IMG/VR virus record: IMGVR_UViG_3300031576_000737
Span: 1 to 41,544 of that record
Reading direction: 5' to 3' (one strand)
Length of the DNA: 41,544 bases
DNA from: a virus
This document shows, piece after piece, positions 1 through 41,544 of this stretch. The notes beneath the pieces were generated by a model. The model had not been told where the DNA came from. It worked only from the letters and a program-made list of their open reading frames with translations, and made no database searches. The stretch's first letter is position 1; the number at the start of each line of letters is the position of its first letter. The translations under genes were made by a program, and so were the position numbers.

Positions 1-123
1 CTGCGCCGAGTTGAAGGGCGGGTCTAGATAGACGAGGTCAACGGACTCGTCGCCGACATACCGGCGCAGCACGTCGAGGTTGTCGCCGTAGTAGAGCGTG
101 TTCGGCGCTTCGTCACCGGGCAC
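1..123 (-). CDS. DNA methyltransferase, N-terminal part (runs off left edge)
   Basis: Forty-one codons from a GTG at 123 down to base 1 encode the start of a site-specific DNA methyltransferase. The stretch LYYGDNLDVLRRY is the usual opening of this group, followed by DLVYLDPPFNS, where DPPF is catalytic motif IV. The DPPF form points to an amino methyltransferase, most likely adenine-N6. It follows the IS1595 transposase and a small ORF on the same strand, so it is probably a passenger gene of the insertion element and not a phage gene. The GTG start is a guess; the frame is open back to a stop at 208-210, and a TTG at 195 is also possible. Confidence 0.7.
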   Translation of the reverse strand, partial: MPGDEAPNTLYYGDNLDVLRRYVGDESVDLVYLDPPFNSAQ

Positions 124-133
124 GAGTGCGGCT

Positions 134-325
134 CTACTTCGATCGGCTCGACGCTTTCTTGCGCTTCGCCTTCGCCGCGACGGGCGCTGGCTCAACGAAA
201 GCCCGCTTTATCGCTTTGTCGAACACGCGGAGGTCGGCCGTCCGGAGCGACTCACGAAGCTGGTCGTCGTCGGCGCGTTGTTTTTCGCTTACGCCCTTCG
301 GCGCTGCCCGCTTCCTTTTCGGCAC
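134..325 (-). CDS. Small basic protein between transposase and methyltransferase
   Basis: A 63-residue ORF with a GTG start begins 33 bases after the transposase stop and ends just before the methyltransferase start, all on the - strand. It is very rich in Lys and Arg at both ends (MPKRKRAAPKG at the start, KAKRKKASSRSK at the end) with an acidic middle. It has no recognised domain and a weak ribosome-binding site. Its position suggests co-transcription within the insertion element. It could be a small nucleic-acid-binding protein, but chance is possible because open frames are common at this GC content. Confidence 0.35.
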   Translation of the reverse strand: MPKRKRAAPKGVSEKQRADDDQLRESLRTADLRVFDKAIKRAFVEPAPVAAKAKRKKASSRSK

Positions 326-357
326 CGCGAAACTTTAGCTCGCGGACCGCTGCGGGG

Positions 358-1293
358 CTAGCCGCACGTCGTAATCAGGGCACCAAACATGTCGGGGTCT
401 TCCCGGTGGTTATGCCGGAAGCTGAACTCGTTGAGGTAGAGCGGCAGGTAGTCCTTGCTCACGTGGTGGTAGGTGCCGACCACGCCGCGCTTCAAGAGCG
501 ACCAGAAGGACTCTATGTTGTTGGTGTGGATATTCCCGCGAACGTACTCGCGCTTCGAGTGATTGACGCGAGCGTGAGGCAGACCGGCTCGGATGTAGCG
601 GTAGGCTTGGGATTCGTCGGTAGCGACGAGCGAAACCTTCTCGCCGACGGTCCGGTCAACCCACGCCTTGATGGTTCGGGTATCGGTGTCTCCGATCACG
701 CGGGCGACCACGTTGCCCTTGCGTGCAATGGCCCCGATCACGCCGACTTTGCCGTAGCCGATCTTGTTGCCGGGCTCGCGGTAGCCCGCGGCCTCGCGGA
801 GCTGGGCGCTTTTCTTGTTCCAGTGGCGGTTCCGGTCGTCTCCGCCGATGTAGGTTTCGTCTATCTCAACCTCGCCGCCGTCGAAGCTCTGGACGGTCCC
901 ACGCATCGCAGCGCGCCAGCGGTGGCACATGTACCAGCTAGTGCGCCAGTCGGAGCCGGAGTCCTCGCCGAAGATCACGCGGTGAATCTGAAGGGCGCTG
1001 ATGCCTTTCTTCGAGGTCAGCATGAGATAGCCGACCTTGAACCAGGTCTTCAGCGGGACCTTGGTGTCTTGGAAGATCGTCCGAGTGAGAACGGAGAAGC
1101 GGTAGCCGGAGCGGCCCCCGCAATCCTTGTTCTTGCACGCCCAATGAAAGGGGCGGGCCTTGAGCGCGTAGACCTTCTCGGTGGCGTTACAGCGGGGGCA
1201 CCGCACGCCTTCGGGCCACCGCTTCTCGACGAGATACTGGCGGCAGGCTTCCTCGGTGGGGAACTGGGCATCGAAGGCGCCGAGGGTCTTCAT
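358..1293 (-). CDS. IS1595-family transposase
   Basis: This 311-residue protein has the full layout of IS1595/IS1016-type transposases. The N-terminal zinc ribbon has Cys32, Cys35, Cys53 and Cys58 (CPRC then CKNKDC). The DDE/N catalytic domain follows, with Asp145 in EIDETYIGG, Asp226 in ATDESQAY, and Asn259 and Glu261 in NNIESFWSLLKRG. The length is normal and no stop or frameshift is seen, so it should be active. The ATG at 1293 is preceded by a good -35/-10 pair (see 1301-1330). It catalyses cut-and-paste or replicative movement of the element. Together with its downstream - strand ORFs it interrupts a phage methyltransferase. Confidence 0.95.
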   Translation of the reverse strand: MKTLGAFDAQFPTEEACRQYLVEKRWPEGVRCPRCNATEKVYALKARPFHWACKNKDCGGRSGYRFSVLTRTIFQDTKVPLKTWFKVGYLMLTSKKGISALQIHRVIFGEDSGSDWRTSWYMCHRWRAAMRGTVQSFDGGEVEIDETYIGGDDRNRHWNKKSAQLREAAGYREPGNKIGYGKVGVIGAIARKGNVVARVIGDTDTRTIKAWVDRTVGEKVSLVATDESQAYRYIRAGLPHARVNHSKREYVRGNIHTNNIESFWSLLKRGVVGTYHHVSKDYLPLYLNEFSFRHNHREDPDMFGALITTCG

Positions 1294-1300
1294 GGCCCAG

Positions 1301-1330
1301 AGAATAGCACCAAATCCGGGTGGGTGTCAA
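1301..1330 (-). promoter_or_regulatory. Transposase promoter
   Basis: On the - strand TTGACA (1330-1325) is followed after 18 bases by TATTCT (1306-1301), directly upstream of the transposase ATG at 1293. The very short distance predicts a leader of only a few bases. It lies at the outer edge of the insertion element. Confidence 0.55.
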
Positions 1331-1335
1331 CACCA

Positions 1336-1665
1336 ACAGAATCGCCGGACGAGAGCGTGTTGCACGCCACGCAGAAGCCGGTCGAACTCGTTCGCCGCGC
1401 CATCCTGAACCACACGGAGCCGGGAGACTGTGTCTACGATCCGTTTTGCGGATCCGGCACATCGCTGATCGCGTGCGAATCGGAGGGGCGTCGTTACTGC
1501 GGCCTCGAATTGTCGCCAACGTGGTGCGACGTCACGGTGAGGCGGTGGCAACGCAAGACCGGCGAGGCGGCGACGCTCGAGGCGACCGGCCAGACCTTCG
1601 ACGAGGTCACCGCCGCGCGCAGTGCTACTGGGGCCGACGCGGTGCTAGAATCGCCGGGTGTTTAG
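1336..1665 (+). pseudogene. Phage DNA methyltransferase, C-terminal remnant
   Basis: The frame encodes the C-terminal part of a DNA methyltransferase: HATQKPVELVRRAI, then the SAM-binding motif I in YDPFCGSGTSLIACE, then YCGLELSPTWCDVTVRRW. Motif I lying C-terminal shows the beta class, in which catalytic motif IV comes first. The N-terminal half with motif IV is absent, because the sequence switches to the - strand insertion element near 1335. The stop at 1663-1665 is intact. The 5' half may still exist on the far side of the element. The product would be inactive. Confidence 0.75.
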
Positions 1666-1735
1666 ACGGTTCTGTCATTGGCTCGACTGTCGTCGATCGA
1701 CAACGCGACGCCTGTTGGAAATAGGAGAGAGGATC

Positions 1736-1981
1736 ATGTCACGAGTAGACGACATCGCAGCCGCACAGACTGCGTTCATCCAGCGCACGAGCACCGCGCT
1801 CGACAACGTGAGCACGGACGTCCGGTCGCTCAAGACGAAACTCGACGTGGCCGTCGCCGCCATCAGTGGTCTGACACCCGAGCAGGAGGCGAAGTTTGCG
1901 GAAGTGAACGCCGGCCTAGAAGCGTTGGCGGGTCGCACCGAGGGCTTGGCCGCCGAGACGCCCGACGATCCGCCGGTCTGA
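1736..1981 (+). CDS. Small coiled-coil phage protein
   Basis: This 81-residue protein begins at ATG 1736 after a strong ribosome-binding site (AGGAGAGAGG). It is almost wholly helical with heptad-like spacing of hydrophobics (AFIQRTSTALDNVSTDVRSL), short Gly/Pro breaks and an acidic, Pro-rich tail. Small proteins of this type often sit beside phage tail or lysis genes and form trimeric or dimeric coils. I recognise no specific family. It lies upstream of the endolysin gene and may be the first intact phage gene after the insertion element. Confidence 0.65.
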   Translation: MSRVDDIAAAQTAFIQRTSTALDNVSTDVRSLKTKLDVAVAAISGLTPEQEAKFAEVNAGLEALAGRTEGLAAETPDDPPV

Positions 1982-2031
1982 CCGTCGGCGGCTGGGGGGT
2001 AAGCCGTCCGGCCTTCCGGTAGACTGACCGC

Positions 2032-2688
2032 GTGCCTAACGGGACGCCAGACGATCCGGCGCCAGCGCTGCCGCCCGCCCTCGTTCTCAGCGAACCGATC
2101 GGCAAGTACTTCGCGTGGGGCGAGCTCGTCGAGAGCCAGGCCGCGCGCCGGCGACCGGACGTGTGGGCACAGCAGGCCGCACCGCCGCGCATCGTGCGGG
2201 CGAACCTCACGCAGCTCGTAAGCCTGACGCTTGACCCGCTGCGTGCGGCGCTCGGTGCGCCGCTCACTATCTCAAGCGGCTACCGATGCCCGGAACTGAA
2301 CGTGCTTGTGAACGGCGCCGACGCCAGCGCGCACATGAAGGGGCGCGCCGCCGATCTCAAGGCGTGGCCGTGGCTCGCGATCGACGCCGTGGCCAGTGCG
2401 ACGCGGGCGCAACTTTTTGCCGAAGCCGTCGCTGGCGGGCGGCTCGAGAGTCGCGCGCCGACCTCGGCAAACGGATGGCTATGGCTCGCCGTCGTGGTCT
2501 GGGCGCACGCGCTCAAAATCGACAAAGCCATTCATGAGTTTGGCGACCCGTGTGCCCCGGCGTGGGTGCACGTTCAGGTCTCCGACGTTGTGGGGGATGC
2601 CGAGCCGCGCGGCATGTTCCTGATCCATGACCCGGCACGCGGCCGCTACTATGAACGACTGACAAGGGAGGAGGCTCTAAGCCTATGA
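2032..2688 (+). CDS. Endolysin-like peptidase, M15A (D-Ala-D-Ala carboxypeptidase type)
   Basis: A 218-residue protein starting with GTG. Residues about 25-85 match the M15_3 layout: GKYFAWGELVESQAARR, then LDPLRAALGAPLTISSGYR. The zinc-site segment is SAHMKGRAADL, where His and Asp are ligands. The third ligand is the His of WVHVQ near residue 178. A Trp/Ala-rich insert between the last two ligands is longer than usual. The enzyme is expected to cut peptide cross-links in peptidoglycan at the end of infection. It overlaps the following lipoprotein gene by ATGA, and a holin-like gene lies downstream, so this is the lysis operon. Confidence 0.85.
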   Translation: MPNGTPDDPAPALPPALVLSEPIGKYFAWGELVESQAARRRPDVWAQQAAPPRIVRANLTQLVSLTLDPLRAALGAPLTISSGYRCPELNVLVNGADASAHMKGRAADLKAWPWLAIDAVASATRAQLFAEAVAGGRLESRAPTSANGWLWLAVVVWAHALKIDKAIHEFGDPCAPAWVHVQVSDVVGDAEPRGMFLIHDPARGRYYERLTREEALSL

Positions 2689-3140
2689 ACGAGAACACGA
2701 AGGGACGAAAGATTTTGCGGCTACTCTCGGGCGTCGTCGCGGCGGCGCTGCTGCACGTGTGGATGGCGATTCCAATGCTCACGGTCGGCGTGGCTGCGCT
2801 CGGCGTCTCGGCTTGCGCCACGATGAAGTCGGGCCCGCGCGCGCAGCTCTACGAGGCGGCGTCGGCATACGAGTCCGTGCAGATCGCGATCGAAGCGATC
2901 GTCACGAGTCCGGCTGTCGGCAGTGAGCTCAAGCAAACGCTCAAGTCGGTGGACGGGCAGGCAATGGACGCGCTGCGCGCCGGGCGTGCCGCGCTTGAGG
3001 AGGGGCGAGAGGACGACGTCGTCTTCTACACGCAACTGCTCCGGCAGGCGCTCATTCAGGCGCGTGCGTACATCGCGGCGAGTAGCGAGGCAGCAAACGC
3101 GGGCGTGAGTAGGCCCGAGGACTTGACCGCGCCGCGCTAG
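2685..3140 (+). CDS. Putative lipoprotein of the lysis region
   Basis: This 151-residue protein overlaps the endolysin stop by four bases. Its N-terminus is basic, followed by a long hydrophobic stretch (residues about 13-43) that ends in VSAC, an acceptable lipobox with Cys44 as the lipidation site. The rest is soluble and helical, with alternating Ala and acidic or basic residues. It would be anchored in a membrane facing the periplasm. Position suggests a role in lysis, perhaps outer-membrane spanin-like, but it is longer than typical Rz1 proteins and no inner-membrane partner is obvious. Confidence 0.65.
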   Translation: MNENTKGRKILRLLSGVVAAALLHVWMAIPMLTVGVAALGVSACATMKSGPRAQLYEAASAYESVQIAIEAIVTSPAVGSELKQTLKSVDGQAMDALRAGRAALEEGREDDVVFYTQLLRQALIQARAYIAASSEAANAGVSRPEDLTAPR

Positions 3141-3171
3141 GGCGGGGGAACCGAAACGGGAGATAAGGACA

Positions 3172-3378
3172 ATGCCAAAGGACGAGAAAGCTCTGAGGTA
3201 CATCGACATTTCGCTCGCGGCTCTCGGCGTCGTGCCAAGCATGATCCAGTCCGTCGCCGAGCTGCTCTCTCTCCGGTCGCGCGTCGCGGCTGGCGAGGAG
3301 ATCCCTATTGCGGATCTCGACGCAAAGCTCGCGCGGTTGAGCGACCGAAGCGGCCGCATACAAACCGCGCCGGTCTAA
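3172..3378 (+). CDS. Small protein of the lysis operon
   Basis: A 68-residue protein with a clear ribosome-binding site (GGGAGATAAGG) ahead of ATG 3172. It has one amphipathic-to-hydrophobic segment (IDISLAALGVVPSMIQSVAEL) flanked by charged residues. I recognise no family. Such small proteins between lipoprotein and holin genes can be holin or antiholin partners, but there is no direct support for that here. Confidence 0.55.
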   Translation: MPKDEKALRYIDISLAALGVVPSMIQSVAELLSLRSRVAAGEEIPIADLDAKLARLSDRSGRIQTAPV

Positions 3379-3433
3379 GCTCGGGGAGCGAAAGTAGGGC
3401 GAAAGCCGCGCACGCGGCGAGGAGGTTGGGGTT

Positions 3434-3832
3434 ATGAAGAAGTGGTGGAGAAACTGGGGGGCGCTCGTGCGTCTTGCCGTGTGCGCGTTTTGGATCGTCG
3501 CGGTGCTCTCCTATCGGGTGCTCGCGCAGGACGAGGCGCCGATCGAGACGCTGCCGGTGGAACCCGACACGAACGCGCTCTGGCTCACGTTCATCACGGC
3601 GGCGGTTCCGCTGCTGCTCGCGTGGCTGAAGCGACTCGTGCGGGAGATCCCGGGCTGGATGATCCCCGTGCTGGCACCGTTTGCCGGCGCGCTACTCGAC
3701 ACGGGCCTCCACTACACGGGTATCTATGCCTCGAGCCAGCCGCTTCTCGGCGCGGCCGCCGGCATGGCGGGCGTTGGTCTGCGAGAGATCATCGACCAGT
3801 CCAAAAAGGGAACGGCGCCGCCGAAGCCATAG
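3434..3832 (+). CDS. Holin-like membrane protein
   Basis: This 132-residue protein starts at ATG 3434 after GGAGG. It has an N-terminal membrane segment (LAVCAFWIVAVLSYRVLA), possibly a cleaved signal. A second segment follows (ALWLTFITAAVPLLLAWLK), and then a hydrophobic pair around WMIPVLAPFAGALL and LLGAAAGMAGVGL. The C-terminus is charged (DQSKKGTAPPKP). The size, number of segments and position after endolysin and lipoprotein genes fit a holin that opens the inner membrane. It ends 25 bases before a strong hairpin, so it is the last gene of the lysis operon. Confidence 0.65.
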   Translation: MKKWWRNWGALVRLAVCAFWIVAVLSYRVLAQDEAPIETLPVEPDTNALWLTFITAAVPLLLAWLKRLVREIPGWMIPVLAPFAGALLDTGLHYTGIYASSQPLLGAAAGMAGVGLREIIDQSKKGTAPPKP

Positions 3833-3856
3833 CGGCGAACGCACAGAACAACGTGA

Positions 3857-3890
3857 CAACGGCCGGGGCTCGAAAGGGACCCGGCCGTTG
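3857..3890 (+). terminator. Strong hairpin after the lysis operon
   Basis: CAACGGCCGGG (3857-3867) pairs perfectly with CCCGGCCGTTG (3880-3890), leaving a 12-base loop containing CTCGAAAGGG. No U-run follows, so it may act as a terminator with a factor or as an mRNA 3' stabiliser. The hairpin after the capsid gene (35869-35901) shares the arm core and the loop sequence. Confidence 0.6.
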
Positions 3891-4502
3891 CATTCCTGCA
3901 ACACCGTCGGGCCGCACGAGCGCAAGATGAAAAGCGAAAGTTGCGCGAAGGTCTTCGCCAAATTTTCGCCCGCATTTTCCGTGCACGGCCGTTTCCCCCC
4001 TGTAACCCCCCTTCTAATTTTACTAATCTCCTAAGTTAGATCTTAATCTTAGAGACTATGTCTCGTAGAAAATCCTAAGCGCGCTCCCCCGACTTTGCCG
4101 CGACGACTCGCCGACGACAGGCGTTCGCAGCTACGGCCCGCGTCCAGCAGAAAGTAATGCGCAGCGATGTCCGATCGCGTCATCGCAACGTAACGCCCAA
4201 CCCAGGCGAGAAGTAGATAATGCAAAGCGAGAGAACGGCGGAGGGGGGTTTTAGGGGGGAGGGCTCTTCAGAAAAAGAAACGAGCCGAGTTGTGCGTTTT
4301 TTCTTGACTTGTTTTCGCTTGCGCGCGATAAGCAACGAACGGCGGGCCGACGGCTCGGCGGACTGCGGCGCGGCCGCGATGCCCCGAGGTCCGCGGGGCT
4401 CGGCAACTTAGGCGCACGGCCACGGCGAAAGCCTTCCGTCCGTGCAAGCGTCGATTCCACTTTGCGCCGCGCCGGCGGCTCGCTGTCAGGTTTGGGGGAA
4501 GC
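3891..4502 (+). other. Non-coding region with AT-rich core (possible control or origin region)
   Basis: About 600 bases have no convincing gene. Positions 4010-4075 are strikingly AT-rich for this genome and hold imperfect dyads: CTAAG...CTTAG around a central AGATCT, and GAGAC-tat-GTCTC. Around 4240-4265 lies a long purine/G run. The first copy of the 14-mer promoter sits at 4294-4332. An AT-rich, dyad-rich spacer between the end of the lysis operon and the start of the early genes could be an origin, an attachment site or an operator region. The sequence alone does not decide. Confidence 0.4.
4294..4332 (+). promoter_or_regulatory. Phage promoter, copy 1 of 7 (CGTTTTTTCTTGAC family)
   Basis: The 14-mer ends in a -35 TTGACT (4304-4309). 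After 17 bases comes GATAAG (4327-4332) as the -10. Unlike other copies there is no start codon close by. The first good gene starts at 4503, giving a leader of about 165 bases that is rich in GC hairpins. It should start the early transcript. Confidence 0.75.
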
Positions 4503-5048
4503 ATGTCGAGAGGACGGGGACGACGCGGCGGGTGGCAATCGAACAGCGGCAGCCTATTCGCTGGCCGTGCGGAGCCAGCGACGTCCGGCACGGGCCTGCC
4601 CGTTGGGGCGCTCGACGCGGCCCGGCGCTGCCTCCGGCGCCTCGGCGAGTTGTCGGTTCGCGGGACGCTTCAGCCCGCCGGCGCGTTTCTCGTCGTAGAC
4701 CTTGCGGGACGGACGCGGACCGTTGCGAGGCACTTGTCGGGCGAGCTCGCGGCGGCGCTGCGCGTGGTTGGCGAGGAGGCGCGGCGCTCGGCCAACCGGG
4801 TTTCGGCAAGCTACGGGGGCGGGCGCGACCGCTGGCGACTCACGACGGACATGCCGAGGGGCGGGGCCATCGCGACGACGGCGCTGCTCTGGATTGCCTA
4901 CCCCGACGAGGGGGCCACCGACGGGGGGCTCGACGCCGAGCGGGCGATGCACGAGGCCGCCGACGCGCTCGAGGTCGTGGCAGCGATCGACGGCCGGGCG
5001 ACGACGTTTCACGTAAGTGCGGGCCAAGCGCTCGCGCTGAGGGGGTAG
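4503..5048 (+). CDS. Early protein of unknown function
   Basis: A 181-residue protein from ATG 4503, preceded by GGGGGAAGC as ribosome-binding site. The first 20 residues are Gly/Arg-rich. The rest looks like a compact alpha/beta protein (FLVVDLAGRTRTVARHLSGEL, then ATTALLWIAYPDEG). I recognise no family. It is the first gene behind promoter copy 1, so early expression is likely. A longer Arg-rich ORF in another frame across the same bases is judged to be a shadow. Confidence 0.6.
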   Translation: MSRGRGRRGGWQSNSGSLFAGRAEPATSGTGLPVGALDAARRCLRRLGELSVRGTLQPAGAFLVVDLAGRTRTVARHLSGELAAALRVVGEEARRSANRVSASYGGGRDRWRLTTDMPRGGAIATTALLWIAYPDEGATDGGLDAERAMHEAADALEVVAAIDGRATTFHVSAGQALALRG

Positions 5049-5050
5049 CG

Positions 5051-5254
5051 ATGACGGACGAAAACACGACCATTGCGGACGTTCGGCGGGCGGTGGTAAA
5101 GGCCGAGTGTGAAATCCGCTCCAGCCTCCGAGTGCTCGAGCACCTCGGCGTCCAGCCGCTCGCCGTCGAGCTGCGGCTTGTCGAGGCAGCGGGCGGCGGC
5201 TCATTCGTCGTGGACTGCACGGTCAGCTATCGCCTGCCGCGCGGCGATCCCTAG
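5051..5254 (+). CDS. Small early protein
   Basis: This 67-residue ORF starts at ATG 5051, two bases after the previous stop; GGGGGTAGCG serves as ribosome-binding site. The sequence is balanced and acidic at the N-terminus (MTDENTTIADVRRAVVKAE), with a helix and then two beta-like strands (FVVDCTVSYRL). No known domain. Promoter copy 2 begins seven bases after its stop. Confidence 0.6.
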   Translation: MTDENTTIADVRRAVVKAECEIRSSLRVLEHLGVQPLAVELRLVEAAGGGSFVVDCTVSYRLPRGDP

Positions 5255-5260
5255 CGCGTG

Positions 5261-5297
5261 CGTTTTTTCTTGACTCCACCCCACTCGGCGGTATAGG
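5261..5297 (+). promoter_or_regulatory. Phage promoter, copy 2 of 7
   Basis: CGTTTTTTCTTGAC with -35 TTGACT (5270-5275), a 16-base spacer and -10 TATAGG (5292-5297). The GTG start of the next gene lies at 5306, nine bases after the -10. Transcription should begin at or within a base or two of the start codon, which predicts a leaderless mRNA. Confidence 0.8.
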
Positions 5298-5305
5298 GTC
5301 GCGAC

Positions 5306-5659
5306 GTGGCGAAGAAAACCAAGAAGGTCGCTCGGAAACTTACCCCAGCGCAGCGGCGCAAAGGCGCGCTCCTCCTGGACACGACGCGTATGGCGCTCGG
5401 CCAGATCGAGCAGGCATTCGACTGGCTTGAACATGCCGGCGTACGCGTGCTGACGATTGACTTACTCCGCGAGGCGCACCCACTCCGGATGCCGCGCGGC
5501 AACGTGATCACCGGCATGAGGCTCAACGTCGAGTGTCCGGCCGCAATGGCTGGGAAGCCCGGATCGTCAAAGGTCCAGTGCGTCGTGATGAAAGACCGCT
5601 GCTTTAGCTACGGCCCAGGGAGTGGGAAAACGTGGACGGCCGACGCGTCGGACTTATGA
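5306..5659 (+). CDS. Leaderless early protein of unknown function
   Basis: A 117-residue protein from GTG 5306, directly at the expected transcription start of promoter copy 2, with no room for a ribosome-binding site. The N-terminus is basic (MAKKTKKVARKLTPAQRRK). A helix with LDTTRMALGQIEQAFDWLEH and a mixed C-terminal part follow. I recognise no family. The stop overlaps the next start by ATGA, so it is the first gene of a short operon with the DUF932 protein. Confidence 0.7.
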   Translation: MAKKTKKVARKLTPAQRRKGALLLDTTRMALGQIEQAFDWLEHAGVRVLTIDLLREAHPLRMPRGNVITGMRLNVECPAAMAGKPGSSKVQCVVMKDRCFSYGPGSGKTWTADASDL

Positions 5660-6768
5660 AGCCAGGCAGACCGATCGCCGCCCTCGTTTCCGAACTCGAA
5701 CGCCAACGCGACCCGAGCGTCGGGCAGGACTACCGGGTGAACACGGCCCGCCTCACGTACGAGGCTGGCGACGCGGACGCACCTGCGACGCTAGCGATCG
5801 ACGGCGTCGCGGTGTTCCCGCTGACCCCGCTCGCGGAATCGCAGATCATCGAGTGGGCGGGCATCCCCGGACGTTACAGCGACCGAATGCGGGAGCGCAC
5901 GCCGTCGCTCTACGCGGCAAGCGTTAACGCCTGGCTACAGGCGCTCGCGTCCACACGCCTCGTGCGCGTACTCGATGGGCGGGTGCGCGCGTTCGTTCCC
6001 GCCGGCTATCGGCGCCACGACAACTACGACCTGATGACGACGATCGCGCCCGTGCTCTCGACGCCGGGAGTGAAAATCCTGAGCGCCGAGGTGACCAGCC
6101 GACGGCTCTACGTCTACGTGACGTCGGAGGCGATAGAGGCAGAGCTCGCGCCCGACGATTGGATCCGTGCCGGCGTACTCATTCGCGGCTCCGAGGTCGG
6201 GCACGGAACGGTAGAGGTCGAGCCCGTGGTCGCCGGCCGACAGGGGGTTTACGCGATTGTTTTCCCGACGGGGGCCTATCGGCGTTACGATCACGGCGCC
6301 GCCGCACTGACCGACGGCGTTGTAGAGGAGCCGCTGATCGACGACGAGAGGGCGGCACGCGACTCGAATTTCTGGGCGGGCATCCACGACCTCGTCGTCG
6401 CGACGCTCGCCCCGGTCGCGTTTGCCCTGAACGTGGCGACGCTGAAGGCCGCCGCCGGCCACGCGATGCGAAGCGACGAGCAGCAAGGCATCGAGTCCGT
6501 CGCGCGGTGGCTCGGACTGTCGTGGCCCGAGTTCGATCGCCTTGCGAACATTCTCGCCGAGCTGAAGGTCCGGAGAGGCGGAGCGCCGCTTACGCAGGGC
6601 GACGCAGCGGTCGGCGTCGCGATGCTTGCGCACGACGCCGACGACTACGACGTGGCCTACGAGTTCGAGCGGAAGGCCGGGCAACTCGCCCGCGTGCCCG
6701 CTCGGGCGTGGGCGGGGTTTGGCCGGGACTTGAAAGCGGCGAAGGCAAAGGTGACCGCCGGGCCCTAG
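5656..6768 (+). CDS. DUF932-like phage/plasmid protein
   Basis: A 370-residue protein from ATG 5656, chosen because it overlaps the previous stop as ATGA; a GTG at 5632 is the alternative. It resembles the DUF932 family found in phages and plasmids. IPGRYSDRMRERTPSLYAA and the LVRVLDGRVRAFVPAGYRR region followed by HDNYDLM are the typical conserved blocks, and the usual mid-protein VTSRRLYVYVTS strand is present. The biochemical role of DUF932 is not established. Its place in the early region fits a replication or host-interaction function. Length is normal. Confidence 0.75.
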   Translation: MKPGRPIAALVSELERQRDPSVGQDYRVNTARLTYEAGDADAPATLAIDGVAVFPLTPLAESQIIEWAGIPGRYSDRMRERTPSLYAASVNAWLQALASTRLVRVLDGRVRAFVPAGYRRHDNYDLMTTIAPVLSTPGVKILSAEVTSRRLYVYVTSEAIEAELAPDDWIRAGVLIRGSEVGHGTVEVEPVVAGRQGVYAIVFPTGAYRRYDHGAAALTDGVVEEPLIDDERAARDSNFWAGIHDLVVATLAPVAFALNVATLKAAAGHAMRSDEQQGIESVARWLGLSWPEFDRLANILAELKVRRGGAPLTQGDAAVGVAMLAHDADDYDVAYEFERKAGQLARVPARAWAGFGRDLKAAKAKVTAGP

Positions 6769-6783
6769 GGCAGGCGGTAAGGG

Positions 6784-6829
6784 GTCCGGGGTGCGTCGCT
6801 GGGGGGACGGCGGGCGACGCACTCCGGAC
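6784..6829 (+). promoter_or_regulatory. Long intergenic hairpin
   Basis: Arms of 16 bases (6784-6799 and 6814-6829) pair with a single G-U position around a G-rich loop. It lies between the DUF932 stop and the ribosome-binding site of the next gene. No U-run follows, so a role as RNA processing or attenuation signal is as likely as termination. Confidence 0.5.
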
Positions 6830-6849
6830 GACCGAAGGAGGTAACGGGG

Positions 6850-7206
6850 ATGGTGACGAACGAGGACGGAGACAGTACGGCGAGGGCAATCGTGAAGGTC
6901 GCGGCCGTGGCGCTTGTCGCGATGGTCGCGTGCTGGGTGTTCGTTCCCGCCGAAGAGGAGCCGACGGTCGCGGACTCGGGTCTCGTTACCATGGCGACAA
7001 TAGGCGACGGACGCGCGTCTTGGGCCGACGACGACGTCGGCTTTCCGATTCCCGAGCGGCTCATCTTCGAAACAGACACGAGCGACGTGGCCTGGACGCT
7101 CTGCTGGACGGAGTCCGAGGCGCGCGCGTGGAGCGAGGCGACGGATCTCGCGCTAAGGCGCGGCGGGCGCGAGGGGTGCACATGGGAAGTAGTGAAGCGG
7201 CCGTAG
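6850..7206 (+). CDS. Single-span membrane or exported protein
   Basis: This 118-residue protein starts at ATG 6850 after GGAGGTAACGGG. A hydrophobic span at residues about 13-32 (AIVKVAAVALVAMVACWVFV) is followed by an acidic soluble domain with two Cys residues (WTLCWTE and GCTWEV) that could pair outside the membrane. There is no lipobox. Function unknown. It overlaps the next gene by 25 bases. Confidence 0.6.
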   Translation: MVTNEDGDSTARAIVKVAAVALVAMVACWVFVPAEEEPTVADSGLVTMATIGDGRASWADDDVGFPIPERLIFETDTSDVAWTLCWTESEARAWSEATDLALRRGGREGCTWEVVKRP

Positions 7207-7697
7207 CGTCGCGCCCGCTCTTTCCGGAGCCGCGCGGCACGACGTTCAATCGCGCGCGCGACGGACAAAGGCTCGGCGAGCAGTACGCGCGCGTCGTCGA
7301 AGTGATGGCAGACGGGCACTGGCGAACGCTTGCGCTTCTCTCTCAGCTTGCGAGAGCGCCGGAGGCAAGCGTCTCGGCGCGGCTACGAGACGCTCGCCAT
7401 GCGGGCCTCACGGTCGAGCGGCGGCGCGTCCGCGGCGGCCTGCACGAGTATCGGGTCGTCCAGGCGGGGGGCGACGCCACGCCAACAGTGCGAACCGCCG
7501 CGTGCCCGCACTGCGGAGGCACGGCGACGACGCCGGTGACTACGGAGCAGGCCCGGGACCTCCGGCGGCGCGAATGGCACGCCCGGTGCGACGCGTGCGG
7601 CGCGATGGGGCCGGCCGTCGAATCGGTGATGGGAGTGTCGGACCCCCGCGAACGGGCTTGCGAGGCATGGCGCCAGCGCGCGAGGGCGAAGCGGTGA
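7182..7697 (+). CDS. Winged-helix protein fused to Lar-type zinc ribbon
   Basis: A 171-residue protein. Residues about 30-90 look like a winged helix of the kind that ends in a wing and strand: RVVEVMADGHWRTLALLSQL, then RLRDARHAGLTVERRR, then GLHEYRV. Residues about 105-165 carry CPHCGG and CDACGAMGP, followed by a terminal EAWRQR. This is the pattern of Lar-like restriction-alleviation zinc ribbons (CPxCGG, CxxCGAxGP, then AWN/AWR). The zinc-ribbon match is good. Whether it modulates restriction is unproven, since many phage Lar-like ribbons have no tested role. ATG 7182 is inside the previous gene. Confidence 0.65.
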   Translation: MGSSEAAVASRPLFPEPRGTTFNRARDGQRLGEQYARVVEVMADGHWRTLALLSQLARAPEASVSARLRDARHAGLTVERRRVRGGLHEYRVVQAGGDATPTVRTAACPHCGGTATTPVTTEQARDLRRREWHARCDACGAMGPAVESVMGVSDPRERACEAWRQRARAKR

Positions 7698-7777
7698 GCG
7701 GCGCGCGTCGCCGGCTTCTTCTCGCGGCTGCCGCAGCGTGCGCCCTAGCCCTTGCGGTAGCGGTCGTTTTTTCTTGA
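7694..7777 (+). CDS. Membrane microprotein (27 aa)
   Basis: A GTG overlapping the previous TGA opens a 27-residue ORF. It has a basic start (SGARRR) and one continuous hydrophobic helix (LLLAAAAACALALAVAVVF). Its last codons and its TGA stop are supplied by promoter copy 3. The translational overlap and the neat inside-positive helix support it, but it could be chance. Confidence 0.4.
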   Translation: MSGARRRLLLAAAAACALALAVAVVFS

Positions 7778-7802
7778 CACAGGGCGCGAGGCTGGCGATA
7801 GT
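7765..7802 (+). promoter_or_regulatory. Phage promoter, copy 3 of 7
   Basis: CGTTTTTTCTTGAC with -35 TTGACA (7774-7779), a 17-base spacer and -10 GATAGT (7797-7802). The ATG of the next gene is at 7812, ten bases past the -10, again predicting a leaderless or nearly leaderless mRNA. Confidence 0.8.
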
Positions 7803-7811
7803 GCGTGGGAC

Positions 7812-8150
7812 ATGACCGAAGACGAAAACAAGGGCGGCGAGGCGAGCGCGCCGCCCGTAGACACGGTGCCGGCCTGCATGAACCCGGAGTGCGTACGGAA
7901 CCGCGGGACTCTTTGGGTGGCCCTTGGCCTTGCGCAGCGGGTGAGCGAGCGGCTCGGCCACAGCATCGACCGGCTAGACGAGCAGGGCCACTGGCTAAAC
8001 GAACTGCGCCGCGTGCTGAACGAGGTCGCGACGACATTCGGCGCTCCGGCGTTCCTCGCGCGCCTCACCGGGGCGCAGCGCAACGTGATCGCGGACGTAA
8101 TGAGGGCGACGGGCACGGCCCCGACGCGGGAGGAGTCGCCACCGACATGA
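7812..8150 (+). CDS. Leaderless early protein of unknown function
   Basis: A 112-residue protein from ATG 7812, right at the expected start of transcription. It has a short acidic N-terminus, a Cys pair (ACMNPECVRNRG) and a long helical region (LAQRVSERLGHSIDRLDEQG). No recognised domain. Its stop overlaps the next gene by ATGA, so it opens the operon leading to the nuclease and annealing-protein genes. Confidence 0.7.
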   Translation: MTEDENKGGEASAPPVDTVPACMNPECVRNRGTLWVALGLAQRVSERLGHSIDRLDEQGHWLNELRRVLNEVATTFGAPAFLARLTGAQRNVIADVMRATGTAPTREESPPT

Positions 8151-8467
8151 GCGAACCTCGAAGCAAGATCTGCACGAAGTGCCGCCAGCGAAAGACGCTG
8201 GCGGAATTCTCGAAAGCCGCGTACGGCAAGTTCGGACGTCGGAGTGATTGCGGAGCGTGCCACTCGCGCGAGACAGCCGACGTCGCGCGCAAGCGCTACC
8301 GGACCGATCCGGAATATCGGAAGAACAAGCAGGCGACGGAGCTTGAGTACTACCACGAGCACAGAGAGCTCGAGCTGCCGAAGCGCCTCGCACGCGTGCG
8401 CCTGGCAAGGGCGGCGCTGAAGCGGCGGGCGGTCGTTGGGCCGAAGCGGGGGCGACGTACGCCGTGA
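8147..8467 (+). CDS. Zinc-finger protein resembling the N-terminus of HNH/EndoVII-type phage proteins
   Basis: A 106-residue protein overlapping the previous stop. It begins with KICTKCRQRKTLAEFSK followed by CGACHSRE, a four-Cys zinc module often found ahead of phage HNH or endonuclease VII domains. The rest is a highly basic helix (DVARKRYRTDPEYRKNKQA) without the His/Asn residues of a nuclease. It is likely a DNA- or RNA-binding protein that lacks the catalytic half. The HNH protein at 29930 has a similar N-terminal module. Confidence 0.65.
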   Translation: MSEPRSKICTKCRQRKTLAEFSKAAYGKFGRRSDCGACHSRETADVARKRYRTDPEYRKNKQATELEYYHEHRELELPKRLARVRLARAALKRRAVVGPKRGRRTP

Positions 8468-8739
8468 GTCGTAAGGTCGCCCCGGTCGTCACGATCGAAA
8501 CGCTGCCGTTCGCCCGCGACATGCGGTACCGGCTCCGGGCGAAGGTCGGGAACGCGCATGCATGGGTCGATCTGGGCGAGGGCCATCTCCGCGTAATCGC
8601 CGACCTGGCCTCGAAGATTCAGGGTGACCACCACGGCCGCGGGCTGGAAGGGTTCATGCGGTGCAAGCGCGCGATCCTTTCGGTGTTTGGCGCAATGGGT
8701 GTGGACGGTTTCTCGATACGGGAGGAAAGGAAACCGTGA
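8464..8739 (+). CDS. Small phage protein of unknown function
   Basis: A 91-residue protein whose GTG overlaps the previous TGA; its own stop overlaps the next GTG. It is a mixed alpha/beta protein (RYRLRAKVGNAHAWVDLGEG). No known domain is recognised. Tight coupling on both sides makes it part of the recombination operon. Confidence 0.6.
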   Translation: MSRKVAPVVTIETLPFARDMRYRLRAKVGNAHAWVDLGEGHLRVIADLASKIQGDHHGRGLEGFMRCKRAILSVFGAMGVDGFSIREERKP

Positions 8740-9713
8740 GCGACACGCGGGAGGCGGCGGGAGTACTCGGCGGGCTTCCCGGGATGGCGGTGAAGAAGAA
8801 GCCGCACATAAGCGTGACGCAGGTGGACATGCTCGCGAAGTGTGGCGAGCAGTATTTTCGGCGTTACGTGATGGGCGAGAAAACTCCGCCGGGCATTGCG
8901 CTCATCGCCGGGCGCGGGTTGCACGGCAGCAGCGAGCGGCAACTGAAGCACAAGGTCGAGACGGGCGGTCAACTCCCAACGGTCGAGGCCGCGCAGGACT
9001 GGGCGGCCGACGCGTTCCACGCGAGTCTCGGTGAGCAGGGGATTGTCCTCGACGAGGAACAAGAAAAGCTCGGCGTCGAGAAGGTCACGGGAATGGCGCT
9101 TGACGCAACCGTGACGATGGCTCGCGGCTACCTCGAAGCCTACACGCCGACGCTCAACCCGGTCCCGGGAAAGGTGGAGTGGTCGTGGCGGCTCGAGACC
9201 GACTGGACTCACGACGTCGAGGGCGTCGTTGACGTCGTGCACATGCCGAGGCCGGACGTGATCGCGATCTCCGACACGAAAAGCAAAATCGCAAAGGCAC
9301 CGAACAAGACCGAGGCCGACGAGTCGTTTCAGCTTTCGATGTACGCGCTCGCGCACAAGGCGCACGGCGGCATACTCCCGCTGGCGGTGAGTCTCGACTT
9401 CGTGATCGCTCGGCAGCAGAAGGCTGGCGGCTACAAGCCAGATCCGCTGCGTCTCGTGAGCTTACGCACCGCGGAGGACATGGAGCCGACGGTCGCGCGA
9501 CTCAAGCGCGCCGTGGACGTAATCAACGCGGGCGCGTTCGTGCCGGCGAAGCCGACCGACTGGGCCTGCTCGGCGAAGTGGTGCGGTTATTTTTCCACGT
9601 GCAAGTTCGCGCAAGGCTTTAAGCACTTCGGCGCGTCCCCCGAGACGGCGCGCGCCGCGCGTGAGGCGAGCGCCCGTAAGCTCATGGGCTTAGCGGAACC
9701 GGCGGCAGAGTAG
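8736..9713 (+). CDS. RecB/Cas4-like PD-(D/E)XK nuclease with probable Fe-S cluster
   Basis: A 325-residue protein with the RecB-type nuclease layout. There is an early Cys (LAKCGEQYF, about residue 35), then GRGLHGSSE near 60. The core VEGVVDVV follows at about 161-168 with ISDTKSK at about 178-184, where Asp and Lys are catalytic. The QLSMYALAH helix comes next, and then three C-terminal Cys in ACSAKWCGYFSTCKF. One early plus three late Cys is the Cas4/AddB iron-sulphur pattern. It probably resects DNA ends and feeds the annealing-protein candidate encoded next. GTG 8736 overlaps the previous stop; ATG 8784 is an alternative start. Confidence 0.8.
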   Translation: MSDTREAAGVLGGLPGMAVKKKPHISVTQVDMLAKCGEQYFRRYVMGEKTPPGIALIAGRGLHGSSERQLKHKVETGGQLPTVEAAQDWAADAFHASLGEQGIVLDEEQEKLGVEKVTGMALDATVTMARGYLEAYTPTLNPVPGKVEWSWRLETDWTHDVEGVVDVVHMPRPDVIAISDTKSKIAKAPNKTEADESFQLSMYALAHKAHGGILPLAVSLDFVIARQQKAGGYKPDPLRLVSLRTAEDMEPTVARLKRAVDVINAGAFVPAKPTDWACSAKWCGYFSTCKFAQGFKHFGASPETARAAREASARKLMGLAEPAAE

Positions 9714-9770
9714 GTATCGCACAGCGCACGCCTTGCCTTCAGCCGGCAGGCGAGCGCTTAGTAAACGAAC

Positions 9771-9787
9771 GGACCCGACGCGGGTCC
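9771..9787 (+). promoter_or_regulatory. Short hairpin before the annealing-protein gene
   Basis: GGACCCG pairs perfectly with CGGGTCC over an ACG loop, 39 bases before the next ATG. There is no U-run. It may mark a processing site or partial terminator in the 112-base gap. Confidence 0.35.
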
Positions 9788-9825
9788 TAGACGCGCACGC
9801 GCAACGCGGGCGGGAGGGGAGACGG

Positions 9826-11172
9826 ATGAAAAACGAGAACACGGACAAGGGCGGCGGCGAGGACTCGCGCGGGCGCGGCGAAGTGGTGGCGGCCGAGTAC
9901 GGACGGGTGTCGGTCATGGAGCGGAGTCCGCAAGCGAGCGCGCTCGAGCAGGCGGCCATTGCCGACGTGATGGTCGGCGCCCGACTTGCGCAGATGAACC
10001 CGCGCAATTGGTTTGACTGCCGCGCACGCATTCTCAAATCGTGCGGGAACCTATTGTTCGCCGACGCGGCAATCTACGCGAAGCCCGTGGGCGGCGAGAA
10101 GAAGCGCGGCTTCTCCGTCAGGTTCGCCGAGGAGTGCGTGCGCCAGCTCGGCAACATGAAGGTGCAGATCGCCCAGATCGCCGACTTCGCCGACTCGCGC
10201 GTCGTCAAGGTCACGGTGTGGGACATGGAAACCTGCACGAGCATTTCGCAGGACGTGACGATCATGAAGCGGCTCGAGCGCCGCGACTGCTCGGGGCGCG
10301 TCGTGATCAGCGAGCGCAAAAATAAGGAAGGCCGCGCGCTCTACATCGTCGAAGCGACCGACGACGAGCTGCGGATGATCGAGAACCGCGAGGTATCATT
10401 TGCCTTTCGGAACGTCGTCCTCCGGCTCGTACGCGAAGACCTGCAGCTCGAGGCCTGGGCAGCGTGCGAGAAAACAATTCAGGCGCAGGTGACGAGCGAC
10501 CCCGAGGCGGAGCTGAAGGCGGTGTGCGACGGCTTCCGCGGGCTGAACATCATGCCGGCGCAACTCGAGCAACGCCTCGGCCACAAGCTCGGCGAGACAA
10601 CGCCGGCCGAGATCATGGAGCTGCGCCACGACTTCAAGGCGCTGCGCGACGGCGAGACGACGTGGCCCGCCATCGTCGAGCAGGCCGAGGAACGGCGAGC
10701 GGCACGCCAAGCGTCGGGGCGATCCTCGGCGAAGATGCCGGAGGGCACGCCTACGGCAACGCCCGACGGGGATGCGGCAGGACGCCCGAAGCGCAAACGG
10801 CAGCGCAGAAAGACGGCGCCGCCGGTGGACGACGGGAGGATTGCCGGCGAGACCATGCGGGCGGGCGAGCCCCCGCCGCCGCGACGCAGCGAGCCCTCCG
10901 CCGCCGAGGTTACGACAACGCCACCGGCCGCCGCGAGTGATCAGTCGGTCTCGCCCGCGCTCCAGGCTTTCCTCGACGCACGCGCCACGCTGAAGAAGCT
11001 CGCGCAGGAGCGCTTTCCTGAGCAGGCAGAGGAGAGGCTCGACACGGTGTCGTTCGCGATGATGGGGAGGAAGGCTGCCGATCTGAAAGCTATCGGCGAG
11101 ATCCAGACAGTCATCGACGTCATGCGCAGGACGAGCGACGAAGAACTGCTGCGCATCGTCCGGGGCCGCTAG
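9826..11172 (+). CDS. Putative single-strand annealing (recombination) protein
   Basis: A 448-residue protein from ATG 9826 after GGGAGGGGAGACGG. The N-terminal two thirds match a widespread phage family of annealing-protein type. RGFSVRFAEECVRQLGNMKV is followed by strands ending in a conserved SFAFRNVVLRLV segment, and then a helical block with RLGHKLGETTPAEIMELR. Next comes a low-complexity Arg/Lys/Pro linker (residues about 300-370) and a short helical end. The assignment rests on the family pattern and on position between a RecB-like nuclease and SSB, the classic exonuclease/annealing/SSB order. Biochemical proof for this family is limited to my recollection. Confidence 0.55.
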   Translation: MKNENTDKGGGEDSRGRGEVVAAEYGRVSVMERSPQASALEQAAIADVMVGARLAQMNPRNWFDCRARILKSCGNLLFADAAIYAKPVGGEKKRGFSVRFAEECVRQLGNMKVQIAQIADFADSRVVKVTVWDMETCTSISQDVTIMKRLERRDCSGRVVISERKNKEGRALYIVEATDDELRMIENREVSFAFRNVVLRLVREDLQLEAWAACEKTIQAQVTSDPEAELKAVCDGFRGLNIMPAQLEQRLGHKLGETTPAEIMELRHDFKALRDGETTWPAIVEQAEERRAARQASGRSSAKMPEGTPTATPDGDAAGRPKRKRQRRKTAPPVDDGRIAGETMRAGEPPPPRRSEPSAAEVTTTPPAAASDQSVSPALQAFLDARATLKKLAQERFPEQAEERLDTVSFAMMGRKAADLKAIGEIQTVIDVMRRTSDEELLRIVRGR

Positions 11173-11186
11173 ACGCGGAGAGCGGC

Positions 11187-11570
11187 GTGCGGGCCAGTCT
11201 GAACGAGGTGACGCTCATCGGGAACCTGGGGGCCGACCCCGAGTACACCCCGAGGGCCGGCGGCCAGGCCGCACGCTGCATCCTGTCGGTCGCGACGAAC
11301 GAGCGGTGGGTCGATCGGAGCGGCGAGACGAAGTCGCACACGGAGTGGCACCGGATCATAGCGTGGGGGGCGCAGGCCGACGCTTGCGGCTCCTACCTAC
11401 GGAAGGGGCGAGCGCTCTGGGTGCGCGGCCGCATTCGCCGCCGGACCTACGAACACGACGGCCAGACAAAGACGGCGTACGAGATCTTTGCATCCCAGGT
11501 GCAGTTTTTGAGCGACGGCGCACGGGATTCGAACAACGCACCGGCGCCCGACGACTGCGGCGAGGGCTGA
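11187..11570 (+). CDS. ssb: Single-stranded DNA-binding protein
   Basis: A 127-residue SSB with the normal OB fold. It has the opening NEVTLIGNLGADPEYT, then SVATNERWVD, then TEWHRIIAWG, then YLRKGRALWVRGRIRRRTYEHDG. It is shorter than bacterial SSB (about 170) and the tail ends in DDCGEG, without the usual DDIPF partner-binding tip. It therefore may not recruit host proteins in the normal way. GTG 11187 is preceded by GGAGAGCG. It coats single strands during replication and recombination. Confidence 0.92.
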   Translation: MRASLNEVTLIGNLGADPEYTPRAGGQAARCILSVATNERWVDRSGETKSHTEWHRIIAWGAQADACGSYLRKGRALWVRGRIRRRTYEHDGQTKTAYEIFASQVQFLSDGARDSNNAPAPDDCGEG

Positions 11571-11595
11571 GGACGCGGCATGGGGGGTGGGCAAC

Positions 11596-12360
11596 ATGGG
11601 GACGGCGAGACTCGAACTGCCGCGCTGGGTACTACCCGAGGCATGGGGCGACGCGCGCTGGCTGCGCCTACCGCACGTCGCTCGCTGCCTCTACCTCTAT
11701 GTCGTGTTGGCACCGGAGAACGCGGCCGCCGGCGTCTACCTCTGGGATCGGGACTCGGCCATGGTCCGGATGGGCTGGACGCCCGACGAGTTGAAGCTCG
11801 CGGAGCGGCGGCTCGTTGTCACCGGCCGCGTTCGTTTCTACAAAGCGGCAGACGGGCGGTCCTGGGTTTGGCAGGTGACGCGATGGGCGCTTGTTTCGAA
11901 GATGAAGAAGGCGAGTGCCGCCGCGTGTGGCGTATGCGAGTCGGAGCTCGCGCAGGCTCCGCCGAAACTCGTTGCCGACTTTCGCCAGCGCTACCCGGGG
12001 TCCGAGCCGGCGCCGGTGAAAAAGGCCCCGGCCCGTCGCATGCCAGCGGCCGAGCGTCCCGAGTGGGCGGAGCAGTGGGGCGCGGCAACGACGGCGCTCG
12101 AGCTGTTCAACGGCCCGGACACGGCCGACAGAGGGCCGGATGCCATGCGTTCGTGGTCGGTGGCGTATCCGGCGCTCGACGTATCGACGTCACTTCGCGA
12201 AGCTCACGCGTGGCTTGTGAGCAACGGCGGCGAAACCAAACGCTCGAACATGCTGCGCTTCCTTCACAACTGGATGCGGCGTGCGGCGAAAGATGGGACG
12301 GAGAAGGGGAGGTCAAAGTCCGAACGGTGGGGGAAGCTGAAGGCGGAGTTTGAACGGTGA
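11596..12360 (+). CDS. Phage replication-initiation protein, O/DnaD-like
   Basis: A 254-residue protein from ATG 11596, preceded by a run of six G (GTG 11587 is an alternative). Residues about 10-95 follow the winged-helix pattern of phage replication organisers: RWLRLPHVARCLYLYVVLAP, then GVYLWDRDSAMVRMGWTPDEL, then WVWQV. A Pro/Arg linker and a helical C-terminal domain with LREAHAWLVSNG follow. It is expected to bind the origin and recruit a helicase loader or host helicase. It overlaps the next gene by GTGA, an O-P-like order. Confidence 0.65.
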   Translation: MGTARLELPRWVLPEAWGDARWLRLPHVARCLYLYVVLAPENAAAGVYLWDRDSAMVRMGWTPDELKLAERRLVVTGRVRFYKAADGRSWVWQVTRWALVSKMKKASAAACGVCESELAQAPPKLVADFRQRYPGSEPAPVKKAPARRMPAAERPEWAEQWGAATTALELFNGPDTADRGPDAMRSWSVAYPALDVSTSLREAHAWLVSNGGETKRSNMLRFLHNWMRRAAKDGTEKGRSKSERWGKLKAEFER

Positions 12361-12980
12361 TCGCACGCGCCAAGTTCGAGTACCTGTACGGCCGCTTGAT
12401 GGCTGAGCTCGGTATCGATCCGGACAAGCCCGGGCGCATCGAGCAGTGCGCACGCTGGTATCTGCGCTTCCGGGAATCGAGTGACGAGGTCTGTGAGGTC
12501 GCGTTCACGAAGCTCCCCGAGATGATGGATGCGAAGCAAACGACGCCGAGCCTCCCGCAGATGTTAGAGGCGATGAAAATTGCTCGCGGCAAGATGCAGG
12601 AGAGCCGTACTGGAGAGTTCGCCGGCGAATGGTGCGGACTCTGCCGGGGCGGCGGGACGGTCTATCTCGTGAAACTACCAACGGGATGGTGGCCACACGA
12701 ATTCGTGATGCGGACGTCGGCCTACGCGTTCGCCTGCCCGTGCGCGGCCGGGGAGCGCCACCGGCGAGTTATGCGGGTGTATCACGACGGACTCCTCGCG
12801 AAGCACGCGCCTAAACCAACACGCTATCCGCGCCTCGTGCCAAGCGACGCGAACACCCCGTCGCGACCGATCGCACCGGCGGTGCTCGCCGCGCTCGCAC
12901 GAATCAAACGGGGCGAGGGACCGCGTGAGGTCGTGCTCCGCGAGGAATTTACAAGCCACGGGCTGCCGTGGGTGGAGTGA
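12357..12980 (+). CDS. Replication-associated zinc-finger protein (helicase-loader candidate)
   Basis: A 207-residue protein beginning inside the stop of the O-like gene. The N-terminal 85 residues are helical (EYLYGRLMAELG, then CARWYLRFRESSDEV, then LPQMLEAMKIARGK). They resemble the helical N-terminus of phage helicase loaders. The middle has CGLCRGGGTV and CPCAAGERH, a probable zinc site. No ATPase motif is present, so it is not a DnaC-type loader. The position right after the O-like gene is the main ground for a loader role, which is inferred. Confidence 0.5.
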   Translation: MIARAKFEYLYGRLMAELGIDPDKPGRIEQCARWYLRFRESSDEVCEVAFTKLPEMMDAKQTTPSLPQMLEAMKIARGKMQESRTGEFAGEWCGLCRGGGTVYLVKLPTGWWPHEFVMRTSAYAFACPCAAGERHRRVMRVYHDGLLAKHAPKPTRYPRLVPSDANTPSRPIAPAVLAALARIKRGEGPREVVLREEFTSHGLPWVE

Positions 12981-12983
12981 ACT

Positions 12984-13274
12984 ATGGACGAAGGATGTGA
13001 GTGGTGCGGAGCTTTTGGCGATCACAACAGCCCTCTGCGCAGGGCGCACGCGACGCGATGGCGCATTGAGCTGGTAGCCAAGCTGGCCGCGCAGCTATGC
13101 GCACCCATCGAGCACGATGCGTTGCGGGACAAGGTTTGGCGCACATACGAGGGCGAGCTTCTCATGGAGGCGGCCGCGGATCTCGCCCTCGCGCTATTTT
13201 GTGCGGCGGACAATGAAGATCGGCGGGTGTTCGAAGAGCTCCGGAACCTGCGGCCCGACGTCGTCGAGGAGTGA
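12984..13274 (+). CDS. CxWCG small protein, paralog A
   Basis: A 96-residue protein from ATG 12984. It starts CEWCGAFGD and continues RWRIELVAKLAAQL, then an acidic helical half. The same plan (CGWCG, RWRIALVARIAGE) occurs in the protein at 21582-21866, so the two are paralogs in one genome. Only two or three Cys/His remain near the N-terminus, so a zinc site is uncertain. Function unknown. Confidence 0.65.
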   Translation: MDEGCEWCGAFGDHNSPLRRAHATRWRIELVAKLAAQLCAPIEHDALRDKVWRTYEGELLMEAAADLALALFCAADNEDRRVFEELRNLRPDVVEE

Positions 13275-13277
13275 GCG

Positions 13278-13601
13278 ATGCGGCGGATACTAATACTTGA
13301 AACGCTTGAGGCGGACGGGCGGTGGCACCCCCGCACCGTCACGGCCACGGATGACCGGGGCATGGCGCTCGCGCACCTCCGGGCATGGCGGCGGAGCCGT
13401 CGAGCCCTGACCGGAGTGACCGACGTGCGAGGATTGCTCCGCACGACCGAGTACGTGCCGACACTTCAAAAGAACGCGGGGCGCAACGCCCCGGGAGGGA
13501 GCGATGGAAGTGAAACTAGAAAACGTGGGACCGATCGAACACCTGACGGTGCCGGTGCCGGCCGGCGGCGGCGTCGTCGTCCTCTACGGCCGAAACGGTA
13601 G
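13278..13601 (+). CDS. Small phage protein, C-terminus overlapping the next gene
   Basis: A 107-residue ORF from ATG 13278 (GAGGAG upstream). Up to about residue 75 it looks like a normal protein (RRILILETLEADGRWHPRTV, then ALAHLRAWRRSRRAL). The rest runs 98 bases into the next gene in another frame and becomes Arg-rich. An earlier stop may have been lost. Function unknown. Confidence 0.5.
   Translation: MRRILILETLEADGRWHPRTVTATDDRGMALAHLRAWRRSRRALTGVTDVRGLLRTTEYVPTLQKNAGRNAPGGSDGSETRKRGTDRTPDGAGAGRRRRRRPLRPKR
13478..13492 (+). promoter_or_regulatory. Hairpin upstream of the SbcC-like gene
   Basis: GGGGCG and CGCCCC form a tight stem with a CAA loop, six bases before the GGGAGGGAG ribosome-binding site of the gene at 13504. 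It lies inside the preceding ORF and could affect translation coupling. Confidence 0.3.
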
Positions 13602-14988
13602 CGGCAAGACGACGGCGCTCAGCGCCGTGGACTCGCTCATTTCCGGCCGCGGTCGCGTTGCCGTGAAGGACGGCGAGGGGCGGGGCGAGGTCACCGGACT
13701 CGGCGTGACCATGAAGCTCGCGCGTGCCACGCGGCGCGCTGGCGAACTCGAGGTGGTGAGCCTCGACGGACGGCTGTCGGTCGCCGAGCTCGTCGATCCC
13801 GGCATCGAAGCGCCCGAGGCGGCGGACGCGAAACGGATCAAGGCACTCGTCGCCATAGCCGACGTCGCACCCGACCCCGCGCTCTTCTACGACCTGCTGC
13901 CCGGGGGGCGGAAGACGTTCGAACAGTACGTGACGCAAACCGCCGTCGAGTCCGACGACTTACTCACGATGGCCGGGCGCGTAAAACGCGACCTCGAGAA
14001 CGTGGCGCGCGTCGCAGAGGAGCAGGGCAAGACGGCGATGGCCCATGCGCGTGCGGCACGCGAGGTCATGGGCGACATAGACATGACGGCCGAGGACGAC
14101 GCGACGAAACTGCAGGGACTTCTCGAGCAGGCCGTCCGGTGGGAAATGCAGACGCGGCAACGGCGCGACGAATCATCGCGGAAGGTAAGCGAGGCCGACG
14201 AGGCGCGCGCGGCGCTTGCGCGGCAGGGGGATGCGCCGACGCTCACGGTCGCGCAGGCGGCTGAGGCCGTCGAGTCGGCGAAGCGCTTTGTGGCGGTGGC
14301 CGAGACGGCAGTGAAGGACGCTGAGGCGCGGCTACTGGAACTCCGGCACTCACGTGACATCGCGCTCGAGCAGCTGAGGACGTCTGACGCGACGCACGCC
14401 GGCATTCTGTCGCGTGGTGAACTGAGCGACCGCCTGAACCAAGCCGTCGCGGCGGCGGCGGGCGTGAACCTCGTCGAGGACCGTGAGACGTCTGAGCGCG
14501 CGACCGAGCGTGTGCAGGCAGCGCGCGCGGCCCTTGAGCAGGCGGCCGTCGTGCGGCTGGCGAAGGAGCAGGCGAGCAAGGCCGAGCAGCATGAGGCGGA
14601 CGCGCGCGAGCACGAGAAGCGTGCAGCCGAGTTGCGGGACGCTGCCAAGGGATGCGACGACGTGCTCTCGGGCGCCGTCTCGAAGTTCACGAAACAGCTG
14701 AGGGTCGAAGCGGGGCGGCTCGTAACGAAGCACTGGCAGCGCGGCGACACGTACTTCGCCGAGCTGAGCCAGGGCGAGCGGTGGAAACTCTCGCTCGACA
14801 TAGCGATTGAAGCGGTCGGCGCAAACGGCCTACTCTCCATACCGCAAGACGCATGGCAGGACTTGGACCCGGAAAACCGGCGCTTGATAGCAGAGCACGT
14901 AGCCAGACGTGGCGTCGTCATCCTGACGGCGGAAGCAACGAACGGAGACCTCCGCGCCAGCCTATTTGACGCGGCGAGCGTGGGCTGA
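13504..14988 (+). CDS. SbcC/RecN-like AAA ATPase (SMC type)
   Basis: A 494-residue protein with Walker A GRNGSGKTT at about residues 30-38. A long coiled-coil middle (about 150-400) follows, and then the ABC signature ELSQGERWKLSLDIA near 420. The Walker B position reads LLSIPQDAWQDLD, where the usual Asp-Glu pair is replaced. From memory this is shared by related phage ATPases and so may be a family trait. It belongs to the SbcC/gp46 type that acts on DNA ends, but no SbcD/gp47 nuclease partner is seen nearby. The RecB-like nuclease at 8736 could be the functional partner (inference). ATG 13504 follows GGGAGGGAGCG. Confidence 0.8.
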   Translation: MEVKLENVGPIEHLTVPVPAGGGVVVLYGRNGSGKTTALSAVDSLISGRGRVAVKDGEGRGEVTGLGVTMKLARATRRAGELEVVSLDGRLSVAELVDPGIEAPEAADAKRIKALVAIADVAPDPALFYDLLPGGRKTFEQYVTQTAVESDDLLTMAGRVKRDLENVARVAEEQGKTAMAHARAAREVMGDIDMTAEDDATKLQGLLEQAVRWEMQTRQRRDESSRKVSEADEARAALARQGDAPTLTVAQAAEAVESAKRFVAVAETAVKDAEARLLELRHSRDIALEQLRTSDATHAGILSRGELSDRLNQAVAAAAGVNLVEDRETSERATERVQAARAALEQAAVVRLAKEQASKAEQHEADAREHEKRAAELRDAAKGCDDVLSGAVSKFTKQLRVEAGRLVTKHWQRGDTYFAELSQGERWKLSLDIAIEAVGANGLLSIPQDAWQDLDPENRRLIAEHVARRGVVILTAEATNGDLRASLFDAASVG

Positions 14989-15012
14989 ATGCCTGAAGTA
15001 GGAGAGACGGAG

Positions 15013-15312
15013 ATGAATGCATTCGCATTTCGATTGGGTGACAAACTGCGTGATCGCGTGACCGGGGTAGAGGGGACCGTGATTTCGCGGACGCAGTATT
15101 TGAACGGCTGCGTCCGCTACGGCCTGCAGCCCGAGGGGGCGAAACCGGACGGGGCTGCGCTCGAGGCCTCGTGGGTGGACGAAGCCCAGGCGGCCTACGT
15201 CACGTGCACCGGCATGACGGTCCCCGAGCTCCACGAGGCGGGTGCAGTCGTAGGGCGCCCCGGAGGCCCGCAACCGGCACCGATGCGCGCGCCGGACGCA
15301 CCGGTTCGATGA
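15013..15312 (+). CDS. Small SH3-like phage protein
   Basis: A 99-residue protein from ATG 15013, chosen for its AGGAGAGACGGAG ribosome-binding site (ATG 14989 is possible). The pattern LGDKLRDRVTGVEGTVISRT, then YLNGCVRYGLQPEG, then SWVDEAQ is familiar from a common phage family with a small beta-barrel. The family's role is unknown. The C-terminal 25 residues are Pro/Gly-rich. It overlaps the next gene by ATGA. Confidence 0.65.
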   Translation: MNAFAFRLGDKLRDRVTGVEGTVISRTQYLNGCVRYGLQPEGAKPDGAALEASWVDEAQAAYVTCTGMTVPELHEAGAVVGRPGGPQPAPMRAPDAPVR

Positions 15313-15509
15313 GAGACGAAGAGCCGCCGATCGTACTCGCGGGGAAGGTCGTGGCGACGAGTCCGAAGGCCGTACTCGTGCGCGTCGGCGACCTGGAGGC
15401 GTGGTTTCCGAAAAGCCAGGTCGAGGACTTGGAAGACGCGGTGCGCGATGAAGAGGTCGAGTTCGAGTGCCCGGCCTGGCTGGCGCGCGAAAAGGGGATG
15501 GACGACTAG
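15309..15509 (+). CDS. Small phage protein, beta-rich
   Basis: A 66-residue protein overlapping the previous stop. It has PKAVLVRVGDLEAWFPKSQV, a pattern seen in small phage proteins that carry a WIPKSQV-type strand, then an acidic run and a terminal WLAREKGM. No function is known to me for this family. The stop is followed by 78 bases and then the first palindrome of the repeat family. Confidence 0.65.
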   Translation: MRDEEPPIVLAGKVVATSPKAVLVRVGDLEAWFPKSQVEDLEDAVRDEEVEFECPAWLAREKGMDD

Positions 15510-15556
15510 GGCGGTGCGGGTGCGGCGCGCTCGCCGCTCCGGTATGCTCGGGCAGG

Positions 15557-15571
15557 GGGCGCGGCGCGCCC
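15557..15571 (+). repeat. Palindrome family, copy 1 of 5
   Basis: GGGCGCGGCGCGCCC, a perfect odd palindrome, followed by CATCGGGAGGAG. The GGGAGGAG part is the ribosome-binding site of the secreted-protein gene at 15588, so a stem or bound protein here would affect its translation or transcription. Confidence 0.8.
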
Positions 15572-15587
15572 ATCGGGAGGAGTGCCT

Positions 15588-16601
15588 ATGCGAGGAACGA
15601 TGCTGGCGGCGGTCCTAGTCTCTACGGCGACCGTGGCGGAGGCCCGCGACGTGATGCTTCGGTGGGATCAGCCGGGGGGCAATCCCGCGAGTTTCCGGGT
15701 GACGGCGACGAGCCCAGGGCTACAGTCCCGGACCGAGACGGCGGCACGTAGCGGCGCGGGGCTTCACCAGTGGCGCTCTGCGGACTACGATGCGTGGCGG
15801 TCCTTTACGTTCTTCGTCCAGGCCGTCGGCACCGACGGCGTCGCAAGTCCCCCGAGCAACACGCTCGTTGTCGAGGCGGCAGCGCCGGCCGGCGGCTACC
15901 TTGCCACTGCCACGATGCAGCTCGGCCCCGCCGGCGTGCGCTCATCGACGCCCGCTGGTGCTATCACGCCAGCGGCCCTGGGCGGCGCGGTTCGATCGAC
16001 CGGTGCCGCCTGCATGGTGGACGCGAGCGCGGCTGCGGCCTGCCCGCTTGTTGCCGGTGCCCGGGTGCAGATTGTAACGCCCGCGCGCTACTTCCTCTGG
16101 GCGCGCGCCTTCTTTCCCGGCGCCGTCGGTTCGAACGACGCCAATAGCTGGTGGCTCTGCATCGGCGCGACCTGCCGGAAACTCGGGAATAACCTCGAGC
16201 GTTTCGGGGCCTGGCACTGGGCCGGGAGCGGCGACTCGGAGAGCGGTGCGATTGCGCCGGTGGACCTCGGCATCCTCGCCGCCGGCGAATACGACGTGGC
16301 GGTTCGGGTACGCGAAACCCTCCCGGTGGCCCCGTCGATCGACGTCTACTACTTGTCGAACAACCCGACGATTTCGCCAACGGATGCCGACGCCACGGCG
16401 ACCCTCTATCCGGCGCCGACGACGACCACGACGACACGGCCACCCGTAACGACGACGACCACGACGACGACGCTCGCGCCGGCGTGCCGAGCGGCCGACG
16501 TGAACGGCGACGGCCGGGTGACGGCGACCGACCTGCTCGCGCATCAAGCGGCGGGGGCGGCGTTCTTGAATCCTAGTTGCGGCTGGCTCTCGCTTCCGTA
16601 A
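15588..16601 (+). CDS. Secreted protein with FnIII-like domain, Thr-rich linker and dockerin-like repeat
   Basis: A 337-residue protein from ATG 15588 after GGGAGGAG. It starts with a signal peptide (GTMLAAVLVSTATVAEA). An FnIII-like domain follows at about 20-95 (VMLRWDQPGGNPASFRVTA, then FTFFVQAVGTDGVASPPSN). A beta-rich domain at about 100-265 has two Cys pairs. Then comes a Thr/Pro linker (about 279-298) and ADVNGDGRVTATDLL near residue 303. That last segment is a calcium-binding dockerin or EF-hand-like loop with Asp/Asn at the ligand positions. Only one such repeat is seen, whereas dockerins have two. The design is that of a bacterial cell-surface or secreted carbohydrate-binding protein and not a phage replication gene. 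It is flanked by palindromes 1 and 2, so it is probably an acquired cargo gene. Confidence 0.8.
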   Translation: MRGTMLAAVLVSTATVAEARDVMLRWDQPGGNPASFRVTATSPGLQSRTETAARSGAGLHQWRSADYDAWRSFTFFVQAVGTDGVASPPSNTLVVEAAAPAGGYLATATMQLGPAGVRSSTPAGAITPAALGGAVRSTGAACMVDASAAAACPLVAGARVQIVTPARYFLWARAFFPGAVGSNDANSWWLCIGATCRKLGNNLERFGAWHWAGSGDSESGAIAPVDLGILAAGEYDVAVRVRETLPVAPSIDVYYLSNNPTISPTDADATATLYPAPTTTTTTRPPVTTTTTTTTLAPACRAADVNGDGRVTATDLLAHQAAGAAFLNPSCGWLSLP

Positions 16602-16621
16602 TGAGACGCGTGTTACAAGTG

Positions 16622-16650
16622 CCCCGATGGGCGCGGCGCGCCCATCGGGG
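16622..16650 (+). repeat. Palindrome family, copy 2 of 5 (longest)
   Basis: A perfect 29-base odd palindrome with 14-base arms around a central G: CCCCGATGGGCGCG and its complement. It lies 21 bases after the secreted-protein stop. The 3' arm runs into GGGGAGG, the probable ribosome-binding site of the next ORF. Confidence 0.85.
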
Positions 16651-16664
16651 AGGCTCGCGGAGGG

Positions 16665-16940
16665 GTGGAGCCATCATGGGGGTTGGGGGAATGGGCGGGG
16701 CGGCGGATTCGGGTGCGCGCACGGCACCCACAAACGGACGTCGTAGGCGTTGTCGTAGGCGCTCGCCGTGGGGCGCAAGGCGACGCGCTGCTCGAGGTCG
16801 AGCTTGACGGCGGTAGCAAGGACCGGACGCCCGGGCGCCGCTGTCGTGTCTTACAGTGGTTTCTCGCGAGCGACGTCGAGCGTGAAAACGCCCCCGACGC
16901 TGGCCGCTCGACGATCCGACGACTCATGGGGGTTTCGTGA
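16665..16940 (+). CDS. Small beta-barrel-like protein
   Basis: A 91-residue ORF from GTG 16665 (TTG 16683 also possible). After a Trp/Gly-rich start, it has strands with GRRIRVRARHPQTDVVGVVV, then DALLEVELDG, then RCRVLQWFLASDVE. This fits a small SH3- or KOW-like fold. Function unknown. It ends in a GTGA overlap with the next gene. Confidence 0.5.
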   Translation: MEPSWGLGEWAGRRIRVRARHPQTDVVGVVVGARRGAQGDALLEVELDGGSKDRTPGRRCRVLQWFLASDVERENAPDAGRSTIRRLMGVS

Positions 16941-17674
16941 ACGGGGCACTCGCCCGCTCGCTCTCCGACTACGACGTGGTGGGGCTGCCGCCGGTGCGGC
17001 GGGTGGTGGCGGCGGTGAGGCGGAAACACTCGAGACGGACGCACCGACAAGACGAGAAGAAAGAACCCCCGCTCCATTTCGACACCGCCCTACTGGAAGA
17101 GGACTGGAACGTCCTCTCGGTCGAGACCTTCTACGGCGAGCCGCGCGAGTTCGGCCGCCTCTCCGAACTAGCCGGCGAACGCGCCCTTGCCACGGCGACG
17201 CTCGCCGACGCCTTGATCGTCATTGCGCGCGCGTGCGACGACTTAGCGAGGACCGGCCGCTTGAAACTGAAGGCCGATCGCCACGACGGCTACGACGGCG
17301 TGCGTCTGTTCGAGGATCTCGTCTGGGTGTTCGAGGAGGACGGGCGCTGGCGCGACACGCTCGGCGTGAGCTTCGAGCGGGCCTGTGCCACCGTCGGCCT
17401 CGATGCCTCTCTCATTCGCTCACGCATGCGTCGCCGTTGCCGCCTTGCCTACATTGCCGGGGAGCGCGTACTCGGTGGGCTGGAAGCACCGACGGCAACC
17501 GGCGACATAGTCAGTCGCCAGGGAGCGCTGTTCGTTGAACGCCTGCCACATCCTCGGCGTGGACCCGGGGACGGTGACGACGGGCTGGGCGTCTCTCGAC
17601 GCCGCCGGCGACTGCGTGGATATAGGAGTCTGGCGGGCGAAGAAGCACCATACCTTCGAGACACGGAGAAGTGA
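16937..17674 (+). CDS. Unknown phage protein upstream of the RuvC-like gene
   Basis: A 245-residue ORF with GTG start. Residues about 40-190 look genuine: LHFDTALLEEDWNVLSVETF, helices with LADALIVIARACDDLAR, then FEDLVWVFEED and an Arg-rich helix. The last 46 residues overlap the RuvC-like gene in another frame and are low-complexity, so an older stop may be lost. No known domain. Confidence 0.5.
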   Translation: MNGALARSLSDYDVVGLPPVRRVVAAVRRKHSRRTHRQDEKKEPPLHFDTALLEEDWNVLSVETFYGEPREFGRLSELAGERALATATLADALIVIARACDDLARTGRLKLKADRHDGYDGVRLFEDLVWVFEEDGRWRDTLGVSFERACATVGLDASLIRSRMRRRCRLAYIAGERVLGGLEAPTATGDIVSRQGALFVERLPHPRRGPGDGDDGLGVSRRRRRLRGYRSLAGEEAPYLRDTEK

Positions 17675-18056
17675 CCTGCGTGCGCTGATGCGGGCCGGTA
17701 TCGAGGACGCTGCGCGCGGCGGCTGTACGGTGGTGGCGGTAGAGGAGCCGTGGGGGCGGAACGAAAAGGGGCAGCGGACGGTGCTCTGCGTAAAGACGAT
17801 GGTGGAGGAGACGGCGACGGCCGCCGGACTCATCTACGAGGTGGTGCACCCGAGCCAATGGAAGGCGATGGTGCGCACGGCCTGGGGGATGAAGCTGGCG
17901 CCGGCGGCCGCAAAGCGCATCGGGCGGCTGTTGGCGGAGCGGAGGTTGGCGGAATGCACGCAAAGGCTATCGCGTCCCCAGGGGCTCTGCGAGGACGAAG
18001 CCGACGCGTACTGGATAGCCCGCTGCATGTGGCAGCGCGCGGGGCGCCTCGCGTAA
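17535..18056 (+). CDS. RuvC-like Holliday-junction resolvase
   Basis: A 173-residue protein with the RNase H-like fold of RuvC. The first catalytic Asp is in LGVDPGTVTTGWA (Asp10). The Glu is in VVAVEEPWG near residue 69. The C-terminal acidic pair is in EDEADAYWIA near 154-157. The length matches bacterial RuvC. The start is TTG 17535, with GGGAG upstream and no better codon before the catalytic motif. It would resolve branched DNA before packaging. It overlaps the previous ORF by 140 bases. Confidence 0.85.
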   Translation: MNACHILGVDPGTVTTGWASLDAAGDCVDIGVWRAKKHHTFETRRSDLRALMRAGIEDAARGGCTVVAVEEPWGRNEKGQRTVLCVKTMVEETATAAGLIYEVVHPSQWKAMVRTAWGMKLAPAAAKRIGRLLAERRLAECTQRLSRPQGLCEDEADAYWIARCMWQRAGRLA

Positions 18057-18058
18057 GG

Positions 18059-18520
18059 ATGACGGCACCGCACGCCTACGAGCACGCGACGGATCCAGTC
18101 GCGTTCGGAACGGTTCCGACCGCGCGTATGGACCGACGCTGCCTCGCGTGGCGCGCGCTCGAGTGGCCGTGGCCCGAGGAGTACGAGCCGGGCGAAACGG
18201 ACGGGGACAAGGCCGCCGCCTACTCGGCGCTCTACCTTGCGCTCGACGCCGTGGCGCGCCGATGGGCGACGTATCGATACGGCCCGCGCGCACCGTCGGC
18301 GACTGCGCGTCTCCGGCTCATCGCGGGGGTGGGGCGCTACCGCGCGGAGCCCCGGCGGCTCTCGGCCTATGCCCTTGAGTACTGGCGTGCCCGCCGGTGG
18401 CTTCTTGGACAGGACGGAGGCGACGTAGTGGCCGGGCCGCGGAGCCTCGGCTATGTCGCCTGCATCATCGGGATTGACGTGCTCGCGCTCGCGCGACGGT
18501 TGCGCCAGGCGAGTCTTTAG
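18059..18520 (+). CDS. Unknown phage protein
   Basis: A 154-residue protein from ATG 18059, two bases after the RuvC-like stop. It is helical and rich in Arg, Trp and Tyr (MDRRCLAWRALEWPWPEEY, then YSALYLALDAVARRWATY), with a hydrophobic C-terminal helix (LGYVACIIGIDVLALARRL). I do not recognise it. Spacing suggests it is in the same operon as the resolvase. Confidence 0.5.
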   Translation: MTAPHAYEHATDPVAFGTVPTARMDRRCLAWRALEWPWPEEYEPGETDGDKAAAYSALYLALDAVARRWATYRYGPRAPSATARLRLIAGVGRYRAEPRRLSAYALEYWRARRWLLGQDGGDVVAGPRSLGYVACIIGIDVLALARRLRQASL

Positions 18521-18530
18521 GAGGGGAGCA

Positions 18531-19340
18531 ATGGTTTACACCGAACAAGATGGGGCGGTGCCGAGCGAGACGTATGACCAGGCGATCCGGCGGCTCGAAA
18601 CCTACGGCGAGGCCGTCCAGGTGGGCATCGAGCTGCTGGGCGAAGAGAGCGAGAGCAACTGGAATCTCGGCGACCTCGCCGCGCGCGTCATACAACTGAA
18701 CGACGAACAGGACGGCGCGTTCTGCCCGTCCGCCGACATGCGGACAGCCGAGCCGGCGCTCGAGCGGCGGGAGATCTCTCTCCGCCAGTTCTCGAAGGAC
18801 GTACGCGTCGGGTATGGCCGCCTGAAGGAGGCCGTGAGAGTCGCCCGCGCGGTAGAGCCCAGGGTGCGCGACTCGTTCAAGGCGCTGTATTGGTCGCACT
18901 GGCGCGCCATGGTGCGAGCGGACCTGGAGGGACCGGCGCTCGTCGAGTGGGCCAAGCGCTCAGAGGACGACGCATGGAGCGGCGAACGCCTTGTCGAGGA
19001 GCTGCGCGAGGCACGAACGAACGGCGGCGGTGGCTCGCCCCCTCCGCCGTCTGAGCCGTGGCAAACGCTCGACAAGTCACTGACGAGCGTCGCCGTCCAG
19101 CTGCGACGTGCAGCCAGCGACGAAAAGGTGTTGGCGCGCCTCGTGAAGGAAGCGCCCGAGACGGCGCGCGAAGTAGTGATGGCGGCCGAGGCGGTGATTG
19201 CAACGACCGAGAAACTCTGGGGTGAGCTCCGGGCCACGGGCGAGCGCTTGCGGTTTGCGGCCGGGCCGGCACGTCGCCCCTTGCAGCCCGCCGTGTTGAG
19301 TGATGAAACGACGACTGAGGCCGAGACGGTGGCATCGTGA
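18531..19340 (+). CDS. Helical DNA-binding-like phage protein
   Basis: A 269-residue protein from ATG 18531 after AGGAGGGGAGCA. The first 160 residues follow a plan seen in many phages: SNWNLGDLAARVI, then LRQFSKDVRVGYGRLKEAVRVA, then WSHWRAMVRADL, ending with DDAWSGERLVEELREA. It suggests an HTH-containing regulator distantly like ParB/KorB. A Pro/Gly hinge and a second helical half follow. A specific role cannot be named. Confidence 0.6.
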   Translation: MVYTEQDGAVPSETYDQAIRRLETYGEAVQVGIELLGEESESNWNLGDLAARVIQLNDEQDGAFCPSADMRTAEPALERREISLRQFSKDVRVGYGRLKEAVRVARAVEPRVRDSFKALYWSHWRAMVRADLEGPALVEWAKRSEDDAWSGERLVEELREARTNGGGGSPPPPSEPWQTLDKSLTSVAVQLRRAASDEKVLARLVKEAPETAREVVMAAEAVIATTEKLWGELRATGERLRFAAGPARRPLQPAVLSDETTTEAETVAS

Positions 19341-19675
19341 CGACCGAATGGCGAGACTTTTTCGTACGGGCTGCCGTCGAGCGGCATGGGCGCGGCGCGC
19401 CCATCGACGATGGGGCGCCAGTCCCCTCCGCTATCGACAGGCGGCTCCGGGATCTCGAGCTCGAAGCCGTGAAGCTGCGGGGCGAGTTGGCACGCCAGTC
19501 GATCGCAATAAGCCAAGGGGAACGCCTACTTCGGCGCTGTGCCGACCTTCTACGTGGCACCGAGGGCAGGCTCGACGAGCTCGGCGAGCGGCATGCGGGC
19601 CTCGCCTCGGCCTTCCGCGACGTCGGAATCATGCTCGCCGACGGCGTGACTCCTAAGGAGGACGAGCTAAACTGA
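19337..19675 (+). CDS. Coiled-coil protein containing palindrome 3
   Basis: A 112-residue protein that overlaps the previous stop by GTGA. Residues about 35-90 are a coiled coil (RRLRDLELEAVKLRGELARQ). Residues about 17-23 (RHGRGAP) are encoded by copy 3 of the palindrome family, which keeps the reading frame. The palindrome may have inserted into the gene. Function unknown. Confidence 0.6.
   Translation: MTTEWRDFFVRAAVERHGRGAPIDDGAPVPSAIDRRLRDLELEAVKLRGELARQSIAISQGERLLRRCADLLRGTEGRLDELGERHAGLASAFRDVGIMLADGVTPKEDELN
19386..19404 (+). repeat. Palindrome family, copy 3 of 5 (inside a gene)
   Basis: ATGGGCGCGGCGCGCCCAT, a perfect 19-base odd palindrome, translated in frame as part of the coiled-coil protein. 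CATCGACGATGGGGCGCC follows and can form a further partial dyad with it. Confidence 0.8.
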
Positions 19676-19971
19676 CGTTCAGCGCAGCGGGCACGTCGCG
19701 TTCGAACGGGCGCGGGGGGGCACGCAGCCGCGTGGGTGGAAGGCGCCCGCGGAGAAGCGACGCCAATCCGACGCTACGTCCGGTCGTGGCGCTTGCGGGA
19801 GCGGGGCGGGGCGGGGCTTAGGCCCGGCACGCCTCGCCGAGCGGGAGCGGAGGCCGGAAACGAGCGGGCGACGCGAGGCCGTCCACGTGGGCGTATGGGC
19901 GAGGACCGGAGGGCCGGCGGGTGCCTGGTCGGACAGTGGCCCACCGGTCCGAATTTCACAAGGGGTTAAAA
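19676..19971 (+). other. Gap of about 300 bases without a convincing gene
   Basis: The only ORF (19736-19969) is Arg/Gly-rich with no ribosome-binding site and looks like chance. The stretch is extremely G-rich on the + strand around 19800-19830. Only the last 15 bases (CACAAGGGGTTAAAA) have an evident job, as ribosome-binding site for the next gene. It may be a decayed gene. Confidence 0.4.
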
Positions 19972-20169
19972 ATGCAGCAGCACGTAGTCACGCAATGGGA
20001 ACAAGGCTCGCAGTTCTGCGACGGCCTACAGCCTCGCTGCGACATCCAGTACCGGGGGGCAGAGGCGCCCCGCTGCCGGGTGTGCGCCAAAGTGTTCGAG
20101 GGCGGCGAGGCCGCGCGCCTTCCCGATAGGAACGACCCGACGCCGGCCGAAGAGCTGCCCGACGCGTGA
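19972..20169 (+). CDS. Small Cys-containing phage protein
   Basis: A 65-residue protein from ATG 19972 after AAGGGG. It has four Cys (QFCDGLQPRCDIQYRG, then CRVCAKVFEGG), which could hold one zinc. The C-terminus is acidic. No family recognised. The stop overlaps the next GTG. Confidence 0.6.
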   Translation: MQQHVVTQWEQGSQFCDGLQPRCDIQYRGAEAPRCRVCAKVFEGGEAARLPDRNDPTPAEELPDA

Positions 20170-20468
20170 GGACGCTCGGCGAGAAGCACCGCTCGGACGG
20201 CGGGCGCTATGTCGAGACGGCAGGGGCCGGACGCGTTGACGTACCGCCGCGCCGACCGGCTCGCGATCGCTGGCGGTTTCTCTTTCAAGATGCCGACGGT
20301 TTTTGGTGGTGGACAACGAAGGAGCCGGACGTTGGGGTGCGCGACTGGGTTCCGGCCGGTGAGTTTCGGAGCGCAAGGGCGCCGAGGGGAGACGGAAGGA
20401 AATGGCGGAGTCGAATGTACCTAGTTCTGACCAAGCCGACCGCGCACCGCGCGGCGGCGGCCGCGTAG
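20166..20468 (+). CDS. Small Trp-rich phage protein
   Basis: A 100-residue ORF starting with a GTG that overlaps the previous stop. Its centre (RWRFLFQDADGFWWWTTKEP, then DWVPAGEF) looks like a compact beta protein. The last 25 residues overlap the next gene in another frame. Function unknown. Confidence 0.5.
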   Translation: MRTLGEKHRSDGGRYVETAGAGRVDVPPRRPARDRWRFLFQDADGFWWWTTKEPDVGVRDWVPAGEFRSARAPRGDGRKWRSRMYLVLTKPTAHRAAAAA

Positions 20469-20698
20469 AGTCCCGCGGTTCGGACGTAGTTCTAGCCCGC
20501 TCGCTGCTCTACGGGATTGTCTACGCCTCGCTGCTTTTCAAGCGTGCGAGTCACTACCCAAACGACGCGGACCAGGCCGTCGCCGGCGCCGAACTAGCCG
20601 CAACCGCGGCCGATACGCTATGGGACCGGGTAAACCGCGGCCGGCCGAACGCCGACGGCAAGCGCGCGCTCGACAACCTCGCGGGCCGGGCTGCGTAG
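20402..20698 (+). CDS. Small helical phage protein
   Basis: A 98-residue protein from ATG 20402, preceded by GGAAGGAA. A disordered N-terminus is followed by two helices (SDVVLARSLLYGIVYASLLF, then AVAGAELAATAADTLWDRV). No known domain. It precedes promoter copy 4. Confidence 0.55.
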   Translation: MAESNVPSSDQADRAPRGGGRVESRGSDVVLARSLLYGIVYASLLFKRASHYPNDADQAVAGAELAATAADTLWDRVNRGRPNADGKRALDNLAGRAA

Positions 20699-20703
20699 AT
20701 CCA

Positions 20704-20741
20704 CGTTTTTTCTTGACCCTCTAGCCCCGCGCCCGCATACT
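20704..20741 (+). promoter_or_regulatory. Phage promoter, copy 4 of 7
   Basis: CGTTTTTTCTTGAC with -35 TTGACC (20713-20718), a 17-base spacer and -10 CATACT (20736-20741). The ATG of the next gene is at 20750, nine bases on, predicting a leaderless mRNA. Confidence 0.8.
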
Positions 20742-20749
20742 CGGACGCG

Positions 20750-21394
20750 ATGACGGTGGACCCCGCAAAGCTCGGGCGGTTCGGCATTGGCGAGCTTGCC
20801 AACGCCTGCGACTTTCTCATCGCGTTCATCCTCGCTGAGTGCGAGGCCCGCGGCGCCCACCTCGAGCTGCGCGAACGGGCGGCGATTCGATCGTTGGCGC
20901 TTGGGCTCGTCGAGGGGCTCTACGAGGCGTCGGTCGGTGACGCGCGCGATCGCGAGGCGTCGCCCGGCGTGAGCCTACCGCCCGACTGCTACGACACGGC
21001 GGTGGAGGTTGCCGACGAGGCCATGCCGGATGTCACCGCCATGAACGACTGGCTGCGCCAGCCCGGCATGGGCGAGGTCGTAAGCATCGCGCTCCGAACG
21101 TCGATCGTCACGGGTGTCGCGGCAGCGATGCTGCGCGCGTCGGCGCGTCGGGCACCGGGCGACATGCGCCAGACGCTATCGGCAGCGGCCGGCTCCGTCT
21201 TTAAGCTGGCGCACGCGTTGCGCCCCTTCGCGACGATCGGCGAGCTGCTGTCGGCCCCGGACACGCGCGGCATATCGGATGAGACCCCGTGCTTTCACGT
21301 CGTCGAGGACGGCCGTCCAGCCGCCGGGGGCCTTACGGTCAAGGTGGCGGCGTTGCGCCGGGCCGCCCACGTTATGCGCGAAAAGGCTGGGTAA
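20750..21394 (+). CDS. Leaderless phage protein of unknown function
   Basis: A 214-residue helical protein whose ATG sits at the predicted transcription start of promoter copy 4. It has an N-terminal region with IGELANACDFLIAFILAECE, a mid-region with MNDWLRQPGMGEVVSIALRT, and a C-terminal helix. I do not recognise the family. It appears to be a single-gene transcript, because promoter copy 5 follows 20 bases after its stop. Confidence 0.65.
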   Translation: MTVDPAKLGRFGIGELANACDFLIAFILAECEARGAHLELRERAAIRSLALGLVEGLYEASVGDARDREASPGVSLPPDCYDTAVEVADEAMPDVTAMNDWLRQPGMGEVVSIALRTSIVTGVAAAMLRASARRAPGDMRQTLSAAAGSVFKLAHALRPFATIGELLSAPDTRGISDETPCFHVVEDGRPAAGGLTVKVAALRRAAHVMREKAG

Positions 21395-21413
21395 GTGGAG
21401 GCGCCTCAACCTG

Positions 21414-21453
21414 TGCGTTTTTTCTTGACACGCCCCGGCGGGCTATGTATAGC
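21414..21453 (+). promoter_or_regulatory. Phage promoter, copy 5 of 7
   Basis: The 14-mer with -35 TTGACA (21425-21430), a 17-base spacer and -10 TATAGC (21448-21453). Instead of a leaderless start, the transcript should begin with a 5' hairpin (21461-21476), as it does after copy 7. Confidence 0.8.
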
Positions 21454-21460
21454 CCTTTCA

Positions 21461-21495
21461 CGCCGATGGAACGGCGGCGAACGGAGGGCGGAAAC
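21461..21495 (+). promoter_or_regulatory. 5'-terminal hairpin plus ribosome-binding cassette (copy A)
   Basis: CGCCG and CGGCG pair around the loop ATGGAA at the expected 5' end of the RNA. ACGGAGGGCGG, a ribosome-binding site, comes next, and ATG 21496 follows. The cassette after promoter copy 7 has the same loop and spacing but the stem is CGGCG/CGCCG, so the middle pair is swapped while pairing is kept. Confidence 0.6.
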
Positions 21496-21582
21496 ATGAA
21501 GGAAACGATCAAGACGTCGGAGACGGAATGGACGCGGGTCGGACCGACGATGCAGGCGCGGCGCGCCCATGGGAGGGACTGA
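21496..21582 (+). CDS. Very short ORF (28 aa) ending in palindrome 4
   Basis: ATG 21496 has a good ribosome-binding site (GGAGGG). The product MKETIKTSETEWTRVGPTMQ plus eight residues ends in sequence made by the palindrome (ARRAHGRD). It may be a gene shortened by the palindrome insertion or a leader peptide coupled to the next gene, since the stop overlaps its ATG (TGATG). Confidence 0.4.
   Translation: MKETIKTSETEWTRVGPTMQARRAHGRD
21555..21567 (+). repeat. Palindrome family, copy 4 of 5
   Basis: GGCGCGGCGCGCC, the 13-base core, followed by CATGGGAGGGACTG. GGGAGG is the ribosome-binding site for the gene at 21582, the same arrangement as at copies 1 and 2. Confidence 0.75.
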
Positions 21583-21866
21583 TGGGATCGGACAGCGAAC
21601 TCTGCGGTTGGTGCGGGCATCACCTCGGCGCCCACTTTCACGACCTGCGTCCCCTGAGCGAGTGCGACGCGCAGCTTCGCCGGTGGCGCATTGCGCTCGT
21701 TGCGCGGATCGCTGGCGAGCGCGTCGGGAAGCTACCGTGGGACGTGCCAAGCGGCTCCGAGATCGAACTCGTGGCAACGGCGCATGCGCTTGTCGCCGCC
21801 GCCCACCTCGTGCGGACAGCTGAGCCTGTAATCGACGACGTGTGGCCCGTTCGTGACGCCGACTGA
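21582..21866 (+). CDS. CxWCG small protein, paralog B
   Basis: A 94-residue protein from ATG 21582. It has CGWCGHHLGAHFHD at the start, then RWRIALVARIAGERVG and an Ala-rich helix (ELVATAHALVAAAHLV). It shares plan and key residues with the protein at 12984-13274. The extra His residues (HHLGAHFHD) could complete a zinc site missing in paralog A. Function unknown. Confidence 0.65.
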   Translation: MGSDSELCGWCGHHLGAHFHDLRPLSECDAQLRRWRIALVARIAGERVGKLPWDVPSGSEIELVATAHALVAAAHLVRTAEPVIDDVWPVRDAD

Positions 21867-21869
21867 GGC

Positions 21870-22088
21870 ATGGCGATGGAAGTGACGGAAGTGGACCAAC
21901 TCGAGCAATGGATCGACGCCGCGACGTATGAGGACTTGCTGCGGAAGTGGAGATACGCTCCGCCCGGCTCTCCGTACCTCACGGGACTGGTCGGCGAGCA
22001 CTTCCAACGGGTCATGGCGGAGAAACGCCGAGCCGTTGGGGCCGCCGAGGCTGTCGCCGCGAGCAAGCGTATCGGGTGGGACGGGTGA
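21870..22088 (+). CDS. Small phage protein with conserved YxLLxxWR motif
   Basis: A 72-residue protein from ATG 21870. The stretch QWIDAATYEDLLRKWRYAP, then LTGLVGEHFQRVMAEKR is of a type frequent in phages, with an unknown role. It overlaps the next gene by GTGA. Confidence 0.65.
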   Translation: MAMEVTEVDQLEQWIDAATYEDLLRKWRYAPPGSPYLTGLVGEHFQRVMAEKRRAVGAAEAVAASKRIGWDG

Positions 22089-22345
22089 GTCTACTCGGGG
22101 CTGCCGTCTGTATCGCTGCGGGCCTTTGCGCCGGCTGGACGCTGTTCGTCATGGGCGCGGCCGTCGAGCGTCACGCACGGCGGAAGGAAATCGACGCGCT
22201 GAGGAAGGCGACGAGCGAAGCTGTCGAACAGGCGAAGCGGGTGATCGCGGCTTCACCGCTGCCGGAGAAGCCGACGCCACCGCCGAACAAGATAACGCGG
22301 GATGGGGGTCCGGTGGCGCGCGACCCCGCGTGCTTGTACGACTAG
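22085..22345 (+). CDS. Small single-span membrane protein
   Basis: An 86-residue protein from GTG 22085. It has a hydrophobic N-terminal span (LLGAAVCIAAGLCAGWTLFV), then a charged helix (RHARRKEIDALRKATSEAVE) and a Pro-rich tail. The topology (short outside, long charged inside or periplasmic helix) resembles i-spanin or holin accessory proteins, but it is far from the lysis operon. Function unknown. Confidence 0.55.
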   Translation: MSLLGAAVCIAAGLCAGWTLFVMGAAVERHARRKEIDALRKATSEAVEQAKRVIAASPLPEKPTPPPNKITRDGGPVARDPACLYD

Positions 22346-22413
22346 ACCGTCGCCGCGCGCCGGCGTAACATAATGCCGTGTCGTAGTTTGTTGCCTTACG
22401 ATTGGGGGGTGCG

Positions 22414-23094
22414 GTGGCGAAGGCGGGATCTCGAAGCGATGGTGAACTCGACGCGCTCGAAGCGGTAGACGTCACGCCCCAAGAGGCTGCGCTCGCCGAG
22501 CGCGTTCTCCGCACCGAGGGGTGGCCGCGCACGACCGGCGGGCCCGACCGCCCCATGTCTCCCGGAGTAGTCGAGGACGTCGTGGCGCGAGTCGGTTCGA
22601 TGCTCGCGCGCGGCTGGGACGCCCCGGTCATTCGGCGCACGCTCAAAATCAGCCGCCGCCAGTACGACCGAGCGATGCGGGAGCTACTCACGTCCTCCGG
22701 CGACCGGCAGACGGTGTTCGCGAAATTCAAGGCGGCCAACGCTTCTCACCTGAGGCAGCTCGCGGCCGTTCGAACGCGCGCGCTTGCTATGTCGCCGCCG
22801 GCGCTCATGGCGGCGATTCGTGCGACGCTCGCGATGAAGGAAGTGTCGGTGGCCATCATCGTCGCGGGGCAGTCGTTCGGCTACTACCGCAGCGTGCAGC
22901 CCGAGGCGCGGGCGACGCTCGACGACCAGGACTCGCGCCGTGAGCTCCCGAACCTTGAGCGGAGCGAGGGGGCCGGGGCAATGGACGAACTCTCCGACAT
23001 GCTCGAGGAATGGCAGGAACGAGACGACCCGGTGAGCGAGGATCCGGAGACGGGTGTGCTCACGGTGCTCGTCGAAGGGGATACGAAGACATGA
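22414..23094 (+). CDS. Putative small terminase subunit or terminase-region protein
   Basis: A 226-residue protein from GTG 22414, with six G as ribosome-binding site (TTG 22402 is an alternative). It contains an HTH-like block (GWDAPVIRRTLKISRRQYDR), a helical middle and an acidic C-terminus (DELSDMLEEWQERDD). An N-terminal DNA-binding part, helical centre and acidic tail just upstream of the large terminase fit a small terminase. No sequence signature settles it. Confidence 0.5.
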   Translation: MAKAGSRSDGELDALEAVDVTPQEAALAERVLRTEGWPRTTGGPDRPMSPGVVEDVVARVGSMLARGWDAPVIRRTLKISRRQYDRAMRELLTSSGDRQTVFAKFKAANASHLRQLAAVRTRALAMSPPALMAAIRATLAMKEVSVAIIVAGQSFGYYRSVQPEARATLDDQDSRRELPNLERSEGAGAMDELSDMLEEWQERDDPVSEDPETGVLTVLVEGDTKT

Positions 23095-23426
23095 GCGAGA
23101 ACGAAGAACCGAAACAGACGCTGGTGGACGGTAGCTCCGTGACGCCCGATCACCGAGAGATAGACCCGGTGACGGGGATGCAGAAAGCGTACGTCGCGTT
23201 GTCGGCGGAGAAACGTGGGAAGGGGTTTGTGCGACCGGTGCGGCGGACCTATCGGCACGCGAAGTGCGGTGGCTCTACGACGATGGCGCTCGCGATCGCT
23301 GAGACGTACGCGACCGATGTGAACTACTATTCCGCGACGTACTGTGCGACGTGCCGCGGCCACTTCCCGGTTGGACCCGACGGCGAGTTCACGTGGGACG
23401 GCTCGAGCGAAAAAGTCGGGACGTGA
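23091..23426 (+). CDS. Zinc-ribbon protein of the terminase region
   Basis: A 111-residue protein overlapping its neighbours by ATGA and GTGA. It has RTYRHAKCGGSTTMALAIAET, then YYSATYCATCRGHFPV and ending WDGSSEKVGT. The CGG...CxxC pattern is a zinc ribbon. Similar small proteins often sit beside phage terminases, with no established function. Confidence 0.65.
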   Translation: MSENEEPKQTLVDGSSVTPDHREIDPVTGMQKAYVALSAEKRGKGFVRPVRRTYRHAKCGGSTTMALAIAETYATDVNYYSATYCATCRGHFPVGPDGEFTWDGSSEKVGT

Positions 23427-25153
23427 CCGACGCCGTCGCCGCAGCAACCGCCCGCCTCGAGGCCGTCCGCACGGGGGGCCGCCCCGAGCATCGGCGCGAC
23501 GAACGGGCAAGGCGCCGGGCCACACGAGCGGCGAGCCGCCACAAGACCTACGAGATGCCGCGACCGCTCCCGCCGGACCGGCGCCGGCGCGTGTGGTCAC
23601 GAGCCGACGTCGCCCTCGTAGCGCGCCGTCGGCCCCGCTGGCGCGAGGATGCGCTCGGCTTCTACCGCTTCGCGCTCGACGTACTGCCGGGCATGGCCTT
23701 TACGTCGGAGCAGCAGGACGTGATGGCGAGCGTTGCCGGCATGCGCTTCCGTCCGCTCGTAAACGGTGCGCGGAAGTACGGCACGGCGGTGAAGTCGGGC
23801 CGCGGCACGGGCAAGACCGTCGTGGCCGCGCTCGCTATCCTCTGGAAGCTGATGGCCTTCACCGACTCGCTCGTCCTCGGCACGGGTCCGAAGGAGCGGC
23901 AGGTGTTCGATATCCTTTGGACCAAGTGCAAGCTGTTCATAGACTCGAGCTACGTGCTGCGCGGCTTCCTCGACTGGACGGCCAGCAGGATCGGGCTCTA
24001 CGGCCAGAGCCCCGAGTGGCAGGCCATCGCACGCGTGGCCCAGCGCCCCGAGTTCATCCACGGGCTTCACCGTCCCAATTTCCTCGTCGTCGTAGAGGAG
24101 GGCAGCGGCGTCGAAGACCCCATTTTCGACGCCATCGCGACGGGCTTCACCGAGTCCGACAACTTCATCCTGGCCAACAGCAACCCGACGCAGCCGAACG
24201 GCTGGTTCTACGACGCGCACAACTCGAAGCGGAAACTCTGGGACGCCTACCACATGAGCGTCAGGAACTCGCCGCTCGTCGATCTCGCGAGCATTCTGAG
24301 AACGGAGCTCGCCAAGGGCAGGAACTCCCCGGAGGTCATCGTTCATATCGACGGGGACTTCCCGCCGCAGTCCGAGTGGGCCCTCGTCTCCACCGACTGG
24401 CTGAACGCCTGCGAGGAGCGAGCGCCCTATTACGACGGCGCCGGTGACATTCGCATCGGCATCGACCCGGCGCGCGGCGGTGCCGACCGAACGGCGGTGC
24501 AGTTCCGCTCGGGCTCCGACATGATCACGGCCGACGCCTGGCAGGGGTTGAACGGCCCCGAGGTCGCGCGCAAAGTCCTGGAGCTCGCCGTGCGCGTGAT
24601 TGCCGAGGAGCAGCGCTCGCTCGAGGAGTTGGCGGAGGCGCGACGCGTACGCCTCCGGGCCGTCGGTCAGGACGCCGCGGCGGCACGCGTGAAGGCGCCG
24701 CGCGCCATTGTCACCGCAATCAACGTGGACGAAATCGGCGTTGGCGCGAGCGTCGTCGATGCGCTCTTCGAGGAGCAGGCGAAGGCCATGGAGGAGAAGG
24801 GGCGGCACCCAAACCACCCGTGGCTCGACTGCGGCATCATTCCGGTGAACGTGTCCGAGGCGGCCGTGGACAGCGACCGCTACGCAACACTTAGAGACGA
24901 GGTGTGGGACATGGCGCGCGACCGGTTCCGCGACGGGCACGTTGCGATGCGCCCCGGCTACCCACGCGCTACGTGGGGCGAGTTGCGGGACGAGCTCCGG
25001 CCGATTGAGTACAAGTATCCGCGCGGACGTTTCAAGGCCGAGGACAAGGACGCGATGCGGAAGAAGATAGGACGGAGCCCCGACCACGGCGACGCACTGA
25101 ACCTTGCGTACTACGACGAGGGCGTGGGCTTTGGGGCGATGGCGGCGGCGTGA
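23423..25153 (+). CDS. terL: Terminase large subunit
   Basis: A 576-residue packaging motor. The N-terminal ATPase has Walker A KSGRGTGKT at about 124-132 and Walker B FLVVVEEGSG at about 219-228. A coupling motif follows near NFILANSNPTQP. The C-terminal RNase H-like nuclease has the first Asp in IGIDPARGGADRTAV (about 346), the second in NVDEIGVG (about 433) and the third in SPDHGDALNLAYY (about 552). The first 70 residues are Arg-rich. GTG 23423 overlaps the previous stop. It cuts the concatemer and pumps DNA into the prohead through the portal encoded at 30489. Confidence 0.93.
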   Translation: MTDAVAAATARLEAVRTGGRPEHRRDERARRRATRAASRHKTYEMPRPLPPDRRRRVWSRADVALVARRRPRWREDALGFYRFALDVLPGMAFTSEQQDVMASVAGMRFRPLVNGARKYGTAVKSGRGTGKTVVAALAILWKLMAFTDSLVLGTGPKERQVFDILWTKCKLFIDSSYVLRGFLDWTASRIGLYGQSPEWQAIARVAQRPEFIHGLHRPNFLVVVEEGSGVEDPIFDAIATGFTESDNFILANSNPTQPNGWFYDAHNSKRKLWDAYHMSVRNSPLVDLASILRTELAKGRNSPEVIVHIDGDFPPQSEWALVSTDWLNACEERAPYYDGAGDIRIGIDPARGGADRTAVQFRSGSDMITADAWQGLNGPEVARKVLELAVRVIAEEQRSLEELAEARRVRLRAVGQDAAAARVKAPRAIVTAINVDEIGVGASVVDALFEEQAKAMEEKGRHPNHPWLDCGIIPVNVSEAAVDSDRYATLRDEVWDMARDRFRDGHVAMRPGYPRATWGELRDELRPIEYKYPRGRFKAEDKDAMRKKIGRSPDHGDALNLAYYDEGVGFGAMAAA

Positions 25154-26592
25154 GTGGAGCCCCCATTCGAAGGGTGCCGGGCCTCCTCGACATGCTCACG
25201 GCGCTCGAGGAGAAGCGCGCGGGCATCGAACGGGAGATCGAGGCGTGGCAATCGCTCGCCACCATCGCCAAGCTCACCGAAGAATTGGCGGAGCGATTCA
25301 GGGCAGGGGGCACGCCGCTCCCGGCGCCTCTCGTCCGGATGCTCGATGCGATCGCCGACAACGGGCCGTGTGCCAGTGAAACGGGCACGCCGCTGAGTGA
25401 ATCAACCACGGCGACAAAGGCGCCCGAAAAATCAACCGAGCCGTCTGGGGCAAGCGGATGCGAAAAGGCGTCCGTTCTGTCAAGCGAGCCGGCGCCGTGG
25501 ACGACGCTCACGTGCCGGACGCGCGAGACGCGCAAAGCGATACGTGGGCACGAGCTTTGCGTCGTGTGCCATCGGGCGGCGCTCGCCAAGCTGAAGGCTA
25601 CACCGCCTGACGGTGGCTCCTATGCGGGCCTGTCGCTCGCCGAAGCCGTCCACGCGTGCCTGAAGAAGCACGACGGTGCGATGGCCGCCTACAAGATAGA
25701 GGGCAAACTGACGGCTGCCGGCTACGCTCCGCCGCTCTCTCACGGCTCGCTCTACGACGCCGTGCTGTGCACGCTCGACGGACCGGAATTTGTGAAGACC
25801 ACGGGTGGCTATGGGCTCCGCGCCTGGTTTCCCGAGCTCGACGACCCCGTCGGGGAGGAGGCCACGGCTTGCGGGGATGAACCTGCGAAAACGGCAACAG
25901 GACCCATTCGGCAAACTGAGCCGGAATGCTTGACACCCGAGCCGCGCAAGACGGCGCCAGCACCCGACAGAAAGGCCAGCCGCTTCGACCGTCTCGACGT
26001 GCCGGATGCCGTCCGACGGTTCCTCCAGGACAAGGGGGTGCCAGCCCGTTGCGACGAAGTGCTGGAAGCGCTCCGGCTTGACGGCTACCGACCGGACATG
26101 AAGCGCGACCGGCTACGCTCGCTCGTGCTATCGGCGATGCTCGGGACCGGCTTCGTCTCGAGCCCCGACGGCGTTGGGCTCCGGGAGTGGGCGCCGACCG
26201 AAAGGGCGAGCGAGCCCGACGAGGATGTGGTAGAAGACGACGGACCGACCGAAGCCGAAGTCGCCGACGTCGAAATCGTCGGTCTGAAGAACGGCGCTGT
26301 CATATGCCCGCGAGTGCCGCGCCAGAAGCTTGAGCCGTTTGAACCCGTGCGCGCGCGCCGGCACGATCCCGACGAGGACTCGCCGAACCTCTCCGGAGCA
26401 CGACGGCTCGCGGAGGCACAGGGTCGGGCCGACCGCCCCCGGACGCATGCCGAGGTGATGGCGGAGGCGTCGCGTAAGTACGCCGAGACGAATCGCCACG
26501 CGCCACCCGCACGCCGGGACGGGGGCCAGCGCATAGAAGCGCCCGCGCCGCCCGAGGCCCCGATGCGTGCGGGCATCACGGTCCAGGACTGA
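25150..26592 (+). CDS. DNA-binding protein with two HARE-like winged helices
   Basis: A 480-residue protein overlapping the terminase stop. The N-terminal coiled coil (EEKRAGIEREIEAWQ) is followed by a Cys pair (GHELCVVCH). There are two similar winged-helix blocks. The first, at about 157-228, has LSLAEAVHACLKKHDGAMAA, then EGKLTAAGY, then GYGLRAWFPE. The second, at about 277-350, has VPDAVRRFLQDKGVPARCDE, then LRLDGY, then GVGLREWAP. The pattern resembles HARE-HTH/HB1 domains, which have been proposed to read modified DNA; the match is by eye. The C-terminus is acidic, then basic and disordered. Confidence 0.55.
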   Translation: MSGAPIRRVPGLLDMLTALEEKRAGIEREIEAWQSLATIAKLTEELAERFRAGGTPLPAPLVRMLDAIADNGPCASETGTPLSESTTATKAPEKSTEPSGASGCEKASVLSSEPAPWTTLTCRTRETRKAIRGHELCVVCHRAALAKLKATPPDGGSYAGLSLAEAVHACLKKHDGAMAAYKIEGKLTAAGYAPPLSHGSLYDAVLCTLDGPEFVKTTGGYGLRAWFPELDDPVGEEATACGDEPAKTATGPIRQTEPECLTPEPRKTAPAPDRKASRFDRLDVPDAVRRFLQDKGVPARCDEVLEALRLDGYRPDMKRDRLRSLVLSAMLGTGFVSSPDGVGLREWAPTERASEPDEDVVEDDGPTEAEVADVEIVGLKNGAVICPRVPRQKLEPFEPVRARRHDPDEDSPNLSGARRLAEAQGRADRPRTHAEVMAEASRKYAETNRHAPPARRDGGQRIEAPAPPEAPMRAGITVQD

Positions 26593-26607
26593 CGCACGGG
26601 GGCGGGG

Positions 26608-26645
26608 CGTTTTTTCTTGACAGCTTTGCGCAGGTCGGGCAGGGT
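26608..26645 (+). promoter_or_regulatory. Phage promoter, copy 6 of 7
   Basis: The 14-mer with -35 TTGACA (26617-26622), a 17-base spacer and a weak -10 CAGGGT (26640-26645). The tRNA begins at 26655, ten bases on. No other copy follows until 35919, so this promoter may drive the tRNA and the entire head operon. Confidence 0.7.
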
Positions 26646-26654
26646 GGCCCGGGT

Positions 26655-26727
26655 GCCAGCGTAGCTCAGACGGTAGAGCGGCGGTTTCGTAAATCGCGGG
26701 TCGTCGGTTCGACTCCGGCCGTTGGCT
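26655..26727 (+). tRNA. tRNA-Thr (anticodon CGT)
   Basis: All four arms can be drawn. Acceptor GCCAGCG pairs with CGTTGGC (one G-U). The D arm is GCTC/GAGC. The anticodon stem is GCGGT/ATCGC with loop TTCGTAA. The T arm is GTCGG/CCGGC with loop TTCGACT. The discriminator base is T and no CCA is encoded. The anticodon CGT reads ACG, a codon used heavily in these genes. It is placed at the 5' end of the transcript from promoter copy 6. Confidence 0.9.
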
Positions 26728-26751
26728 TAGTCTGGCCAAAGGGCAAACGGG

Positions 26752-28059
26752 ATGGAAGGTTGGAAAGTCCTCGGGGCGATTTTCATCGGCGGTATCGCGG
26801 GATGCGTCGCGGGCGCGGCGATACTGTTGGCCGGCCTTCTAGGGCGTCGGTCTACACGGCCACGGGTGCACGTTACAAACGGCTACCCGGTAGAACCGAC
26901 CGACGTCGCGGGCGACCCGCCGCAACGTGGCAGCGGCGCCGTGCGGCCAATACTCGACGCGCGAACGTCGCCGTTCGCCGCACCGGCGCTCGAGGATTTC
27001 GCGCGCAACTGGGACGCGGGCGCGGCATGGCGCGAGTCAAAACGCTATGAGCGGCTGAACCCGCCGGTGAACTGGCCGTCGCCGGATAAGTCCTTGGCGA
27101 GCTTCGCGGAAGCGTGGCACGAGTTGGCGGTGCTCGGCGTGCCCGTGGTCGTGGCAGACGGCGGGAAGGAACGCGCGGCGACGCTGGCCGAGCGGATCCG
27201 GTCGTATGCGAAGCACGCGAAGCGCAAGGCGCGATGGCACGCGAACTTTCAGAAGCGCGTCGCGCTGTTGTGCGACGCGTGTGGCGCACCGCCGGAGGGT
27301 TCGTTGTTCGAGCGCGTTGAGTTCCTCGCGAAGGCATACGGGAGCAGGCGACTTGACGACAGCGAGTTGGAGATCGTGATCGGCGCAATCGAGCGCGCGC
27401 TTCGCTCCGGTGGCGTGCCGGAAGGCGTGGGCCTCGTGGACCGTGTGAAGCTCGCGGCGGAAGCATATCGGAACGCCGCGTCTGTCGTCGCCTGCGTCCC
27501 GGGCCCGGTGACCGATCCGTACCGCGGGGTGTTGAGACCGAACGCCGACGGCACGGTGGACTTCGACAGCGTGACGCCAGCAATGCGCGAAAGCCTGGTG
27601 CGGGACGTCAGGGACGCAATTGCGAACGCCATCAGCCGGGAACTTGTCGATGGAGGCGCCGCGCGCATGAAGGCCGCGCCGTTCAAGTCGGCGACGGACT
27701 GGATGAACGGCGAGTGGAACCGCACGGAGCCGGTCAACGAAGCGTACGAGGTAACGGGGCGGCGAGCCCCGACGGTGGTGGGGCCGCTCAAGACGTTCGT
27801 CCCGATCACGTGCCTGTGCCCGGCGTGCAATGCAAGACTGACGGTGTCGGCGACGGCGCGCGGGATGCGATCGCCGCTCACGTTCCGCGTCGTGTGCCCG
27901 GAGTGCCAACGCGGCCTATGGTTCAAGGCGGAGTCGTTCCGGGTGGGCGACGTTCAGCGTGGGGGAAACGATGAAGCGAAAGACAACGTCACGAAAGACG
28001 CAACCGACGGCAAAGCGAAAGAAGAAGCGTACGGGGTCGGCAGCGAAACGATTGAGTGA
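26752..28059 (+). CDS. Membrane-anchored protein with C-terminal zinc ribbon
   Basis: A 435-residue protein from ATG 26752. It has an N-terminal membrane span (VLGAIFIGGIAGCVAGAAIL), then a long helical and mixed region with an isolated CDACG near 172. A zinc ribbon near 353-390 follows (ITCLCPACNARLTVSA, then VVCPECQRGLWF). The tail is Lys/Asp-rich. The pairing of a membrane anchor with a zinc ribbon at the far end is unusual. Function unknown. It overlaps the next gene by 89 bases. Confidence 0.6.
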   Translation: MEGWKVLGAIFIGGIAGCVAGAAILLAGLLGRRSTRPRVHVTNGYPVEPTDVAGDPPQRGSGAVRPILDARTSPFAAPALEDFARNWDAGAAWRESKRYERLNPPVNWPSPDKSLASFAEAWHELAVLGVPVVVADGGKERAATLAERIRSYAKHAKRKARWHANFQKRVALLCDACGAPPEGSLFERVEFLAKAYGSRRLDDSELEIVIGAIERALRSGGVPEGVGLVDRVKLAAEAYRNAASVVACVPGPVTDPYRGVLRPNADGTVDFDSVTPAMRESLVRDVRDAIANAISRELVDGGAARMKAAPFKSATDWMNGEWNRTEPVNEAYEVTGRRAPTVVGPLKTFVPITCLCPACNARLTVSATARGMRSPLTFRVVCPECQRGLWFKAESFRVGDVQRGGNDEAKDNVTKDATDGKAKEEAYGVGSETIE

Positions 28060-29032
28060 GGCGACGTGGCCAGAGTCGCCGTCCTTCGTCTATCTGCCGA
28101 TCGCACGCGGCCTAGTGCAGGCAGTCAGCCGGCTGCTGAAGCAGGCGCTCGAGCTGTACGTAGGCGGCGAGACAGGCGACGCGCAAACGCTGTTCGATGA
28201 TCTCCGGCACTACGAAAGGTTCGAGGCCGACGTGGCTCGCATCCTCGACGCCATGAACGTGCCGGTGGCGAGTGTAGGCGAGGCATCAATGCCGATTAGC
28301 GTCGTGCTTCTGCATCGGCTCCAATGGCTGCGGGACGATCGCACGGAGCATCCGGCGCACGAGAGGCTCGACAAGCTCGGCATACCTCGCGAGGAGTTCG
28401 GCTACCGGCTGTCGCTTCGTGATAGGTGCGGTAAGGTCACCGACCGGCTCGCGAAGGCGGAAGAGGTGGCGCGACTTGCCCAGGTGGATGCCGCCTGTGC
28501 GCGGCAGGATGCAAGCCCCGAGGAGAAGGCCGACCTTGAACGGCTCAGGCTCCTGAACCGCTGGTACCTCGCCGCCCTGGAAGCAGCCGGCGCGCCAGGG
28601 GGGTCGCAAGTCCTCGACGGAATCCAGTGGCTTGCGGCCAAGGCCGAGCACTTCCGGCTCTGCGACGAGCAGCTGCGGGCCGCGTTTGAGGTGCTGGAGA
28701 CGTACTTCGACAAAAAGGGGATCCGGCCGGGGTACGAGCTTAGCTCGCGCGTGAGTTGGTGTATCGACGAGCTCGAGCGGCTGCGAAAGCCCGACCCATG
28801 GATCGCGGAAAAGGGGCGGGAGTTCCTAGACCTGACCGGCGCCAACGAGCGACTGAACGTCGAGCTGCAGGACGCGCGGCAGGAGGCCGAGCGCTTGCTG
28901 CTTAGGATTGCTCCGGAGGCCGTACCGCTCCCGTCACTGGCCGGCGTGCTGTCGCAGATCCAAAACTGGAGTATCGGGGTCATGGCGTCGCGGCCGCCGA
29001 CCCGGGCGACGGTGTGCAGTCCTTCGTCGTGA
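27971..29032 (+). CDS. Large helical phage protein of unknown function
   Basis: A 353-residue protein from ATG 27971 after GGGGGAAACG. A Lys/Arg-rich N-terminal 30 residues (MKRKTTSRKTQPTAKRKKKR) is followed by a nearly all-helical acidic/basic body (ELYVGGETGDAQTLFDDLRH, then RLNVELQDARQEAERLLLRI). No domain recognised. The basic start could bind DNA or RNA. It ends in a GTGA overlap with a 27-residue ORF. Confidence 0.6.
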   Translation: MKRKTTSRKTQPTAKRKKKRTGSAAKRLSEATWPESPSFVYLPIARGLVQAVSRLLKQALELYVGGETGDAQTLFDDLRHYERFEADVARILDAMNVPVASVGEASMPISVVLLHRLQWLRDDRTEHPAHERLDKLGIPREEFGYRLSLRDRCGKVTDRLAKAEEVARLAQVDAACARQDASPEEKADLERLRLLNRWYLAALEAAGAPGGSQVLDGIQWLAAKAEHFRLCDEQLRAAFEVLETYFDKKGIRPGYELSSRVSWCIDELERLRKPDPWIAEKGREFLDLTGANERLNVELQDARQEAERLLLRIAPEAVPLPSLAGVLSQIQNWSIGVMASRPPTRATVCSPSS

Positions 29033-29112
29033 CGTTCCCGCGCGTGCAGGTGATGCCCGTCGAGGTGACGCGCGAACTCGACGACGACGAGTTCACGATC
29101 CACATGCTATGA
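29029..29112 (+). CDS. Short coupled ORF (27 aa)
   Basis: GTG 29029 overlaps the previous TGA and its own TGA overlaps the next ATG (ATGA). The product (TFPRVQVMPVEVTRELDDDE then FTIHML) is well balanced and not hydrophobic. The double overlap is the same style as neighbouring genes and argues that it is translated. Function unknown. Confidence 0.5.
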   Translation: MTFPRVQVMPVEVTRELDDDEFTIHML

Positions 29113-29906
29113 GCGAGCACGTCGAATCCGCGAGGGCGCGTTGCGCCCGTGCCGTCGCGTTCGACGTCGTGCGCTTCGCGGGGCCCGCCGGCTCACGGCT
29201 CGGCCGCCGGCGCACGACGATGGAGGCGGCGATGATGCTCGCCTCTGGCAGTATCCGCGAGGCCGCTACGGGGCCTGTCATCGTCGAGGCCGGGACCATA
29301 CGGACCGCCGGCAACTGGGACGGCGACGGCCAGAGCACGGTCGTGTGGGGCCGCTGGGTGCAAAGGATCGGCGGTGGCTGCGTCTACTCATTCGACCCCG
29401 ATCCCGCCGCGATCGCGCAGGCGCAGATGGCGCTTGACCAGGGAAAGATTCACCACCGAACGTTCACCCACGGGCTGGAAGCCGCCGACGCCTTCCGCGC
29501 CGCCACTCCCGGCCGTCCGCTCGAGGTGGCACTCGTCTGCGCGCCGGCCGAGGACGCCGAGCGCGGCATTCCCGACCTCGGCTGCTCCGTCATCAACCTC
29601 CTCTACTTGGACGCTGGCGACCTCGTAGGCGGCGAGCTCGACATGGCCGCTCGTCTCAACCGCGAGATATTTCTCACCGCCCGCGAGTCCGTCGAAGCTG
29701 CCGGCACATACGGCACCGTGCTCATTGACGACGTGAACTGGAAGGCCACCGAGACGCGCGGCAAGGGGCGCTACGTGTTCGAGGAAATGGCGGCGCGCGG
29801 CTGGCACCGGTACAAGATGGCGCCGGGCTACGACTATCAGGGGCTCGCCACCGTGGGCGCGCCCGATATAGACCCCGGCGCGATGTGGGGCGTGCCGCTG
29901 GCTTAG
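29109..29906 (+). CDS. SAM-dependent methyltransferase-like protein
   Basis: A 265-residue protein from ATG 29109. The pattern VIVEAGTIRTAGNWDGDGQS, then GGCVYSFDPDPAAI, then LLYLDAGD, then GTYGTVLIDDVNW is that of Methyltransf_24-like Rossmann enzymes, with an SAM-binding loop, an acidic ribose contact and a metal-binding LDAGD/DD pair. The gene is in the head operon, where a glycan or small-molecule methyltransferase would be unexpected. It could alter capsid or surface groups. Substrate unknown. Confidence 0.55.
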   Translation: MSEHVESARARCARAVAFDVVRFAGPAGSRLGRRRTTMEAAMMLASGSIREAATGPVIVEAGTIRTAGNWDGDGQSTVVWGRWVQRIGGGCVYSFDPDPAAIAQAQMALDQGKIHHRTFTHGLEAADAFRAATPGRPLEVALVCAPAEDAERGIPDLGCSVINLLYLDAGDLVGGELDMAARLNREIFLTARESVEAAGTYGTVLIDDVNWKATETRGKGRYVFEEMAARGWHRYKMAPGYDYQGLATVGAPDIDPGAMWGVPLA

Positions 29907-29929
29907 CGGGAGCGACGTGCCTGGCGCCT

Positions 29930-30439
29930 ATGAAGCCGCGCCGGAAACCACGCGTCATCGCTGGCACCGAGCTCTGGCTATGCCCGACTTGCGTGCGGTG
30001 GCTACCGAGGGCGTCCTACTACTCGAAGCGCAACTCGTGGAACGGAATCGGCGGGCAATGCCGGCGTTGCCATGTCGCTGGCGCGAGTCGGACGCGCGAT
30101 CCGGACAAGGCGCGACGGGTCAATCGGGAATCGATGGCGCGGCGCCGAGCGGCGAACCTGGATGAAGCCCGGGAGCGCGCACGGCTCTATACCCAAGGAC
30201 TGCCGTGGACGATCCAGCGTGAGGCGCGCTATCAACTGAACCTCGCGGTGGCGCGTGGCGAGATCTCGCGACCCTCGGAATGCAGTGACTGCGGCTGCGA
30301 CGGCCTCATCCACGGCCACCACGACGACTACCGCCAGCCGCTTGTCGTCGTATGGCTCTGCCCGCTCTGCCACGCGACGCGCCATCGACACGAGCGTGTG
30401 GCGCCCCGCCCAGCCGCCAGCGTGAAGCCCACCGACTGA
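29930..30439 (+). CDS. HNH-type endonuclease, terminase-associated
   Basis: A 169-residue protein from ATG 29930. An N-terminal four-Cys module (LWLCPTCVRWLPRASYYSKR, then CRRCHVAG) precedes a basic helix. The C-terminal HNH-like region has SECSDCGCDGLIHGHHDDY, then WLCPLCHATRHRHE. The Cys pairs hold structural zinc and the HGHHDDY and final His residues form the active site. HNH proteins near portal and terminase genes of HK97-type phages support cos cleavage. The N-terminal module recalls the protein at 8147. Confidence 0.75.
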   Translation: MKPRRKPRVIAGTELWLCPTCVRWLPRASYYSKRNSWNGIGGQCRRCHVAGASRTRDPDKARRVNRESMARRRAANLDEARERARLYTQGLPWTIQREARYQLNLAVARGEISRPSECSDCGCDGLIHGHHDDYRQPLVVVWLCPLCHATRHRHERVAPRPAASVKPTD

Positions 30440-30488
30440 CGACGTACAATCCACGGCAGGGCCGGCGCTCGAGGCGTAGCGGTGCGGG

Positions 30489-32795
30489 GTGCAGGTGGAG
30501 CTGGACGAACTGCTGGCCGAGCAAGGGGCGACACCGTCCCTCATCGTAGGACCCGACGGGCGCACGCCCGCGCGCGAGTACGCGACGCGCGACGCGCTCG
30601 ACGACGATACCCTACAGTTCAAACGCGGCGCCGAGACTAAGGGCGCAGCCCTCAACTCCCGCAACGCACTCGTTGCCGTCGAGGCAATCTACAAGTGTGT
30701 CACCATAATCTCGTCGTGGGTGTCGCGTCTCCCGCGTCGCATCGTCCACATTCGCGCCGACGGCACCGAGAAAACCCTCCCGAATCACTGGCTTGCGAAG
30801 AAGCTCAACCGCCCGATGCCAGGCATGTCGGGGAAGGAGTTCATCTACGGCACGGTGATGCAGCAGGAGATGACCGGCATGGCGTTCTGGTGGCCGCGCG
30901 GCACCGACCGCGGCCAACTGACGAAGAAGCCCGTGCTGGCGCAGCTGTCGCTTCTCCCCTCGCACGCGATGCGCGCACGCCGCGATCGCGTCACAGGCCA
31001 AGTGATCGCCTGGACCTATCTCGCGCTCCACGGAACGGAGACACGCCAGTACCAGTTCGGGGAGCTCGTGACGCCGAAGTACTACAACCCCGACGACCCG
31101 GATCTCGGGCTGGCGCCACTCTGGGCCGCGATGCGCACCGCCCGAACCGACGTGAAGGCCGCGGCCTACAGCGAGAGCTTCTTCGACAATAGCGCCACGC
31201 CGTCCACGTTGCTGATCTACAAGAAGGGCCGGCTCTCGCCCATTCAGCGCCAGCAAGAGGAGACGCAGTTCACGCAGCGCTACGCCGGCGCGAAGAACGC
31301 CGGGCGCGTCGCCACGCTGTCGGGCGACTGGGACTTGAAGCAGCTGAGCCTGACGCAGGCGGACATGCAGCTCTTGGAGACCCGGCGCGACCTCGGGCGC
31401 AAGATCGGCATGGTCTACGGCGTGCCGGGGATCTTTCTCGCCGACCCGAACGAGAGCAACTACGCGACGGCCAGCGTCGAGGAGCGCTTCCTTGCCGAGT
31501 ACACGTGCAAGCCGAAGGCCGAGGCGTTGGAGGAGATCATCACCGAGCAGCTGGTCGAGAAGTACGCGCCGGGCCAGGATCTCGCGTTCCGTTTCGACTA
31601 CTCGAACGCCCCGGGGCTCCGCGCCGACACGGTGCAGCAGGCAGCGACGGCAAAGGCGTGGTTCGACATGGGGGCCACGTACAACGACGTCGTGAAGCTG
31701 ACGAACGTGCAGCTGCCCGAGCAGGAATGGGGCGCGACGTGGTGGAAGTCGGCGATGCTCGAGGATGTCAACGCGATTGATCCCCTTCCCGCCGAAGAAG
31801 AGGCGGATCCCGATGACGACGAAGCGGAGGTCGAGGAGGAGCCGCCCGAGGACGACGCCGCCGCCGAGGATGAAGACGGCGACGAAGAAGCCGGGCCGGC
31901 GAGCTTCGCCGAGGATGGGCGCGGCGCGCCCTCTATCATCGAGCACCGTGAGAACATGGCAGCCCTACGGCGCGCGCTCATCCAGGACGCGACGCGCGAC
32001 GCCTACTGGCGCGCATGGATTCGGCGGCTCGCGCCCCCCGTCGCCCGGATGCAATCGAAGCTCCGGCGCTACTTCTTCGAGCTCCGGCAAGAGGTACTCG
32101 ACAACCTCGTACAGGTAGCCGAGGCCGGCGGCATCCCGGCCGGCGACGCCAAGGCGATGGCCGACGCGGTGACGCGCGCAAGCGGAGACGTTATCTCCCG
32201 GATCCTTTTCGACCGAAGCAAAGCCGACGATCGGCTTCGAAAGGTCGTCGCGCCGGGGCTCCGCGAGTCGATCGAGATGGGCGCCGACCAGGCGCTCGCC
32301 GAGCTCCAAGTGGAGGAGGGCTTCACGATCGAGGCGAGCGACGCTGGCAGTACGGCGTTCTCGAACCGGCTGAACAAGATCGTCGGCGTAAACGAGACGG
32401 TGTTCATCCGGCTGCAGGAGACGCTCGCGAAGGGCCTCGACAACGGGGAGAGCGTGAGCGAGATGGCCGCTCGCATTTCGGGCGAACTGAACAACGCGGC
32501 GCAGCGCGCCCGGACCATCGCACGTACGGAGGTGGGCACGGCCGTGCAGAAGGGGCGGCAGATTGCGCTCGCGCAAGAGGGCATTGAGAAGCACGAGTGG
32601 CTGAGCTCGCGCGACGACGAGGTGCGCGGAAGCGACCCGAAAGACAAGTATAATCACCTCATAGACGGCGAGGTCGTGAAGCTCGGTGAGGAGTTCAGCG
32701 TCGGGCTCAAGTTCCCGCTCGACGACGAGGGCAGCGGGAGCGAGGCCGGGAATGTCGTGAACTGCAGGTGCACGAGCGTCCCGTCGCTCGATTGA
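30489..32795 (+). CDS. HK97 portal protein fused to MuF head-morphogenesis domain
   Basis: A 768-residue protein from GTG 30489. Residues 1 to about 430 are an HK97-family portal: NALVAVEAIYKCVTIISSWV, then GRKIGMVYGVPGIFLADP, then ATASVEERFLAEYTCKP. A strongly acidic linker follows (about 434-476). Then DGRGAP is coded by palindrome copy 5. From about 480 comes a helical region and a MuF/SPP1 gp7 domain (LNNAAQRARTIARTEVGTAV, then CRCTSVPSL). Portal and MuF genes are usually separate; here they are one frame joined at the palindrome. The portal ring is the packaging and connector vertex. MuF proteins enter the head and help assembly. Confidence 0.9.
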   Translation: MQVELDELLAEQGATPSLIVGPDGRTPAREYATRDALDDDTLQFKRGAETKGAALNSRNALVAVEAIYKCVTIISSWVSRLPRRIVHIRADGTEKTLPNHWLAKKLNRPMPGMSGKEFIYGTVMQQEMTGMAFWWPRGTDRGQLTKKPVLAQLSLLPSHAMRARRDRVTGQVIAWTYLALHGTETRQYQFGELVTPKYYNPDDPDLGLAPLWAAMRTARTDVKAAAYSESFFDNSATPSTLLIYKKGRLSPIQRQQEETQFTQRYAGAKNAGRVATLSGDWDLKQLSLTQADMQLLETRRDLGRKIGMVYGVPGIFLADPNESNYATASVEERFLAEYTCKPKAEALEEIITEQLVEKYAPGQDLAFRFDYSNAPGLRADTVQQAATAKAWFDMGATYNDVVKLTNVQLPEQEWGATWWKSAMLEDVNAIDPLPAEEEADPDDDEAEVEEEPPEDDAAAEDEDGDEEAGPASFAEDGRGAPSIIEHRENMAALRRALIQDATRDAYWRAWIRRLAPPVARMQSKLRRYFFELRQEVLDNLVQVAEAGGIPAGDAKAMADAVTRASGDVISRILFDRSKADDRLRKVVAPGLRESIEMGADQALAELQVEEGFTIEASDAGSTAFSNRLNKIVGVNETVFIRLQETLAKGLDNGESVSEMAARISGELNNAAQRARTIARTEVGTAVQKGRQIALAQEGIEKHEWLSSRDDEVRGSDPKDKYNHLIDGEVVKLGEEFSVGLKFPLDDEGSGSEAGNVVNCRCTSVPSLD
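31917..31931 (+). repeat. Palindrome family, copy 5 of 5 (at the portal/MuF junction)
   Basis: GGGCGCGGCGCGCCC in the reading frame of the fused gene, right between the acidic portal tail and the MuF part. It could be the relic of an intergenic element that once separated two genes. Confidence 0.8.
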
Positions 32796-32835
32796 TCCAG
32801 GCGAGCCCGTGGGTGGTGGCGGAGAGGTGGCGAGG

Positions 32836-34518
32836 ATGAAAAGGGCAGCAGTCGCAACTAAGCCGGGGGGTATCCCGGGGCTCGGTCCCGTCGAGTGGCG
32901 AGCTGGCGAGCACAGCCGGATCGTCGTTCCGACGCGCGCGACGCGCGTGGCCACGGCCGACTCCGACCGCGTCGTTCACTTCATCGGCTCGACGCAGCGG
33001 GTGGACCGCTACCGCACGAAGCTCGTCGGCTGGATTCTGAAGGAGTACCGCAAGAACCCCATGTTCCTGTGGCAGCACATGAGCTGGGACGCCCCGCTCG
33101 GGCGCGCCATCCGTGTCGGGATGAACGAGGAGGGCGAACTCGCCTTCGACATAGAGTTCGTACCCGGCGACTTGATCCCGTTTGCCGACACGGCGCTGCG
33201 CCTGGTCCTCGAGAAGTGGATGCGTGCGTGTTCCGTCGGCTTCCAGCCGAACAAGGTTGAGCGAATCGAGGAGGGCGAGGACGCCGGGGTCTACATCCTG
33301 AAGGAGAACGACCTGCTCGAACTCTCGCTGGTCAGCGTGCCGGCGAACCCGGACGCGCTCGTGAAGCTCACGGCGACTGTGCCGGAGCCACACCGTGGGC
33401 TGCTCGTCGCCAATCAGCGGGTGGCGGAGGTGGACGGGTTGACGATAGTGCAGGCACGAAAGCGATTCACCGAGTGGGCGCACGACGCACCGATTCCCGA
33501 GCTAGACGATCGGCCGACTGCGGATGCGGACGGCGACGAGCTGTGCTCGCTTGTCGCGTGGACGAAGGAGTCGGGCGAGGAGAAAGGCAAGCGCTACGTC
33601 GTACTGGCGGCCGGCGAGTTTGGAGCGGGGCCCGGTGACGACGACGACGACGAGGAGGAGGGCGGCAGCGAGCCCGAGCCGGTGCCCGCCCAGCTCGCGA
33701 CCGCAGCGATCGAGGCGATGGACAGCGCCACGCGCGGCGGCGTGTTCGCGATAGCCTTCGCCCGTGCGGCACGGAAAGCGGGCATTCCAGTCGAGGACTT
33801 GGAGCGGCTCGACCCGACGCTTGGCGTGAGTGGATGCGCCGCGGGCTTCGACGCGTTGTTCGCGGGGCTCCGAACTTCGATCCTGACGAAACTCGTGGCC
33901 GAGCTCGAAGAGTTGGCCGGCGCCGATGATGACGAGGCGAGGGCGGGTGCGGTGCTCAACCGGGCGAACAAGACGCGGCTCCGGAACATCAAGACGCTCG
34001 CACAGGAGGTTCTCGACAGCGCTGGTGATTCCGACGAAGAGGACGCGGCGAGCGTGACGACGATCCGCGAGGGTGCGGACGGCAAGGCCGAGGGGGACGA
34101 CGACGAAGCCCCGGCCGACGTGACGCCAGCCGTGACGCCGACCGAAACGCCGGCGGTAGGCGATCCGTCACCGACCGAGGCCGAGGCGATCCCTGCGGGG
34201 GATCCGCCGCCCAACGAGGGCGATCGCGTAGAGGCGGCACTCGCGCGCATGGAGCGTACGTTCTCGGACACGGTGACGAAGAAGCTCGCGGGTATCGAGG
34301 ACCGCGTGGCCGGTGTCGTCGAGCGCCTCTCGGCGTTCGAGGCGAAGCACTTGGGGCGCGCGCTGGTACAAGGCCGGCGACAAACCATTTACGATAAGAT
34401 CATAAGCGCTGGTAACAGGCTCGACGCGGCGGCCTCCGGGGGCGAGCGCAAAAGCGCACCGACCCCCGCCGTAGGCCAGGGCCGCAACAAGCCGAAAGCA
34501 CGCGCGGGCGCGAGGTAA
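32836..34518 (+). CDS. Prohead protease (S78) with long scaffold-like extension
   Basis: A 560-residue protein from ATG 32836. The first 200 residues are an HK97-type prohead protease. RVVHFIGSTQRVDRYRTKL is followed by the catalytic His in FLWQHMSWDAPLGRA (about 81), the Ser in MRACSVGF (about 133), and the LLELSLVSVPANPDAL block. The remaining 360 residues are acidic and helical with an Asp-rich run (DDDDDEEEGG), Pro/Thr linkers and a final coiled coil. This fits a fused scaffold of the delta-domain type. It cuts capsid and scaffold during maturation. Confidence 0.85.
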   Translation: MKRAAVATKPGGIPGLGPVEWRAGEHSRIVVPTRATRVATADSDRVVHFIGSTQRVDRYRTKLVGWILKEYRKNPMFLWQHMSWDAPLGRAIRVGMNEEGELAFDIEFVPGDLIPFADTALRLVLEKWMRACSVGFQPNKVERIEEGEDAGVYILKENDLLELSLVSVPANPDALVKLTATVPEPHRGLLVANQRVAEVDGLTIVQARKRFTEWAHDAPIPELDDRPTADADGDELCSLVAWTKESGEEKGKRYVVLAAGEFGAGPGDDDDDEEEGGSEPEPVPAQLATAAIEAMDSATRGGVFAIAFARAARKAGIPVEDLERLDPTLGVSGCAAGFDALFAGLRTSILTKLVAELEELAGADDDEARAGAVLNRANKTRLRNIKTLAQEVLDSAGDSDEEDAASVTTIREGADGKAEGDDDEAPADVTPAVTPTETPAVGDPSPTEAEAIPAGDPPPNEGDRVEAALARMERTFSDTVTKKLAGIEDRVAGVVERLSAFEAKHLGRALVQGRRQTIYDKIISAGNRLDAAASGGERKSAPTPAVGQGRNKPKARAGAR

Positions 34519-34591
34519 GACGTCCGAAAGGGTTTCTGTCGCCGGCGGCGCAGGCCGCGTGGTGGTTGTGGTGGTGGTGGAGGATAAGGCG

Positions 34592-35821
34592 ATGGTAGAG
34601 AAAGTGATTCCCGGGACGCCGAAAGCGCCCGACGTGCACACGATCAGTGATGACCAACTGACGCGTCTGCTCGGAACCGTCGAGAAGTGCGAGGAAAAAC
34701 TCCACACGCTCGACGACATGTCCACTAAATATCCGATTCTCGAGGCGGCCTTCGATGACATGAAGGAGCGCCTCAAGCTGATGGAGGACAAGCGCGGGGG
34801 CGGACCCCGCGAGTGGCGCAGCGCATTCTCCGCGAACGACGAGCAGGAGCAGCGGCGACGCAAGCTCTGCGAGTTTGTCGTGGACGTGTACCGCTGCGAC
34901 TTCGTTCGCAACTACGAACCCACGAGCGGCCTGATGACCCGCGACAGCGGCGACGTGCAGGTTGGCAACGCGGACGCAGCGGGCGGCGTGACTGTGCCCG
35001 ACCTCGTGGCCCCGGAGATCGTGCGCATCGTGCGCAGTTTCGGCCGAGCCCGCGAGTTGTTCCGTCCGTTCCCCATGGGCTCGGACGTCGTGAAGCTCCC
35101 GACGCGTGACGAGTCCGGCGGCAAGGGCGTGAAGGTGATCTGGGTAGACCAGGCCGTCGCACCCACCGAGGACAAGGAAGAGTTCTCGAGCGCAACGCTG
35201 GCGGCGTTGAAGCTCGCGGCGCTCACCGAAATGTCCCGCGAGCTCGAGACCGACAGTTCGGTCAACTTCGCCGGCTACTTGCTCGACGTCATGGGCGAGG
35301 CGACGGCGCGTGAAGAGGACAACCAGGGATTCGTGGCAACCACGCCGTTCCTCGGCGTCTACGCAAACACGCTCCTCGTGACCGAGCGTACGAGCGCCAG
35401 CTCGTTTGCATCGCTCAGTTACGATGACTTGGTCGGCGCCGAGACCGCGGTCGATGAGCAGCTCATCGGCGAGGGAACCTGGGTCTTCAACTCGAAGATG
35501 CTGAAGTTCCTGCGTTCGATCAAGGACACCACGAACATGCCGATCTGGGCACCGATGGCGGTGGGGCAGCCCGCGACCATTCTCGGCCGCCCCTATCGGG
35601 TCGTGAACGTGATGAACAAGACGGACGGCGCGGACAAGGTGATGATCGGCTACGGTGATCACCGTTTCCACGTGTTCGGCACCCGCGATCCGTTCGCGGT
35701 TGCCTTCAGCTCGGAGGCTGGTTTCAAACGCGACACGCGGTGGATCCGTATCACCGAGCGGATCGCGTTCGTGACCACGGTCCCCGGCGCGTTCTCGGTC
35801 ATCAAGACCGCGGCGTCGTAA
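34592..35821 (+). CDS. Major capsid protein, HK97 fold
   Basis: A 409-residue protein from ATG 34592 (GGAGGATAAGG upstream; GTG 34559 is unlikely). The N-terminal 100 residues form a coiled-coil delta domain (QLTRLLGTVEKCEEKLHTLD, then FDDMKERLKLMED), probably removed by the protease. The HK97 core follows: AGGVTVPDLVAPEIVRIV, then KLAALTEMSRELETDSSVNF, then WVFNSKMLKFLRSIKD, then GRPYRVVNVMNK, then the end strands. It forms the head shell. Confidence 0.92.
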   Translation: MVEKVIPGTPKAPDVHTISDDQLTRLLGTVEKCEEKLHTLDDMSTKYPILEAAFDDMKERLKLMEDKRGGGPREWRSAFSANDEQEQRRRKLCEFVVDVYRCDFVRNYEPTSGLMTRDSGDVQVGNADAAGGVTVPDLVAPEIVRIVRSFGRARELFRPFPMGSDVVKLPTRDESGGKGVKVIWVDQAVAPTEDKEEFSSATLAALKLAALTEMSRELETDSSVNFAGYLLDVMGEATAREEDNQGFVATTPFLGVYANTLLVTERTSASSFASLSYDDLVGAETAVDEQLIGEGTWVFNSKMLKFLRSIKDTTNMPIWAPMAVGQPATILGRPYRVVNVMNKTDGADKVMIGYGDHRFHVFGTRDPFAVAFSSEAGFKRDTRWIRITERIAFVTTVPGAFSVIKTAAS

Positions 35822-35868
35822 GGCATAAACGGGCACGCTGTGCCCATAGCCGCCCCGCCTGGGGCACC

Positions 35869-35901
35869 CACGGCCGGACCCTCGAAAGGGGGCCGGCCGT
35901 G
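35869..35901 (+). terminator. Terminator-like hairpin after the capsid gene
   Basis: CACGGCCGG pairs with CCGGCCGTG; a loop with CTCGAAAGGG lies between. A smaller hairpin GGGCAC-gct-GTGCCC stands at 35831-35845. The next U-run (35922-35927) belongs to promoter copy 7. Core arm and loop match the hairpin at 3857-3890. Confidence 0.65.
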
Positions 35902-35918
35902 GCCGTTTGGGGGGTCTG

Positions 35919-35957
35919 TCGTTTTTTCTTGACAAGGGGCTCCGGGCTTGGTACTCG
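35919..35957 (+). promoter_or_regulatory. Phage promoter, copy 7 of 7
   Basis: The 14-mer with -35 TTGACA (35929-35934), a 17-base spacer and -10 TACTCG (35952-35957). It should start the accessory operon at 36001 and onward. A 5' hairpin follows, as after copy 5. Confidence 0.8.
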
Positions 35958-35963
35958 CTTCTC

Positions 35964-36000
35964 ACGGCGATGGAACGCCGAGGAACGGAGGGACCGAGGA
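35964..36000 (+). promoter_or_regulatory. 5'-terminal hairpin plus ribosome-binding cassette (copy B)
   Basis: CGGCG and CGCCG pair around ATGGAA at the expected 5' end of the RNA. AACGGAGGG follows as ribosome-binding site and ATG 36001 is the start. Compared with copy A (21461-21495), the loop and downstream bases are kept while one stem pair is exchanged. Confidence 0.6.
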
Positions 36001-36399
36001 ATGATCACCAAGACGAAGAAAGCGGGATGGGACACGAAGCGGGGGCGCGCGAACATGGCTGCGCTGGCGGGCGTTCTCACCCGAAAGGCGGTGCTGTCGG
36101 CGGGGCAGCACCCGGAGCACGCGCGTGCGCTCTCAGCAAAGGCGGACGCCCTCACCGGACTGCTCGCGGCCGTGCAGGTTCCGACGCCCGCCCTTTACGT
36201 CACGGGCATGGGCCGCCGCTATCCGGTCGCCACGGTTGAAGAAGCGAGCGCGAAGTGGTGTGCTTTCCGCGACGCATCGGGCGAGGGATGCTCGACGATC
36301 GGCAACGGCGTGCGCGTCGTTGACAGCGCGGGTCGCGAGGTCGCGCGCGTGTCGTACAACGGGCGAATCTGGATAGACGGCAAGGCGGTCGCGTGCTGA
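36001..36399 (+). CDS. Accessory protein of unknown function
   Basis: A 132-residue protein from ATG 36001. A basic N-terminus (MITKTKKAGWDTKRGRANMA) and helix are followed by a beta-rich C-terminal half (YPVATVEEASAKWCAFRDAS, then VRVVDSAGREVARVSYNGRI). No family recognised. Its stop overlaps the GTG of the broken cytosine methyltransferase. Confidence 0.6.
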   Translation: MITKTKKAGWDTKRGRANMAALAGVLTRKAVLSAGQHPEHARALSAKADALTGLLAAVQVPTPALYVTGMGRRYPVATVEEASAKWCAFRDASGEGCSTIGNGVRVVDSAGREVARVSYNGRIWIDGKAVAC

Positions 36400-36476
36400 C
36401 CGTAGGCTCGCTGTTCTCGGGCATCGGGGGCCTTGACCTCGGCCTTAACCACGCGACCCCGGCAGTGCCGAGATGA
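36393..36476 (+). pseudogene. Cytosine-5 DNA methyltransferase, N-terminal remnant
   Basis: GTG 36393 opens 27 residues beginning LTVGSLFSGIGGLDLGLNHA. This is the hallmark N-terminus of m5C methyltransferases: FSGIGG is motif I, binding SAM. The frame then runs into PAVPR and stops. No motif IV (PCQ) or later motifs follow in any frame I could see. Deletion seems to have joined the first codons to an unrelated gene whose ATG (36473) overlaps the stop. Confidence 0.75.
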
Positions 36477-36709
36477 GCAACAAAGTTTCCGCCGATGCGA
36501 TCTACGCCGCTGCGATTCAGATTCAGAGCGACTGCCGTTCGCGTCCATGGTCGGAGTGCATCGAGCAAGCGCTAAGGGCCGTTGCGACAGTCGAGCGCCA
36601 ACTCGTCGAGGCGCGCGGGAGCGAGGCGGAGAGCGCGGCGAGCGCGGAGAGCGCGGCGTGGGACAAGATGGCGGACAAACTGCTCACATTGTTGGCGGAG
36701 GCGTGTTAA
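36473..36709 (+). CDS. Small helical phage protein
   Basis: A 78-residue protein overlapping the remnant's stop. It has SADAIYAAAIQIQSDCRSRP, then a coiled coil with SEAESAASAESAAWDK. No family recognised. Its stop overlaps the ATG of the next ORF (TAATG). Confidence 0.6.
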   Translation: MSNKVSADAIYAAAIQIQSDCRSRPWSECIEQALRAVATVERQLVEARGSEAESAASAESAAWDKMADKLLTLLAEAC

Positions 36710-38082
36710 TGACTAAGGACCGCGAACCAACCGACGCCGAGATCGTCGCCGCCGCGCTGTGGGAGGTGGCTGAGATGTTCGTCGTTCTAGTGTCGGAGCA
36801 ATCACGCACGGATGCGTCTGTTCGACTACGGCACGCCGCCGCATTGATCGACCGCCGCCTCGCCGAGCGAGAGGCTACACAGGACTTCGGCAAAGCCGAG
36901 GAAGGAGGGCAAGATGCCCGAGGAAATTCCAGTAGAGAAACTCTATCCGATCTTCAACGAGAGCGACGAGAAGGGGAACGCGGTGAAGCGAGCATTCCGC
37001 GATCTGCACACCCTGATCGAAGCAATGTGTCCGGGCGGGCGAGCGCGGAGCGTGGCGCTGACGAACCTGGAACAAGCGAGCATGTGGGCGGTGAAGTCGA
37101 TTCACCAGTGATCTGTACGCAGTGCGAGGAGTTGATCGCGGAGTCTCGAGCGGCCGATGCGAAAACCTCCCGCACTGCGTTCTCGTTCGGCTCTGGCGCG
37201 GTCTGTGCCGATTGCATAGCTCGCTTGATACTAGGAACGCCGCGAAGCATTTGGACAGCACGCGGCCTGAACATTTGTGAGGCGATTCATACCTACATGC
37301 TGCCGAACCCCTCGACCTCGCTCGATGAGTTGCGTGCCGCGCACAAGGACGGGCGGCGCGTATGGGCGAACCACAACTGCGGCTGCGACCCACAAGATGC
37401 GTATACCTGCGATCGGTGCTGTGCCTTGCGGAAAACTGATGCCCTAATCGCCGCACTTGAATCGCGTCTGGCTGAGATTGAGTCACATGACAAAATCACG
37501 AGCGAGGCTCGGTATTTTTTTGCCAGCGCTTGCGAGAAGGCGGAGGAACGTGCCGACGCCGCCGAGGAGAAGCTCCGCGACGTGAAGCGCGAGCTTGTTG
37601 ACGGCCCGGCCACGAGACGTATCGTAGAACTTGCTGCTCTACTAGATACGGAGCGAGAGCTTCGTGAATCGGCTGAGCTGAATATGCGCCGCCTTGCGGG
37701 CTTTGCCCTAGGGCGCTTGCCATACGAAACGGCGCTTTTTGGTGACGCGATTACTATACGCGACGAGATCGTCACGCTCCGCGAGTCGGGCACCGAGCCG
37801 GTGCCGCTGACGGATGAGGAGGTCGAACGGCTAGTGAGCGAAGGTCGCGAAGTAGTCGATGACGGCAACGATCATCGGCGCGACGCAGACGCGCTCTTTA
37901 CTCGCGCGGTCCTGAAGCACGCGGGCCGCTACACGAGCGGGCCAGTGCGCGTGAGCCGAAAGGCGCTCTATGACGCTATATGCAACGAGGAAATCGCGCT
38001 CAGGTGGGGGAACCGCGTGGATGCGACCGTGCGCGTGCTCCGCGCGGCGGGCATCACCGTCACCGACGAGGCGGGCGAATGA
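36709..38082 (+). CDS. Long ORF, probably two genes read as one
   Basis: An open frame of 457 residues from ATG 36709. Residues 1 to about 60 look real (TDAEIVAAALWEVAEMFVVL). About 65-130 is low-complexity Arg/Glu/Gly and lies over the Acb2-like ORF in another frame. From about 134 (a GTG at 37108 overlaps the Acb2-like stop) it is again protein-like: ICTQCEEL, then CADCIARL, then CGCDPQDAYTCDRCC (zinc). A long coiled coil and a C-terminal domain with LTDEEVERLVSEG follow. The simplest reading is a gene that lost its stop, followed by a gene starting at 37108. A true fusion is possible. Confidence 0.5.
   Translation: MTKDREPTDAEIVAAALWEVAEMFVVLVSEQSRTDASVRLRHAAALIDRRLAEREATQDFGKAEEGGQDARGNSSRETLSDLQRERREGERGEASIPRSAHPDRSNVSGRASAERGADEPGTSEHVGGEVDSPVICTQCEELIAESRAADAKTSRTAFSFGSGAVCADCIARLILGTPRSIWTARGLNICEAIHTYMLPNPSTSLDELRAAHKDGRRVWANHNCGCDPQDAYTCDRCCALRKTDALIAALESRLAEIESHDKITSEARYFFASACEKAEERADAAEEKLRDVKRELVDGPATRRIVELAALLDTERELRESAELNMRRLAGFALGRLPYETALFGDAITIRDEIVTLRESGTEPVPLTDEEVERLVSEGREVVDDGNDHRRDADALFTRAVLKHAGRYTSGPVRVSRKALYDAICNEEIALRWGNRVDATVRVLRAAGITVTDEAGE
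36914..37111 (+). CDS. Acb2/Tad1 hairpin-domain protein (anti-CBASS sponge candidate), in an overlapping frame
   Basis: A 65-residue ORF with a very strong ribosome-binding site (GGAAGGAGGGCAAG) before ATG 36914. Its second half (ALTNLEQASMWAVKSIHQ, after a helix and MCPGGRARS) is the pattern of Acb2/Tad1-like hairpin proteins, where CP, SxALTxLE and MWA are typical. Tyr11 and Lys25 lie close to where I recall Acb2 contacts its cyclic nucleotide (Tyr11, Lys26). Known Acb2 proteins sequester signals of CBASS defence. The length is normal or slightly short. Function here is inference. It overlaps the 36709 ORF in another frame. Confidence 0.65.
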   Translation: MPEEIPVEKLYPIFNESDEKGNAVKRAFRDLHTLIEAMCPGGRARSVALTNLEQASMWAVKSIHQ

Positions 38083-38188
38083 GCGCGACCGGCTTTGCCT
38101 AAAAACGACGACTTTCCCAAGAACCCCTGCACTTGCCCAAAAAACTGGCGGTGGGCAATCCGGGTGCGCCACGACCCGCCTCGGCTGG

Positions 38189-38218
38189 TTGCCTTGGCGT
38201 TGTGCATTTGGGTAATAC
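38189..38218 (+). promoter_or_regulatory. Restriction-enzyme promoter
   Basis: TTGCCT (38189-38194), 18 bases, TAATAC (38213-38218). The GTG at 38228 is ten bases after the -10, again pointing to a leaderless or nearly leaderless start. Confidence 0.45.
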
Positions 38219-38227
38219 TCCGCGCGC

Positions 38228-39079
38228 GTGGCTGTTCTTGAATGTAGGTCGTCGCAGCCAGGCGTCGCCTCGCGTTGGGTGGATGTTGCCGGGATCACCG
38301 ATGCCCAGGTGCTCGAAGCCTATGCGGGCCTGGACAGTAAGATCGAGGCCGAGGAAGAGGTTTCAACCGCAGTCGCATTGGCCTTCGTAGCTGTCGTCGC
38401 GGTATGCCCGGACGCGAACCCGAGCGACCTTTGGCAGCACGTCATCTACAGGCACCTCCTGAATCAGGGATGGAGCGACAACCGATGGAAGCGAGTCTCC
38501 GGCTTCGCGCTAGAACGCGCCTTGGTAGCCATCTATGAACCGCGGCTTGCCGCCCATGGTCTGCGAATTCGCATCCTCGATAGTCGTGAGGCGAATCGAT
38601 TCCTGACCACGCTCGGGACCGATGTGCGGTCAACGAAGATCGACCTATTCCTCGAAGGCCAAGTCGGAGACGAGTGGCGAATCTTCGGGGCAGCGCATGT
38701 AAAATCGAGCATCGCGGAGCGTATTCAGGACGACGTGCCCGCCAGCCGCGTGCTCATCGAGCACGGGCTAGTGTCGCTCCTGCTGACAATGGATTCCAAG
38801 AGTTACCCACCGCCCCACGGCGATTGTATCAACTACGGCGAACTTGGCGGGCGGTCCATGGGGGACGGTGGCGCTGAGAAGACCCGCCTGAAGCGAGACT
38901 ACATCGAGAGATCCGGTCAATTCGACGCACTCTTTTCGTTCAACTTGCGGACACCCCCGAGCCAGCGGCCGACACAATCAGGGAAGTGCATCCATGCGAT
39001 GTCCCTAAGCGAACAGCAGCCGGACCAGCTTGTCGCGTTCCTCGTTCAGCGTTGGGCTGAGTATCCCAGGAGCGACTGA
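38228..39079 (+). CDS. Type II restriction endonuclease, BsaWI/CCGG-family-like
   Basis: A 283-residue protein from GTG 38228 (start not certain). The core has KIDLFLEG (Asp139) and HVKSSIAERIQDDVPASRVL (His157, Lys159, then Glu164-Arg165). This gives a PD-(D/E)XK-type D...xxK active site, with the nearby ER pair as in CCGG-recognising enzymes. LTMDSKSYPPPHGDCINYGE follows as a conserved block. I recognise the pattern as BsaWI-type from memory. CCGG-family enzymes cut sites with a central CCGG. It is convergent with the methyltransferase and overlaps its 3' end by 34 bases. Confidence 0.65.
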   Translation: MAVLECRSSQPGVASRWVDVAGITDAQVLEAYAGLDSKIEAEEEVSTAVALAFVAVVAVCPDANPSDLWQHVIYRHLLNQGWSDNRWKRVSGFALERALVAIYEPRLAAHGLRIRILDSREANRFLTTLGTDVRSTKIDLFLEGQVGDEWRIFGAAHVKSSIAERIQDDVPASRVLIEHGLVSLLLTMDSKSYPPPHGDCINYGELGGRSMGDGGAEKTRLKRDYIERSGQFDALFSFNLRTPPSQRPTQSGKCIHAMSLSEQQPDQLVAFLVQRWAEYPRSD

Positions 39080-39981
39080 TTCGGTTGGCCTGTGCAGTCG
39101 TTCGCCAACTTGCAGGTCGATGCGTCTAACTCGAAGCCGACAAAGCGGTGCCCTAATGAAACAGCGGCCTTCCCGGTTGTCCCGCTCCCCATGAACGGGT
39201 CGCAGATCACGCCGCCATCCTCAAGCCCCGACGCCTTGATGCACTGGATGGGGAGGTCCAACGGGAAAGTCGAGCAGTGCGGCGTGAGATTTGGAGTTTG
39301 TACAAGTCGCCAGACAGAGCCGACGGGCGGCTTTACCCGAAACAGGTGCCGCTCGCTCTTGGCGAAAATATAGACACCTTCGTGCCTGCGATGGGGGCGA
39401 CGACAAATGCCCTCTGGCAACGGACGTGACTTCTCCCAGATCACCTCGCCACGAAACAGAAACCCGGCTTCCGTCATGGCCAGGACGATGCGATACGGGA
39501 TCGCGAGGAGGTTTCCGTATTGCAATGATCCGACGCTCTTGTCGATAAAAGCGCGGCGACGGCCGCGCTTTTTCGTGTAGGCGGAATTCGTTGCCGGTAG
39601 CCCCGACCCGTTCGGCCCGAGCGAGCTGTACAGGTGATCGTCCTCGCGCCAGTTGATCGGCGTGTTGTAAGCGTCGCCGACGTTAAGCCAGAGAGTCCCG
39701 GACGGCTTGAGGCAGCGCATTGCCTCGATGAGACAGAGCGTAAGGTTCCGCACGTACTCGCGCGGATCAGCTTCCGATCCTAGTCCCCCGCTTCCTCTTT
39801 GGCCCCAATAGGGTGGGGACGTCACCACTACATCTAGGCTGTCGGCCGGAATCCCCTTGAGTCCGAGCTGGCAGTCCACGTTGTGTGTGGCATCGAGTGT
39901 CCACTGACCAAGCCGGTCAGGGTTCGTCGCCGCTGGCCTGTGGTTTTCACGATGCCGCTTGAGGTCACCTGATGTCGCCAT
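39046..39981 (-). CDS. DNA methyltransferase, beta class (SPPYW; m4C or m6A)
   Basis: A 311-residue protein from ATG 39981. Motif IV TSPPYWGQRG is at about 54-63. GTLWLNVGDAY and YRIVLAMTEAGFLFRGEVIW follow. The SAM-binding motif I CDPFMGSGTTG is near 260-270, giving the beta order. SPPY is common in cytosine-N4 methyltransferases, which would suit a CCGG-type partner. It should protect the element and its host from the enzyme at 38228. It lies eight bases after the zinc-ribbon gene, so it is co-transcribed with it. Confidence 0.85.
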   Translation of the reverse strand: MATSGDLKRHRENHRPAATNPDRLGQWTLDATHNVDCQLGLKGIPADSLDVVVTSPPYWGQRGSGGLGSEADPREYVRNLTLCLIEAMRCLKPSGTLWLNVGDAYNTPINWREDDHLYSSLGPNGSGLPATNSAYTKKRGRRRAFIDKSVGSLQYGNLLAIPYRIVLAMTEAGFLFRGEVIWEKSRPLPEGICRRPHRRHEGVYIFAKSERHLFRVKPPVGSVWRLVQTPNLTPHCSTFPLDLPIQCIKASGLEDGGVICDPFMGSGTTGKAAVSLGHRFVGFELDASTCKLANDCTGQPNQSLLGYSAQR

Positions 39982-39989
39982 GGTCCGAC

Positions 39990-40160
39990 CTATTTCTTTC
40001 CCTTCGATGCCGCTGACGCCACATCACGTCTACGCGGCGTGTTCCAGTAAGGACTCTTGCATTTCGCACAAACGCGCGGGTCCGCGTCCATCCTCCCGAG
40101 CCATTCGTGTTCACACCGACAGCACTGGTACTGCCAGACCTGGACCCGTTTCTTCGGCAT
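39990..40160 (-). CDS. Small zinc-ribbon protein of the R-M unit
   Basis: A 56-residue protein; ATG 40160 is chosen for its GGAG nine bases upstream (ATG 40175 also open). WQYQCCRCEHEWLGR and VCAKCKSPYWNTPRRR form a four-Cys ribbon with a conserved CKSPYW end and a basic tail. Such small ribbons are frequent beside mobile genes. Here it leads the methyltransferase operon and may regulate it. The - strand starts within the 120 bases shared with the transposase promoter. Confidence 0.65.
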   Translation of the reverse strand: MPKKRVQVWQYQCCRCEHEWLGRMDADPRVCAKCKSPYWNTPRRRDVASAASKGKK

Positions 40161-40226
40161 AGCAGCATTCTCCACCCACTCCGGTACTAAGTCAAATCAT
40201 ACCGGACAAATGGTGTACCTTGGATG

Positions 40227-40255
40227 TTGACACGCCCTCCCTTCTACGGTATTAC
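40227..40255 (+). promoter_or_regulatory. Transposase promoter
   Basis: TTGACA (40227-40232), 17 bases, TATTAC (40250-40255), then AAAGGAGA as ribosome-binding site and ATG 40280. It is back to back with the start of the zinc-ribbon/methyltransferase operon. Confidence 0.65.
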
Positions 40256-40279
40256 TATACGTACATAAAGGAGATAGAC

Positions 40280-41506
40280 ATGGACGCGCGCCAACAACGG
40301 GGACTTGAGATTGCGGCAACGATGAACCTCGAAAAGAAAGCGGACGGGATGTGGTCGGTCCCGTCGCAACGACTGAACGGGAAATACGCCGTAGACGCCA
40401 GCGCAAAGCGCTGTACCTGCCCGGACTACGAATCGCGGCATAAGCCGTGCAAGCACGTGTTTGCCGTCGAGTTCGTCCTGAGGCGAGAGGCCGTCACGAA
40501 CGGTGCGACAACGACGGTCACCGAAACCGCCGCGGTCCGCGTGACCTACACCCAGAACTGGCCCGCGTACAACGCGGCTCAAACCACGGAGAAAACCCAA
40601 TTCTGCCGCTTGCTCCACGAGCTTGTCGCGGACGTACCTGAGCCCGTGCATACGCGCGGGAGGCGTCCGTTGGCCCTTTCGGACATGCTCTTCGCCGCTG
40701 CCTTCAAGGTGTACTCCACGGTCAGCGCGCGTCGCTTCATGTGCGACCTGCACGCTGCCCAGGCACGGGGCCTCATCAGGCACGCCCCGCACTACAACAG
40801 CATCTTCAACGTGACGGAATCTGAGCGTACGACGCCGCTTCTCTACGATCTCGTCACGGCGAGTAGCCTGCCGCTGCGCGAGCTGGAGTGCGATTTCGCG
40901 GCCGACTCGACCGGCTTCGGCACGTCGCAGTCCTTCCGCTACTACTCGATGAAGTATGGCCGCGAGCAGCCGAGTCACGATTGGCTCAAGGCCCACGCCA
41001 TGGTGGGTGTGAAAACGAACGTCGTCACCGCGATCGTGGTGAGCGACCGCAACGACCACGACTCGCCGCACTTCCCGGCGCTCGTCGAGGCGACGGCCAG
41101 AAACTTTGAAATGCGGGAGGTCTCGGCGGACAAGGCGTACCACAGCCACCGCAACCTCATGCTCGTCGAGAGCAAGGGGGCCGCGCCCTTCATCCCGTTC
41201 CGCACGAACTCCAAGCCGCATCCCGAGTCGCCGACTTGGAACCGCCTCTACCACTACTTCGCGCTCAACCGGGGCGAGTTCGCGGCCCACTACCACAAGC
41301 GCTCCAACGTCGAGAGCACGTTCTCGTCGATCAAGCGCGTCTTCGGCGACTCTGTGCGCAGCCGGACCCCGACCGCCCAGGTCAACGAGGTCCTGTTGAA
41401 GGTTCTGTGTCACAACATCCGCTGCCTCATCCATGAGGCCCACGAACTAGGCATCGCGCCGGAGTTCGAGCGGATGACCTGCCCAACAATTCCGGCGGCT
41501 GCCTAA
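40280..41506 (+). CDS. SWIM zinc-finger DDE transposase
   Basis: A 408-residue protein. ATG 40280 is set by AAAGGAGATAGAC; the upstream open frame from TTG 40220 contains the promoter and is rejected. The N-terminus has a SWIM finger (Cys45, Cys47, Cys57, His59 in CTCPDY...CKH). The C-terminal IS4/IS5-like catalytic core has Asp209 in FAADSTGFG, Asp284 in VSADKAYHS and Glu345 in RSNVESTFSSIKR. All three catalytic residues are present. The SWIM finger probably helps bind element ends. It ends 28 bases before the right inverted repeat. Confidence 0.85.
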   Translation: MDARQQRGLEIAATMNLEKKADGMWSVPSQRLNGKYAVDASAKRCTCPDYESRHKPCKHVFAVEFVLRREAVTNGATTTVTETAAVRVTYTQNWPAYNAAQTTEKTQFCRLLHELVADVPEPVHTRGRRPLALSDMLFAAAFKVYSTVSARRFMCDLHAAQARGLIRHAPHYNSIFNVTESERTTPLLYDLVTASSLPLRELECDFAADSTGFGTSQSFRYYSMKYGREQPSHDWLKAHAMVGVKTNVVTAIVVSDRNDHDSPHFPALVEATARNFEMREVSADKAYHSHRNLMLVESKGAAPFIPFRTNSKPHPESPTWNRLYHYFALNRGEFAAHYHKRSNVESTFSSIKRVFGDSVRSRTPTAQVNEVLLKVLCHNIRCLIHEAHELGIAPEFERMTCPTIPAAA

Positions 41507-41544
41507 CAATGGGAGCCGGAGCGGGTATTCTTGGGCAAAGCCGG

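Follow-up and report, generated by a model that had tools for sequence, protein, structure and literature searches.

The systems closest to the repeat described here are found both in phages and in host transcription. The early promoters of phage T4 form a UP/-35/TGn/-10 class that is served by the host polymerase and has extra conserved letters (PMC2988021). WhiB7 binds sigma-A region 4 and, immediately 5' of the -35, an A-tract (PMC10245118). The stoperators of cluster A phages are short, asymmetric, intergenic repeats in one orientation (PMC9283540), and the start-associated sequences (SAS) of cluster K phages are phage-specific 13-bp repeats near gene starts (PMC3203893). The window analyzed here spans an entire virus record (41,544 bases) and carries seven exact copies of the 14-letter sequence CGTTTTTTCTTGAC, in which a run of six Ts is joined to a TTGAC -35 box. 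As probable promoters, the seven copies illustrate sharply an established phage strategy, the use of uniform strong promoters.

The resemblance to T4 early promoters lies in the many near-uniform strong promoters across the genome, the A/T-tract upstream of a consensus -35, and conserved letters beyond what sigma-70 needs. The present copies differ in having a letter-perfect upstream box, a weak and variable -10, and near-leaderless starts, and phage and host are unrelated. An A-tract immediately 5' of the -35 in a sigma-A promoter is also a feature of WhiB7-dependent promoters, but no WhiB protein was recognized among the phage proteins scanned. Stoperators occur in promoterless intergenic gaps as well, whereas here every copy has a promoter arrangement and the copies are fewer. 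The SAS overlaps the Shine-Dalgarno (SD) sequence and lies 3 to 7 bp from the start codon, whereas CGTTTTTTCTTGAC ends 31 to 194 bases upstream. Finally, phiC31 has a palindromic promoter repeat (the top repeat in a control run was CTACTCACGTGAGTAG-like), and CGTTTTTTCTTGAC is not palindromic.

A uniform promoter set with a T-run placed in this way is seen in a second record. IMGVR_UViG_3300009509_000004 (G017), an unrelated phage record of 106.8 kb and 54% G+C, has ten uniform promoters laid out as A7, a CTCCAAGG-like middle, a T-run, C, TTGACT, 17 bases, and a TATAAT-like -10. They share with the present set the T-run one base upstream of TTGAC and the 17-base spacer, but most have a near-perfect -10, and they have A7 upstream, a conserved spacer and leader, and SD-led genes. 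The bases before the T-run vary in G017, whereas C, G, and C are invariant here. The ten promoters indicate that this uniform design, with a T-run one base 5' of TTGAC, has arisen in more than one phage. Most of them (loci L305-L310) lie at 88 to 96 kb, mostly on the - strand.

A sequence-only reading of the window had reported seven identical 14-mers confined to the + strand, and a recount of the record found the same seven. Four of its coordinates were right and three were off by 1 to 2 bases (now 4295, 21416, and 35920; all positions are in Table 1). No dinucleotide-preserving shuffle reached seven copies (expected number, ~0), and no imperfect copies were found in the whole record with one or two mismatches allowed (0.14 expected at two mismatches). 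The record has a G+C content of 66.5%, and seven of the eight T6 runs on its + strand are inside CGTTTTTTCTTGAC. The gene map leaves 4.4% of positions intergenic and all seven copies fall there, so the probability of this arrangement by chance is ~3e-10. Outside the 14 letters, most copies have unrelated sequence, so that a longer block duplicated in recent times does not account for their identity; only P5 and P7 have more in common, ~73 nt at 75% identity. The letters C, G, and C flanking the T-run and the count of six Ts are invariant, and agreement of the three flank columns across seven unrelated copies has a chance of ~1e-9, calculated from base composition.

Table 1. Predicted promoters and associated features in the window
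Feature	Position	Strand	Description
P1 promoter	4295..4332	+	CGTTTTTTCTTGAC, spacer 17, -10 GATAAG 4327-4332
P1 predicted transcription start	~4339		leader ~164 nt to ATG 4503
P2 promoter	5261..5297	+	spacer 16, -10 TATAGG 5292-5297; GTG 5306, predicted near-leaderless
P3 promoter	7765..7802	+	spacer 17, -10 GATAGT 7797-7802; ATG 7812, predicted near-leaderless
P4 promoter	20704..20741	+	spacer 17, -10 CATACT 20736-20741; ATG 20750, predicted near-leaderless
P5 promoter	21416..21453	+	spacer 17, -10 TATAGC 21448-21453; SD-led ATG 21496
P6 promoter	26608..26645	+	spacer 17, weak -10 CAGGGT 26640-26645; tRNA 33 bases past motif
P7 promoter	35920..35957	+	spacer 17, weak -10 TACTCG 35952-35957; SD-led ATG 36001
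tRNA-Thr (CGT)	26655..26727	+	predicted first transcribed feature of P6; ARAGORN, Rfam RF00005
P5 leader	21460..21498	+	CACGCCGATGGAACGGCGGCGAACGGAGGG: possible 5-bp hairpin, loop AUGGAA, then SD, ATG 21496
P7 leader	35964..36003	+	CACGGCGATGGAACGCCGAGGAACGGAGGG: possible P5-type hairpin, one compensatory pair, then SD, ATG 36001
IS1595 transposase promoter	1293..1339	-	TTGACA-18-TATTCT, 7 nt to ATG, without CGTTTTTTC
DDE transposase promoter	40218..40255	+	TTGACA-17-TATTAC, without CGTTTTTTC

Judged from their sequence, we are nearly certain that the seven sites are promoters of one class. TTGAC is present at all seven in a sigma-70-type -35/-10 arrangement, and the summed similarity to TATAAT is 20/42 at spacer 17 (counted from TTGACN), compared with 3 to 14 at the other spacers scanned between 3 and 44. 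This single peak bears out the earlier assignment of TTGAC as the -35 with a hexamer 17 bases on (16 in one copy). The -10 hexamers match four of the six TATAAT letters at five sites and two of six at P6 and P7. None of the seven has an extended -10; the -10 is weak and variable, and the upstream box is letter perfect. In all copies, the T6 run lies at about -42 to -37, so that an A/T-tract precedes the -35 at the position expected for alpha-CTD.

The promoter reading is independently supported by the fixed distance of 31 to 33 bases that separates the motif from start codons and from a tRNA 5' end, a regularity absent from the sequence-only reading. The motif, its positions, its spacing, and these distances are direct observations. 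Measured from its last letter, the motif lies 31 (P2), 33 (P3), and 32 (P4) bases before the start codon, 33 bases before the tRNA-Thr (P6), and 66 and 67 bases before the SD-led ATGs of P5 and P7, respectively. Start codons are predictions here and transcription starts are deduced from the position of the -10; with the start taken 7 bases after the -10, leaders of 2 to 3 bases result at P2, P3, P4, and P6, and the start codons and the tRNA stand where such a start would put them. Besides that of P1, the predicted starts are near 5304 (P2), 7809 (P3), 20748 (P4), 21460 (P5), 26652 (P6), and 35964 (P7). The earlier proposal that the copies mark operon starts agrees with these distances and with the intergenic position of all seven. 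We infer from this arrangement the promoter activity and start sites of seven units. Those of P1 to P3 contain genes of unknown function together with nuclease and replication genes, those of P4 and P5 extend up to and including the large terminase, that of P6 comprises the tRNA and the portal-to-capsid genes, and that of P7 the genes past the capsid gene. The leaderless pattern occurs elsewhere in 26 scattered stretches, as a single copy in each.

The leaders of P5 and P7 could form related hairpins (CGCCG-AUGGAA-CGGCG and CGGCG-AUGGAA-CGCCG, respectively), and GAACGGAGG is common to both. When the P5 leader was folded freely, a different structure was preferred over the AUGGAA hairpin. A search for this leader hairpin pattern elsewhere gave no match.

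The record provides an internal control in the form of two transposase genes near its ends, one of IS1595 type (358-1293, - strand) and one of DDE type (40220-41506, + strand). When the record was scanned for TTGAC with a good -10, matches other than the seven sites were confined to the terminal transposon regions, namely, the two transposase promoters and a single site on the - strand next to the second transposase, and none of these has the box. Because the insertion sequence (IS) promoters have TTGACA and a -10 without CGTTTTTTC, we assign CGTTTTTTC to the phage's own units. The same two promoters corroborate the earlier view that CGTTTTTTC exceeds what a sigma-70 promoter needs.

The explanation that we favor, as probable but well short of secure, is that the seven sites constitute one phage-wide class of host-type sigma-70/sigma-A promoters, each bearing the same unvarying UP-like A-tract. 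Sigma region 4 would contact TTGAC, with an xATAxx-type -10 located 17 bases on in most copies. By position, CGTTTTTTC would lie at about -44 to -36 as an A-tract that directly adjoins the -35, and it most likely boosts promoter strength through direct polymerase contact (at the alpha-CTD proximal UP position) and DNA shape, which would offset the weak -10 boxes in a genome of 66.5% G+C. In four units, transcription would begin 2 to 3 bases ahead of the start codon or tRNA, and in two (P5 and P7) ~36 bases ahead of the SD-led ATG. Reading of the T-run by polymerase alone, although the most likely mode, is the weakest step. A generic UP element tolerates variation, yet the C/G/C flanks and six Ts are invariant, and this counts against the explanation, as do the two weak -10 boxes (P6 and P7). 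The phage presents a letter-perfect set of predicted promoters in a high-G+C genome in which the upstream A-tract, and not the -10, is conserved.

We place the A-tract (UP-like) reading above one in which the box is the site of a factor, as a judgment and not as a proof. Under the second reading, which we regard as possible but consider the less likely, an activator of phage or host origin reads CGTTTTTTC beside sigma region 4 in a WhiB7-like manner, and the seven promoters form one regulon. The precedent is WhiB7 itself, which grips sigma-A region 4 and the A-tract upstream of the -35 (PMC10245118). Invariant C/G/C flanks, exactly six Ts, all-or-none conservation, the weak -10 boxes of P6 and P7, and the absence of the box from the IS promoters of the same record all speak for such a factor. 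Against it, Pfam recognized none of the HTH, WhiB, sigma, and AT-hook families in the phage proteins scanned, structure predictions of two orphan proteins were unusable (pLDDT 43), and a consensus TTGAC is retained. Promoters that depend strictly on an activator often lack a consensus -35. A more specific proposal seems unlikely to us, namely, that an unrecognized phage-encoded factor reads CGTTTTTTC while docked on sigma region 4. One promoter class would then be the sole driver of the replication, packaging, tRNA, and structural modules, half of the units would give near-leaderless messages, and the whole genome would be switched by one protein.

We consider it improbable that the 14-mer is an operator resembling the cluster A stoperators, at which a repressor bound over the -35 would silence the promoters in a lysogen. 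The site is indeed asymmetric, has a single orientation with transcription, and is scattered between operons, and the L5-type sites are 13-mers of such a kind (PMC9283540). However, a promoter-like arrangement follows all seven copies, no intergenic copy is promoterless, no repressor, which in cluster A phages has two DNA-binding domains, was recognized with Pfam/PHROGs in the phage proteins scanned, and no phage integrase was found; both transposases come from IS elements. Least credible of all is a terminator-promoter junction in which CGTTTTTTC would supply the U-tract of an intrinsic terminator, a reading that we reject for this phage because, even though all seven sites are at operon boundaries and the 14-mer with a good -10 in other phages often has a compact stem ending in its CG (13/29 sites; 0.8 expected), such a stem is found at 0/7 sites here (1.2 expected) and the sequence 5' of the T-run has hairpin energies at background, no better than those of random CG sites (P = 0.67).

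In other phages, the excess of stems (expectations are from shuffles, over 29 distinct sites with a good -10) indicates that CGTTTTTTCTTGAC commonly joins a terminator to the promoter that follows it. Among 84 sites with a poor -10 in other phages, five have the stem (5.5 expected). One example of stem and T-run reads CGCGCATTTCCACAACGGAAGTGCGCG-TTTTTTC-TTGACT, and terminator tails fused to promoters are seen in many other phages, including loci L009, L011, L017, L037, L067, L127, L136, L145, L146, L130, L052, and others. An A+T-rich family, CGCAGGAAACCTTTCTTGCG-TTTTTTC-TTGACA-17-TATATT, has two copies in one record. Two origins of the same 14 letters can be told apart: in this phage they make up a stand-alone promoter box, whereas in others they are a terminator tail fused to a promoter, and annotation pipelines could confuse the two.

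The stand-alone box of this phage was also sought in relatives and candidate hosts. The 14-mer occurs in at least 119 stretches of viral contigs, with one copy in each; whole-record counts in 49 virus records, a sample of those bearing it, gave two copies in one record and a single copy in every other. Searches of viral contigs by terminase and portal gave no close match. The phages matched by an alignment-based terminase search were only ~26 to 32% identical, and no repeated TTGAC 12-mer was found in them. No comparable repeat was found in distant relatives that the portal search gave within candidate host genomes (G162 and G083). The IS1595 transposase has copies in Deltaproteobacteria and Nitrospirales MAGs that match it at 60 to 68% identity, which weakly hints at a host class; among 148 genomes of this class, 10 contained the 14-mer (11 hits), and a reversed control gave similarly few.

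Several other features of the record were noted. A 17-bp palindrome, TGGGCGCG-G-CGCGCCCA, is repeated at 15556, 16628, 19387, 21553, and 31916 (11 strand-matches, with 2.1 expected), in at least two cases directly before an SD and start codon (15582 and 21582). Just upstream of P1, the region 3985-4065 is A+T rich with inverted repeats (GAGACTATGTCTC and CTAAGTTAGATCTTAATCTTAG) and is a possible origin or attachment site. The IS1595-type transposase gene, with its ATG 7 bases after the -10, may be leaderless too. It sits between methylase-like pieces (region 1-1665), with the motif LDPPFNSAQ (- strand, before base 45) on one side and the C-terminal part of a methylase at 1333-1630 (+ strand) on the other. 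At the other end, 38090-41544 may be a transposon with a restriction-modification system, comprising a BsaWI-like endonuclease (38228-39079), an N4/N6 methylase (39046-39981, - strand), and the DDE/SWIM transposase; its boundaries are marked by CCGGCTTTGCC and, at the very end of the record, GGCAAAGCCGG.
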